The position numbers and the translations under genes were made by a program. The notes under the pieces were generated by a model. The model was not told where the DNA came from, made no database searches, and saw only the letters and a list, made by a program, of their open reading frames with translations. This document shows, piece after piece, positions 1-64,000 of a stretch of 64,000 nt of DNA. Source of the stretch: Magnolia sinica (lineage: Eukaryota; Streptophyta; Magnoliopsida; Magnoliales; Magnoliaceae); assembly GCF_029962835.1 (NCBI RefSeq), contig NC_080582.1:78240177-78304176 (forward strand), in the 5' to 3' direction. Numbering within the stretch: position 1 is the first letter of the stretch; every line of letters starts with the position of its first letter.

Positions 1-463
1 TATATTATCATATTCTTGGCTGGCCATTGAATTCACTAAGGCATGAAACTTGATGTTCTTCATCAGCCGTTGACATCCAGGAACCTCAAACGGCACTTTC
101 CTGTACTCATACCTTCATTGGACTTACGTGTCACCCATTTCAATGTGGTATATGTATGCAAGGTCCAAGCTGTTCTTCCCCACTACTGTGTGCAAAGATA
201 TGGACGGTTAAAAAGGTTGACCATGGTCCACATTCAAAATATATGCCCACCAGAAAAGTGGACCTAACCTGATTTTTGGGCTTAGTCATACGTTCCTTCT
301 AATCAGATGCTACTCTCGCTTCAAATTGTGCATCAGATTCGTGTTCCTTCTCCTGCTTCCTAGCTGTTTATGCTTGCTAACGTTTTGAAATTGATGCTTC
401 CCCACTCCAGCACTTGAATTTGTTGTTCCTTTGCTTCATGCTTTATGCAACGCTGCAACTTTA

Positions 464-1350
464 GGTCATGTTTGGATGCCAGGGATTCCATGCCAAACAA
501 TAGGAAAGGAAAAAGGTTTTCCTTTGATGTGACAATATCTGTTGTTTGGACAGGAAACAAAAGGATTGATTCCACAAAGGAATCATTACACATTTCCATA
601 ATTTGTAATCTTGGCACTAGAAACCATGTGACTGTTGTGAGAGGGATATGATATTTCCGCTTGCTATCCAAAGAAGAACTCTAAAATTGGAATCTATGTT
701 TCAATATTACTCGTGGAAATAATCATGGGATCATCTTCATCATCATCTAAGCCTTGGCCCAATTAATTGGGTGCGGCTACGTGAATCCTATTATGCCATT
801 CCCCTCAATCAAGGGCCAGTCCTTCCATTAGACCATAGGTCATCTAGTCTTTTCTTACTACCTCCATCCACGTCCTTTTGGGGCTTCCCCTTGCAACATG
901 TACCAAATCCTAACAGGCGTAGTTCTTGGGCTTTGTTGCATGACCAAACTATCTAAATCTACTTTCCCTCATCTTATTACCTATTAGTGCTACTCCTAAG
1001 TTTCACTCATCCATGTCAATATCCTTATTTCAGCTCCACTCATCCAATGAACATGTTGTTCCTTAAATGCCCAACATTCTATCTCAAAAACATGGTGGTC
1101 TGATAGCTATCCTGTAAAATTTCCCTTTCAGTTTGAATGGTACATGACGATCACATGAAATTCCACGGGCATATCTCCATTCCTTCCAACCAGCTTGAAT
1201 TCTATAGGCAACATCCTTATCAATCTCTCCACTCTCATTAATCATTGACCCAAGGTAATGAAAGTGGTCATTTTGGCAGGAAATCATCATTAGATAATTA
1301 TTATTTTTTCCCCTTTCTTTTGCTTGGATTCCACATATCCAAACATGCCC
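464..1350. mobile_element. Tourist-like (PIF/Harbinger) MITE split by a LINE
   Basis: The left end GGTCATGTTTGGAT and the right end ATCCAAACATGCCC are inverted repeats, extending inward to a GGATTCC/GGAATCC pair. They are flanked by TTA at 461-463 and at 1351-1353, the 3-bp target duplication typical of PIF/Harbinger MITEs. Without the LINE at 727-1280 the element is about 330 bp. Related copies lie at about 53,440-54,030. Confidence 0.75.
727..1280 (-). mobile_element. 5'-truncated RTE-type LINE fragment
   Basis: On the minus strand, 1290-1084 encodes the end of a non-LTR reverse-transcriptase protein (HYLGSMINESGEIDKDV, IQAGWKEWR, LKGKFYRIAIRP), typical of plant RTE-clade LINEs. The 3' end carries the common plant tail motif CCCAATTAATTGGG and a trinucleotide ATG/AAG-type tail at 731-748. 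Flanks AAATAATCAT (717-726) and AAATCATCAT (1281-1290) look like a 10-bp target duplication with one mismatch. It is dead: 5' truncated with no complete domain. Confidence 0.75.
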
Positions 1351-1610
1351 TTATTTTTAGGTAGGCATGAGAAAACTAAAATCTGATGTGTCTGCCACAC
1401 TGGGACGTGTAATTTACATGACAAGTCTCATTCAAAATATTCATAGAAATCTCATTGTTCTTTCTGCAAAATGCAGCACATGGTAGACACGTGACACATG
1501 AGATAAACACTGAAGAGTATTTCTTTACTGGCCTACTCAGTTTCCTGTTCTTGCATGATCATATGTCACTGCATGATGTCATTTTGGTCTCATTTTATGT
1601 TTGTTGGCAG

Positions 1611-4600
1611 TCACCTGATGAGTTGACTCAGATGGCCCATAAATATTATGCTGATACTGCATTGCCAAAACTGGTAAGGTCCACTCTCCTTCCCAATCCT
1701 ATTTTTTATATCGAGCTATCCTTTGTCCCTATGAATGCTTTTCAATCTAGTGTACTTGATGGGATGTTGCTTGAACTTTTATCAGGTAGCAGATTTTGGT
1801 TCCCTTGAACTTTCTCCAGTTGACGGAAGAACATTGACTGATTTTATGCACACAAGGGGTTTGCAGATGCATTCTTTGGGATGTGTGGTAAAATCTCCAA
1901 GATCTTATCTAATATTTTTGTTTTTTCATCTACTTCTAATCTATATCTATGCAAAGGGCATGGCACTTTTTGTTTTAAAGGTTTCTTGCATGTTGACATT
2001 TTTCCCACACGGCCTTGCATATCCAACTAGAGGCGCAATGGGTGGGGTTCGGGCTGGTCAGGTTGGATCATATTCAGCCCATGCCTGATCCATCAATTAA
2101 CAGGCCCAGCATCTAGTCCCGAGCCCGACATTTGATCCAACATGAGATGACCAGGTCTGAACAGTTGATAAGTTTCCTAAGCCCAAGCCCGCCTGACCCA
2201 ACCCATTTATGTAAAAAAAAAAAAAAAAAAAGGATATGGAGGATTTGAACCGAAAGCCTTTTGCAAGTTTTCACACATCTAAAGCAAGCATATTTTGTGT
2301 GAGTACTTTTTATTTATCACACATCTGTACCAATAAAGCTAGCATATTGTGTGTGAACACTTTTTATTTATTTATATAAATTACATACACAGGTGAATTG
2401 GGTGGGGTTGGGCCAATGTCAAGCCAAGCCCTATCCATTGAGTTACATGGGCCACGTTTTCTGACCCGAGCCTGACCAGAAACCCAATAAACTCAACATT
2501 ACACTGGATTTTAAGTGGGTAGTGTTGGGTAGGTTGGTCCACTTGTCACCCAACCTATTGTTAGTCCTATATGGCTATATCCAACATCCCTGGGCTTAAT
2601 ACCAACTCATTAGGTTTATCATTATTATTGTTTATTTTTGGGATATTTTTTCCACAAAAAATCATTTTTTGGGTTTCCTCTTATTATTTTTGAAGTTTTA
2701 GGATTTTTAAATATAAATATTTACACTATAATATTAAAATGTAATATCCATTAGTTTACTAATTTTTATGGATGTGTCAGTGAATTAGTCTTCCGAAAGT
2801 CACAGTGTCTGACACTGTGTAGGACCCCAACACATGTCACTCCAAGTTGCATGGATCGATATTTGACCAGAGCATTTAATCCATTTCATTCTTAAAAAAA
2901 ACTTTGAAGAATATAGAAGTGTTTCTGATTTGCCTTCATTTTTAACCTCTATCATACCAGGTTGAACTTGCAGACAAGCTCCCTCATGTACAATCTCTAT
3001 GTATCCATGAGATGGTTGTTCGGGCCTTTAAGCATATACTCCAAGCAGTTGTTGCGGCGGTGGATGATGTCGCTGACTTGGCTGCATCAGTAGCCTCATG
3101 TTTGAATATCTTGCTTGGATCTCCATCAGTTGAAAATGCTAATATGGAGTTGGTTAATGATGATAACCTCAAATGGAGGTGGGTCAAAACCTTCCTTTTG
3201 AAGAGGTTTGGATGGGGATTGAAAGATGAAAGTTGTTGTGATTACCTCAAATGGAGAAAGTTTGCTATTCTTCGTGGCCTTTGCCACAAGGTACTATGCC
3301 TTGATTCTTTATTTCAGGAGGATTTGTAGATGAGTGATGATGCATCAGGATTTAAATGGTGTCCTGATGTGCCCACCCCATACATGTGGACCCATGGTTA
3401 AGTGATCTAATCCATTGATATGATGGGCTCACTGTGAGGGGGATGACCCAAAAATATCCCAGCAGATGTTTAAGAAAATAATACAAAATGGGTCCATAGA
3501 AATGTCCAAGGATTTGGACAGCCAAAATCTTCTAATGCTGTTTTTTTTTTTTTTTTTTTTTTTGGGGGAGGGGCGGGATCTTCCATCCATAGTGGGTCCC
3601 ATGATCACCAGTTTGTATCTTCAAATCAGGGACCCCACTCGCACATAATGTGCCCACTAGGACATTGTTCACGCACTGATGCATGGTTACCCTGAATGTG
3701 AGTTACCGGCAAGTCCTATTTCCTCTCTTTCATATTTAATGTTGTAAAATCCCACTAATCTCATCTTTATTAGGTTGGACTTGAGCTATTTCCCAGAGAC
3801 TATGATATGGATGCCGCATCTCCCTTTAGGAGCACAGATATTATCAGCATGGTCCCTGTATATAAGGTAAGATACATAATTTTCTAGTTATTACTTGGAT
3901 TCAGCTCTTATGAGAGTCGTTAACAAGCATTGACACCTGTAATTCTGTGCTACAGCATGTAGCTTGCTCCTCTGCAGATGGACGCACGCTGTTGGAATCA
4001 TCCAAGACTTCCTTGGATAAAGGCAAGTTGGAGGATGCTGTCAACTATGGCACTAAGGTATTTACAAACTGCGCATCTGGGACTAAATGTCGTTCTTTGG
4101 TGTTTATGTATTGGTCCACTACAGTTCCTAAACCCCTAATGCTTTGTTTCTTCAATACTTTGATTTTTGAAGGCACTTTCAAAACTTGTGGCAGTATGTG
4201 GTCCTTATCATCGAATGACTGCCGGAGCATATAGTCTTTTGGCTGTAGTTCTTTACCACACAGGTGATTTTAACCAGGTATGCAGTTTGGTATGGATAAT
4301 GGATATATGTATGTATTTATTTACAGGAATTCCAAGTGAACTTGAGGGAGTACACATCTTTTTTGGGTGTTCTCACATGTGCCAATGTGGCACACATGTG
4401 TAAGATCCAAGCTTCTCATCAAGCGGATCTCACCCCATTGATGCCTTGTCTAAGAAGCTTCTCATCAAGCTAGGCTGATTGAATCATCAGATGGACCCTG
4501 CATGTGTTTTGAATTTGGACCATTGGCCACTGCTATCTTTCTATTTATTCTGGACATGTGCGACCTACCTAATGATCAGACCAACCTGATTTTTAGATGA

Positions 4601-7600
4601 GGCGTCACATAGTGGGCCCATCTGATGACAAGCTTGGATCTCGCCCAACATGCGAGGCCAAGAGCCAAGAAAGTGTACTCTGTTGAGTTCCCCAAGCATT
4701 CCTCATTTCTGTAATGGGGATTGGTTTTTTTCACATCATAAGCCATTTCAAGCAGAAATTCTGCACAGTAACATTAGTTTGCACTTTAAGCAGGCAACCA
4801 TCTATCAACAAAAGGCTTTGGATATAAATGAGCGGGAACTTGGTCTTGATCATCCGGATACAATGAAAAGTTATGGGGATCTTGCTGTTTTTTACTATCG
4901 GCTTCAACACACTGAATTGGCCCTAAAGTAAGCTTGTCTGTCATCGAAAACTGCCTCACTAGATATGCTTTCATGCTATTGCTAATCTCTAATACATGGT
5001 TGGCTTTCAAAACAATGGATGAATATGCCTTTGTAATTCTAGTTTTTACCGATTCATGGAAAAGTATGCCTTTTTTCTAGGTTTCTTTTTTTGAACTTTG
5101 TAGTTCTCTCCATGTATAGCTAGAGTCAGCCTGAGCCTGTCCCCATCATTTTCCAGCAGGAAATTTAGGTCCAAACCATACAGTGGGCCTGAAATTAGTC
5201 TCAAGCCTGGAAATGATAGCCATAAACAATCCTAAATTTGGGTTTGGGCCAGACCTTAATAAAAAAGGTTGTTAAATCTATGCTTCTGGCCGACCCCTTT
5301 ATTGTTGGTCCTAAATATCAGGCTAGCAGGCCTGAAAGTTAGACCTAAGCCTGACCAATGGCAGACCACGCCTCAAAGCTTTATGAGCCGGCCCAGCACT
5401 TTAGAAACCTTATGATGTTAACATTGCTTAAGAAAGCTATTGGAGCTTATGCTTAAAAAGAAGAAGAAGAAGATGAAGAAGAAGAAGAAGAAACTATTGA
5501 AGCTCATGCCTTAAAAAAAAAACTATTGAAGCTTACGCCTTGAGGCAAGGGTTGTAAAGAACTACTAGGAATTATGTGATGCTACTCTAAAGACTCTACA
5601 CTCCTGCTGTCATTTGAGGCTTCTTTGAGAGGAGCAAGTCTTTTGGCTGTAGTGTTTCATGATACTTGGCATCTTATCCATTTTGTCTATATGCAAAGGA
5701 CCTCATGCCCAAAGGTTTCTCATGGGACTCAATATTTTATTCAATACACACGTACATATTTATGAACATACATCAATGATTTGATATTGATGGATGCATT
5801 AGCTTACTGTTGCCTTTTGCATTGTTCCAGGTATGTTAACCGTGCATTGTATCTATTGCATCTAACATGTGGCCCTTCGCATCCGAACACTGCTGCAACC
5901 TACATTAATGTGGCAATGATGGAAGAAGGCCTTGGCAACATACATGTTGCACTCAGATACCTGCATGAGGCTCTCAAGTGTAACCAAAGACTGCTTGGAG
6001 CTGATCACATACAGGTCTCTCCCACCCCCCTCCCTGTGTGTGTGTGGATCTTTTGATTCTGATCAAGAGAGACAGTGTTGTATGTTCGACCCAGCAGTGG
6101 TACAGGTGGGTGCATCGTTTAGTGACCTAAGCACTGGTCTGGTGGGAGCCATCATTGGGTAGTCCATGCCTAATATCTCCGCTATTTGATGATCCACCCC
6201 ATCTGAGGAATATGAACAATTATGAATGACAGTCCACTTTTAGTGGAGGCGCTGCTGAATTGTCAGGATCGGCCAACGTGGAAGATTTTTGGGATGTCCC
6301 CCATCTACAAGGTGATCCATAAAACGACAATCTGGATCACCAGAAGGTGCAACCAACATCTACAGTTTGTTTGCCTGAGGAAATGCTTGGGGAACATTGC
6401 ATATTTCCTTCTTTTATGTATTACTTCCATATGTTATGTTTGTTTCGATGACACTGATGTCTGATCTGTTATCTTGGGCTTTATTTCATAGACTGCAGCC
6501 AGTTACCATGCCATCGCCATTGCTCTTTCTTTGATGGAAGCCTACTCATTAAGTGTTCAACACGAGCAGACCACACTTCAAATATTGCAGGCCAAACTTG
6601 GTACGGAAGATCTCCGAACTCAGGTATCATCTAGACCATTGGTTCATGACCAAATCTAAGCTGATTCTGTATTTCTGATTATCAATTTTACTTCTAGTTG
6701 CATTTGGATGCTCAACTGGACTGAATTGCAATTCATTTAATTCACTATCCAGGAAATGACCCAAGTGTGTAGTGCCATTTTATTCATAATTTCAGCCACA
6801 CCCCTAATGGCAATCCCATGTGTTCCAAGTTGAAAGAGTGTAACAGTAATTTGGGGGCCAGTCCATGAGCGGGATGGTGTTAGCTCCACTTTGGTCATTT
6901 ACTCTTTATTGAATTGAATTATTGCAATTTGTTTTGATTGATCATCCAAACATAGCCTGAATGTATCTGTAAATCTTGCATACAATGTAGGATGCTGCTG
7001 CATGGCTTGAATACTTCGAGTCCAAGGCCTTGGAGCAGCAAGAAGCTGCACGCAATGGTACTCCGAAACCAGATGCCTCTATTGCCAGCAAAGGCCACCT
7101 CAGGTAGTAATATTAATATTAGCTGGGGTTTGTTAATAATATTGATCACTTCCAAATTGTGTTTTTAGTGTGGTTTTGAGGTGTGTCCAAATGTACTATC
7201 TAAATGCATTGCGATTTGGGTAAAGGGAAATAACAAAACCGTAACTTCCTAGTGTTCATCTTCGGGATCTGAGATACGAATTGAAATTACATTACTTTCA
7301 AGTTGGACTTCGAAAAAAAGAAGAAAAAAAGAAGCTTACTGCTATGTGAAGCCCAATTCTTTATGATAACTAAGAAACATCAGTAATTCCTCAGTAAATT
7401 GGGTTACTTATCACAGTTCAATTCACCTGTGCATCCAAATGCGACTAAACTGTTTCAGGATTCTTTTGCATTCAAGTTAATGGTCTAGGTCTTGCTTGGA
7501 AGTTAAATGCATTTGGCATGCCTTGGCCCTAATGGAAATCATGCGTTTGTTTCTTCTATATGAAGAAACAAGCTGAGTTGCCATTTGGAGCTGGTCTGGA

Positions 7601-10600
7601 CTTTCTCCATTCCACTCAATGTGGGATGGGATTTATGTACTTTCCAAACAAAGTGCTTTTCACAGTTTAAAGTCGGTGCCCTTTAAATAGCGGGACATTT
7701 TTGATTTGCAACCTTCTCCAAATAGTGCCTTAGGTAAGCGATGCATATCCTTTTAACTTAAGAAGAATTACTTAGATTATGGCCTTTTTAACTTCACTGA
7801 TATATTCACAATTTTCCAAGGAATGTGGCAAACTTGGTTCAGATGATCTTTCTAAGGTCTTAATTTACCTAGGAGGTAATATATGATGCTTGATCAGAAG
7901 AAGAAACCTTTTTTTTTTGGGCCCAGAAATTGTACAGGTGGTGCGCACCTTTCTGTAACCTAAGTCATTGATCCTGTGACTCATATCATGGGATGGGCCA
8001 TTCTCTCTAGTATCTCTCTTATATATTGATCCTTGTCACTCAATAAAATGGAGGATACAAGTTACCACCAAATACACACTTAAGTGGTGTCTGTCAGACA
8101 GTTGGGGTCGTCTGACGGGGATATGTTTTAGGGTATCTACCATTTGATATTTCGCATGAATAATTTGGAGCACCAAAAGGTCTACCCAACATGTATGGTT
8201 TATTGGGCTGAGAAACTGCTGAATTTAGCATTCTATATTTCCTCTTTACCTCTCAATCACAACAGTTGTTAAATAGTTAGACCACCAAGTTCTGCATGTG
8301 ATGGTAATCTGATTGCTCTGCCCCTTTCACCAGTGTGTCGGACCTTCTGGATTACATAAACCCAGATGTGGATATGAAAGTAAGAGACATTCAGAGGAGA
8401 CAAGCTGCCCGTGCAAAGGTATTCATTTTCTTGCATGTACCGAGAAATCTTAAAGAGCCCATATAATCCTGATTTCTACTTGTTTTCATCCAATTAAAAT
8501 TATCTTATCAAAATCTCCTTTATTTCTTCATACATCACAGATGAGAGGCAAACCAGGCCAAAATCAATGGGAAACTGCCACAGATGAAGATCAAAAGGAT
8601 GCACCTTTATCACCAACTTACCCTTTGAATGAGAACTCCAATGATAAAGAAAACAGCACCAAAACTCAACCTGTTGAATCCAAGGACAAGATGCCTGTCA
8701 TCGGTGTGGCAGATGAGCTGCCTGCATTGCACCAACAAGATGAAACAATGCAGGTCGACACCTCTGATGAAGGGTGGCAAGAAGCCGTCCCGAAGGGCCG
8801 CACTCCTGCAAGTCGCAAGTCTTCTAGTTCAAGGAGACCAAGCCTAGCAAAACTCAATACAAGCTCTGTGAACAGCTCAGAATCCGCACAATATAGAGCA
8901 AAAACCACCAACTTCCCTTCCCCAAGAATGTCTCTGAGTGATTTTGTTGGAGCTGCTGCTGCTGCTGCTGTTTCTACTCCCAAGAAGTTGCTCAAGACCT
9001 CAAGCTTCAGTCCAAAACCCAATGCCCTTACCATCTCAGCGAGCAGTGTGGAGAAATCCACTAATGCAAAATCAGCACCAGCTAGCCCTTCCAGTAAAAT
9101 CCAACCTGTCAAATTGGCTCCTCTATCTAGTCCAATCAGCACGCAGTCGGCTGGAAAACTTCTGTCATACAAAGAAGTAGCATTGGCTCCACCAGGGACA
9201 GTAATGAAGGTTGTGGCGGAGCAGCGGCCAAAGGAGAACCATCCAGACGAGCAGAAACATCTAGTAACTGAAGAAGCAACAGCTACTGAAAAGCTCAATG
9301 GAGAGAAAAAGGTTCAGAGTACTGTTGAAGAAGTGGACGAAGTGCCGTCCTCTGGTCAGGAAGTAAAGAGTCCTGTTGGCATTCAGGTAAAAAAAGCAGA
9401 AGCAGACGATGCTGTGGCAACAGAATCCTCTCAGGAAGCAAAGACTGTTGCTGTTGAGGAAAAGGATGCAGTGTCCTCTGGTCAGGAAGTAAAGAGTCCT
9501 GTTGGCATTGAGGAAAAAAAAGCAGAAGCAGACGATGCTGTGGCAACAGAATCCTCTCAGGAAGCAAAGACTGTTGCTGTTGAGGAAAAGGAAGTCGCTG
9601 AATCAGTAGCTGCAAATCCCACTTCCCCAAAAGAAACGAATGCTGAAACTTCAGAAACAGGTGGGATCATGGAGAAGCAATGTGGACCCACTTCCGATTT
9701 GGAAACCCAATCAGTTTTAACAGAAGAGACACCTAACTTGACAGAGAAGTGCACCGCCAATGCTGAAAATAAAGCAACGGAGGAAGGAGATGGGAAGCTG
9801 CAACCTCAACTCAATGAACACGAAACTGAGAAAACTTCGGCAAACGAAGGTGAAAAGCACGATGAAGAGGTGGGAACTGGGAAAGAGACAAGCAAGAAAC
9901 TCTCGGCTGCCGCCCCTCCATTTAACCCATCTATGATTCCGGTTTTCGGGTCAGTTCCTGTGCCAGGTTTCAAAGATCATGGAGGAATTTTGCCTCCACC
10001 AGTGAATACTCCTCCAATGCTGACGGTTAATCCTGTCCGTAAGTCTTCTCACCACTCGGTGACTGCAAGGGTGCCATATGGTCCACGTCTCTCTGGTAAT
10101 TACAACCGATCTGGGAACCGGGTCCCACGTAGCAAGCCTGTTTTGCAGAATGGTGAACATGCCATTGATGGTAATCACTTCATCCCTCCGTTAATAATGA
10201 ACCCGCATGCCGCTGAGTTTATACCAGGCCAGCCATGGCTTCCCAATGGTTATCTGGTCTCCCCAAACGGTTTTCCAGTGTCCCCAAATGGATATCCGGT
10301 GTCCCCGAACGGCTTCCTGATATCCCCCGAGAGTATCCCAGTGAGCCCCAACAGTTTTCTGGCATCTCCTAACAGTTCACTTGCATCGCCTATGCTGGCT
10401 GCTGATGAAGTAATTGAAAGTGGATCTCAAGGAGAAGAAAATGCTGATGTGACCGAAAAGCCTCCTCTGGAAGTGAAAGAAGAGAGCCTGGAGCAGCAAA
10501 TAGATCAGCCCCCAGCTAATGAAGAGACCCATCTCAGCGACACTGAACAAAATCCCATTCCAATAGCTGCTGTTTCTGAAGAAGTTGTGATGGCAGCAAA

Positions 10601-10697
10601 AGAAGATTGCAACAGTACTAGAATTGAGGAAAAACCAGTGAAGTGTTGGGGTGATTACAGTGACAATGAAGCTGAGGTAATTGAGGTTAGGAGTTGA
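1611..10697 (+). CDS. TSS: TSS/REC-type clustered-mitochondria (CLU) TPR protein, 3' part of gene
   Basis: Twelve exons join in frame: 1611-1673, 1786-1887, 2961-3290, 3774-3866, 3956-4057, 4173-4277, 4794-4927, 5831-6014, 6492-6623, 6991-7103, 8334-8418 and 8541-10697 (3,600 nt, 1,199 residues plus stop), all with GT-AG introns. The window starts inside the gene, so the N-terminal part is missing. Visible residues 22-180 match the CLU central region ([26 protein letters not shown]). Residues about 250-450 are tetratricopeptide repeats ([38 protein letters not shown]). The 718-residue last exon is a disordered Ser/Glu-rich tail with the family motifs [51 protein letters not shown] and a C-terminal CWGDYSDNE. 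Known for the family: Arabidopsis REC proteins set the size of the chloroplast compartment, and TSS (At4g28080) affects stem-cell growth. The tail resembles TSS/REC2 more than FRIENDLY. The family is certain; the exact ortholog is likely. Confidence 0.95.
2036..2570. repeat. Dispersed repeat in TSS intron
   Basis: This GGTTGGGCC/GGGCCCAGCC-rich sequence has related ends (GGGTGGGGTTCGGGCTGG near 2040; GGGTGGGGTTGGGCCAATG near 2401), an A18 tract at 2213-2230 and an internal partial duplication at 2281-2380 built on an AGCATATTGTGTGTGA-like core. A similar Gly/Pro-coding-like repeat lies in the intron at about 5,110-5,400. It is probably transposon-derived, but I cannot assign a class. Confidence 0.4.
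6695..6957. mobile_element. MITE in TSS intron
   Basis: Inverted ends read AGTTGCATTTGGATGCTCAA on the left and, as reverse complement on the right, GGCTATGTTTGGATGATCAA. Both are followed inward by AATTGCAATT-like sequence. No clear target duplication is visible. Fragments with the same AATTGCAATT...ATCCAAATG motif occur near 7,440, 45,500 and 49,930, so this is a dispersed family. Confidence 0.5.
9348..9599 (+). repeat. 126-bp in-frame tandem duplication in the TSS last exon
   Basis: Two nearly identical copies (9348-9473 and 9474-9599) each add 42 residues beginning [12 protein letters not shown] and ending VAVEEK. The period is a multiple of three, so the frame is kept. Near identity suggests a recent duplication in the acidic disordered tail. 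Confidence 0.9.
10257..10403 (+). repeat. 21-bp (7-residue) coding repeat, SPNG-type
   Basis: Six clear units and one degenerate unit encode heptads such as [21 protein letters not shown] and ASPNSSL. The TSS/REC family has a shorter Pro/Asn/Gly segment at this place, so it looks expanded here. Confidence 0.8.
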
Positions 10698-11040
10698 AAG
10701 AAGGATAAATTCTTTAAAAGGGCACCACAAATTCGCATTACTTCAAAAAAAATGCATTACTTTTCCCTTGGTCATACAAGAAATAGAAAGCGAGGAAGCT
10801 GAGTCTGTTTCGGAAATGAGAATAGGGAGATTTACTGTTGTTTTCCCGCAGGACAAGATGCTTCCAACATTTCCATGATTTGATTTTGCAGCATGGATCA
10901 AGGGATGTCCGGGCATGGAATGTTCTGTAAGTTCATGTTCTCTGTCCTTGTAAAAGATCAACTAAGAAAACAGCTAAAGGAATTAATTAGTTGGTAGATG
11001 GTCCTTTAGATTTTCTTTCATCTGTACTTTAATTGAAAAT
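10698..11040 (+). other. Probable 3' untranslated region of TSS
   Basis: No coding signal follows the stop codon at 10695-10697. The sequence is unique-looking and AT-rich, as expected for a 3' UTR. I do not see a decisive AATAAA in the first 300 nt, so the end of the transcript is not defined. Confidence 0.4.
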
Positions 11041-11099
11041 TTCATGCACTAATCTGAAGAATTTGGCCTTTCACTTCATTCTGATCTTCATGTTCAATT

Positions 11100-12290
11100 G
11101 GGTTCAGTGTTCGAAGTATTGGTATCGCTACAAATTTCGCTAGCCAGGGATACGGAAACAATATCGTTATTGTCGATAATATCGCTGATTCTCGGAAATG
11201 TAGGGAAACATGGGGAAAACGATGAAATTTTTCAATGAAACTACAGGAGATCCTAAAGTACACATATTTGCATATTTAAGAATCAAATGATAGGGGGAAA
11301 AATGACTATTTATATATTTAGGAACCAAATAATAAATTTCCCTTTAATGGGGCATAAAAGCATGTATTGTTGACTCGGGGAAAACATTGAGAAACATGGG
11401 GAAAATGGTAGATCCATCCAACCATCCATCCAAGCATGCATATACATACATACAAACACACATGCATGATCCATCCATCCATGCATGCGCACAATTATTG
11501 GGGAAACATTGGGAAAACAGGGGGAATATGGTGGATCCAACCATCCATCCATGCATGCACATACATGCATACATTCAAATACATGCATGATCCATCCATG
11601 CATGCGCACACACATTGGGGAAGCATGGGGAAAATGGTCGATCCATTCATCCAACCATCCATCCGTGCATGCACATACATACATACGAACATACATGCAT
11701 GATCCATCCATCCATGCATGCATGCATGCACACATTGGAGAAACATGGGAAAATTGGTGGATCCATCCATGCATGGACATATATACAATCACAAATGCAT
11801 GATCCTTCCATGCATGCATGCATGCTCACACACACATACACATCCATCCAATCAACATTCCAACCATCTATCCATCCATGCATACATTCATTCATACGTG
11901 CATACATATACATACGTACAAATATGCATTTCATCATACAATCACGTCTGTAGAAAAAATTTGAAATGATTTTTTTTTTAATAAACATACTTTTGATGAT
12001 ATCAATAACATTGGCCATATTATCGAAATATCACCGATACACTGCGATACAAGGGACACTAGAAAGTTACACAATCGTAAATATCAACGATACAAGAGAT
12101 GCCTGGGATTTATACAGTCGAAAATATTATTAATATCAATATAGTAGCGAAATTTAGTGATATATCCTCTATACCTAAAATTTCTATACTACCAGTACTA
12201 TCGGTATAGCCTATCCGAGCTGGAGATACTGATAATATCAGAAATATTTCAATAATATCAGAGATTACTTCAAACAATGATTGAGTTTCC
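11100..12290. repeat. Repeat block with ATATCG-type sequence around the minisatellite
   Basis: Both sides of the minisatellite are rich in TATCGATA/AATATCG words. AAATTTCGCTA near 11136 recurs inverted near 12146 (TAGCGAAATTT). This suggests one element with loosely inverted ends that contains the minisatellite, but its boundaries are not clear. Confidence 0.4.
11391..11935. repeat. Minisatellite of about 115 bp, four units plus decayed tail
   Basis: Units start near 11391, 11503, 11620 and 11740 with GAAACATGGGGAAAA-like sequence. Each runs into GATCCATCCATCC, CATGCATGC and ACATACATACA tracts. Periods are about 112, 117 and 120 bp. After 11,860 only CATCCATCC/ACATACA simple sequence remains. 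The long open frames on both strands here are products of this low-complexity sequence. Confidence 0.85.
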
Positions 12291-12633
12291 AAAAGGCTGG
12301 CGGTGAAGAGAATAACCCTCTCTATCCTCACTTGGGCTCTCATGTGGAAGGATTATAGAGGCATCTCCAGCTCTGATTTATATACTTGGGGATTTCGGGC
12401 TGTTGTGAATAGCAGATGTGCTGAAACTAATATAGAAATTAAATTGAAGCTACTCATGGTTGGTTGTTCGAAGCTTACTTTTGATGGTTCCTTGCTTGGA
12501 AATCCAGAGCAAGCTAGAATTGGGGGTTTTTGAGAAATGAAAATGGTCATATTGTCATTCTTCTCTAGTCCCATCGGTATTGATGGATTCTAATGCTGAG
12601 GCAAAAGCTCTTAAAGGAAGGACTGCAATCTTA

Positions 12634-13047
12634 GGGCCTGTTTGGCCAGGCAGATTAAGAGATTAAGAGGGATTAGGAGGGATGGGATGGTAAAATTCCG
12701 GGATATGCCAAACGAGCCAAACAGACCCGGTGAACTTGTCCCAAGATATAGCAAACCCATGGATCTTAAACCTATCCACTGACAATCACCATCATTACCT
12801 TAAAATCCATCCCGTCCCTCCTAATCCTGTTCAATCGTACCTGGGGCGTGTTTGGTTGGACGGATTGGAAGGGATTGGGATGATAAAATCCCGGGATATG
12901 TTGGGCGTGCCAAACAGACTCAGTGAACTTGTCCCGGGATATAGCAATCCCATGGATCTTAAACCAATCCATTGACACCACCATCATTACCTTAAAATCC
13001 ATCCCATCCCTCCTAATCCCATGGGATCTGTCCGGCCAAACAGGCCC
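12634..13047. mobile_element. Tourist-like MITE, head-to-tail dimer
   Basis: The left end GGGCCTGTTTGGCC and the right end GGCCAAACAGGCCC are perfect inverted repeats, flanked by TTA at 12631-12633 and 13048-13050. Inside, two copies of one roughly 205-bp unit follow each other. Both contain ATGGATCTTAAACC and TTACCTTAAAATCCATCCC, and the second starts near 12842 with a GGCGTGTTTGG terminus. The first unit has lost its right terminus. Confidence 0.85.
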
Positions 13048-16000
13048 TTAAGGGTCGTTTGGTGTCCTGGGATTTAGAAGGGCTGAAAGAGAATTTGTTT
13101 CTAGGAAAAGAAATCACTTCAATGTATGAGCTTATTTGGCTCCTTAGAGTTTAAATGGGCCTAAAGAATTCGTTTCTAGGAAACAACATCCATAAGAAAG
13201 ATATTCCAGTGGAAATGTAATTATGTGGAATCCAAAAATTATGTTTGAGTGTTGGGAAAGAGTCAATACGAATTGTAATCTGAGTTACTATTTATTAAAA
13301 AAGAAAAAAGAAAATCCAAACCGTGACCATTGGGAAGGACACCATTCCCTTGTTATTTGCAAGCCAGCCCCCCCACTATATATATATATATATATATATG
13401 TATAAAATGGTGAAAATGCTAGAATAAGCTTCCAACTGGAAATTGTCTTTAAGTTTTTTCTAGGGTCTCCAGAATTTAGTACCAATTGATATGCTTTGAT
13501 ATTAGGTATTCCATGGAAATCAATGGAAATAGAAAGAAAAATGGTTTCTTTTGATTTGATAGTTTAAGGTTTTCTTTGATAACGGTTTTGGTTTTAGATG
13601 TTTGGATAACAAAGAAAATAGTGAATTTCACCTGATTTTGTTCATGGTCCACTTTACATGGAAGGATCATCATCTTTTCTTAGTCATTGGATAACTTTAG
13701 TTATGTGTGTTCTCTTAGCTCAATAAAACATATTTTGCATACTAAAAGGGCTTGTTACATAAGTTAAAACTCAAAAACTTGACCTGAGAAATTTTATTGA
13801 TTGTTGCTTTCTCCAAACCTTTGAGAAAAGCATGAAAAAAAGAGGCTTGAATGATACCATCCCTCTATCACCCAAAAATAAAAGCAGCGATCTCATAGTT
13901 CTTGATTTGTGAAGATACGTAGCTAGGTGCTTCATTTTTCTAGTGGAAGACCAGTCAAGACAAGTCAAGTAACTCGCGCGAATCTTTTTTCTTCCAAAGT
14001 TCTCTACAATGTTGAATAATTCAAAACATAATGGGATTTAAATGTTGTGGAGCCATTGCTAGTAGATTCAGGTGGACTGTTTTTCCTTGTTTTGTCAAAT
14101 CGAGTCCAAGTAAACTATAGTTGACTCTCTTATCGGGAGTGAAGAACATTCTTTACAATGTTAGATCACTAAATAAACTTGATTTCCTTAAGGGCTCATG
14201 TCAGATCTTGGATTTGAAATGCATTGTAATCCAAATCACAATTATATTAGAATCAAGGTGATTCTAAATCATTATTTGGATCCTGAATATTTAGTTTGAA
14301 GTTACATTTGGAAGGCATTTTAATTCTTCGGTATATTCATAGGACTTAGATTTGATTAACTAAATCAGCTTTCATAATCCAAATTTTTATGTGTGTGTGA
14401 TATTAGATGAAATGAGCCCACAAAAAATATACTTTGGCCAAAAAAGAGGAAATTGAGAGCTTTGAGTGGGCCACAAATGCTAAGGATCACAAACAAGTGA
14501 CTTACCAGTGTTTTTTAACCGTCCATTAGATGTCTAATGTTTGGACAGCTCAAATCATTTTATTGATATAATTTTAGTGTTGCAGTCAATAATTAAATTG
14601 TTTTGGAGTATCATCAGTGTGTCATGTGTCCCGTGAAATAATAACCCAGATACACTTTTGTCATATGTGTAACTCTTTCTCCTTAAAAAGAGATAAAAGA
14701 GACATTTTCTTTAGATTAATATGGAAGCTCAGCATTGTGTTGAGATTTCAAGATATACTGAAAATGTAAATTTGAAATATATATCAGGATTTTTACCCAT
14801 GCCTTAGTGGTAGACTCACAAAAGTTGCATTTTCAAATATATATCAGGATTTTTACCCAAGCCTTAGTGGTAGACTCACAAAAGTTTCAACTCTTTCGAT
14901 TTACATCCCACTGCAAAGCTGCCAAATGCAAAAACCAGCTAATTGGATCTGAAACATACCCATTTACCACCAAATCCAAGGTGCCAACTGGCCATGTAAG
15001 TACAGCTACTTTAGTTGTTTTCTTTTAAACTTGTTGTCTTTTATTTTAATTTTTATATTTATTTAATTTTAACTGTGAGGGTTGGTCCTTGATCTATGTT
15101 TCAAGTTGCCGTAGAAACGGTTGGTTTATCAAATCCTACACAGCTCATTTGCAAAAAACTAACAGCTTGTCAAAATATCAATCTAGACCATCCATCCAAT
15201 AGGCCAGATTATCGGTTCCCCATATAATCCAAAAATCACTTTGATTGATTGGTCCAAATCAGCCATTTTGTTTAAATTCTTAGAACAGTGGGCCCACTCA
15301 ACAGACAGTCGAAATCATCAGTCCATCTGTCAACATACATATGGGTTGTACCATAACAGTTGGATGGGATAATTCCTAATATCAAATCATTAAAATTTTT
15401 TTTAAAAAACCCTATATTCCAACTGGTATCTGTTGTGTTGTTGGTTGTATCGGTCAATCCGGCTATTAAAAGACATGTTTTAATCAGCATCCCATGAAAC
15501 GGTATCAGTTCACCATCTATGAAATGAATATATGCCGAATTTGTTACGTGTATATTAATGGCTTGGCTTTGGTGATAGTTTACCACCGCTTTTTAGATGG
15601 TAGTGGCGCATTCATCTTGCAGTGGCACACTTACATATGTTAATCCAGACCGTCCAAGGGGTCCATTTTGGGAGGATCGCCTGAAAAAAAATACACTGAT
15701 TGAAAGAAACCATCTAAATGGTGGCTATAAAATGGTTGCTAGTCCAAATAAGATGGTTAAGATAATTGTGCGACATTCAGTACATCCAGAACGGGACCCA
15801 TGATTTGAATGGTTTGGATTGATCTACATGCACGTCACATGTGTACTGGAGGGATTATATGATCATTGATTTATATAGGTGGGGCAACAGATCATTAATC
15901 CAACCGTTGATATAAAGACATCATAGGTCCACATTCAACTTAAGAATGGCCAAGACTAGATTCCTAGGATGATCTAATCTGAAAGATTTTTGGGGCATGT

Positions 16001-16615
16001 TCAATCCATAGTGCGGCCCACCTAGACGGTTTGGATTGCCTAAAGAGTGGGTCCCACTTGTAGAAACTCAAAACCCTAAAAATGGTGGTGAACTATCACC
16101 ATACTGTCAGTCGTGTGCTCTACGGTGTATTGGCTGGCAATTGCATTTCGGTGAATTAAAGCCGTTCGATTAAAATCAAAGAGTAGCCCACCAAATGTAC
16201 GTTCAGACAAAGCAGTAAAGGCCAAAAAGGGAAGGAAGAGTTCGATACTCTTGCAGATTGTGTGGTTCATACGCACGCACAAAATTATGTACACGTGGCA
16301 CGAAAAAACCAAGTTGAACGGTCCAAGCTCTTGGTAGGTAACAAAACCCAAATCAGATGGATTAAAGAGAATTTTTCGTGGAACTTAGACCATTGAATTT
16401 TTATTTTGACCGTACATTAGTTGTCCAACCAGTCTGCTAGATGGTACATCAATTCACCTCAACTCTCTACTAACAACGCATCTCAAGTGGGTAGGACGAT
16501 TTGGTCGGTTAAAATTTTTTACATGTGTGCCACGTGTACAATTCCAAGTGCATGTTTATGAACAAGCATACTCTACCAGAGTATCAAATGCATTCGATAT
16601 TTTGGGCGTCCATTA
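13048..16615. other. Intergenic, no gene seen
   Basis: MITE-like fragments lie at 13,051-13,200 and 13,480-13,640, a (TA)n tract at 13,376-13,398, and a 60-bp duplication at 14,761-14,880. From about 15,150 onward there are fragments of the GGGCCCAC/ACCGTCCA foldback family. The open frames are short and do not resemble proteins I know. Confidence 0.6.
14761..14880. repeat. 60-bp direct tandem duplication
   Basis: The 14761-14820 segment recurs at 14821-14880 with few changes; both contain ATCAGGATTTTTACCC and CCTTAGTGGTAGACTCACA. The TTAGTGGTAGAC part resembles an A-box of the tRNA-derived repeats elsewhere in this window. Confidence 0.85.
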
Positions 16616-17139
16616 GAGAAATTTAGGACTGTGGACCCCACCTTTTATCCAGCTGTTTTTACGAAGCAATACGAACCTTGTTTTGCAACTTAGACGTGCG
16701 CGTACGGACAACGAATTTGAGGACGAAAATACCCCTCCCTTTCGAAGACGAGCGCTGACGCTCCTCCAACCGAGAGTTGTACGAACGGCTCAAAAGAGAT
16801 CAAAGTTACATGGCCCCACAACTATGTATTTATTATATCCACAACGTTCATCCATATTTCGAGATCATTTCGGAGCATTATCCAAAAAACATTCATATCC
16901 AAAGATCAACTGGACCACACCACAAAGAGCAGCGGGAAAACTGATTTTCACCGTTAAAAATTTTGTAGGGCCCACTACTTGATAGTAAGATCTGTCTTAT
17001 TTTACGTCTCAAGATTAATATGAGCTCGCAAAATAGATGGACGGTTTGGATATAACACAGACCTCATGATGGGACCCACAAAAGGCGGTGGGGATTACAA
17101 CAGCAAAAAAAAAAAAATTTAATAAATAAATAAAAACCC

Positions 17140-17310
17140 TGAAACTATAGCTACGGATTATAACCGTAGCTATAGCCGCAGCCCCTGCTGTATCAAAGGC
17201 CTTTCGATATATCGAAAAAGGTCCCGAACAGTCCAACAAGTTTGCCTCAAAATTCCTGCAGTGTTACCTATAGCTACGGATTATAATCGTAGCCATAACT
17301 GTAGTCTGTT
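17140..17310. repeat. Paired-palindrome block (left copy)
   Basis: Two near-palindromes of the form TAGCTACGGATTATAACCG/TAGC flank about 95 bp containing TTTCGATATATCGAAA and AGTTTGCCTCAAAATT. The block recurs at 19,665-19,850 in direct, not inverted, orientation, although it sits inside the inverted arms. The palindromes resemble subterminal repeats of CACTA transposons, but no CACTA ends are seen. Confidence 0.6.
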
Positions 17311-17592
17311 GCAGTTCGTTTTTAATTTTTTTTTTTTTTTACATGGAGAACTTTATTCTACTTACATTTTTCTCTAATACATATTTATATAAATATGTAT
17401 ATATAAGCATATAAATTTTTTTTTTTCTTTTTTAATTCATTTATTTATTTATTTATTCAACAAGCATATCTCCTAAACTAAAATGATTTACTTAACATAC
17501 CACATATGATTTTGGAGTAGGAGAAGTTAATTTAGCCAACAAACCTAGTTATTTTCCAAGATTCCATCAGGTCGATGATTGAAAATCTATTT

Positions 17593-17760
17593 CATTCACT
17601 TCGTGGTCAATTTCAATCACTTCGTGGTCAAATTGAAAATTGAGCGGGGCAAACTAGAAATTCAGCGGGGTAAACATGAAATTTAGAGGGGCAAACTTGA
17701 AATTGAGCGGGGCAAACATGAAGTTGAGCGGGGCAAACATGAAATTGAGCGAGGCAAACG
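17593..17760. repeat. 21-bp minisatellite, array 1
   Basis: About eight units. The first two are CACTTCGTGGTCAATTTCAAT-like in the reverse sense, then units AAATTGAGCGGGGCAAAC plus three variable bases run forward. The orientation therefore switches inside the array near 17,630. Confidence 0.85.
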
Positions 17761-18535
17761 GTGGGAAACAAAATATATTTGTGTTTTCCCCTCATTAATG
17801 TTTAAGAGATCTTATGAACCAGTTAGATGGAAAATAAACATATTAGGCCTAGAAGCACTAGTCTGTTTGGAGCTCAGAACTGGCAGGGCAATACTTAATC
17901 CACCGTTAGACTTTCTTAACATGTCAGCGCATCAAATGATCGCGTGTTGTGCTGGAGAGGGAAACTGATTGGCTGGTGTACAGCTGCTGTAGGTACGTGT
18001 CGTTGGAAGAGGAGCACTGACGCTCCTCGATCTCCACGTTGTACGAACGGTTCAAAGGAGATCAAAGTTACATAGCCACACAGTGATGTATTTATTATAT
18101 CTAGATGATTTTAAAGCATTATCTAAAAAACTGAATCATATCTAAAGATCATCTGGACCACACCATAAATAGTAGTAACAATAATGATTTTCAGCGTTAA
18201 ACAATTTGTGGGGCCCACCGTAATGTTTATTTTACATCCAATCTTTTCATAAGGTCACAAACACCCGAATGAAGAGTAAAAACAAATTTCATATTGATCC
18301 AAAACTTTTGTGAGCCCAAAAAGGGTTTCAATGGTAGATGTTCAATCCTCTACTTATTTTTGCAGTGTGGTCCACTTGATAGTTAGATCTGTCTTATTTT
18401 TCATCTCAAGCCTTAAGATAAGATCCCCAAATGGAAGTATGATCGGATATAACATATACCTCGTGATAAGACTCACAGAACTTTCTCCCATGGCTACTCC
18501 CCTATATAAAATGCATTCGGTCCCTAACACAGATC

Positions 18536-18952
18536 TCATGTTTGCCCCGCTCAATTTCATGTTTGCCCCGCTTAATTTCTAGTTTGCCCCTCTCAATTTC
18601 ATGTTTGCCCCGCTTAATTTCTAGTTTGCCCCGCTCAATTTCATATTTGCCCCGCTGAATTTCTAGTTTGCCCCACTAAAATTCTCGTTGGCCCCGCTCA
18701 ATTTCATGTTTGCCCCGCTCAATTTCTAGTTTGCCCCGCTCAATTTCTCGTTGGCCCCGCTCAATTTCATGTTTGCCTCGCTCAATTTCATGTTTGCGTC
18801 ACTCAATTTCTAGTTTGCCCTGCTCAATTTCATGTTTGCCCCGCTCAATTTTTAGTTTGTCCCGCTCAATTTCTAGTTTGCCTCGCTCAATTTCTACTTT
18901 GCCCCGCTCAATTTCTAATTTGCCTTGCTTAATTTTCATGTTCGCCCCGCTC
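18536..18952. repeat. 21-bp minisatellite, array 2 (reverse orientation)
   Basis: About 20 units of GTTTGCCCCGCTCAATTT plus three variable bases (CAT, CTA and others), the reverse complement of arrays 1 and 3. Because 21 is a multiple of three, several frames stay open on both strands. Confidence 0.9.
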
Positions 18953-19144
18953 AAAAGAGTTCAAAGTTACATGGGCCCCACAATTTTTTATTTATTATAT
19001 CCACAACGTTCATCCATATTTCGAGATCATTTGGGAGCATTATATAAAAAAAGGAATCATATCCAAAGATCAACTGGACCACATTATAAAGAGCAGCAGG
19101 AAAATTGATTTTCATTGTTAAAAATTTTGTAAGGCCCACCATAA

Positions 19145-19402
19145 TAGAAATTGAGTGGAGCAAACTAGAAATTGAGTGGGGCAAACTGAAAATTGAGCGA
19201 GGCAAACATGAAATTGAGCGGGACAAATTAGAAATTGAGTGGGGCAAACATGAAATTGAGCGGGGCAAACTGAAAATTGAGCGGGGCAAACTAGAAATTA
19301 AGCGGGGTAAACATGAAATTGAGCAGGGCAAACTGAAAATTGAGCGGGGCAAACATAAAATTGATCGCGAAGTAAATGAAATTGATCACGAAGTGAATGA
19401 AA
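19145..19402. repeat. 21-bp minisatellite, array 3 (forward orientation)
   Basis: About twelve units of AAATTGAGCGGGGCAAAC plus CTA, CTG or ATG. It ends in diverged units with GATCGCGAAG and GATCACGAAG that mirror the start of array 1. Confidence 0.88.
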
Positions 19403-19664
19403 TGGATTTTCAATCGTCGACCTGATGGAATCTTGAAAAATAACTGGTTTGGTTGGCTAAAGTAGCTTCTCCTACTCGAAAATCATATAGGGTATGTCAA
19501 GTAACTAATTTTAGTTTAGAAGATATTCTTGTTAAATGAATAAAGAAAGAAATGAAAAAAAGCGAGAATTTATATATATATATATATTAGAGAATATTGT
19601 AGGTAGAATAAAGTTCTCCATGTAAAAAAATAAAAAATAAAATAAATTGTAGAGATTGGCACAG

Positions 19665-19850
19665 GCTACAGTTATGGCTACGGTCATAACTACGGTTATA
19701 ATCCATAGCTATAGATCCTACGATATATCGAACATCTTTCGATATTATCAAAAAAGTCCAGAACTGTCCAGTGAATTTGCCTAAAAAATTGTAATTTTCG
19801 ATACACTATTGCTATGGATTATAACTGTAGCCATAACCGTACCTATACTG
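19665..19850. repeat. Paired-palindrome block (right copy)
   Basis: Same architecture as the copy at 17,140-17,310: TACGGTTATAATCC palindromes at both sides of a core with CGATATATCGAACATC and GAATTTGCCTAAAAAATT. Core orientation is direct relative to the left copy. Confidence 0.6.
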
Positions 19851-20533
19851 CGCGGTCGGCAGTGCCGCTGCAGTATGTGGTTTTCTTTTTTTTGTTAATG
19901 TTGTGTTGCTTATGTGGGTCCCATCATGAGGTCTGTGTTATATCCAAACCGTCCATCTATTTGGCATGCTCATATTAAATCTTAGACGAAAAATAAGATA
20001 GATCTAACTATCAAGTTGACCACACTCTAAAAGGCAGTGGGGAATTGAATATCTACCATTGAAACACTTTTAGGGGTTACAGAAGTTTTGGATCATTATA
20101 AAAGTTGTTTTTCCTCTTCATCCAGGTCTTTGTGACCCTATGAATGAAATTAGACAGGGAGGATTTCTCACAAACATCACATGGGCCCCCTAAAGGTTTC
20201 TAATGGTTGACGCTCATTCAACACTGTTTCCTGTAATGTGGTACACTTGAGATTTGGATATACCTCATTTTTGGTCTCATACCATAAAATGATCTGGAAA
20301 AGTATATGGACGGCATGGATGAAAAAAATACATCATGGTGGGGCCCACAGACCACTGACCATCCGCCATTGGCTGGTGGCAGGCGGAGTACCCAATCCGT
20401 TTCCGTGAAAGGAGGGGTATTTTCGTCCTCAAATTCGCTGTCCGCACGTGCAGGTATAAGTTGCAAAACAAAGTTTGTATTGTTTCGTAAAAACAGCTGG
20501 ATTAAAGGTGGGTTCCACAGTCCCAAATTTCTC

Positions 20534-23003
20534 CGTCCATTAACAACATCCACATGGGCGCACCAAAGTCGAAAGGGTCTGAGATTCAAAACAGTTGCAC
20601 GAACGAACAATACCTAAATGCAAAATCAGAGCTTTTCTAAGCCCACACGTGTGTACAATAAAGCTCATGTACGCGCCACACGTGTACCAGCATGGCAAGG
20701 TAAGGTTAAGATCCAATCCATACATCAGAACGGCACTAGCATCCTGATATTCTAGACCAAGAATCAGGTTGACCCACTTTTCAAGTGGGCCACAGTTTGC
20801 GAAATCGAATGGATGAAATTTCTAACCCATCCACCTATTATGGACCATGTGATGACTGGACCAGATTTATTTTTTGGGGAGTACGTAAAAGGTTAGATGA
20901 ACATGATGGGTGGATTGGATCTCAAAGTGCCTTGCTGGCACACGTGTGGCGTGTGCGGTTAGCAAAGCTCACAAAACCAACCACCCACGTGGACGTACCC
21001 AACAAAGTTGAAAATTAGCTAATGTAGAAAGAAAAAACCAATCGCACATGATACCGAAACCAACACATGTGGAACCCACTGTGATGTATGTAATTTAAAT
21101 CTACACTGTCCATTCATTTTTCCAGCTCACTTTAGGGCATGATCCCAAAAATGAAGCAGATCCAAATCTTAGATGGACCATACCACAGGAAATCAGTCCC
21201 AAAAATGAAGCAGATCCAAATCTTAGATGGACCATACCACAGGAAATAGTTGTGATTGAATCCCCACAATTAAAAACCTTTTGGGACCCAACGAAATGTT
21301 TATTTGCCATCTAACATGTGGATAAAGGTCACAAAGACGTGGATGAAGAGACTACACAAGTATCAGTTAGATGCAAAACTTTCGTAGCTCATGAGATATT
21401 TTAACGTTCGATTATCAGGGTTTCTTGTATTATGGTCCTTGTGATATTTGAGTTCGTTTAGTTTGCATACCATCTGACAGTTCCTAGCCGTCGCAAACTC
21501 TACTCGACCCAAGAAATTCACTTTCAATGTCCTACATGTATTGATTTTCTCTTCTTCAACGTAATCAAGTTCATCATCCTATGGATATAAAGAAAATACA
21601 CCACGGAAGGCCTCATGGTCAGGATCCCACCCAGCGCGCTCACCAAGACCTAATTACTGGCTAGAGATGGACGGTCTTGACAGGAGATCTGTGGGGCAAA
21701 CCATGATGTATGTGTTATCCACACCGTGCATTCATCTCTACAGATAATTTAGAGCATGATCTCAAAAAAGTAGTTAGAAGGCTCAAGTGGACCACTAAAT
21801 ATAGAACAGTGAGATTTCAAAAAAGAGGTAGATCTAAGGCTCAAGTGGACCACATCATAGAAAATAGTGGGATGAATGTCTACTGTTGGAAACCTACTTT
21901 TGGATTGAGTTGGTATTTACGGTTTTCCTTTGTGGGGTCTTTCTGACCTTATGAAAAGGTTGGATGGCAAATAAAAATCACGTGTGGAGCTTAAGAAGAT
22001 TTCAATGGTAGGGTATTGTCACTACTACTTCATGTGGTGTGGTCCACTCAAGCCTTGGATCTGACTCCTTTTTAGGCTCATGCTCTAAAATAATCTGTCA
22101 AAATGGATAGACGGCGTGGATCACCCCAACACTTCACTAGTTTTTAATGTGGGCTCCCATGAAGTTTTTAATGGTGAGGATTCAATCCCTACTGTTTCCT
22201 GTGATATGGTCCACATAAGATTTAGATCTAGTTTATTTTTAAGGTCATGCCTTAAAATAAGCTTTCAAAACAGTTTAACGGTGTGGATTTAAGACACATA
22301 AATCACTGTGAGCCCCACACTCAGGTGACTCATCCACCTCAGTGGATCCGGGGTCTCACCTAACCAATCCGCGCCATAGCTAGTAAGTTATTTATAGTAC
22401 TTTAGGAAAGCACAATTAAAGTTGGACATATTTACGCTCAAGGTTAAGTAGCCGTTGAAGTTTGTTATAAGGGTAATTTAATAATTTTATGGGGATTTTT
22501 TTTTGTTCTCTGTTTGCGCACGTACCACCACCATGCAATGATGGTGGATGGGACTCTTAACTGGCATTTTGAAATGGGCTTTTGGGATTTTGCGTCTAGA
22601 TTCGCGTAGATAATTTTTAAATGGTGAAGGATGCACCGTGTAAAGTATACTCGAGTTTACGTTTTATCAGGTGGGGCCCATTTTTCAATCATCCGAACCA
22701 TGGGTGCGGCAGGATTTGCTGTGGATGGACCATCTTGGTCGTCCTTTCAGTTGAATGTGAACCGTTGCTGTATTTCTCTGGTTAACCGTGTATTTGATGG
22801 GACACGAATTGAATGGATAGTATTATGCTATGGAGGATGTTTTCGAGATGGGGTCCATCAACCTTGAGGCCCAACAGACCAATGGTAATGGTCTGGATCC
22901 ATGAACTACGACTGTAAATCAACTTGAAGACTACTCCGAATTGGTGGCCCACTCTTATATCTACCGTGAGCATGTGCAATGATCAGAACCGTTAACTTAC
23001 TGG
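20534..23003. other. Intergenic foldback-repeat cluster
   Basis: At least three degenerate members of the GGGCCCACC/ACCGTCCA family occur here (around 20,640-21,000, 21,060-21,420 and 21,640-22,330), with CACACGTGTG palindromes at 20,646 and 20,940. An exact duplication of about 57 bp lies at 21,142-21,255. I find no protein-coding gene. Confidence 0.55.
21142..21255. repeat. Exact tandem duplication of about 57 bp
   Basis: Two copies of the segment beginning CCCAAAAATGAAGCAGATCC and ending CCACAGGAAAT follow one another without visible differences. It lies inside a foldback-family element and looks recent. Confidence 0.85.
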
Positions 23004-23008
23004 GCCTC

Positions 23009-23669
23009 TGACGCAGGGGAGGACGTGAGGTCGAGCACCGTCTTCCTCAAGAGGATAACTATTCCGAATCCACGGAATTTCTCTGAACTCCTCACAGAGA
23101 CTTCTCAAATCCACGAGGAAAGAAAGCAGAAAATAGAAATAAATTCTAATAAATTCGAAATTGATTGATGAATAATTAATAATTCCCTAATGTGTCTCCT
23201 TACACCATTAATATAGGAAAAAAAATAAACTAAAATTCGTAATTACCAAAAATAGCAAAATTCTAACTCTAATAAAAATCCTAATTCTAATAAAACTCTT
23301 CTAAGGCCTAATTTCTAAAAATAAAAATTGCAAATAAACTTTCTCTAGAAGAGTCCTAGTATAACTAAAAGTTATTTCTAAAAGGAAAGAAAATCTAAAA
23401 CTCTAAAAATATTTAAAAAATCAGAATTACTAAAAATAGTAAAATTTTCCTGAAAATTCTTTTTTGAGCTGAAAGCGCGCCTTTTCTGACGAAATGGACA
23501 GATGCGACCCACTTTGTGGGTCGGTTCACCTCGGATGGCCCATTTCAGTAAAAATTGATAGGTTGTCCGCCCCATAACGATACTCGGATCAAAAGTTATA
23601 GTCAATTCACGGTCCATCTTCTTTTGGCTCAACCATGCTAGGAACGTGTCTGTGACAGGTTCTACATCA
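23009..23669 (-). repeat. 3' LTR (661 bp)
   Basis: Direct partner of the 5' LTR. The two match up to GACAGGTTCTACATCA and diverge immediately after it, which fixes the boundary. Confidence 0.93.
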
Positions 23670-23744
23670 CTGTATTGGATACTGGTCTGAACAATGACAA
23701 TTAATGGCACATGAGTCTGAGATAACTTCTGACGCCGATGTTCA

Positions 23745-24938
23745 TTAGACTTTTTTTTTGTACTTAGCATTAAGCTTTTGAGCCGATACGATACATATAC
23801 TCATGCTTTCCTTGACTTGACTAATATCGATTAATTCCTTCACATCTGTCTTCAAGATTTCATATTTTTTCTGATAATGTGGGCAATTAGGTGGACTTGC
23901 CCCTGCGATGGGATCAACGTGATTTTGCATATCTCGTATGAGAGGTAATTTATTAGGGAGTTCATCGAGCACAACCCCCTTGAACTCTTGCGATACTGGT
24001 TCCAAATCCTCTAGGATATTCACAGGCTCCACATATTTTTTCTCTTCAACTACTGCATATATGTCTCCCGTTTCCTCAGATTGTTTAACAAAGGCCTGTT
24101 CAGTCATGAGAGATTGTCCCTCCACTTTAGAAGTCTTGAGTTGGCTCACCGTTCCCATAAGGGTCACATGTTTTCCACTGATGAATCCTGTGGTTTGTTG
24201 CAACTCTGTTTTGACCCGGTCACCTCTCGCCGACAAATAATAGGATTTCTCTGCATAACCCTTTAATGATTGGTTATCTTGCCAATAATTTTGATTTTAT
24301 TGGAATAATACCTGATCGTAATTGGTAGGGAAGAATCGCATGCACAATAACTTCTTCATCAGCGACCACATGCGGATTGACGCCTTTATCTGTCTCGTTC
24401 GCTCGAGTTGAAGTTGCTCCCACCAATCTGAAGCTCTGCCCGTCAACTTGTAGGCTACGAGTTTAACTTTATTTTCTTCCATTATGTTCATGTAGTCGAA
24501 GAAACGTTCGACTTTAAGCAACCAATCGAGGAAGTCCTTGAAGTAGAGTTGACCATTAAAACTAGGAAGATCGACTTTCATCTTGAATTCTTGATCCATC
24601 CGATCTACCTGATCAATGGCTCGTCTAGGATGCTGTAAAATTATGTTGCTAGATCCCACTTTATTAGGAGGGATCCTGTGGTTCACTGATAGCGTCGCCC
24701 TACGATCAATATGATTACTAATTCTAGCAATTGTTGATGGTGGATCACCACCATGAACACGGAGCTGCCCTAGGGCCTCCGCCAAACGATCAGCCATGTG
24801 ATCAATAGAAGCCTGCAGCTCTTGCATGGCTTGCCGATTCTCTCGCCGTGCTGCTTCGAAAGCTGTCGCCATTAAAGGTAAATTCCCTGGAACATCGCCC
24901 ATGGGATTGTTATTAGACCTGTTGTTAGAAGCCATCAA
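23745..24938 (-). pseudogene. Retrotransposon gag joined to the start of pol, with an internal stop
   Basis: One minus-strand frame of 398 codons runs from ATG at 24938 to 23745, interrupted by one TAA at 24297-24299. The N-terminal part has a coiled region and the Ty3/gypsy gag signature (LPSFNGQLYFKDFLDWL, LTGRASDWWEQLQ, MRFFPTNYDQVLFQ). After the stop, gag-like sequence (LSARGDRV) passes into the region just before reverse transcriptase (EEKKYVEPVNILEDLEPV, ELPNKLPLIRDMQNHVD). It ends before any catalytic motif. The zinc knuckle, protease and polymerase active site are absent. It cannot support its own movement. Confidence 0.88.
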
Positions 24939-24950
24939 TCCAAGGAAAAA

Positions 24951-24966
24951 CCTTGCTTTGATACCA
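24951..24966 (-). other. Primer-binding site for initiator Met tRNA
   Basis: On the minus strand TGGTATCAAAGCAAGG begins three nt inside the 5' LTR. It is close to the standard TGGTATCAGAGC primer-binding sequence complementary to plant initiator methionine tRNA. Confidence 0.8.
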
Positions 24967-24969
24967 AAC

Positions 24970-25647
24970 TGTCGCAGGGGAGGACGTGAGGTCGAGCACC
25001 GTCTTCCTCAAGAGGATAACTATTCCGAATCCACGGAATTTCTCTGAACTCCTCACAGAGACTTCTCGAATCCACGAGGAAAGAAAGCAGAAAATAGAAA
25101 TAAATTCTAATAAATTCGAAATTGATTGATGAATAATTGATAATTCCTTAATGTGTCTCCTTACACCATTAATATAGGAAAAAAAATAAACTAAAATTCG
25201 TAATTACCAAAAATAGCAAAATTCTAACTCTAATAAAAATCCTAATTCTAATAAAACTCTTCTAAGGCCTAATTTCTAAAAATAAAAATTGCAAATAAAC
25301 TTTATCTAGAAGAGTTCTAGTATAACTAAAAGTTATTTCTAAAAAGAAAGAAAATCTAAAACTCTAAAAATATTTAAAAAATCAGAATTACTAAAAATAG
25401 TAAAATTTTTCCAAAAATTCGTTTTTGAGAAAAATTCGTTTTTGAAATGAAAGCGCGCCTTTTCTGACAAAACAGACAGATGCGACCCACTTTGTGGGTC
25501 GGTTCACCTCGGATGGCCCATTTCAGTAAAGATTGATAGGTTGTGCGCCCCGTAACGATACTCGGATCAAAAGTTATAGTCAATTCACGGTCCATCTTCT
25601 TTTGGCTCAACCATGCTAGGAACATGTCCGTGACAGGTTCTACATCA
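24970..25647 (-). repeat. 5' LTR (678 bp)
   Basis: Matches the other LTR over its whole length, with a short local duplication of GAAAAATTCGTTTTTGA near 25,425. The open frame inside it on the minus strand occurs in both LTRs and is not evidence of a gene. Confidence 0.93.
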
Positions 25648-25652
25648 GCCTC

Positions 25653-28600
25653 ACTATGGTAAGTCACCATGAAATAAGTGAGTCTAGTCCCAGTGCGGCT
25701 TGCAGTACCATAAGCTGAAAATAGTGCTCGTTTTTCTCGCTAACGCGGTCTAGTTTAAGACATTGATCCGTTCGAATGGTGGCCCCACCATGAATCTCAT
25801 CTAGTATGAAAATTAGGGTGATCCATTCATAAGGTACTCTAATCCCGAATATGGGTCATATCATCAGCCGTTCATTCATTTTGATAGTGTGGCCCACCTG
25901 ATAATCAGATCGGCGTGACTTTCATGGCTAGTAGTATCCATGATGAGGAAATTCTTTATATCCTGCACACGTGGCACATTGTCTGGAAAAAAATGTGTTC
26001 CTTAATCTCAGTGAAAAGTTTACGGTGGAGATTGCGGGCTAGAATCATCTGAGATAAATCCGCCCGATAGGAAAGTAAGGCCCCGTTTGTTCTGAAGTCT
26101 AAAGCCTGAATCTGAAATCTAAAGCTAATATGAAATCTAAAGCTGAATATGAAGCCGAATAGGAAAGTAGGTCCCCATTTTTCTCGTATCATTTTAATAT
26201 ATAATCTTAAAGATTAGGCAGGTCCACATCTCCAGTGAACCACCCCAGAGGATGCAGTGATAATGACATCTACCGTTGAAACCTTTTTGAGGGCAACTGT
26301 GATGTTTTTTTTACCATCCAACCTATTCATTAAGTCATGTAGATGTGGATGAAGTGAAAACAGATGAAGTGAAAACACAAATACCAGCTTGATCCGAAAC
26401 TTCTTCAGCCCCTAAGAAGTTTTTAATGGTGGACATTTAATCCCCACCTTGTGTTCCAGTTAATCCTTGGACCTGCCTCTTTTTTTGGTTCACACCTTAA
26501 ATAATATAAAAAAGTTGATGGACAGTGTGGATCAAACACATAAATCATGGTGGGGCATAAAGAAATTTCAAAGGTTAAAAGTTGATTTTGCACTGTGAAA
26601 ACAATTTAAAGAGAAACAATTGCCGTATTAACTTAAAAGGGAATAATTTCGGAAACAAAAATTTTCATTTAATAAAAAATTTGCCGAGTGCATTCCGCAT
26701 TCACCATTTAGTTAGACTCCAGTCACGGAAAGAATTAAGTGAAAAACCTCTTAATGCTTTTTTTCTTCTACGATACCGATGCATTAATAAACACCACTAA
26801 ACATAAAATATTTTTTCCATTTCACGTAAAGTGCAAAAATTCAGCAATAACAAAGAGGGCTAAGTTATAAGTGCCAGAGTTTCAAAAAACTACAAAATTG
26901 ACAAAAATGTACCGACAAAAAAGTACAATATTGATACCAGAGAACGGTGAGAACTGAGAACGGTGTTTTAATACACTGGTTGAGTATGGTGGTTGGTACA
27001 CAGTACTCAGAAACTGTACACGTGTCATACAATAACTCAAATTAAACCTCCCAAATTGCGGAACCCGTTGCAGATAGGTCATCATCCAAATCGAGATTGG
27101 TTGAAAGATCCTAGCCATTGATCCGTAGGCATTTGTTCGTATGGTTTTCTACGGCAGATAGGTCATCGTCCAACCAACACCCATAAATTAAAAGATATAT
27201 GCAAGATATAGAGAAACAGAATCAGTTTTCTTTTTTATAATTGCATTAGAATGTATTGGGTTGCTACATTTAGATGGGCACAAAAAATAATTAATTAATG
27301 TTTCTTTATATTAATAGTGAGGAATTCACCTCCAAATTATAATTATGTTTCTTTCTAGTTTAATTTAAAAGCAACCAATACCAAGGAAAGTAGAGTGTTT
27401 TTTTTTTTATTTATTAAAAATTTTAATATGGGCCAACAACAATCCAACTACTTTGACTTTCTTAAAATTAATAATTGTAATTTAATCAACCAAACACGTT
27501 GGGATATTGGAATTTGAGTTTCCAACTATGACAGTTTAATAACTGTGAGAAGGTTGAGTTGGTTGGAAAACTCAAGGAATTCAATACTCGAGTTCGTATA
27601 AAAATTTCAGTCAAAATTCTTTATTAAAATACACAAAACATATACGGAGTCAAGCAATTTTCCGATAGTCTTAAATGCATTGATTTTAACTGTCCAATTT
27701 AAATATTTGAATTAATATAAGCTTTCAAATGAGACTAATTACAATGATATTCATGAAATAAGATAACCAATGTAATGATCATTTAAACAAGATGTATGAC
27801 CATAAGTTTATGGTGGACATGGATGAATATTAGATGCGTACCATCATCAATAAAATCTGACCGTTAAAATATGATCCTCCATGTTGATAACAGGATTGAG
27901 TATTTTTAAGTGGGATATGGTTTAGTAATCCAAAATATTAATATGGAGGGTCCCACATTGGTGGGTTGGAAAGTACCATAGATCTCAAGAACCTGTAATT
28001 TTTTCTTACCCATTTATTTATACCTCCTCGATTTTCTATCCCACTGGATCAACGGTCTAGATCACTAGTCCATGGCCCCCACTTGTAGGATTTTGGGACT
28101 GTGCTCCATCCAATGTAGGTCCCTCCTACAGGACCTACCTAGATCTATCCAAGCTGTTTTCCACATGGTTGTCTGATATATTCAGGTGTACAATATTCAA
28201 TGCTCCACAGGACCATGACAAAAGTCTTCGGTGCTAGTTACCCACCATGTTTATATTTTAAACAGTGGTGTCTCATCTACCGTACACATCACCGTCCAAA
28301 TCGTAGGGCCCACCATGGAAGGTGCAAAGCCTTAAAAGTCACATTCCTCTACCAATCCTAACCATCCAATTAGCAATCTGAGAAATAAAAAAAATAAAAA
28401 GACGTCTGAATTCCAAAAGTAAAACTGGATGGTTGTCAATCGGTGTGGATTTCCCGTCCACGCTCCATCCACAACCAGGCCCAAAATAAGGACGGCCTGG
28501 ATTTGCATACATTTACTCCACGTGTATAAAATATGAGACACCACAACTTAAAAGAAAATTTAAAATTTTACCACAATCTTTGTTTTTCAAAGTATCATAA

Positions 28601-29138
28601 GCGCTTCCTGAGGTGGATAAAGACCAAAATATCCCTTTTTTTCTTTAACAATGTGGCCTCCAGTATTGTGGGGCCCACATGTCGTGTGTATGCAATCCAA
28701 GCCCTACAACTGTTGTAGCCCACCAGAATGATCACATAAAAATTAAAAAAAAAAGAGAAAAAAAAAAGGCCACTCCAATCATGAGTTGGGTCAGACCATA
28801 GAAAACAAAGGATACCACTAAAAAAGTTTCAAATTCATGTATGGCCCACCTGCATAGTGACAAATGTGTCCTTGAGAATTTCCAAATTTGGAAATTTCAG
28901 TGTAGATTTTTAAATTTCGAGGTTTTTCTTGAAATATTACGAGAAAATCTCACCAAAAAAAAAATAAAAAAAATATTGGCTATAAATTAACAAACAATTT
29001 TAAAATCAAGTATATATTTTTAAATACTGAATTATTTAAAATTTTAAATAATTTGATGTAAACATCAGTATAATTACACAATAAAATTACAAAAAAAATA
29101 ATAATTTGAAGTATGATGACATCCCTCAGTTAATTTTA
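25653..29138. other. Intergenic, no gene seen
   Basis: Foldback-family fragments occur at about 25,770-26,580 (GTGGCCCACCTG, GATGGACAGTGTGGAT). The 26,600-28,000 stretch is AT-rich and unique-looking with only short frames, and 28,000-28,860 again shows GGGCCCACC fragments. Confidence 0.5.
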
Positions 29139-30354
29139 TCGAAGTTCTAAACTTACTGATTGTAACGCTCCAAAAACATAACACCCGAGTGACTCAGGTC
29201 TTAAGTTCTGAGATGTTAATCGCAGAAGGGTTGGGTCCATTCTCACCGATGCTGACAATGCCTCAATTTTAGACATGAGTTCGATGCTCAAGGTGTGCAA
29301 AATCGGACAGTTGTATAGGAATGCAACGCATGAGAAAAAATCCCTCACACGGATACTTAGTCAGATTAATATTTATCATATATATATATATATATAAATA
29401 AATTAGAATAATGCATTTCAAATTCAACAAATATCAAATAGAGAACTAGATAAATAAAGCATAAGCAATAGGGCAAATAACCCAAGTACAGAATCAAAAT
29501 AGTGCCACATGATTTACACAAACCATAAAGCCAAACACAAAATGTCAACATTAAGAGAAAGCCAAAAAAAGAAAAAAGAAAAAAAGAAACTAATGGCTCG
29601 AGCTTCACTCAGCCCACTCTGATCTCCTATTGCGATCATCCAACTATCATTGATCCAACTTTAACCAGGCGATACTGCATCTTGTTTAAATGCATGAGTT
29701 CATGCACATATTCTTCGATCTGGGGATGTACATCCAGCCGAATCAAGAATGAACATTTCAAACAGTCAGCCCATTCAATGCAAAAGGGAATAAGTCTTTC
29801 AAATAATCAACCTATTCTCGTAAAAAGAGACTAAGTCTTTCAACCAGTTGACCTAGCTGAAAGATTCATTAATTCGAACAATACATTACCTTTTTAAATA
29901 GTTCATTAGGCACTCGATAACAGTGCCTTTTCTCGAATTCTAAACTTACTGATTGCAACGCCCCAAAAACACAACACCCGAGTATAATGACTTAGGTCTT
30001 AAATTCTGAGGTGTTAAACGCATAAGGGTCAGGTCCATTGGAGCCGATGGTGACAACGCCTCAATTTCAAACACCTGAGTTTGATGCTCAAGGTGTGCAA
30101 AAACCAACAATCATTTAGGAATGCCGCGCGTAAGAAAAAAAACTCCCACATGGATACTTAGTCAGATTAACATTCATCATATATACAAATAAATTAGAAT
30201 AATGCATTTCAAATCCAGTGAATATCAAAGAGAGAACATGATAAATAAAGCATAAGTAATAGAGCAAATAACCTAAGTATATAATCAAAATAGTGCCACG
30301 GGATTTATACAAACCATAAATGAAGTGAAACATAAAATGTCAATATTAAGAGAA

Positions 30355-30440
<86 letters not shown>

Positions 30441-30770
30441 CGGCTCGAGCTTCGCTCAGCCTACTACGTATACGATCTCCTATTGCGATCATCCAACCAT
30501 CCTTGATCCAACTCTAACCAGGCAATATTGCATCTTGTTTAAATGCATGGGTGCCTGCACATATTCTTCGATTTGGGGTTGTACATCCAGCCGGAGCAAG
30601 AATGCACCTTTCAAACAATCAACCCATTCAATGGAAAAGGGAATAGGTCTTTCAAATAGTCAACCTATTCTTGTAAAAAGAGACTGTCTGTCAACCAGTT
30701 GACCTAGCTCAAAGATTCGTTCGAACAGTACATTGCCTTTTTTAATAGTCTGTCAGACACCCGATAACGC
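29139..30770. repeat. Tandem duplication of about 0.8 kb
   Basis: Copy 1 (about 29,139-29,934) and copy 2 (about 29,935-30,770) share CTAAACTTACTGATTG, GATGCTCAAGGTGTGCAAAA, GGATACTTAGTCAGATTAA and CTTGATCCAACT-type blocks in the same order. Copy 2 has an expanded (AT)n tract where copy 1 has a short one at 29,378-29,396. Copies differ by several percent. Confidence 0.8.
30356..30439. repeat. (AT)n microsatellite, 84 bp
   Basis: Pure alternating AT in copy 2 of the tandem duplication. It is prone to length polymorphism and to assembly error. Confidence 0.97.
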
Positions 30771-32753
30771 CCGCGTGTAATGGATGCATGATTAATTCAA
30801 CCTTTATTATTCCAATTCACAAACAATCCATTTATGCAAAATCGATCTCAATTAGAGGCCAACCGTAATTCAACAAGTAGGCCTTACCATCCCAAGATAT
30901 GAATCTACTAACGGGTTTTTCCCAACAAAAGTCAACTAGGCAAGCCAATAATGTACAAATGATCCACCCAAATAAAACCAAAAAGGCATAATGATACACC
31001 AAGATGGTAAGTCTACAAGCAAATATAATTTGATCAAAACATGGGATGACCAATAGATTAATGTGTAATCTCATATATGCAAAAATTATATGAATCACAA
31101 GCATGGCAACCCGAGCACCTAGGTCAACCCATAATCGTGATTCCAAACGTCATAGCATGCCATATGGATGGATTACACTAAAGCATACCGTAATTATATG
31201 TCCACGTAAATCCTACGAGGTAAGGGACTAATTTAAGAACATTTGAATGTATTAAAAAGTGTATGTGTGTGATTTAACTTAAGCATTACATTAATCATGT
31301 TACGTGGTCATATCCAAGATTCTAAACATGTCATAGATTCTAATAGGGAACTAAGCATTCATAGATTTTAGCAATTCATCCTAAATTTAACGTATGAGTG
31401 ATATATTAATAGGGTTATAGCATGATTATCAAATGTTGAGACTATTGCAATACTAAAAATGTTAAAGGAAAGCTTGAAGGTTAAATCTCACCTTAGAATT
31501 AGAGATTCTTGGCTCTGACGTAACCTCGATAGAGAGAACTTGAGAAAAGTAGCTTAAAATCCTAATTCAACGGTAATACATCGTTAATAACCTAGATTCT
31601 AACCTAATTAAACTTTAAATAAGAGTTTAAGGGTTTTACCTAACCCGATTTGATCAAGCCCTAATTCGATTGAGCTCACATGAAATTGACCTCGATCATG
31701 GCCCACGAACGAGAATGGGCTACATAAATTGCTTGTGGAGACCACGAACCTAACAATGAACAAATCCTAACATAAAAAACGCTAAAAATGGATGGAAATG
31801 AAAGGTTTTCCAACCCTAACAGCTATAAGGATGTTAAAAATAGGAGAAAGACACACATGCACTAAGGGAAGACTATTTACATCACTTATCAACAGATTTT
31901 ACGGCTGGGGAAGATGTGAAACAACGAGAATGAATCGGATTCGACAAAGAACAGTTGGGTGTGACGATCTGCACCTGATCCCCGAGCTCACACTCTCTCC
32001 CTCGCTCCATCTCACTCACTTTTCCACTCTCTCAAGCTCTCTCCCCATCTCCCAAACATGGAAAATGAAAGAAATGGGCAAAAGCCCTTTTGAAGCCCCA
32101 CTTGAAAATTGCGAGTGTTTTTAAAATCTGGAGGCTATCGGTCGGACCAACAACAGCTTTCAGTCGGACCGACATGAATCAATGATTGGCCGGTAAGACC
32201 GATAGATATCAAATCTGCCATATTTATGTGCTACTTAAGTTTGTTGATCTGATAGGGGCCAGAGTAGCCTCGAATTAGCCTAGTTCATATCCTCGAGGGC
32301 CTTATGGGTCTAGTTCTCATGCTGACCATTTACTCATACCAAGCCACTTATTCATTGAAATGGAGCATCAACTCCCGGTCAGACACCAAAGCCATCTGAA
32401 TCAGAGCGTTTGGCGGTTTAAGCTCTAGTTTTAAGTTAGTGGGGTTGAATGACGATTCGACTGACCAGCACTGAAGTTTGATCAAATGTATTTACAGGCT
32501 AACTTTCAACTGAATAATCAATTTGATGTTTGTTTGATAGATCCTATTGGATCAGACATCCGAACTAGCAGGCGGGGGATTCGGGGAGTTCGAGTCCCAC
32601 CGGTGATCTAATGCGGTTCATCTAGTTGGGGCACGGGGTTTGACTGAGCTACAGGCTTCTAAGTCAGGCTTTGACCCATGAATTTCTAGGTCTTCAAGTA
32701 CAGATGGGTGCAAGCACATGTAGCTTCCTATTTTAACCCAAACTCCTATGGTT

Positions 32754-33288
32754 AGAGTTGGGCATCAAGTCGAGTCAGACCGAGTATGGGTTGTCCCGAC
32801 TCGATTTAGTTTTGAAATAAACCTGACTCGAACTTGACCTAACTCGATACGGAGCCCAACATGCCTGATCGGATCCGAGTCTGGGTTTGGCCTGTACTAA
32901 TCCAAACCAAATACCCGGTCACAAGGATTGAATCGGGTCAAGTTGGCACTGTGTCGGGTCGGGTGCAGTGGGTATCCACGGGCTGAAATCACAACTTAAA
33001 ACCTAGGTCCACCTACTAGAAATACAACCTCTCCATCTGCTACTCGGCATCTCATATCTAACACGTCAAATCTAGGGTATATATGTGTACAAGCCGGGTT
33101 TCGGATCGAGTCAAGTTAGTACCAAGTTAGATTTGGGGTCAAGTCGAGTCGAGTTACTGGGTGGATTGGACAAAGTCTACTCGGTTTGGATTGACTCACC
33201 CACTCGATTCAAATCGAGTTGAGTCTGAATGGGTCGAACGAGTTGAGTTCGCCGAATTGAGTTATCTCGAGCCCAACTCTACCTACAT
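32754..33288. mobile_element. MITE-like element with GTTGGGC ends, rich in GAGTCGAGT
   Basis: The left end TAGAGTTGGGC and the right end GCCCAACTCTA are inverted. The interior is dominated by TCGAGTC/GACTCGA words. A relative with different termini is at 40,889-41,400. Confidence 0.5.
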
Positions 33289-34273
33289 TAACACTAGAGG
33301 ACATCTAATACTGGAGTATTAGAGGGTCGGGCTATTACACTAAGTCAACTTGGTGAATTTTTTAGTTGGGTATCTGGAAAACTCAGTATTAAGCCTGACT
33401 TGACTAGATAGTTCAATCAACTAGGCACTATATAACTCAAACCGAGTCACTTAAATTATTATTCTTATTAGGATTTATTAGCCACCGTAGTTTTTCAATT
33501 TATAATAATTAAATATTGAGTTCAATTAAGTCTTTAAGTCAACTCGACCTATGTGAAGTCAATTCAAATATTCCAATTTTTGAACTATATATGAAGTTTC
33601 TTCACAAAAATATCATTTTAAACATTTCCACATTATTTATCAATGAATGTCCACATGATGATTAGATCCATCTAATTTTTGTTCGCCTTTTTATCGTGAT
33701 GGTGTGCACTTGTTGTATAGATAGAGCACATGGGCTAGACTCCACTTTTAGAAAATTAAAAATAAAAGGATCCAACCGCACCATAATGATCATTTCACCT
33801 CTTAAGAATCGTGTTACAATAATCGTATAAAAAAAAAACATTATTTGAAAAAATATGATTTCTTAAGGTTCAAGTTAGAACATAGTGGAATTATGTTTGG
33901 TTTTATAAATTCTATCCAGTGTTTAGAAATGATAAGAAGAATTAAATTAATCTAAGTATTTGATCTTTTAATCCTAACATGAGAAATAATCATATTTCTA
34001 GTAGAATTCAAAATGGAATACATGTGGTCCCACATTAACACGTGTATTTTATCCACACGGTCTATCATATACACCCTTTATACATAACACCCTAGTTGCA
34101 TATAAATACAAGTGAACAAGCATCAATTGTGAAATCTAGTCAATTGATTATAATTCTAATTTTTACCTAATGTTAATTTCACATGAAACGGTATTTTTCT
34201 CAAAGGAGGAATTCAATCCCAAATGTAAGTAATGTCCAACTATCATAAAATACCTTGTTTCATATATATATAT

Positions 34274-34618
34274 AGGGAAATGCTCACCTGTGAACGTACG
34301 AACTTTTTTGAGAACCCATCATACGTGATGTGGATCCGAAATCTGAACCGTTCATGTGAAGAAGCACCTCCTGAAACCCCCAGGGCCTAAGTTTTACTTT
34401 GATCTAAAACTTTGATGGGCCATTAAAAATGAAAACAGTTTCCTTCCTTGATTTGCATTTCTCTTTGCTATGGCCTCCCAGAATATTAGATTGGGGTGAA
34501 AATTTGTCACATGGGGTTTTATGGGATTCCGCATCACATGGACCGTTCAGATTAGATACTCATGGCACGTGTGCAAAGGTGCGCACGTGCGTAGGTGTGC
34601 AGGGGAGCATGACTCTCT
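34274..34618. mobile_element. MITE in the presumed promoter of the AP2 gene
   Basis: The left end GGGAAATGCTCACCTGTG and the right end (reverse complement) GAGAGTCATGCTCCCCTGCA share ATGCTCMCCTG. The element sits between TATATA tracts (34,264-34,273 and 34,619-34,641), as if inserted at TA sites. It ends about 390 bp before the AP2 start codon. Confidence 0.5.
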
Positions 34619-34641
34619 ATATATATATATATATATATATA

Positions 34642-34948
34642 AGTGAAATCGAACTATTTTTTTTTTCCAACAATGGTAATAAAGCATTAAAAAAAGAGGA
34701 GTTTTTAGCTGTGTCCTCCAAGTATTAGGACATAAGGTAGTACGCCCATTTTCCACTCAATCCACAAAGACATAAGAGTCTCTTTATTGAAAGGGAGAAA
34801 GAAACGACAGGGAGAGGAGACGAAAGCAGAAGCCGCTTAGAGACGCCCATAGCCGGCCCACCTTCAGATTTGCCAAACCACTCCCTTCCAAATCCCAGCT
34901 TTGCCGCCCCTTCCCTTTTCCTTTATAACTCCTCTCCTTCAAAGACCA

Positions 34949-34997
<49 letters not shown>

Positions 34998-35005
34998 GAA
35001 GACTA
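34642..35005 (+). promoter_or_regulatory. Probable core promoter and 5' leader of the AP2 gene, with (CT)n tract
   Basis: A TATA-like CTTTATAACT lies at 34921-34930. The leader carries a 41-nt (CT)n tract at 34954-34994, 11 nt before the ATG. Such pyrimidine tracts are common in plant 5' leaders. The transcription start is not known; the TATA assignment is tentative. Confidence 0.45.
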
Positions 35006-38000
35006 ATGGCGAAGATTTCACAACAACAACAACAGCAGAAGAACACCAACAACAACAGCAATGGCAACAACAACAACAACAGCAATCTTACTACGACTAC
35101 CACAACGAAAATGAAACGAACGAGGAAAAGCGTCCCCAGAGACTCTCCCCCTCAACGCAGCTCCATTTTCCGGGGTGTCACGAGGTCCTCACGTGACCAT
35201 CGAATTTTCTTATCTTTTCCATTTTCAGTTCATTTTATCTCGTGGCCCTTTTGTGTATGATTCTTCCATGCATCGAATCAGAAGTCACGTGACCACTGAT
35301 TTCTCTTTTTATTGTTTATACACTGTTGTTATCATGGTCACGTTCTTTCCACCTAGCAATGTTGCAGGTGGGACCAATGTCCTAATATCTCCCATGTCAG
35401 TGATCCAACGGTTAGGATCTTCTGATGGGGGAGATTTTTTGGGTAATTTACATCACCTGAAGGTGGGCCACACTAGTATACATCTAACACTGTCACGTGA
35501 TCATGATTTTTTATTTATTTTTAATCTGTTCGGTCGTGTATGAATCCTTCAGGCATCGATGGACTGGTCGATATGAAGCTCATCTCTGGGATAAGAACTG
35601 CTGGAATGAATCCCAAAATAAGAAAGGAAGACAAGGTTCATTGAATTTTCTTTCTCTTTTTTTTTTATTTTTCATTTTAATTTTATTTAATGATTTTTTC
35701 CTAATTTTCTTTTTTAATTTCTTTTTCATTGGGTGATGTTTGGAAATGGAAATCAAATGGAGTACAGTCTATTTAGGTGAGTTTGATTGGTATTCTTTAT
35801 TTATTTGAATTTTTTTTATTTAAATTCAAACTTAAAAATATTGCAGGAGAAAACCCAAAAAGAATCTTAAATTTAAAAAAAAAAAGAAAATCTCAAAATA
35901 TAAAGAAATTGCTTTTGGGTTTTTCTAAGAGGATATAGTAGCATTGAGATTTGTGCTTGTTTGGCTGTCTTACTATTAGATTTTATTTAAATTGAGATTT
36001 CTTCTTCTTTTGGGTGTTTTTTTTAATAGGTGCTTATGACGATGAAGAAGCAGCTGCACATGCATATGACTTGGCAGCATTGAAGTACTGGGGCCAAGAC
36101 ACCATCCTCAACTTTCCTGTAACCATTCTTCCTTTTTTCTTTCTTTCTCTGATTTTTTTTTTTAGGTGCGCACAAATCTCCTACCAAAGAGTAACTTTTG
36201 GTGGGAATCCGAACGCACATTTTAAAATGGACATCAGAAAATTCAGTTTTTTTCTTTTTTTTTGGGTTGTGAATCTCAATACAAATTCCAAAACAAATAT
36301 TTGAAAATTCTGTTTTTCTTGAAATGCTTCTAGATTCTCACCAACGGTCTTGGAATGGTGTGGGAGATAATGTGCACACCAACAATTTTGTTTTTCCGTG
36401 CGCCCATCATCAAACAACCGTTGGTGGGAATCTCAACACGCATGTCAAAACAAACATTTGAAAATTCAGTTTTTATTTTTTCTTGAAATGGTTATTAATT
36501 CCCACCAATGTTCATAAAATGGTAGGAGATAATGTGCGCACCAACAATCCGTGATCCGTACGTGTATTGAATTCGGTGCTCCTTACTGATTTTATTTTAT
36601 CATTTGTAATGTAGTTAACGACTTACAGCGAAGAACTGAAAGAAATGGATGGACAGTCCAAAGAAGAATACATAGGATCTTTGAGAAGGTAATGTGATTT
36701 TTATTAAAGAGAAGATATGGGCCAAAAATTACAGTGATTGAGTGATCCTGACCACCCAATTGGAGGGCTATTAAATGGACGGTTTAAGATCAAATGGTTA
36801 GTGTGATTTAAGGCTGTACTTCATTCACAATGGGACCACGATTTAAATGGTATTGATTTCCATACATGTTCGCCGTTTGGGTGGACGGGTCACCACCATT
36901 TAAAAGGGAGATGGGGTGACACATGGCAAACATGGGTCAGATGTGAAAGTTCATTCTGTTAAGTCGAATAGTGGGGACGATAACAAGCAACGACTCCCAT
37001 TCAATGAGAAAAAAGAAGGTTCATTTATTAGATGGTTAGGATAGTCTCCGATCATGTCAACCTTTTTTGTTAGTGGCTAATAAATGGTGGGCCCACGGGA
37101 TGCATGGTTCAGATCATACACGTGTGCCATGTGGTAAGCGTACGATGAGGATGCACGGAAACTGTGCATCCCTTTTTTTAAATGGTGGTGGTGAACTGTC
37201 ACTGTAGCTTAAGCCTTTGATTAATATAAAAGAGAAAAAAAAAAGACTAATTAAATTGAGAATGTCTCAAGTCCGGTCAGTTGGACCAGAAGTTAAGATC
37301 CACCCGGTTGATAAATTCAAGATATTAACTGGATGCATCATCCAACCGTCCAATAGGTTGGACCGACCATGAAGATCACCTTCTTCCAAATTCAGCCATC
37401 AATACTAATGAAGTGGATCAGAATTATATTTTTCTATTACCTATAGTTAGATATTGTTCTCTACAGTCTGGCCCACTTGGTGAATTTATGGTGCTAATTT
37501 TAAAATTGGGAGATTCTCATGCTGGGGTCAATCTATTGGAAGGATTGGATGTCAGATGTATTTAACAGTTTAATAGTTTTTCTCAAGTTGGACTGTAGCG
37601 TGTGGTCCAACCGGTTGGACTTGAGACCTTCTCATTAAAATGATTTTATATTTATTTATTTTTATGGATTTTAATTGCAGGAAAAGCAGCGGATTTTCTC
37701 GTGGAGTCTCTAAATACAGAGGTGTTGCAAGGTAATTAATAAATTAATAATATATAGATGTAAATATCCGGTGCTCTCAAGAGAAATGTAAATTATAGTG
37801 CTCCTAGTTGCATCGGTTCACTTGGACAGTCCAATCGATCCATCTGAACCGTCCATTGTGTCCAGAGAACTTTTCAAAAGATACCCAGAAAATATTACAG
37901 CGATCAGATGGTTTAATCCATCGTTGATGAGGCCTTCTTTTTATAGACTTCCTTTTTCCAAGCCATGGATGGGACGGTTATGATTACCTAATAAAAGTGA

Positions 38001-41000
38001 TTATTTTAGAATCATAAGCAATCCATGATGGTCCCTAACAAATAGATGTATCAGATTGTCAATTAAACCTATTTTGTGTAAATGATCTTGACCATCAATG
38101 CTAAAGTCCATTGATCAAACGGTTAATATTTCTCCAATCTGATTTCCATTTGTATGGTATCTCATGATATGTGCCTTGGGCCTAATGAACAGTCTGGATC
38201 GATGAATTGAAATGTCTTAAGTGCTCCAATGCAACTACCAGCACTTATATCTTATAGTGCTAAGCAATATCGGAGCAACTCATATCAACCTGTTGATTTA
38301 TTTTTTTTGGTTTTTCATGTTGTCTATGATGTGGCTCACCTGATAGTTGGATCGACTTAATTTTTGAATATTCCATTACCGTGGAAGTATTAACTTCCTA
38401 GGGACCAAATAAATTTTGTGGGCCCCATTTTCAGAATGTTATAATGCAAGCTATTGTTGCGGGCCCCACTGTGTTGTTTTAATAACTTCCACTCGGACCA
38501 TCTTGTGAACCATTTCTCGTTTGGTAGTGGGTCAAAAAATCAGGTCAGTTCATAACTCAGGTGGGCCACACCAGCAGGAAAAGTAGAGAGGAGACACTGA
38601 CCCTTGATTTTCGATAAGGTCCCACCGTCTTGAGATTTCACTGTTTTAATCTTTTCTTTTATCTTTGCAGACATCATCACAATGGAAGATGGGAAGCTCG
38701 AATTGGAAGAGTATTCGGCAACAAATACCTCTACCTTGGAACTTATGGTACACTATCTTTCCCTCTCTCTTATCATCATCGCATGTGACATTCACGTACG
38801 GCTATCTGGACCATCCTAACCCTCCAATTAGTGGCTCTATATAACATCATCTTCTAACCAGCCATTGGACGGTGATGGATGCGACGAAAACACTGGGCCA
38901 TAGCTCCAGCGCTCGCTTACCAAAATATGACTATCAACTACACAAATGAAAACTAAGTCATTTTAGTTGAGACGTACCGTGAAAGCCATTCAACTCGGAC
39001 GCATACTGACAGGTTCTGTGGGGCCCACCATGATGTATGTGTTGTGTCTACACCGTCCATTCATTTTTATAGAACATTTTAAGGCATGAGACAAAGAATA
39101 AGTTAGATCCAAATCTGGAGTGGACCCCACCACAGAAAACAGTGGGGAGAGGGACCTCCACCGTTGAAACCTTCCTAAGGTCCACTATGATGTTTATCTG
39201 AGACCCACCTGTTTATAAATTAAGACACAAATGAAAGAATGGAAAAAAAATAAATTTCAGCTTGATCTTTATCTGAGATCTAACCTATTTATAAGTTAAG
39301 ACACATGAAAGAAAGGAGAAAAACAAATTTCAGCTTGATCGAAAACTTTTGCGACCCTAGGAAATTATTAATGGTGGGCGTAACTCTCTCTATTGTTTTC
39401 TGTGGTGAGGTTCCCTCGAGCTTTGTATTTGACTCATACTTTGTATCATTCACTAAAATGATATCTGATAAGTTCAAAAACTTGGTGACGTCACTTCAAT
39501 AGCCAGTCTGGCTGCTCAACCTGTCGCTATCTAATCCGCGTCCATTCAACTCATTTCACCCGAACCGATTTTCTAAGCTATTCACAGTGTGACACGTGTC
39601 AGAATATCACAGTGCCGGTGCCAACCAGTTTGGCTAGTGGTTGGTGCAACGAGGACCCGGCCATGATGTATGTGTTTTATCTACGCCGTCCATCCATTTT
39701 AAAAGATAATTTTAGGGCTTTATCCGAAAAATGAGGTATGTCTAAATATCAGGTGGACCACACCATAGGAAAACAGTTTTGATTGAACCTCCACCGTTAA
39801 AAACCTCCTGGGCCCACTGTAATGGTTATTTGACAACTACTAATCTTTTGATTAGGTCATACAGACTTGGATGAAGGGAAAAAATATATATCAGCTTGAT
39901 TCAAAAATATTATGGCCCCCCAAGAAGTTTTTAATGGTGAGCGTTCAATCAACACTGTGCGGTCCACTTGAGATTTCAATCAACCTCATTTTTGGGATCG
40001 TACCATAAAATGATCTGGAAGAATGTGTGGACGGCAGGGATGAAACACTTACATCCTGGTGGGGCCCACAGAGAACCGACCAATAGCCATTGGCTAGTGG
40101 CAGGGTGCGTAGCCGATCCGTTTCCAGATGACTGACCACTTCGTGATGACAGTTTTATGCTGAAATAAATTAGCAAGTAACAAGTAGTGGACAACCTAAC
40201 TCTTACCTACATTAGATGCGCATGACCATTAAGTCCAATCAATGGTCACGTCTTGTGGGGCCCACAGCCCTAAAATTGCACCGATCATCTGTTTCTGACC
40301 GTCCAATCAATTGCCCAAATGGTTTCACAAAGTGGGTCACGGGGCCCACCAAACGCCCACGGATCCAACGGTTTATATCATGCAGTCCACGTGATCATCA
40401 CAATGGTGGGGCCCACCTTATGAAACACTTAGATGTCCCACACACTTTCCAGGAGGTGCATGTCGGAGCATTGACATTTCAGTCAATCGCGACAAAAAAC
40501 AAAGGGAATCCATCAATTCAGTAGTTGGGGGGAGTACCAAACTCAACGGTTTTTTAAAATCTACAATAATATTTCCAACCCTCCACCGAATTTCTCACCC
40601 CATTCAATTGACTTCCGAACTCTACGGTCGCGATCAGCGTGGGAGCCTTTTCCATTTCGTCGAGTATGGACAACATAATCCATCTGCCCCTGTCAGAAAC
40701 AAAGTACCATACGAGCAGTGTGGGCCCCACCTATGATGTCTATTTAATATCCACTTTAGCTCAGTGGGGTCCACCTAGTGACTGGGTGGATGGCATATAT
40801 ACAACACGGTGGACCCCACATTCCCTCCAGTGTGGCCACCTGAGTTATGGACCAAGTTGGATTTGAAATCTTCCCCTAACATGTGGGGTTTAGGGGTGTA
40901 CGACAGAGCTCGACTCTGCTCGGCTTGGCTTGGCTACTAGTTGACCCTAAGTTGAACTTGGATCGGCTCAATTCAGTTCAGTTAGCAGCTGGGGCTAGTT

Positions 41001-42927
41001 CGAACTGAATTAGCTTGTGCAGCATTTTCATAAACACATGAATTACACCTTTAAAATTTCATTATATGTAAACAACAATAGTGATTTTACAAATATGTTG
41101 TCAAAGACTTTCTAAGCAGCATAAAAATTAAGAAAAAAATAGCATTTGTTTCGTATACATACCTTTCCTGCCACCTGCCACACTTGGTTGAGTAATTTCA
41201 TCAAATATTTAGTGAGTAACATCAATATCAAAGTAACCGTGTCATTGAACTGGTTTGATCCGAGTCGAGTCTAGCTGGGGTGCTCAAATTTATTTTTGAG
41301 CTCAAAAAATCAGCTTGACTCGACTCGAACTCAGCTTCAAACCAAGTTGAGCAAGCTAACCGAGCTAACTCTGTTCATGTATACCCCTAACGAGGGTGCA
41401 TAAATGGTTGGATGCCATGCAAATGTTATAGTGAGCCCCACATATCTCCGATGTAGTCATTTCATTAATGGGCAATTTAGATTATTGATTTCAATAATAA
41501 TATAAAGGAAAAGTGTAATATTTAATATTTTATTATTATCTAATAATATTTTAAATTTAAATTTAAATAATAATGTGTATGAATATAATGATCTAACACT
41601 TATGATTGACAAACCAAACCTAAATATTTACTGTTACAGCTGACTTTATAATAATTGCACTTTTATTATGCATACACCAGGCCCATCTATGTGTTTTATA
41701 GGAATGCACATGTAAATTAACCCTGACGCATGCATGGAACCCAATCAAACTGTCTGGATAGTGGGCCCCACTTTAGATGGGCCATTAATGGACAATCGCA
41801 ATGATCTGCGGTTCTAGCCGGAATGTTAGTGAAAGTCTAATGTGGGATGTGAAAATTAGCCAACGGTCACAATTCAACGAACAAGTGTCCATGACTTGGA
41901 GGTTAGAATCTGATTGTCCACTGATTAAATGGTCAGGATTGTCCAATCACTTTCCGTTTTCAGGACATGCCCCTGTACACAATGGGCCACTAGATGGACG
42001 GTCTTGATTACATGCAAGGGAAAATGCTAAACACACAGACAGGAGCATGCGCATTGTTGTATATATGATACTCGGGCGGTGAATGGTGCTTATATGCAGG
42101 CACTCGGAGATGGTACACGTGGCATACATAAACTCAAATCATTCGTTGCATGTTGTTGAAATAAGACCAACGGATGATTTTCATCTTTCACGGTCCAATA
42201 AATGTCTACCAATCCGTTAGTCAGATAATCAAATAAGCTCCATTTTTTGTTCACGATACATCTATATTGGGTACCGTAATTTGGACGGTTTGATTTGATT
42301 ATTTGTAAGCAATTTATTAGTACTTTCTAAGTGCCTGCGTATCATCCATCACAGTCTGCCAGAGTATCAAAGTTTCTCTTTAAATTTACGAAAATAACCT
42401 CAACGTTTGGTTTTATTTCCACAGCCACCCAGGAAGAAGCAGCTACCGCGTACGACATGGCCGCGATCGAGTACCGTGGACTTAACGCCGTTACGAACTT
42501 CGATCTCAGCCGTTACATCAAATGGCTACGTCCCAACCCCCAAAACCCTAACCCTAACGCTAGCTCCGACCCCGCAAACCCTAACCCTAGCCCCAGCGCC
42601 GACCTAGGTCTGGGGTTCCTCCGCCAACGCCAAGCCGGCGCCGCCGACGCGGCGCCCCCGCCACGCCCGGCCGGTGGCGCTGCGGCTTCATCGGCGCTGG
42701 GGCTCCTGCTGCAGTCATCCAAGTTCAAGGAGATGCTGGAGATGACGTCGGCCGCAGACTGCCCGTCGACACCGCCGGAATCTGACAACCCGCGGCGCTG
42801 CAGCTTCCCGGAAGACATACAGACCTACTTCGAGTGCCAGTACAACGGGGAAGGGGATGACGTCATCTTCGGCGATCTGAACTCCTTCGCACCGCCGATG
42901 TTCGAGTGCGAGCTGGAGGTGGAGTGA
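35006..42927 (+). CDS. ADAP: Double-AP2 transcription factor, ADAP/WRINKLED3-like
   Basis: Eight exons join in frame: 35006-35184, 35553-35635, 35768-35776, 36030-36118, 36615-36688, 37681-37731, 38671-38747 and 42425-42927 (1,065 nt, 354 residues). Residues 5-34 are Gln/Asn/Thr-rich, followed by a basic [11 protein letters not shown] stretch that may act in nuclear import. AP2 domain 1 spans about 54-120 ([39 protein letters not shown]). A conserved linker ([18 protein letters not shown]) leads to AP2 domain 2 at about 156-214 ([34 protein letters not shown]). The C-terminus keeps the subfamily motifs [15 protein letters not shown] and [11 protein letters not shown]. Known for the family: DNA-binding regulators; ADAP (At1g16060) is linked to ABA responses, and WRI3/WRI4 to fatty-acid genes for cutin. 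Intron 7 (3.7 kb) is swollen by transposons. Exon 8 is GC-rich. Confidence 0.95.
35768..35776 (+). CDS. ADAP: 9-nt micro-exon (exon 3) of the AP2 gene
   Basis: TCTATTTAG is bounded by AG (35766-35767) and GT (35777-35778). With a G from exon 2 and GT from exon 4 it encodes V-Y-L-G, giving the GRQVYLGAY run expected inside AP2 domain 1. A 9-nt VYL exon is known in WRI1-type genes, so this is a conserved trait. Confidence 0.92.
   Translation, partial: SI
38997..39543. mobile_element. Mutator-like foldback MITE with perfect 9-bp target duplication
   Basis: Starts GGACGCATACTGACAGG and ends with the inverted form CCTGTCGCTATCTAATCCGCG followed by TCC. ATTCAACTC occurs immediately left (38988-38996) and right (39544-39552). 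The two halves are inverted copies of each other (GGGCCCACCATGATGTATG and ACCGTCCATTCATTTT on the left). An internal duplication of about 75 bp lies at 39,195-39,340. It is in AP2 intron 7 and encodes no protein. Confidence 0.85.
39634..40125. mobile_element. Foldback element, subfamily with GGCTAGTGG ends
   Basis: Inverted halves carry CATGATGTATGTG...CCGTCCATCC on the left and GTGTGGACGGCAGGGATG...GTGGGGCCCACAG on the right. Ends contain GGCTAGTGGTTGG and CCATTGGCTAGTGGCAGG. A similar right end occurs at 20,360-20,405. Exact boundaries and target duplication are not clear. Confidence 0.6.
40889..41400. mobile_element. MITE-like element with TTAGGGGTGTAC ends
   Basis: The left end TTAGGGGTGTAC and the right end GTATACCCCTAA are inverted. 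The interior near both ends is rich in GAGCTCGACTC/GAGTCGAG words, a common type of plant repeat. It lies in AP2 intron 7. Confidence 0.6.
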
Positions 42928-45900
42928 AAAAGATCGGCGATTATTTGAGCGGTGTGAATACGAGGGAAGCGACGAGAAGGGGAGATTCTTTTTGGACGGT
43001 TGTGATCGGTCTGATGTAGATAGACTATAAAGATTCATCATTATTCTAATTTATTTTCAAATAACGGACACGTGGCGGTTTAAGGGTTTAAGATGGTGGG
43101 TTTTTTTTTTTTTTTTTTTTTTTAAAAATTATTGGAATTTTCATAATAGAAGAAATATCGCAATCGTTATTTTTATTTTTATTCTTTTTTCATAATGTGG
43201 TATGGACAGGGATGTGATTATAGTGGATGTTACCGTACACTCAGTAAATCTGGACCATTCAAATGGTGGGTCCCACAGCGAATTGCCTCTGGTGAAAAAA
43301 TGGAAATCAGATTGAATAAACTCTATGGTTTTTCTTGCGTGGTCCCCCAGACACTGCAAGGTTCGCCAGATGGACGTTCTGGATTTACTAAAGAAAATGG
43401 CATCCAAGCAGCATTTGAAGATAAATGAGTTTTTGTTTTAACTGATTTCAGGATTTCTGTTTTACCTGTTTGTACTGAAGAAATGATTTTTGGACCATCT
43501 TGAAAGTAACTTAACAGCGACCCAAACCTTCAGCATCAACGCTTATGCGGATTAGATACTGACAGGTTGAGTAGCGAGACCTGCTACTGAAGTGACGTCA
43601 CCAAGTTATGTGGGCCCCACTATGATGTATTTGTTATATCCAAACCGTCCATCCATTTAAAGAGATCATTTTAGGGCATGAGACAAAGAATGAGGCAGAT
43701 CAAAAGCTTGAGTAGACCCTCCACAGAAAAGAGTGAGTAGAGTGATGCCTACCGTTGAAACCTTCCTAAGGCCTGCCATGATGTTTATTTGAGATTCAAC
43801 CTGTTAATAAGTTAACATAGACATGAAAGATGGGAAAACACAAATATCAACTTGATTTAAAACTTTTGTAGCCATTAGAAGTCTTTAACAGTGGTTGTTG
43901 CTCTCCCCACTGTTTTCTATGGTGGTGTCCACTCCAGCTTTGGATCGGACTCATTCTTTGGCTCATATCCTAAAATGATCTCTGCAAATGGATGGACGGT
44001 GTGGATACAAAACATACATAATGGTGGGGCTTCTAAAACTTGGTGATGTAACTTCACCAGGGAGTCTGAATACTCAACCTATCAGTAGCTAATCGACCTC
44101 AAAAAAAATATCGTTTTCATCCAAACATAGGCTTACACATGGTTTGGAAACAGTGTCTCATCTGTAAAAGCATGTTTGGATCAAATGTAAATTAAAAACA
44201 TGCAAGGGAAAGCAAAAACAGCAGGATGGGTAAACTGACATTAATGCTAGGTGAAGCAGGATATAGATTGGGTATACTTGGCAGATTTCACTGGCTCTAA
44301 TAGGTCTTTATTAGAGATGGACCTACGCAAAGTATATTACAAAAATATTTGGAAACAACCCATCTCTATCAAAGTACTCCGCTTGTCTCCATCTTTGACA
44401 TAAGCCTGCGAGACCACCAAATCCCAAGCCGATTGGGTACTACCCCACCGTGACCTAGCTAGAGATGAATGATATGTCGGGAGCTTTTAAGGGCTCACTG
44501 TAATGCATGCATTTTATCCAATCTATCCGTTTGTTTTCACAGCTAGTTTTTGGGCATGATCCCAAAAAGGAGGTGAATTGAAGGCCCAAGTCTAAACTTT
44601 TCTAGGCCTCGCAATCATGTTTATTTGCCATCCAACCTGCTCCTACGCCCACATAGACTTGGATGAAAGGAAAACACAAATAGCAGCTTGATCCAAAACT
44701 TTTACGGCTCCACTGTTTCTTATGGTGTGGTCCAGTTGAGCTTTCAATCAGCCTTTTTCTTGGGCTCATGACATAGAATGAGCTTTCAAAATGGATGGAC
44801 AACTTAGATAAAATAATTGCATCACAATAGGCCTCACAAAACGCTTAAAAGGACCATCCATCTCTAGCTAGTTATTGGTGGGGGTAGTACTTAATTTATC
44901 ATAAGAGAAACAAATTCTTGGCATTTATTTGTTTTGATGAGGAAATTTTTTTTAAATTTTTTTAAATTATTATTTTGCATTTGCAATTGTTTAGATTCAA
45001 ATCCTACAATAGGATTTTTTTAAAAAATATTAAAAATTAAAAAAACTTTTTAAAGTCTTTTTATTTAAAACGACACATCAATGGTAACTTCTTTTTCCCA
45101 ATTTGGTTTTTTGAAGCAAAAAATAAGTTACAGTCTTGTTGGGTAGGACAAAGTAAATACAAATACTTCATTATAATATTTAGTGTTTTTTAAACAATAC
45201 TAATTTGTTATCGACGCATCACATTTCTCAATCTGCAACCCGTCCAAACAAATCATAGCATTATCGCCCACTCAAGTGTCCAATGGACTAAATTTTATTT
45301 GAAATAGGTTTTTGCGGGGCCAAGTTTAACAAACGGTTTGGATGTTACAACACTTGTTCAAAATTCAGGGCACATCGACTTCTCTAGAATACAAACGTAC
45401 TCTCTTATGGGACATGAAGCATTTGCCAAACGGACCAAACGAAGGAAAATACAACTTGGTTATTTCCAAATCATTAAGAATATTGATTGCAATTAAATTT
45501 GATTGAGCATCCAAATGTAACCTTTTACAGGACACGAAGCATTTACCAAACAGACCAAACCGGTGCTCTTTCATACCTAGCTCTCAGTAAATCTCTCTGT
45601 TTGAGATGGCCCATCTGAAAGGCCGAGCTCATAGAGCTTCCATGGTATTTTAAATAATCAATCCACCGCAGACAGAATATTGTGATCACTTGTCGTCATC
45701 GAGCGGGCCATCGAGATATGAATAGCATATTGACCTTGTATGGTAGGGCTCTTCAGCAGGGTCTAGTTTCATGGCTTAGTGGTAGATCGATTGCGTTTTA
45801 ATATCGAGGTCTTGGGTTACATGACCATACAAATGGCTCAGGTCAGCTTGGCCACTTTCACAATATCACTACTACACATGCTTACCACAGAAAGATAAAC

Positions 45901-47687
45901 CACCATTGAATCAAAGTCGGCCAATGCCACCGATTTAAACCGGAAACAAGGACTAGAGCCACTTGACCTTGAACTTCATAATAGTGATTTTCACAGGTAT
46001 GTAGCAATTTCAATTGCATTTTCTTATGCATTTTGATTTGAAAACAAACCACATTTTAGAGATCCAAAATGCTAACTGTTGGATCATTAATCCAACAGTT
46101 TTTGTCCAAGGGATCAATGTGCCCTTTCAGTAAAGTTGGTGATGCCCAATCCCATATCACCATCTGTCCAAGATGGGGTCTCAACGGTCCAAAACACCCC
46201 ATCTTATTAAAGAAGGGTTAAAATGGTTTTGTGCAGCCATTAATCCCAACATACCATCTGAAGGCAGTGCAATGAACATGTGTCATATAACATTATAAAA
46301 TTATTTAAATTTGCATTGTAAGATTGATATTTGATCCCTACATTAACAAAAAATACAAAGAAGAAAAGCCCAAAATTTAAAAAAAAAAACAAAAAAAAAA
46401 CAGAAGGTGATTTTTAAGAAATTACAAAGACGTGATAGTCTAAGGAAACAAAACGAGTAGAGCTATGGAACACACATGGTGGACCCCATCCTGATAATTA
46501 CCCTTGCGAGTAGCCGTTGCAAGTATAACATGTGGATGAGGTTTGGTAGACTGGACCATGGCTGGGACTAAACCTTTGGATCTTATCATTCAATGATCCA
46601 AGCCCTTTATACAATCGGACGGATTGGATGTTTGGATATTCTGTCACTTTTCCATTGAATATGGGACGGTCTTCGTAAATTTTGAATAATTGAAGAGTTT
46701 AAATATTTCAATATGGAAGTGTTTTTGGGTATCCTCATCCATCGTAAGGCCCACCATATGAACGGTTTGGATCATTAAAAAGGACCCCATCAAACCGCTA
46801 GTCTGAATGTAAACTATTGCAATAGATCAGGTGCATTCTAGCAAAACTTCCAACAGGTAGATGATCTATACACCCAATGCCTGTGATCAATACACTTTTT
46901 TAAATTGCTAACACCAAAAAAAGAAAAAATAAAATAAAAAATGGTGTATTTATCAAAGGATAGGGTCCACAGATCACTTTCTCCAAAGTAATCTCTTCAG
47001 TAGAGAAGTATACACAGGATCATCCCACATGGCAATCTAGATCTTTCATCTGGCTGCCCATCATGGATCGTTCATCAACCAATCCCATCAGACTGCTGGA
47101 TGGTTAAGATACAGGTATAGCAAATGGGCATAATACTGCCCAATGGTGGAATTTTTATTTTAGCATTATCCATCCAAGTGGGCCCCACCTGACAAACAGT
47201 TCTAATCTCTGAAAGGAGTCAACAAAGATGCCACATCCTGTCTTTCCTAATGCAAAGACAAAGGGTTGGATTGAACTGAAAATGGTGGGTCCTTAAGAGG
47301 CAACAGATGTTGTGGTACACTTCATAAGCTTCTAACATTGAATAAAAGTGCAATCTAATCTAACCTTTTGCATTCAGAGGCTGAACAACAAGGTGCTAAG
47401 TCCACACATGTGTGTAAGGCAGATCATGTACACACCACACATGTGCCAGCATGGCACATTAGTGCAAGATCCAATCCAATCATCAGAGGGATAAGACTAT
47501 GTTGACATTGTTACCCAAGAATCACGATGGCGGTGGGCCACTGTTCAAAAACCAAATGTACAGCTGAGAAAGACTTTGGCCCTTCGAACTATCTCCAACA
47601 TCATGGCCCACCTGCTGAATGGACAGCTTGGATATCGCACCTATGATGGTGTGTGCACAAATGCGAGCTTATCAAAGCTTGACAAGA
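42928..47687. other. Region between two convergent genes: 3' sequences and repeats
   Basis: The AP2 gene ends at 42,927 (+) and the Tubby-like gene at 47,688 (-). Two foldback-family copies lie at 43,544-44,102 and about 44,463-44,870. A direct pair GAAGCATTTRCCAAACRGACC (45,417 and 45,536) flanks a MITE fragment. A degenerate tRNA-like segment (TTAGTGGTAGATCGATTGCG) is at 45,777. No further gene is recognisable. Confidence 0.55.
43544..44102. mobile_element. Mutator-like foldback MITE, degenerate ends
   Basis: The left arm ATACTGACAGGTTGAGTAGC, followed by GAAGTGACGTCACCAAG, is mirrored at the right by CTTGGTGATGTAACTTCACC and CTCAACCTATCAGTAGCTAA. Same family as the copies at 38,997 and 61,920, but the outer GGACGC hexamers are mutated and no target duplication can be claimed. 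Confidence 0.7.
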
Positions 47688-50600
47688 TTACACTGAGCAA
47701 CAGAGCTTCGAATCAATTGATGCCAAACATATGCAGAAAGCTTGATATGCGGTCAGCGGAAATCTGCGCGCAAGCAAAGAAAGCAAATGTTTATAAATTT
47801 TCCTCTATTTAATTCAATATGAATCAAGAAGCTTGACAGTTAAAATTGTTTGTTGTTTTTTTTTTTTTCATAAGATTTACCTATAATCCATCACATACTT
47901 TGATTTCCCAATCCGTCCTAGTTGCAGAATTGATTGCTTTCCCTTCTCCTGTTTGAGGCATACAAGTTAGATAATGGAGGCGAATTCACAAACAGATGAA
48001 ATCCAATATTCACATTAGTTGTGTTTGGATTTATTATTATTATTTTTATTTTTTTTTACACACACCCACAACCCACACACTCACACCCATACCACATGGG
48101 CACTCGATCCCATGATCTCAACGTCGAAACAGAGTCTACTGTAGATGTCTTCCTACGTATTTCAAATTGGACAGTTTGGAACATTGGATTGCTGTACAAC
48201 TATGCCATGTGTACGGGTGAGACACCACCATTTTAAAATGGTGGTGAAGTGTCATGAGAGTTGCACAGTTTCCGTATCTGCTTTAAGAAGAGGTTTGCAA
48301 AGCACTTCAAGCTATTTGTTTAATTTGAATTAGTTGGTGCTAAAATGGGACATGGACAAAGGTAATGAGATATCAAAGAATGGATCAAGGACTTACATTT
48401 AAGATTTTCATTTTGTTGTAACACCAAATTTTAGATGTCAAGGCTTCCCAAGCCAACTTAATTTGCATGGTTATCGGCGGCGGCGCAGCATATAAATCGC
48501 AACCCACGTTTTGGTACTAGCGCAGCATGTTGGTCATAATCACCCAAAAGTGCTTTACGCTTTCTATCTAAAAAAGTCCATTGAGAGCTGGATTTGTTTG
48601 TCTTTTTTTGAATCTTTCTCACGGCTCGATAGATAATTTGATAAAGCCAATGACTGGGATTGTCTATAATGAAATTCTAAATAGAACCAGAGAATATAGT
48701 TCTACCTCCATAGTCAACTGGAAATTCTTTACTGATGTTCGAATTCTAAGCCCCGGTGCTCTTCCCCTCTCTCTGAAGTCCAACTCATATCGCTTAGACA
48801 CCTTAAGTAACATAAGAATATCACAACAAAGTAGCATTAGTTTAAATAGAAATCTTTACACAAGCTTGAAGCACATCATCTCAACATGAAATGCGAATAA
48901 GGCGGTATCAATATGCTCATCTATACAGGAAATGTTTGCATTTAGACTTACATTATTGTAATATGGGACCTTGGAAAAGAGCTGGTGGGTTTTGTTCGTC
49001 TTCTCCTCCCAATTCTTGGGTAGTCCATTGGCATGTTGAATCTAACAATATTGAGAATGTCAGCAAGAACTTACTGTTTTTAAATTTTACAAAATTACAA
49101 GGGGACCAAGTACCGTAAAACTCACCTGAGTGGCATTCTTTAACTGCATTGATTGGTGCTTGGGTATCCACGCCCTCATGCTTCTGAAACTTCCTGTCAA
49201 GGTGGTTATGGTAGGTGTGAATCTGTGAACCAAGAACGAAACCAGTGAGCAAAAATAAGGAAAGATTTTAAAGTTGTGAAAGGAGGCGGCAAAACCAGTG
49301 AGCAACATTAAGGAAAGATTAAAAGTTGTGAAAGAAGTTGGCAAAACAGAATCACATACGTTACAACAGCGAGAAGGAGCTTAGATTTTTTCTTTAGGGA
49401 GGAATCAAAAGGGTTCCCCTGCAATCAAAACCAGTAGTTTATTTAGGTCTATCAAAAAGATTAAAGGCCAAGAAAAATCTTTGCAAAATTTTTTGCAAGA
49501 ACACTTACACCTGTGTTTAGATGCTTAGTTGATTCAAAGTGCACTGCTTCAATTTGATAAAGCATACACAATCAAGTGGGGTGAAACCTACTTCATTTAT
49601 CATGAGATGCTACTGTACTAGCTCCCAAATTGCAGTATCTATTGTTTCAGGTCCAATTTGAACCGGATGGAATTGTGATTAGTGACCAGGGATTTGGTCA
49701 ACATTATGAGTAAAATGTCAGAGAGAAAAAGGTTTCCCTTTGTGGAATTGCAATCCAAACCGTAGCAAATGCAAAGAAAATGCATTTTCCAGGAATTCTC
49801 TTTAGCAAAACAAACAGGTGCAAAGGCTTTGCTTTCCCTAGTGTTGATGTCAGTTTACCTCCCACTTATGTCATGTTTTTTATTTACCTTACTTTCCCCA
49901 AGCAGCCCTTAATGAATTGAATGAATTGCAATTTTGTTCAACTTAGTTAAGTTCTGATGCTCAATTGAAATGAATCACAATAACTCATATCAGTAAAGGA
50001 GACCTAACAATATCGCATACACAATCAAACACTAGCCCACCACCACCATTGTGACCATTTCGAGCCCATCTTGAAATGCATAGAATTGAAATAGAAATAA
50101 AAACTTCAAACTAATTATAAAGAAGAGAATTCAACCTGGTCCCATATGCTGTATCTTGATCCCATGAGGTTAGCTGTTATAGTCCCCATGAAACTCTCAT
50201 CAGAACCACAGGATATCCCCTTTGCATTTTGAGCTATGATGAACTCAGAACGACCATTTCGACGTCTGTGTCGAGCAACGGCAAGTTTCCTGTCCTGCCG
50301 TCCTTGTCCCTCCTGTTCAAATGAGAAGGCAACACTAATATAGTACTTTTGAGATGCAATTATCACAATTTTTTTCTTAGTGACTGATTATTGCATTGCA
50401 ATATGTACCTCTTGCCTGCTCTACAACTAAGAAGAGGCATTGTTATTAATTTTTCAATGTGCTACAACTTTAATTTGAACCATTCACAGTGTTGTCAAAA
50501 TCCTACAATTTATGATTTGAGTCGAATCGTAAGCAAAACAATTTGAATCCCTTTTTATACAAATCCTACGATTTTATGATTTGAATCCTATGATTTACAA

Positions 50601-53600
50601 TTCAAATTATACTTGTTTTTTCTAGTTTAAGCTTCACTTGGCTTTCATTTTATTTTTTAAAATTGGTGGGGGCTTTAAGAATCATTTAGGAAAAACCTTT
50701 CAAAAAAAAAAAAAAAACAAAAAAAACAAAACAAAAAAAAAGGAATCATTTGGAAAAGGTAAATTATTTCATTTTGTTCTTTATCAAAGATAAAATGATA
50801 TATATTCTCTTCAACATTAAATTGTCGAGTTTTTCTTTTTCTTTTTAATGATTTCTTACTTCTTAAGTGGTTGAAACACCGATCTGATGTATGACTTATC
50901 TGGAATGTTTTTATGGATGGTAACAATCGTTTTGACTTACATGTATCATGGAATGATGGTTAAAAATTGAAATATCTTTTTCCGTCGGTCTACAGAATCT
51001 AATGTCACTTTTACAATGTTATTATGCATTCAAGAAATGTAACAAGAACATAAATTATTAAAGGATCCTTATATGTTTTAAAGGAATTTTTCTTAAAAGA
51101 CAAGAAGAATGAAATATAAGAATCCTTTAACATTATCATGACATGGTATTACTTGGTGCATATTGATGGTTAAAAGGATGATGGCTAGTTTTTATTTTTA
51201 TTTTTTTTAATATGTTTCATATTTGTAAGAAAATCATTTAAAAAAAAAAAAAAACTTGTGATTTATTATACGGTTTGCGATTCAATACGATTCAATCCCT
51301 ATTACAATTTGCAATACGATAACAATTTTGACAACATTGACCGTACAATACAAGTATAAGCAGAATGAGATCATAAAGGAATACTTAAAATGATCTTAAG
51401 GCAAGATATCAAAGACTAGCTCTTAAAATCTTTGGCAAAAAAAAAAAAAAAAACAGACTAGCTCTTATGGTCATATTAATTGTGACCTCCTTGAATTTTT
51501 ATTTCTTTTAAATGGTAAGAGACCTGTAAGGCTATAACTTGTTGAGTCTTAAAGCAGCAACAAAGCATACTCGCACACAGGTAGTGATACAAGTACAACC
51601 ATACCATATAAAATAAAATAAAAAACAAGACAAAGATAAATAGTATTTAGCAAATAATAATAATAATAATACCAACTCAAATATCTCTTGTTCTCTTTTA
51701 CTCAACCACCATCTATTGACCTACATCTACCACAAATGAGTTGTGTAGTCTGTTGATGTCCAACTTACAGATTAATTTTAGTTAAATCCCATTATCAGAA
51801 CTTAGGGTCAACAGGAACTCCTGCAATCATCAACACCTTTCCACTAGTTCATTAACAATCCATCCCACGAACTTTAGGATGGACCTATGTGTAAAAGGAG
51901 GCAAGAAAGGACACCACCCAAAGTCATTTAAAAACTAAAGAGTGGCCTATTTTTGTGACGGTAGAATCCTGCCAAAACATTTAAAATTAAAGGATTTTAA
52001 AGTGACATTGAAACAAGCCCTTTTTTTTTTCAAAAAATATGGGGATTTATAGTTCCCTTTTTGGACAATAAGCAGCACTCTTACAGTAATTTTCCACATT
52101 TGAGATGGGCATTGTTCAAAAAATACAGAAGGCCCATTGGGCAATGTGTCCAATGAGTCTTCTTGTCAAACCAATGCTAGATTGGCATTAAGCTTGGTTC
52201 TTTTCCAACAAGACTAAAACAAGCATTTTGATAAATGAGAATGGCATCAATGGGAATTTTTTTTTTTTTTTGGAAAAGTATGGGCTCAAACCCTCAACCT
52301 CATTGTTGAAACACAATCTGTCTACCACTGAGCTACGGGGTCAAACCTGTAGCTCAGTGGTAGACGTATTGCGTTTCAACACTGAGGTCAAGGGTTCAAG
52401 CCCATACTTCCTTAAAAAAAAAAAAAGGAGGAAGCTTAACCAGCTCTTATTGATGGAGCTTAATTAGCTCATTATGTCCACAACATAACATGTATGTAAG
52501 CAAGCTTCGGAAACATAACCATTGATATAGGCTATTGCTTTAGTCTCTCTCTAACAGTAGCTTTAGTAGCATCCAGTCCTCTTCAACAATGTAGACATCG
52601 CCACCAAGTACCAATACCATAACCATCAAACCCAACATTCTGAATCTCATCGGCCTCTCAACAACTAAGAGTGTGTGGCACATGCACATCCCCCTAGCAT
52701 TAATATCCCTTCATAGGCACTATAATATTTTCATCCAGGGCTTGTGGTCCCTCTACTTGAAATCATCTTAGGAGCTATTTGGATGCTATCCTTAAATTAT
52801 TTAATTTCAAATCTGTTGCTAAGAATGACACCATTAAGAAAACAGGATACTCATACTTTCTTTTTTTTTTTTTTCAAAAAATGAGTTTGGGAGGCATCAT
52901 TTCTTCATCCCCTTCCACACCAATTACGAGTGTGCAGGATCATAACCATCGTGTCATGCAATGAGAAGAAAGTATCATGCCCCTATTATCAAACCCATCC
53001 TATATTTAGGTAGGTCACATTATGCAAGAGAATCATAACCATTCGCAATTTAGCCAACAGTCACTGATAGCCAGAGTAGCGCATGGGCTAAAAATAGTTA
53101 AATCAAGTTTTTAACACCCAGATAGGCATTTTTAGTAGTGTCATAAACCGCATGAATCTTAAACTGTAGATGCACTCAACTCAAACCATCTAAGAGGATA
53201 ACTTGAGAGTATACAGTACTTTTTTAAAATCCATCATTCAATCAAGTTTTCCAAATCCCATATGGAGCCTTGCATTCTTGTGCATTGGTTTTCATATCCC
53301 CTAACCCAATCAAATAAAATTTCATAAAGCTCGTTCACCGATTGTAGTGATAACTCGTAGTTTTAATGTGAAAACCAATCCATTATGTTCTTCTATCATC
53401 ATGAACAACATGTTCAGATGAGTGGAATACATAAGAAAATACTTTTTCCTTGGATTTGACACTTTTTGTTGTTCGAGTAGCAAAGAAAAAGGTCAATTCT
53501 ACAAAGCAATCATTAGCTTTATCCCTATTTACGATTCTGTGGCACAAGAATCAAGGTAACCGTTGTTTAATAAATATGAGATTTCCGCTTGCTATCCAAA

Positions 53601-56600
53601 CAAAACTCCTAAAATGGAATCCATTTTTCAATAATGCTCAAGAAAATAATCATTGGATAATTAGCGCGTGTTTGGATTTCACTATTCCATAGAAAGGAAA
53701 TGGAAAACTTATTACCAAATCATTATTTCCACTGAGCGTTATTGAAAAATGAATTCAATTTTAAGGTACCTATTTGTATAACAAGTGAAATTCTCAGCTT
53801 TCACCTAGTTTCTTGTACCAAAGAATCATAACTATGGAAAAGTCTAATGATTGTTTTGTGACAACTATCCTTGTTCTTTCCTATCCAGACGTCCTAAATT
53901 GTCACATCAAAAGAAACCTTATTCCTTTACCAGTGATGCCTATGGAATTCCTTGTATGCAAATATGCCCTTGCTACTACAAATTTTTCCCTTGGATTCCA
54001 TGTATCAAAACATGGGCATCAACCCCAAGGTACCTAGTATTGATGGCAATCCTAACTACATAAATTGCCACTAGCAAACGAAGCATTTGGAAGTTGGTAA
54101 ATTCCAAACGAGTGAAATGTCTATTCCTTCAAATTGCCAATGCACTATGTTATTGGTCTGCAAGAACTTGGCTAAATGCCAATTTGAGTGCTGGTTTGAT
54201 AGAGGAATAGTCACTGGGCACATTCCACAATGCACCTTGCACATTTCTCAAACATTGCCCATCTTGAATATCATGTGGGCATCATTGAAATTATGTAGAA
54301 ATTCCATTTTAGATCTTTTCCACACACAACCTAAGGAGCTCTTTGGATGACAACTATCTATCATTTTGAGATCTGCGCACACAACTATCAAAAACTTGCT
54401 TTGTATTTTCCCAAAAAAAAAGTGTTTGAGAAGCTATAATTTTTCACCAACCCCTGAACCTGAAAACCAATGACACATGTGCCAAACATAAATTGTCAAT
54501 GAGGTGCACTGTCACATCAACATACCATGTCCCACAAATTAAGCCCATCCATTATTTAGGTTGGCACACTAGTGCTACAAATCTCGACCATTTGGCGACC
54601 TCACCAACAAACACTGATAACTCTATCATGCACATCTGTCTAAGATGAATTAGAATGATTTTCTAATGTCATCTGAACAAACCCTAAGGGTGTGCCTAGA
54701 TATATGCAAAAAACCAGGACTACATCCAAATAGGATTTATTCAGTTTTTTTGCCTTCTCCAAGACTCCATCCAAATTCAATATCTAACGCCTACACCGGA
54801 CATTATTTTTGCACAGAAAAGCATACCGCCCACCCCACCTCCAAGCACCCTAGCATACCACAAAGCATAAGAAACTACCTAATGTTGCGTTCCATAGAAC
54901 TTGAATCCATCTAAAAGTGACTTGGTCAATGTAGTCATTTGTACCAAGACTTTGCCAATTCATGGACACTTCTAGAATCTTGAGAAAATCATTAGTTCTC
55001 CCATTTTCACAAACCAATTGAGCAATGCCGTATCATGGAATGGAGAGAACTTTTAGATGCCACCAAAAAAAAAAAAAGAAGAAGAAGAAGAAGAGACTTT
55101 TACCTAGTGTGAAAGGTAGAAATCAAACCAACTTAATCCAACTCCTGAAACTGGACTTATTAAACATAACCCAATAAGTTATGGCCTAAATCAATCTAAA
55201 ACTCTTCGAAAACAACATTTGAAACCAATGATGCTATGGGCCTTATTTGTTTCACCAATTACATGGGTAATGTAAAGGAAGTGTGCCATCATTATGATTT
55301 TACCACTGCCAAACCAAACATGGGAATCATCCTTCAAATTCAAATGTATTCAGGAGACAAGTAAAAGAAGTTTGTAATCATTGCACCTTTTCATGGCATT
55401 AATGTGGAAATCTCAAATCCAAACAGTAACATCAGTGTATTTTGGAGATAATTTAACATTAAAGTAACGTAAAAATGTCATCATTACGATTTTACTGCCG
55501 ATAAACCAAACATGGTAATCGGCGGTCAAATGCAAATGTTGTCAAGAGACAGGTAATTTGTAATCATTGTACATTTCCATTTACTGTGGTAATTGGTGAA
55601 ACAAACAAGACCTAAGTACCCTTTTTAATAAAAACAAGGAATACCATAGAGCTTTCAGTGTTCTAGAGATCTTACATTAGTGTAAAGAGAATAGAGAGAG
55701 GCCCCACCAAGCTCTTCTGATGCTTCCTTCACTATAATACAAGTACACCTCCCAATGTCCAATGGAAGAGGCCTATACAACAACGACCTGAAAAACCAAC
55801 ACCAGAACTGTTACCTAAACATCCAATTCTAAAAGCATAAACAGAACTACAGACCAATCTACATTCATTTATGCATAATGTGGTTGTCAGTTCTCTTCTG
55901 CAACAGACAAACACTATCAAGCCACATGTGCACGTGAGATTGGGGATGTTAATCAGGTGGGCCACACAGTGCCTTGTGCCCTGAGCCAAAAAATGGTGAA
56001 CACATGTACTAGAAATGGACAGTTGAAAAAGGAGAAATGGTCAAAATTCAATGCACAGGATGACCCAATCGATAAATGAAATAGCATCAGTTTTGAGCTA
56101 TTGCACATTCACACTAAAGCCAACACGATGAATCGACCAGATCATGCACGCATTCCATGTCAGCACAGTTTAGTATCTACAGATGGGAGCCTGCAAGTAG
56201 CATTCCACCATGACATGTAATTGCTTGTCTATCTACATGTTACAAAAAGTTTCTCATCAGCCTATTTTCTCGTCCATCGTCACCATACATCCAGCATGCC
56301 AATAACAATTCAGACTGTCCATCCAGAGGGCCCGGTGGCCTAAAGGACAATTCCAATCATCCATTTCATGGCCCACCGACAGAAAGCAAAGAGCAGCATG
56401 TGGCCCAATCAAATCCCACCACATCCCAACACCACTGAGCTAAGAGGTGTTGGGGTCACCAGGCAATCCACATCCAAAGAGAAGACACAAAAAATGGCTG
56501 TGGGGTCACAAAAAGATGACCTGAAGAGATTAATTCACTGAGCCATTTTCACCATACATCAAACATCCCCACAAAATTCAGACTGTCCATCCAGTGGGCC

Positions 56601-57397
56601 CCACAGTGGATGCGGGAATAGCTCACAAATCTGCACCCAACAGACAATCCCAACCATCCATCTGGTGGCCCACAACAGACAGTGAAGACCCAAAAAGCTA
56701 TGACCGTTGAGCCCACAAGAAGATGCCCTTCGGAGATGGCACAATGGACCAGGGTCCCATCTGGTGGGCCCCACCATCAACGAGGCATAGCCCACAAGTA
56801 TGCATATAATGGGAAATCCTGCCCCTCCATTTGCTGGCACACAAATGGACAGTTAAAAACCCACAAGAAAAAGACCATGGGCCCCACAAGCTGGACGGCG
56901 GAGCTGGCACAACGGACCAGACCATCCAAATACAAACCCCACCTATTAGGAAGTGTAGACCAAGAAGAGGCGGGTGCCGCATCCGAATCCGAATAGTCCC
57001 ACACATTCGACGGGTTGGAATTCTCATCCTTGAAAACGACCGGACCCGACCGGAACGCTGATTCAGGCTCGTTCATCTGCATACAGAGCTGGAGAGAAGA
57101 AGGCTTCAACAGAGGCCTGTTTTGGAGCGGGGTTGAAGAGGGTGTTTTCCTCTCGGAAAGAAACGGCTTCGTCTTCGACGGCAGCGAAGAAGCGCTTTTG
57201 GGTACGGCATTCTCCTTGCCGCCGCAGACGACGGCGGCATGGTTGCGGCACATGTGGAGGCCGACCACAGCGGGGCTTCCGTTGCGGTCGCCATCGCTGA
57301 AGCTTCTGTTGTGCTTAAACTCATTGAGAGGATTCAGATAGAGGGAATTGTATGAAGATTGGCGAGATACTGAGGAGGATTTCTTGAATCCCGGCAT
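47688..57397 (-). CDS. TLP8: Tubby-like protein without F-box, TLP8-like
   Basis: Nine minus-strand exons join in frame: 57397-56943, 55787-55676, 50312-50136, 49418-49360, 49222-49126, 49041-48952, 48801-48706, 47948-47881 and 47763-47688 (1,230 nt, 409 residues, stop TAA). All introns are GT-AG. Residues 1-150 form a Ser-rich head ending WDYSDSDAAPASSWSTLPNR. The Tubby domain covers about 155-409: RPLPLDIGRCTC, FIIAQNAKGISC, MGTITANLMGSRYSIWDQ (231-248), LTGSFRSMRAWIPKHQSM, a variant of Tubby signature 1 ending TSVKNFQ (352-358) and a variant of signature 2, AFCICLASIDSKLCC (393-407). There is no F-box, as in Arabidopsis TLP8 (At1g16070). Tubby domains bind phosphoinositides at membranes and some act in the nucleus; the role of TLP8 is little known. 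Introns 1, 2 and 7 hold repeats; intron 2 is 5.4 kb. Confidence 0.94.
48025..48148 (-). mobile_element. tRNA-derived SINE-like insertion in TLP8 intron 7
   Basis: On the minus strand, a B-box-like GGGATCGAGTGCCC is followed by a GTGTGAGTGTGTGGG stretch and an A-rich tail (plus-strand T tract, 48,026-48,058). The same layout is seen in the SINE at 63,109-63,265. No target duplication was found. Confidence 0.5.
49241..49346. repeat. 53-bp tandem duplication in TLP8 intron 4
   Basis: Copies at 49241-49293 and 49294-49346 both begin ACCAGTGAGCAA and contain AAGGAAAGATT and AAGTTGTGAAAG. The second copy ends about 14 nt before the exon 4 donor. Confidence 0.75.
52270..52412. repeat. Inverted pair of tRNA-like sequences (hairpin) in TLP8 intron 2
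   Basis: The right half reads TGTAGCTCAGTGGTAGACG and then GGTTCAAGCCCATAC, which fit the A box and B box of tRNA promoters. The left half is its reverse complement (GTATGGGCTCAAACCCT, CTACCACTGAGCTACGGG). Poly-T and poly-A tracts lie outside (52,256-52,271 and 52,414-52,426). No anticodon arm of a functional tRNA is evident, so I read it as two head-to-head SINE or tRNA-pseudogene ends. Confidence 0.6.
53440..54030. mobile_element. Two Tourist-like MITE copies related to 464-1350
   Basis: 53,440-53,660 matches the left MITE in forward sense (ATTTCCGCTTGCTATCCAAA, AAAATAATCATTGG). 53,680-54,020 matches it in reverse sense (CTAAATTGTCACATCAAAAG) and ends CATGTATCAAAACATGGGC, an inverted MITE terminus. 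The forward copy lacks the LINE found in the copy near 730. Confidence 0.6.
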
Positions 57398-57402
57398 GCT
57401 TG

Positions 57403-57405
<3 letters not shown>

Positions 57406-57447
<42 letters not shown>
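57406..57447 (-). promoter_or_regulatory. (CT)n tract in the TLP8 5' leader
   Basis: A 42-nt (AG)n run on the plus strand is (CT)n in the transcript sense and ends 8 nt before the ATG at 57,397. A TATA-like CTTTAAAATC lies just upstream (57,446-57,456). Confidence 0.6.
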
Positions 57448-57451
<4 letters not shown>

Positions 57452-57479
57452 AAAGAGGGAGCATGAGTTTTGAATTATT

Positions 57480-58781
57480 TTGAATAGGACTGAAACTCGG
57501 ATTCGGGTTAACCTGAACCCGATTAATCCAACCCGAGTTCGAAACGGGTTGGGACCTGGAAGTCAACCCGATTCGAATTTGAGTTCGGCTGTCGGGCACG
57601 TGAGGTGGAAGCAGAGGCTCTGCGGGCCCACTATGAAATCCGAGTCCCAAGGTTTGAGGTCAAGGTTGTTTCGGGAATATGGTTTGGGGGCTATACCATA
57701 CTCAGGTTAAGTATGACAGTTTACATGCAGGCACTAATAAATTATTAATCAGGACAAACTAAAAAATGAGGTAAACTTAAAACTCAATTGAGTCACATGA
57801 TTTTGAAATAGAGAGATTGAAAACTCACCGTTAAAATGTTAGTGGGCCACAAAAGTTTGGGACCACGCTAATATCATTGAGACTTTATAGAGTAAGAAAA
57901 TATAAATAAATTATAATAAATTTAAAATTTAATTGATCAATAAAATAAACGACTTTGCAATCCTTTAAATAAGGATACCAAACAATGAGAGAGAAATTAG
58001 AAGTAAAATATAATTAAAACTCCATAAAATTTGTAATTTACTAAAAATAGTAGCCGGGTTGTAAGCTAAAATAGCTTGTCGTATGCTAAAATCATATATG
58101 GTACGTTGAATAACTCATTCAAGTTTGCAAGATATGTTCATTTTAAGGTTATAATAGTTTTGATGACTTCTACCTCTGGTTGGGCCTTTTCTAGTCCATC
58201 TGGGACATGAAAGTATCCGCAACCCACTTTACACCAAGTGGCATACTTCAATTTTGGATTTGACTATTTTTTTAACTTGTGTCTGAACATTAGTTGACAA
58301 AACAGATGGACAAGTTGAATTTCTCACAAACATCATGGCAACCCACCTAGCTTTTGACTACTATAAGTTCTTGTGAGCAGCGTTGCAGATAATTCATGTC
58401 CAGATTCCAAAAAAACTCAATCAAGCTAAGCAGTATCCAATCAATGTGCTTTGTGTGGGCTTTGGAAGCGGTGAGGCTGGACTTTACATGGAGCAGATCG
58501 GCGACACCTTAGTGGGTGTTGCCATGTGAGGTCCACCTTAGATGAATTTGATGTATATTCATGACCTTCATCCGCTTTTTCAGTTATACCAAAACTTAAG
58601 TAGATCCAGCTTAATACAGCTAATAAACCCTACATATCTTTTTACAGTAGGCTCTCGAAAGTTTTTAAGGATGAATGTTTACTCACCACTGTTTCCTAAG
58701 GTGTGGTCCACTTGAGATATGGCTCTACTCCATTTTTTGGACTACATCTTACATTGGGCTGAAAAAATAGATGGACGGTGT

Positions 58782-58865
<84 letters not shown>

Positions 58866-59150
58866 TTGGAACATCAACATCGTGCATTTGATGGGTTCCT
58901 TTTAAATTATGGGATGTCCTAAAAATCAGCCGTATATGGAACTCAGGTGGGCCATACCATCTAAAACTGTGTGAAGACATGCCTAATACATATAAAAGCA
59001 CTTGGTGGGGCCCATCTGAAATTTGTATGCATTTGAAACTTGGTCTGAACCCTCATCCAAGTGGGACACACATAATGGATGGGCTGGATTTTTGAACCAC
59101 ATCTCGGTGGGCCCAATAAATGATTATGAATGTTTTAATGGAGGGTAACC
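57480..59150. other. Upstream of TLP8: repeats, no gene seen
   Basis: An ACCCGA/TCGGGTT-rich stretch (57,500-57,560) is followed by AT-rich DNA and, from 58,480, a foldback-family element broken by a microsatellite at 58,784-58,863. Short frames only. Confidence 0.5.
58784..58863. repeat. (TA)n(TG)n compound microsatellite
   Basis: About 16 TA repeats pass directly into about 24 TG repeats. It follows GATGGACGGTGTGGA, i.e. it sits at the arm position where other family members continue TACAAAACATACAT. Confidence 0.95.
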
Positions 59151-59154
59151 CCTT

Positions 59155-59868
59155 CCAACTTTTGCCAACGAAGTAATGTCACCGAGTTCCGTAGGCTCCA
59201 CCATGATATATGTGTTGTAACCATACCATCCATCCATTTGAATAGATTATTTTAGGGCATAAGGTAGAGAATTAGGTAGAGATTCAAAGCTAGAATAAAC
59301 CCATCAACGAAACGATGAGGAGAGTGACGCCCATCATTGAAACCGTCCTAGGTCAACCATAATGTTTATTTGAGATCCAACCTGTTCGTAAGTCAACACA
59401 GACATGATCTTAGGGATAACACAAACATCAGCTTAATCGAAAAACTTGCTAAGCCCCTAAAAGTATTTAATGGTGGACGTTACTTTTCCTAGTGTTTTGT
59501 TTGAAAGGGTCCACTCAAGCTACGGATGATGGTCCGTTGCAGTATCTCTATTTCTAACCGTCTATTTGCAGTTCGTAGATTGAAAGGCTGGGATTGCCCT
59601 ACCTAGATTATTTTTACATAATTGGACCCAAAAGACCAATGTTCTCACTAGACCATGGGTCCCACTGAACAAACTAAAAACTCAAGTATTAGATCTTGCT
59701 TGATTGGCCCACATGACATTTTCCTAGTGTTTTGTTTGAAAGGGTCCACTCACGCTACGGATCTGACTCCTTAAATGATATCTCCAGACGGAAGAACCGG
59801 TTAAGCCCACAGAACCCGGTGACGTCACTTCAGTAGTGAGTCTCCCTGCTCAACCTGTCAGTGGTAGG
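59155..59868. mobile_element. Mutator-like foldback MITE with an internal insertion
   Basis: The left arm (GTAATGTCACCGAGTT, CACCATGATATATGTG) and the right arm (GGTGACGTCACTTCAGTAG, CTCAACCTGTCAGTGG) match the family ends. The middle has 191 bp of foreign sequence (59,528-59,718) flanked by a 44-bp direct duplication (59,484-59,527 and 59,719-59,762). Confidence 0.65.
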
Positions 59869-60239
59869 TTTGATGGGTCGAACCCTTATGAAGTTGAGTA
59901 CTTGTACTATTCTAACAGCAGCATGTGAACCAATGAAATGGTTTGGATAGTTTTGTGAGGTCAGGCTCACGAATCTGCTCTGGTGGGGCTTACCTCTCTG
60001 AAAGCAGCAACTGATCCAATCAAAGGCCGCATTCGATATCTGATAACAAGGCTATTTGGCTTATTATTAGACAAGTCGGAGGTACGGTCTATTACTCCTC
60101 CTGCCAGACTGCAGAGATTATTAATTCCAAGGGCCCCAATTGCTGGGAATATTGGGAGCCACCAGCACATCCGATCTATGGACCCAGGTGGACCACCTTT
60201 GTTCGTTTAAGCACGTTTTGCCTCTCTCGTCAAACACGA

Positions 60240-60705
60240 TCGCCTACGGGTAACTCAATACGCCGTTGAGTAAACTCAATGGAGCCCACTACGATGTATG
60301 TGTCCTTATCCATGCCGTCCATCTGTTTTTCAAAATCATTTCAGGGTATGAGCCCAAAATTGAAGTATATCCAAAGCTCAAGTGGACCACACCACATGGA
60401 ACATTAGGAATAATGATCTCAGCCAATGAAGCCTTCCTAGGGCCCACGGTTATGTTTATTTGAATCTATTTATAAACATTTACATCAGCTTGATCCAAAA
60501 GTTCTGTGGCCCACAAGAAGTGAAGTTTTCAACGATGGCAGTCAATTCCCACTGTTTCCTGTGGTGTGGTCCATTGGAGCTTTGGATATCCTTCAATTTT
60601 GGGGTCGTGAGGTAAAATGAGCTGGAAAAATGGATGGACGGCGTGGATAAGATAGACATGGTGGGCTTCACAGAGTTTACTGAGTAAGCAATCAGCGACC
60701 ATTAG
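60240..60705. mobile_element. Foldback element with GAGTAAACTC ends
   Basis: Left GTTGAGTAAACTCAATGG plus GCCCACTACGATGTATGTG pairs with right CCATGTCTATCTTATCCACG (reverse complement) and GCTTACTCAGTAAACTCTG (reverse complement). The inner arms share CGTCCATC and AAGCTCAAGTGGACCACACC. No target duplication is evident. Confidence 0.6.
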
Positions 60706-61910
60706 GGCCCACATTCCGATTGGTCTGATCAGAACATTCCATGTCCTGTACTCTAGGCTCTAATGGTCATAGCATGAAAAGTGCTCTATATGGATGATCG
60801 TGGCCGTTAATATCTGGAGATGTATTTAGAGGAATGAAAGTACTTTCTATGGCAAGCATTCAAATCCATAAATCAAAGGCTCAGATCAATGATGAAGTCT
60901 AATTATAGGCTGGCAGCTTATCTATTCTAATAAATAGAATATGGACGCTCAAGTAAGTGGACCATCTCCGCATGTGGGCCCCAGTAGTAGGTGGCGACAT
61001 TCGCTCGATCCTGCGTCGCGATTGGACTGAACAGCGCTCCCGTAACTCGCGCAGGTATGTGCGAGGGTACGTACCTCCCCGAACAGTCCTTCGTGGAAAA
61101 TAATCATAAGATCCACCCCGTCCATCGGGACTGCAGCCTAATTTTCACCATGGATCCCATAAATCAGAACGTTAGATAACTCGGGTAGACCAGACTACAG
61201 GGAAATACAGCTTTAGGTGTATGTGGGGCTCACGATGGCATTTATGTTCCATCCCATCCATTCATTTGATACGTTTTATCCAGATGAAATGAATGCACCT
61301 AATTCACACTATTTATAAACTAAGGTGGGTCACCCCGTCCATAATTTACTCTTGTTTGGCCTTGATCCCGAAAATCAGGACGATTCCACACTAAGCCCGG
61401 CCATCCATAAAAATATACCTAAAATCTCTAAAATTCACGTGATATGGCCCATCTGAATTTTGGAATACACATATTTTTGGGTGCTGGTAAGGCATGTCGG
61501 ATGAATAGATTGGATGGAATGGAAGGTAAACACGAAACTAGGCCCTATACAAAACTAATGGTGGGCATCCAATCACAAATATTTTTTCCCAGACTGTGGC
61601 CTAGATAATTTATCGATGGTTATGATTTTTTGTTTAGTTGGTAATCATGAGGCAACATAACTGATGGACGGAGTGGATCTCGTGAAAGTTACACCCACGT
61701 GGCTCAGGCTATCACCGCGGCTCTTTTCGTAAAAGGGCAGTCAAACGTCGAAACCTCTTTTTTAACGGTTGGTTTTGTCTGGGTTTCGGGGGAAGATATT
61801 TGAATTTGAATGGCTTCGGGAATCGTGTAACGGTAGCTTTCGAAACTCGCAGTGGGTCGCTTTTTTATTGATTGTTGTCGGGAAACGGCACGTAGTCCTC
61901 GGACGACCAA
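60706..61910. other. Intergenic, no gene seen
   Basis: Fragments of the GGGCCCAC family and unique-looking sequence. Only short frames without recognisable protein similarity. Confidence 0.5.
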
Positions 61911-61919
61911 GATGCAATC

Positions 61920-62448
61920 GGACGCAGTACAGCTACTGACAGGTTGAGTCGCGAGACTAGCTACTAAAGTGACGTCAACAAATTACGTAGGGCCCACCAT
62001 GATGTATGTGTTGTATCCACACCGTCCATCAATTTGGAGAGATCATTTTAAGGCATGATCCAAAGAATGAGTCAGATCCAAAGCTGGAGTGGATCCCACC
62101 ACAGAAAACAGCAGGCAGAGTGACGTCCACCGTTGAAACCTTCCTAAGGTCCACCATGATGTTTATTTGAGATCCAACCTGTTCATGTGTTAAAGCATAC
62201 ATGAAATAAGGAAAAACGCAAACATTAGCTTGATTGAAAACTTTCGAGCCGTTAGAAGTTTTTAACGGTGGGCGTCACTCTCCCCATTGTTTTATGTGGT
62301 GGGGTCTACTAGAGCTTTGGATCTGACTTGTTCTTTGGATCGTGCCCTAATATGATGTCCCCAAATGATGGACGGTGTGGATACAAAACATACATTATGC
62401 TGGCCCCACAGAACTTGATGACGTCACTTCAGTAGCCAATCCGCGTCC
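61920..62448. mobile_element. Mutator-like foldback MITE with near-perfect 9-bp target duplication
   Basis: Begins (G)GACGCAGTACAGCTACTGA and ends AGTAGCCAATCCGCGTCC. The flanks are GATGCAATC (61,911-61,919) and GACGCAATC (62,449-62,457). Both halves carry the GACGTCA motif next to the termini and the GATGTATGTG/CACCGTCCATC arms. At 529 bp it closely matches the 547-bp copy at 38,997. Confidence 0.8.
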
Positions 62449-62784
62449 GACGCAATCGTAGTTTGCCAGCTGGGCCACATTTAGTAGTCAGGCAGGTCCC
62501 ACGGTTGATAAGCCATAGTCGGTCATTTTGTGATCTTGTCTGCATTGGATTTATAAGATGGTTTATGAAACTGATACTTTTCTAATGGCTTTCTCACGGT
62601 GAGATCTACCTACTGGACGGCTGAGATCATCAGACCGTGTGGCCAAGCTAGTGCGCTACAGATTCACCTCGGTAGTATACGGACTACAGTACCGCGTCTC
62701 AATTTAATAGTCACACAGACAAGCGGACGCGGACTGGGACTGGACCGCGCCCCGTCTCTAGCTAGTAACAGACACGGTCTTTGA

Positions 62785-63395
62785 GGGGCCATCGTGATGT
62801 ATGGGTTCTATCCACACCGTTCATCTATTTTTCTATATCAATTTTAGGGTATCAGCCCAAAAATAGGCAGATCCAATAATAAAGTAGACCATACCACAGG
62901 AAGCAGTGGTCATAATGACACTCACTGTTGAAACCATCCTAGGGCCTACCATGATGGTTAATTTCCATCCAACCTGTTCATAAGGTCACATAGACCTGGA
63001 TGAAGGGTAACCATAAATATCAGCTTGATCCATAACTTCCGTGGCTCCCAATAAATTTTCAATGGCATGTGTTTAATGCCCACTGTGGTCCACTTGAATC
63101 TTGAATCTTCTTTTTTTTTTTATTTTTTTTTATTTTTAGGGGTAGCTTGTTAGTACACACCCACGTCAGTGTACACACTCCATGTTAGCCACCTCCGCTA
63201 CGGATCGATACCAAGACCTCAAGTATTGAAACGATGTAGCTCCACTCAGTCTGCCAGTTGAGGTCATCTTGAATCTATCGTATTTTTGGGCTTTGACCCG
63301 AAAATGATATGTAAAAATGAATGCACGGTGTGGATAAAACGCATACATCATAGTGGCCTAAGAGAGACGAGCAGGTCATCAGGTGGGCCCTTGTG
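62785..63395. mobile_element. Foldback element carrying a nested SINE
   Basis: The left arm (CATCGTGATGTATGGGTTC, CACACCGTTCATC) and right arm (GAATGCACGGTGTGGATAAAA, CATACATCATAGTGG) are inverted. The right half is split at 63,109-63,265 by a SINE with its own target duplication. Confidence 0.65.
63109..63265 (-). mobile_element. tRNA-derived SINE with exact 11-bp target duplication
   Basis: On the minus strand the element starts with a tRNA-like head (GGCAGACTGAGTGGAGC; B-box-like GGTATCGATCC), followed by a GTGTGTACACTGACGTGGG body and an A-rich tail. ATCTTGAATCT flanks it at 63,098-63,108 and 63,266-63,276, exactly matching. At about 157 bp it is a normal SINE size. Confidence 0.85.
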
Positions 63396-63424
63396 CGTAG
63401 GCCTAATTTCAGGAAGCGGATTAG

Positions 63425-63960
63425 CTGCGACTGTGTCTAAGCGATGTGGGTGAGGCCCTGATCGTGGGCCCACCTCAATGTATGTGCTGCATATCTATGC
63501 CGTCCATCGTTTTTGCCAGCTAATTCTAAGGCATGTGTCCGTAAAAGAAGGCAGAAACATCTCAGATGGACGACACCCCAGGAACAATGGTCATTGGACG
63601 CACACATTTAAAAACTTCCACAGGTCCACACTAATGTTTACTTGTCATACACGCATTGTGGTATGATTAAGTGTAATTAAAAAAATAATAAAAATTAAAT
63701 TAAAAAAAGGTAATGTAGGTACGGACGAAGGCAAATCACAAATAGCAGTTTAAGACAACTTTCGTGGCTCCGTAAAGTTTTTAATGGTCAGAATTCATTT
63801 CTCACTGTGTGGTACACTTGAGATTAGGATTTGCTTCATTTTTTGGACCATGCCATAAAAAGAGTTGAAAAAACCGATGGACGGCATGGATATATAACAC
63901 ACATATAAAGGTGGGCCCCATAGTCAGGGTCGCACCCACTGGCTGGATCTGGGGTCGCAG
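63425..63960. mobile_element. Foldback element near the right window edge
   Basis: The left end GCGGATTAGCTGCGACTG resembles the inner part of the GGACGC-type terminus. Arms are CACCTCAATGTATGTGCTG on the left and ACATATAAAGGTGGGCCCC on the right, with CGTCCATCG mirrored by CGATGGACGGC. The right boundary is unclear. Confidence 0.55.
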
Positions 63961-64000
63961 GTAATCCATGTTCCTAATTTCAATTCTATCTGGTAAACAA

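Follow-up and report, generated by a model that had tools for sequence, protein, structure and literature searches.

Mutator-type (MULE) MITEs of plants are short, non-coding elements that are bounded by terminal inverted repeats, reach high copy numbers and are flanked by 9-bp target duplications. The elements that we describe here, from the genome of Magnolia sinica, share all of these features. In the comparison, which is one of class features, they differ in that almost all of the element is arm sequence, that one arm core spans different outer termini and that the number of core sites, 131,714, is very large. In the accessible part of a survey of 207 genomes, the Mutator type accounts for 41.5% of MITEs (PMC12550479). 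As far as that part of the survey goes, the family is thus an expected kind of element. Tm1 of root-knot nematodes, in the part of its description available to us, resembles our elements in its foldback arms, 9-bp duplications and MITE-like members; it differs in its arms, in which units of 13-15 bp are repeated in tandem and the end motifs are asymmetric, and in that a transposase-bearing member is known (PMC3169594). We found no description of the present family in the open-licence literature. To judge from that literature, it is a new family of a known kind of element rather than a new kind.

We analyzed a window of 64 kb, the whole stretch presented here, in which the initial annotation had recognized two foldback elements, copies A and B, with common ends, similar sizes and 9-bp flanking duplications that were perfect for A and had one mismatch for B. 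All of this was borne out: GGACGC...GCGTCC bounds both copies, at 547 bp in A and 529 bp in B, and the flanks match at 9/9 positions in A (ATTCAACTC/ATTCAACTC) and at 8/9 in B (GATGCAATC/GACGCAATC). By simple arithmetic with equal base use, the chance of 9/9 flanks at preset ends is about 4e-6 and that of at least 8/9 about 1e-4. It had also been claimed that each copy is almost entirely self-inverted, which held for B but was overstated for A. Nearly all of copy B is a palindrome (31-526 against 526-31, 75% identical), and the z score of its RNA fold is -25.7, versus -7.7 for A. Copy A is self-inverted only in part. Its self-inverted BLAST match spans 108 bp, its left arm is without about 46 subterminal bases that B has, and it carries an 80-bp tandem duplication of its own (192-271 against 267-344).

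Copies elsewhere were sampled without regard to their flanks, as the 30 exact termini that come first along contig C1 (loci L041-L070, with L053 and L054 152 bp apart). A partner end was present 350-750 bp away in 19, one of these pairings (L056) being doubtful, and there was none within 750 bp for 11. In the 19 paired elements, the 9-bp flanks matched at 9/9 positions in four, 8/9 in three, 7/9 in two, 6/9 in two and fewer in eight. Some elements were repeated in an earlier flank tally (L070 three times), and it is the 19-pair set that gives the count. Real pairs thus reached at least 8/9 in 7/19 cases, versus 0/342 when flanks were swapped between elements; 3/342 swapped pairs reached 7/9. 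Exact flank repeats had a single length: four of the 19 pairs had one of 9 bp, and none had one of 5, 6, 7, 8, 10, 11 or 12 bp. A separate length-9 tally of 24 rows, in 17 of which G stands at either end, mixes shared insertions with internal repeats and was not used as a count. Among 100 exact termini listed, there are three pairs in which both ends are exact; two of these were read, and both had duplicated flanks (TGTGCCTTA, 9/9; GCTCCAGTC/GCTCGAGTC, 8/9). The initial annotation had held that the two cases in the window would be a coincidence if most copies elsewhere lacked 9-bp duplications or ended at other positions. Under half of the copies keep a clear duplication, yet those that do keep it at the same ends and with the same length, and the reading withstood this test. 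Copies with no clear duplication are probably decayed or truncated. Twelve exact-terminus loci that initially had no partner were read 700 bp inwards; all were truncated, altered or tandem family arms, and none was an obvious larger coding element.

It could be argued that the units are pieces of a single longer repeat, a satellite or a segmental duplication, and that their ends coincide by homology and not by transposition. This would fit the clustering of units in the window and the GA-rich tandem copies of the terminus in five loci (L051, L053, L054, L056 and L059). However, the two flank words of one copy agree, whereas those of different copies do not (0/342 swapped pairs at 8/9 or better), and we consider this explanation extremely improbable.

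Across 23 elements, the length was 460-614 bp (median, 549 bp) and the longest stop-to-stop frame 56-102 amino acids, so the elements are short and non-coding. A unit of about 550 bp comprises little beyond a pair of inverted arms, each about 245 bp long; as in foldback elements, the arms account for most of it. When 230-bp arms were compared, the mean arm-to-arm identity within elements was 0.81 (22 elements), and between elements it was 0.82 for arms of the same side and 0.80 for those of opposite sides (22 of the 23 elements, the 63,412-63,973 unit of the window being omitted and four elements from the best matches of A included). Because identity is about equal within and between elements, most divergence probably arose after insertion, and the master element would have been a nearly perfect palindrome. 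When whole elements were compared in pairs, identity averaged 0.82 and reached 0.91 at most, and this small sample is therefore without sign of a very recent burst.

Such arms raise the question of whether these are Foldback elements (FB/FARE/Tm1-like) with a transposase lineage of their own rather than ordinary MULE-derived MITEs. The inverted arms do form most of the element, and nematode Tm1 is, in the accessible part of its description, a Mutator/Foldback family with 9-bp duplications (PMC3169594). The aligned arm, however, is single-copy sequence and is not built from short tandem repeats, unlike the arms with 13-15-bp tandem repeats that the same part describes for Tm1 (PMC3169594). Repeated termini were seen in five C1 loci only, and these five loci were excluded from the arm alignment. 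We regard this alternative as unlikely. Two other assignments were rejected. For hAT MITEs, the expected 8-bp duplication was absent, with 0/19 exact 8-bp repeats at GGACGC ends; for PIF/Tourist or Tc1/Stowaway MITEs, the expected TA or TWA duplication was absent, as the GGACGC ends have perfect duplications of 9 bp in which neither word is constant. The common GGACGCGGATTAG termini, the 9-bp duplications at them with no other length from 5 to 12, and the thousands of dispersed termini indicate that the family very probably consists of non-autonomous, non-coding foldback MITEs of the Mutator (MULE) type.

The dispersal of the family was measured in the host assembly (1.84 Gb in 127 contigs, 19 of them large). 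The 24-bp terminus GGACGCGGATTAGCTACTGACAGG occurred at 6,505 sites with up to three mismatches (3,268 + 3,237; reversed control, 0) and at 388 sites exactly. The terminal inverted repeats are thus common to many dispersed copies. The proposal of the initial annotation, a non-autonomous MULE family that has spread through this genome, is supported by these 6,505 termini and by the 7/19 flank matches at 8/9 or better against 0/342. A sibling terminus, GGAAGCGGATTGCG, was found at 7,624 sites with up to three mismatches (control, 0), and the arm core GTGGGSCCCACCATGATGTATGTG, at the same tolerance, at 131,714 (65,720 + 65,994; control, 0). Judged by sequence, the core is common to families with different outer termini, which would together form a superfamily. 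The window holds 7 core sites versus 4.6 expected from the genome mean, and is thus about 1.5-fold rich. Scaled crudely from the 12.6% of this one window that is occupied, the superfamily perhaps makes up near 8% of the genome. In the five C1 loci with repeated termini, the MITE terminus recurs every 68-87 bp in GA-rich sequence, like a small satellite grown from an element end.

Other units in the window were located with an arm profile built from 24 of the 30 exact-terminus loci (the six seed arms of L051, L053, L054, L056, L059 and L060 were omitted). The profile gave 39 matches. Chained by eye, they form 15 two-armed units, with some arms left single, and total 8.0 kb, or 12.6% of the window (Table 1). 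Six further, more diverged copies had been proposed here; all six places proved homologous to the family arm, and one has a perfect 9-bp duplication (CTAATTTCA), making a third unit of this kind. For the other five, no duplication was found when ends were left free (flanks of at least 7/9 and inverted ends of at least 8/12, within 130 bp). Seven two-armed units, together with single arms, lie beyond the copies previously listed, at 16.8, 18.1, 19.9, 21.1-22.4 (two, nested), 26.2 and 39.65 kb. The free-end scan of the 15 units returned 9/9 flanks for copy A and for the 63,412-63,973 unit, each with a score of 17/21, and missed copy B, whose inverted ends are under the threshold. By itself the scan proves little, as 1/60 random spans scored 18; the duplication at 63,412-63,973 is also supported by its preset GGAAGCGGATTAG ends. 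A search for exact duplications with inverted ends of at least 10/14 recovered none of the true elements, and preset termini were therefore used.

Table 1. Foldback units and their flanking duplications in the window (window positions).
Feature	Position	Strand	Basis or remark
Copy A, foldback MITE, GGACGC...GCGTCC, 547 bp	38997..39543	+	lacks left subterminal region; 80 bp duplicated in tandem inside
Copy A, left 9-bp target duplication ATTCAACTC	38988..38996	.	flank comparison
Copy A, right 9-bp target duplication ATTCAACTC	39544..39552	.	flank comparison
Copy B, near-complete foldback MITE, 529 bp	61920..62448	+	two TGACGTCA sites, 61970 and 62419
Copy B, left 9-bp duplication GATGCAATC	61911..61919	.	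flank comparison
Copy B, right 9-bp duplication GACGCAATC	62449..62457	.	one mismatch versus left
Third unit with perfect 9-bp duplication CTAATTTCA	63412..63973	+	sibling termini GGAAGCGGATTAG/GAACATGGATTA
Left CTAATTTCA duplication of the 63,412-63,973 unit	63403..63411	.	
Right CTAATTTCA duplication of the 63,412-63,973 unit	63974..63982	.	
Family unit, degraded ends, 9-bp duplication not found	43547..44094	+	arm profile and free-end scan
Family unit, right arm interrupted at about 59,528-59,719	59161..59863	+	arm profile
Diverged sibling unit (core arms)	44491..44842	+	arm profile
Diverged sibling unit, arms adjoin TACTGAGTAA-type subterminus (by eye)	60276..60679	+	arm profile
Diverged sibling unit	62781..63356	+	arm profile
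Sibling unit directly adjoining copy A	39651..40072	+	arm profile
Core-only foldback unit	16803..17090	+	arm profile
Core foldback unit	18068..18483	+	arm profile
Core foldback unit	19910..20353	+	arm profile
Outer unit of nested pair (manual chaining)	21059..22373	+	arm profile
Inner unit nested in 21059-22373 (manual chaining)	21685..22121	+	arm profile
Core foldback unit	26187..26566	+	arm profile

By eye, a right-arm stretch of about 40 bp (TTTTCCTAGTGTTTTGTTTGAAAGGGTCCACTCA...) is doubled around an insert of about 190 bp at window positions of about 59,484-59,770. The surroundings of the units include an eIF3_p135 domain match at 2,946-3,329 (E 6e-14) and a 747-amino-acid open frame with no Pfam match at 8,454-10,697, which we presume are perhaps exons of one clustered-mitochondria-like gene. 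A 198-amino-acid open frame at 42,331-42,927, with no Pfam match at 0.001, looks by eye like the end of an AP2/AINTEGUMENTA-type protein, and the MITE at 43,547 starts about 600 bp downstream of it. On the minus strand, 24,297-25,007 matches part of a retrotransposon gag (PF03732) at an E value of 5e-5, which falls just short of the curated cut-off. No Rfam family reached its gathering score in the window.

The best matches of copy A elsewhere in the genome are mostly about 90% identical and stop short of the GGACGC ends, because the unit is there enclosed by CAGTGTTCGAAATATCG inverted ends. This enclosure was found in 8/8 loci of 9 kb (L071-L078). Six of the enclosed carriers measure 2.5-3.4 kb, and those of L074 and L075 are longer, at 7.4 and 6.4 kb. 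The 8-bp flanks match at 8/8 positions in L071, L073, L076 and L078, at 7/8 in L072 and L077 and at 6/8 in L074 and L075; a second, neighbouring carrier in L075 has flanks of 8/8. With its short terminal inverted repeats and 8-bp duplications, the carrier has the form of a non-autonomous hAT element, and we call it hAT-like from its end sequence and the duplication. Its longest stop-to-stop frame is 111-167 amino acids (seven copies), so the carrier is non-autonomous. The carrier in L071, at 2481-5004 of that locus (C6:61290000-61299000), belongs to a locus that contains three foldback units by eye. Perfect 9-bp duplications at the sibling terminus GGAAGCGGATTGCG occur in five loci, L071-L075. 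Since they show just two duplication words, CGAAAGCAG and GCGGATGGG, this suggests two insertions, each common to several hAT-like carriers.

We considered whether the units are themselves hAT-type MITEs, spread mainly by a hAT transposase, with 9-bp flanks that are accidental or mis-set 8-bp duplications. The carrier body lies beside the unit in 26 of the 39 best loci for A (A itself excluded), and with L017 and L027 from a wider fetch, 28 of the 39 best matches are in the hAT-like carrier with its 8-bp duplications. The likeness to non-autonomous hAT elements, CAGTG... ends and 8-bp duplications in the carrier of many copies, nevertheless belongs to the carrier only; free units are flanked by 9-bp duplications, and their ends are quite different from those of the carrier. 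At GGACGC ends, exact 8-bp repeats occurred in 0/19 pairs versus exact 9-bp repeats in 4/19. The 23-bp carrier terminus was found at 2,689 sites with up to two mismatches (control, 0), against 131,714 core arm sites with up to three, a comparison across different thresholds. Moreover, the carrier body was found in just 1 of the 30 exact-terminus loci, as a single short match (L056), and nowhere in the window, so carriage as cargo explains a small part only. The hAT explanation is therefore very improbable, and the near absence of the carrier from the exact-terminus loci and the window means that one branch, rather than the entire family, was multiplied by it. Mutator-type transposition thus remains our reading for the family at large.

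Under this Mutator-type reading, the 9-bp duplication and the ends point to a MURA-like transposase, supplied from another place in the genome, that would bind the terminal arms. Acting in trans, it would excise the element and insert it at a staggered cut, the fill-in of which would produce the 9-bp duplication. A near-perfect palindromic master would have given rise to the family, with copies decaying afterwards. The structure of the loci also shows a second route of amplification, in which units inside the hAT-like non-autonomous element were multiplied as its cargo, the carrier being flanked by 8-bp duplications. The assembly does contain MULE domains: 150 matches each were scored for PF10551 and PF03108, out of 1,104 and 804 first-look candidates. 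An autonomous MURA-bearing relative with the termini of the family was not found, two transposase loci (L081 and L122) having been read. In L081, whose 780-amino-acid frame is FAR1-like by eye, neither a GGACGCGGATTAG pair nor an exact 9-bp repeat with inverted ends was present. Core-arm matches lie on either side of this frame, five in all (16-1198 and 9087-9498); given the local density of arms, they are probably bystanders. The family terminus is also missing from L122, which lies 1.4 kb upstream of one PF03108 domain. Between the 100 listed exact termini and 71 transposase places on C1-C4, the nearest distance was 15.9 kb. On C5, fifteen matches to PF03108 (the MURA DNA-binding domain) lie within 0.51 Mb (C5:104,687,089-105,198,382), all on the plus strand and with stop-free frames of 634-843 amino acids, and may represent domesticated transposase genes arrayed in tandem.

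About 50 bp from its end, the family arm contains TGACGTCA, which we take to be a bZIP/TGA-type binding word. Genome-wide, there are 33,046 sites for this word versus 17,167 for the control palindrome TGTCGACA and 12,446 for the reversed word, and 3,682 sites lie in a strict arm context (control, 0). In the window, 5/6 sites are within units. For a direct estimate, we took the first 37 TGACGTCA sites of C1, located between 0.25 and 1.71 Mb, together with their surroundings, as 36 stretches. The arm profile matched 20/36 at E < 0.001, versus 0/720 with letter-shuffled flanks, and 6/20 of the arm-matching stretches fit the strict context. The 36 stretches are not independent, as some are two arms of one unit and L085-L088 look like one other repeat. 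Three estimates of the number of sites within the superfamily were about 12,000 (scaled strict context), about 18,000 (direct fraction) and about 16,000 (excess over the control palindrome). Set against 33,046 sites, they indicate that the superfamily may supply roughly a third to a half of the TGACGTCA sites of the genome, as extrapolated from one chromosome end. At L085-L088 (C1:0.32-0.39 Mb), four stretches have near-identical surroundings and no MITE-arm match, and are probably another repeat with the same word.

In arms unselected by terminus, TGACGTCA was intact in 23/54 and ranked 18th of 213 8-mers, above the arm median, in a ranking that omitted 30 seed arms of 190. We had considered that the word is an exceptionally conserved block; at this rank it is no outlier. 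The word is retained and is not clearly selected. According to the accessible part of a review (PMC12595863), transposable elements, MITEs above all, spread E2F motifs in Brassicaceae, and MITEs spread bZIP60 motifs in Prunus and TCP15/23 motifs in tomato; on these grounds the effect seen here is of a known type. The E2F amplification (Henaff 2014, via the same part of PMC12595863) is alike in that MITEs and other transposable elements hold a large share of one motif, about 85% there. It differs in that the word here is TGACGTCA, a putative bZIP/TGA-type site, and that its extrapolated share is about a third to a half.

Beyond the initial annotation, our analysis shows how large the superfamily is, identifies the sibling termini and the route as hAT-like cargo, and estimates the share of TGACGTCA sites. 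One MITE superfamily would fill a notable share of a large genome through two routes, its own Mutator-type transposition with 9-bp duplications and carriage as hAT-like cargo. These two routes could mislead automatic annotation, since the same sequence may be called either superfamily. The family is also a case in which the spread of a transcription-factor word by a transposon can be counted. It is conceivable, though we think it doubtful, that by placing about a third to a half of the perfect TGACGTCA sites, at most two per element, the superfamily rewired or buffered putative bZIP binding in this plant lineage, and that the octamer is also where a host factor or the transposase acts on the element.
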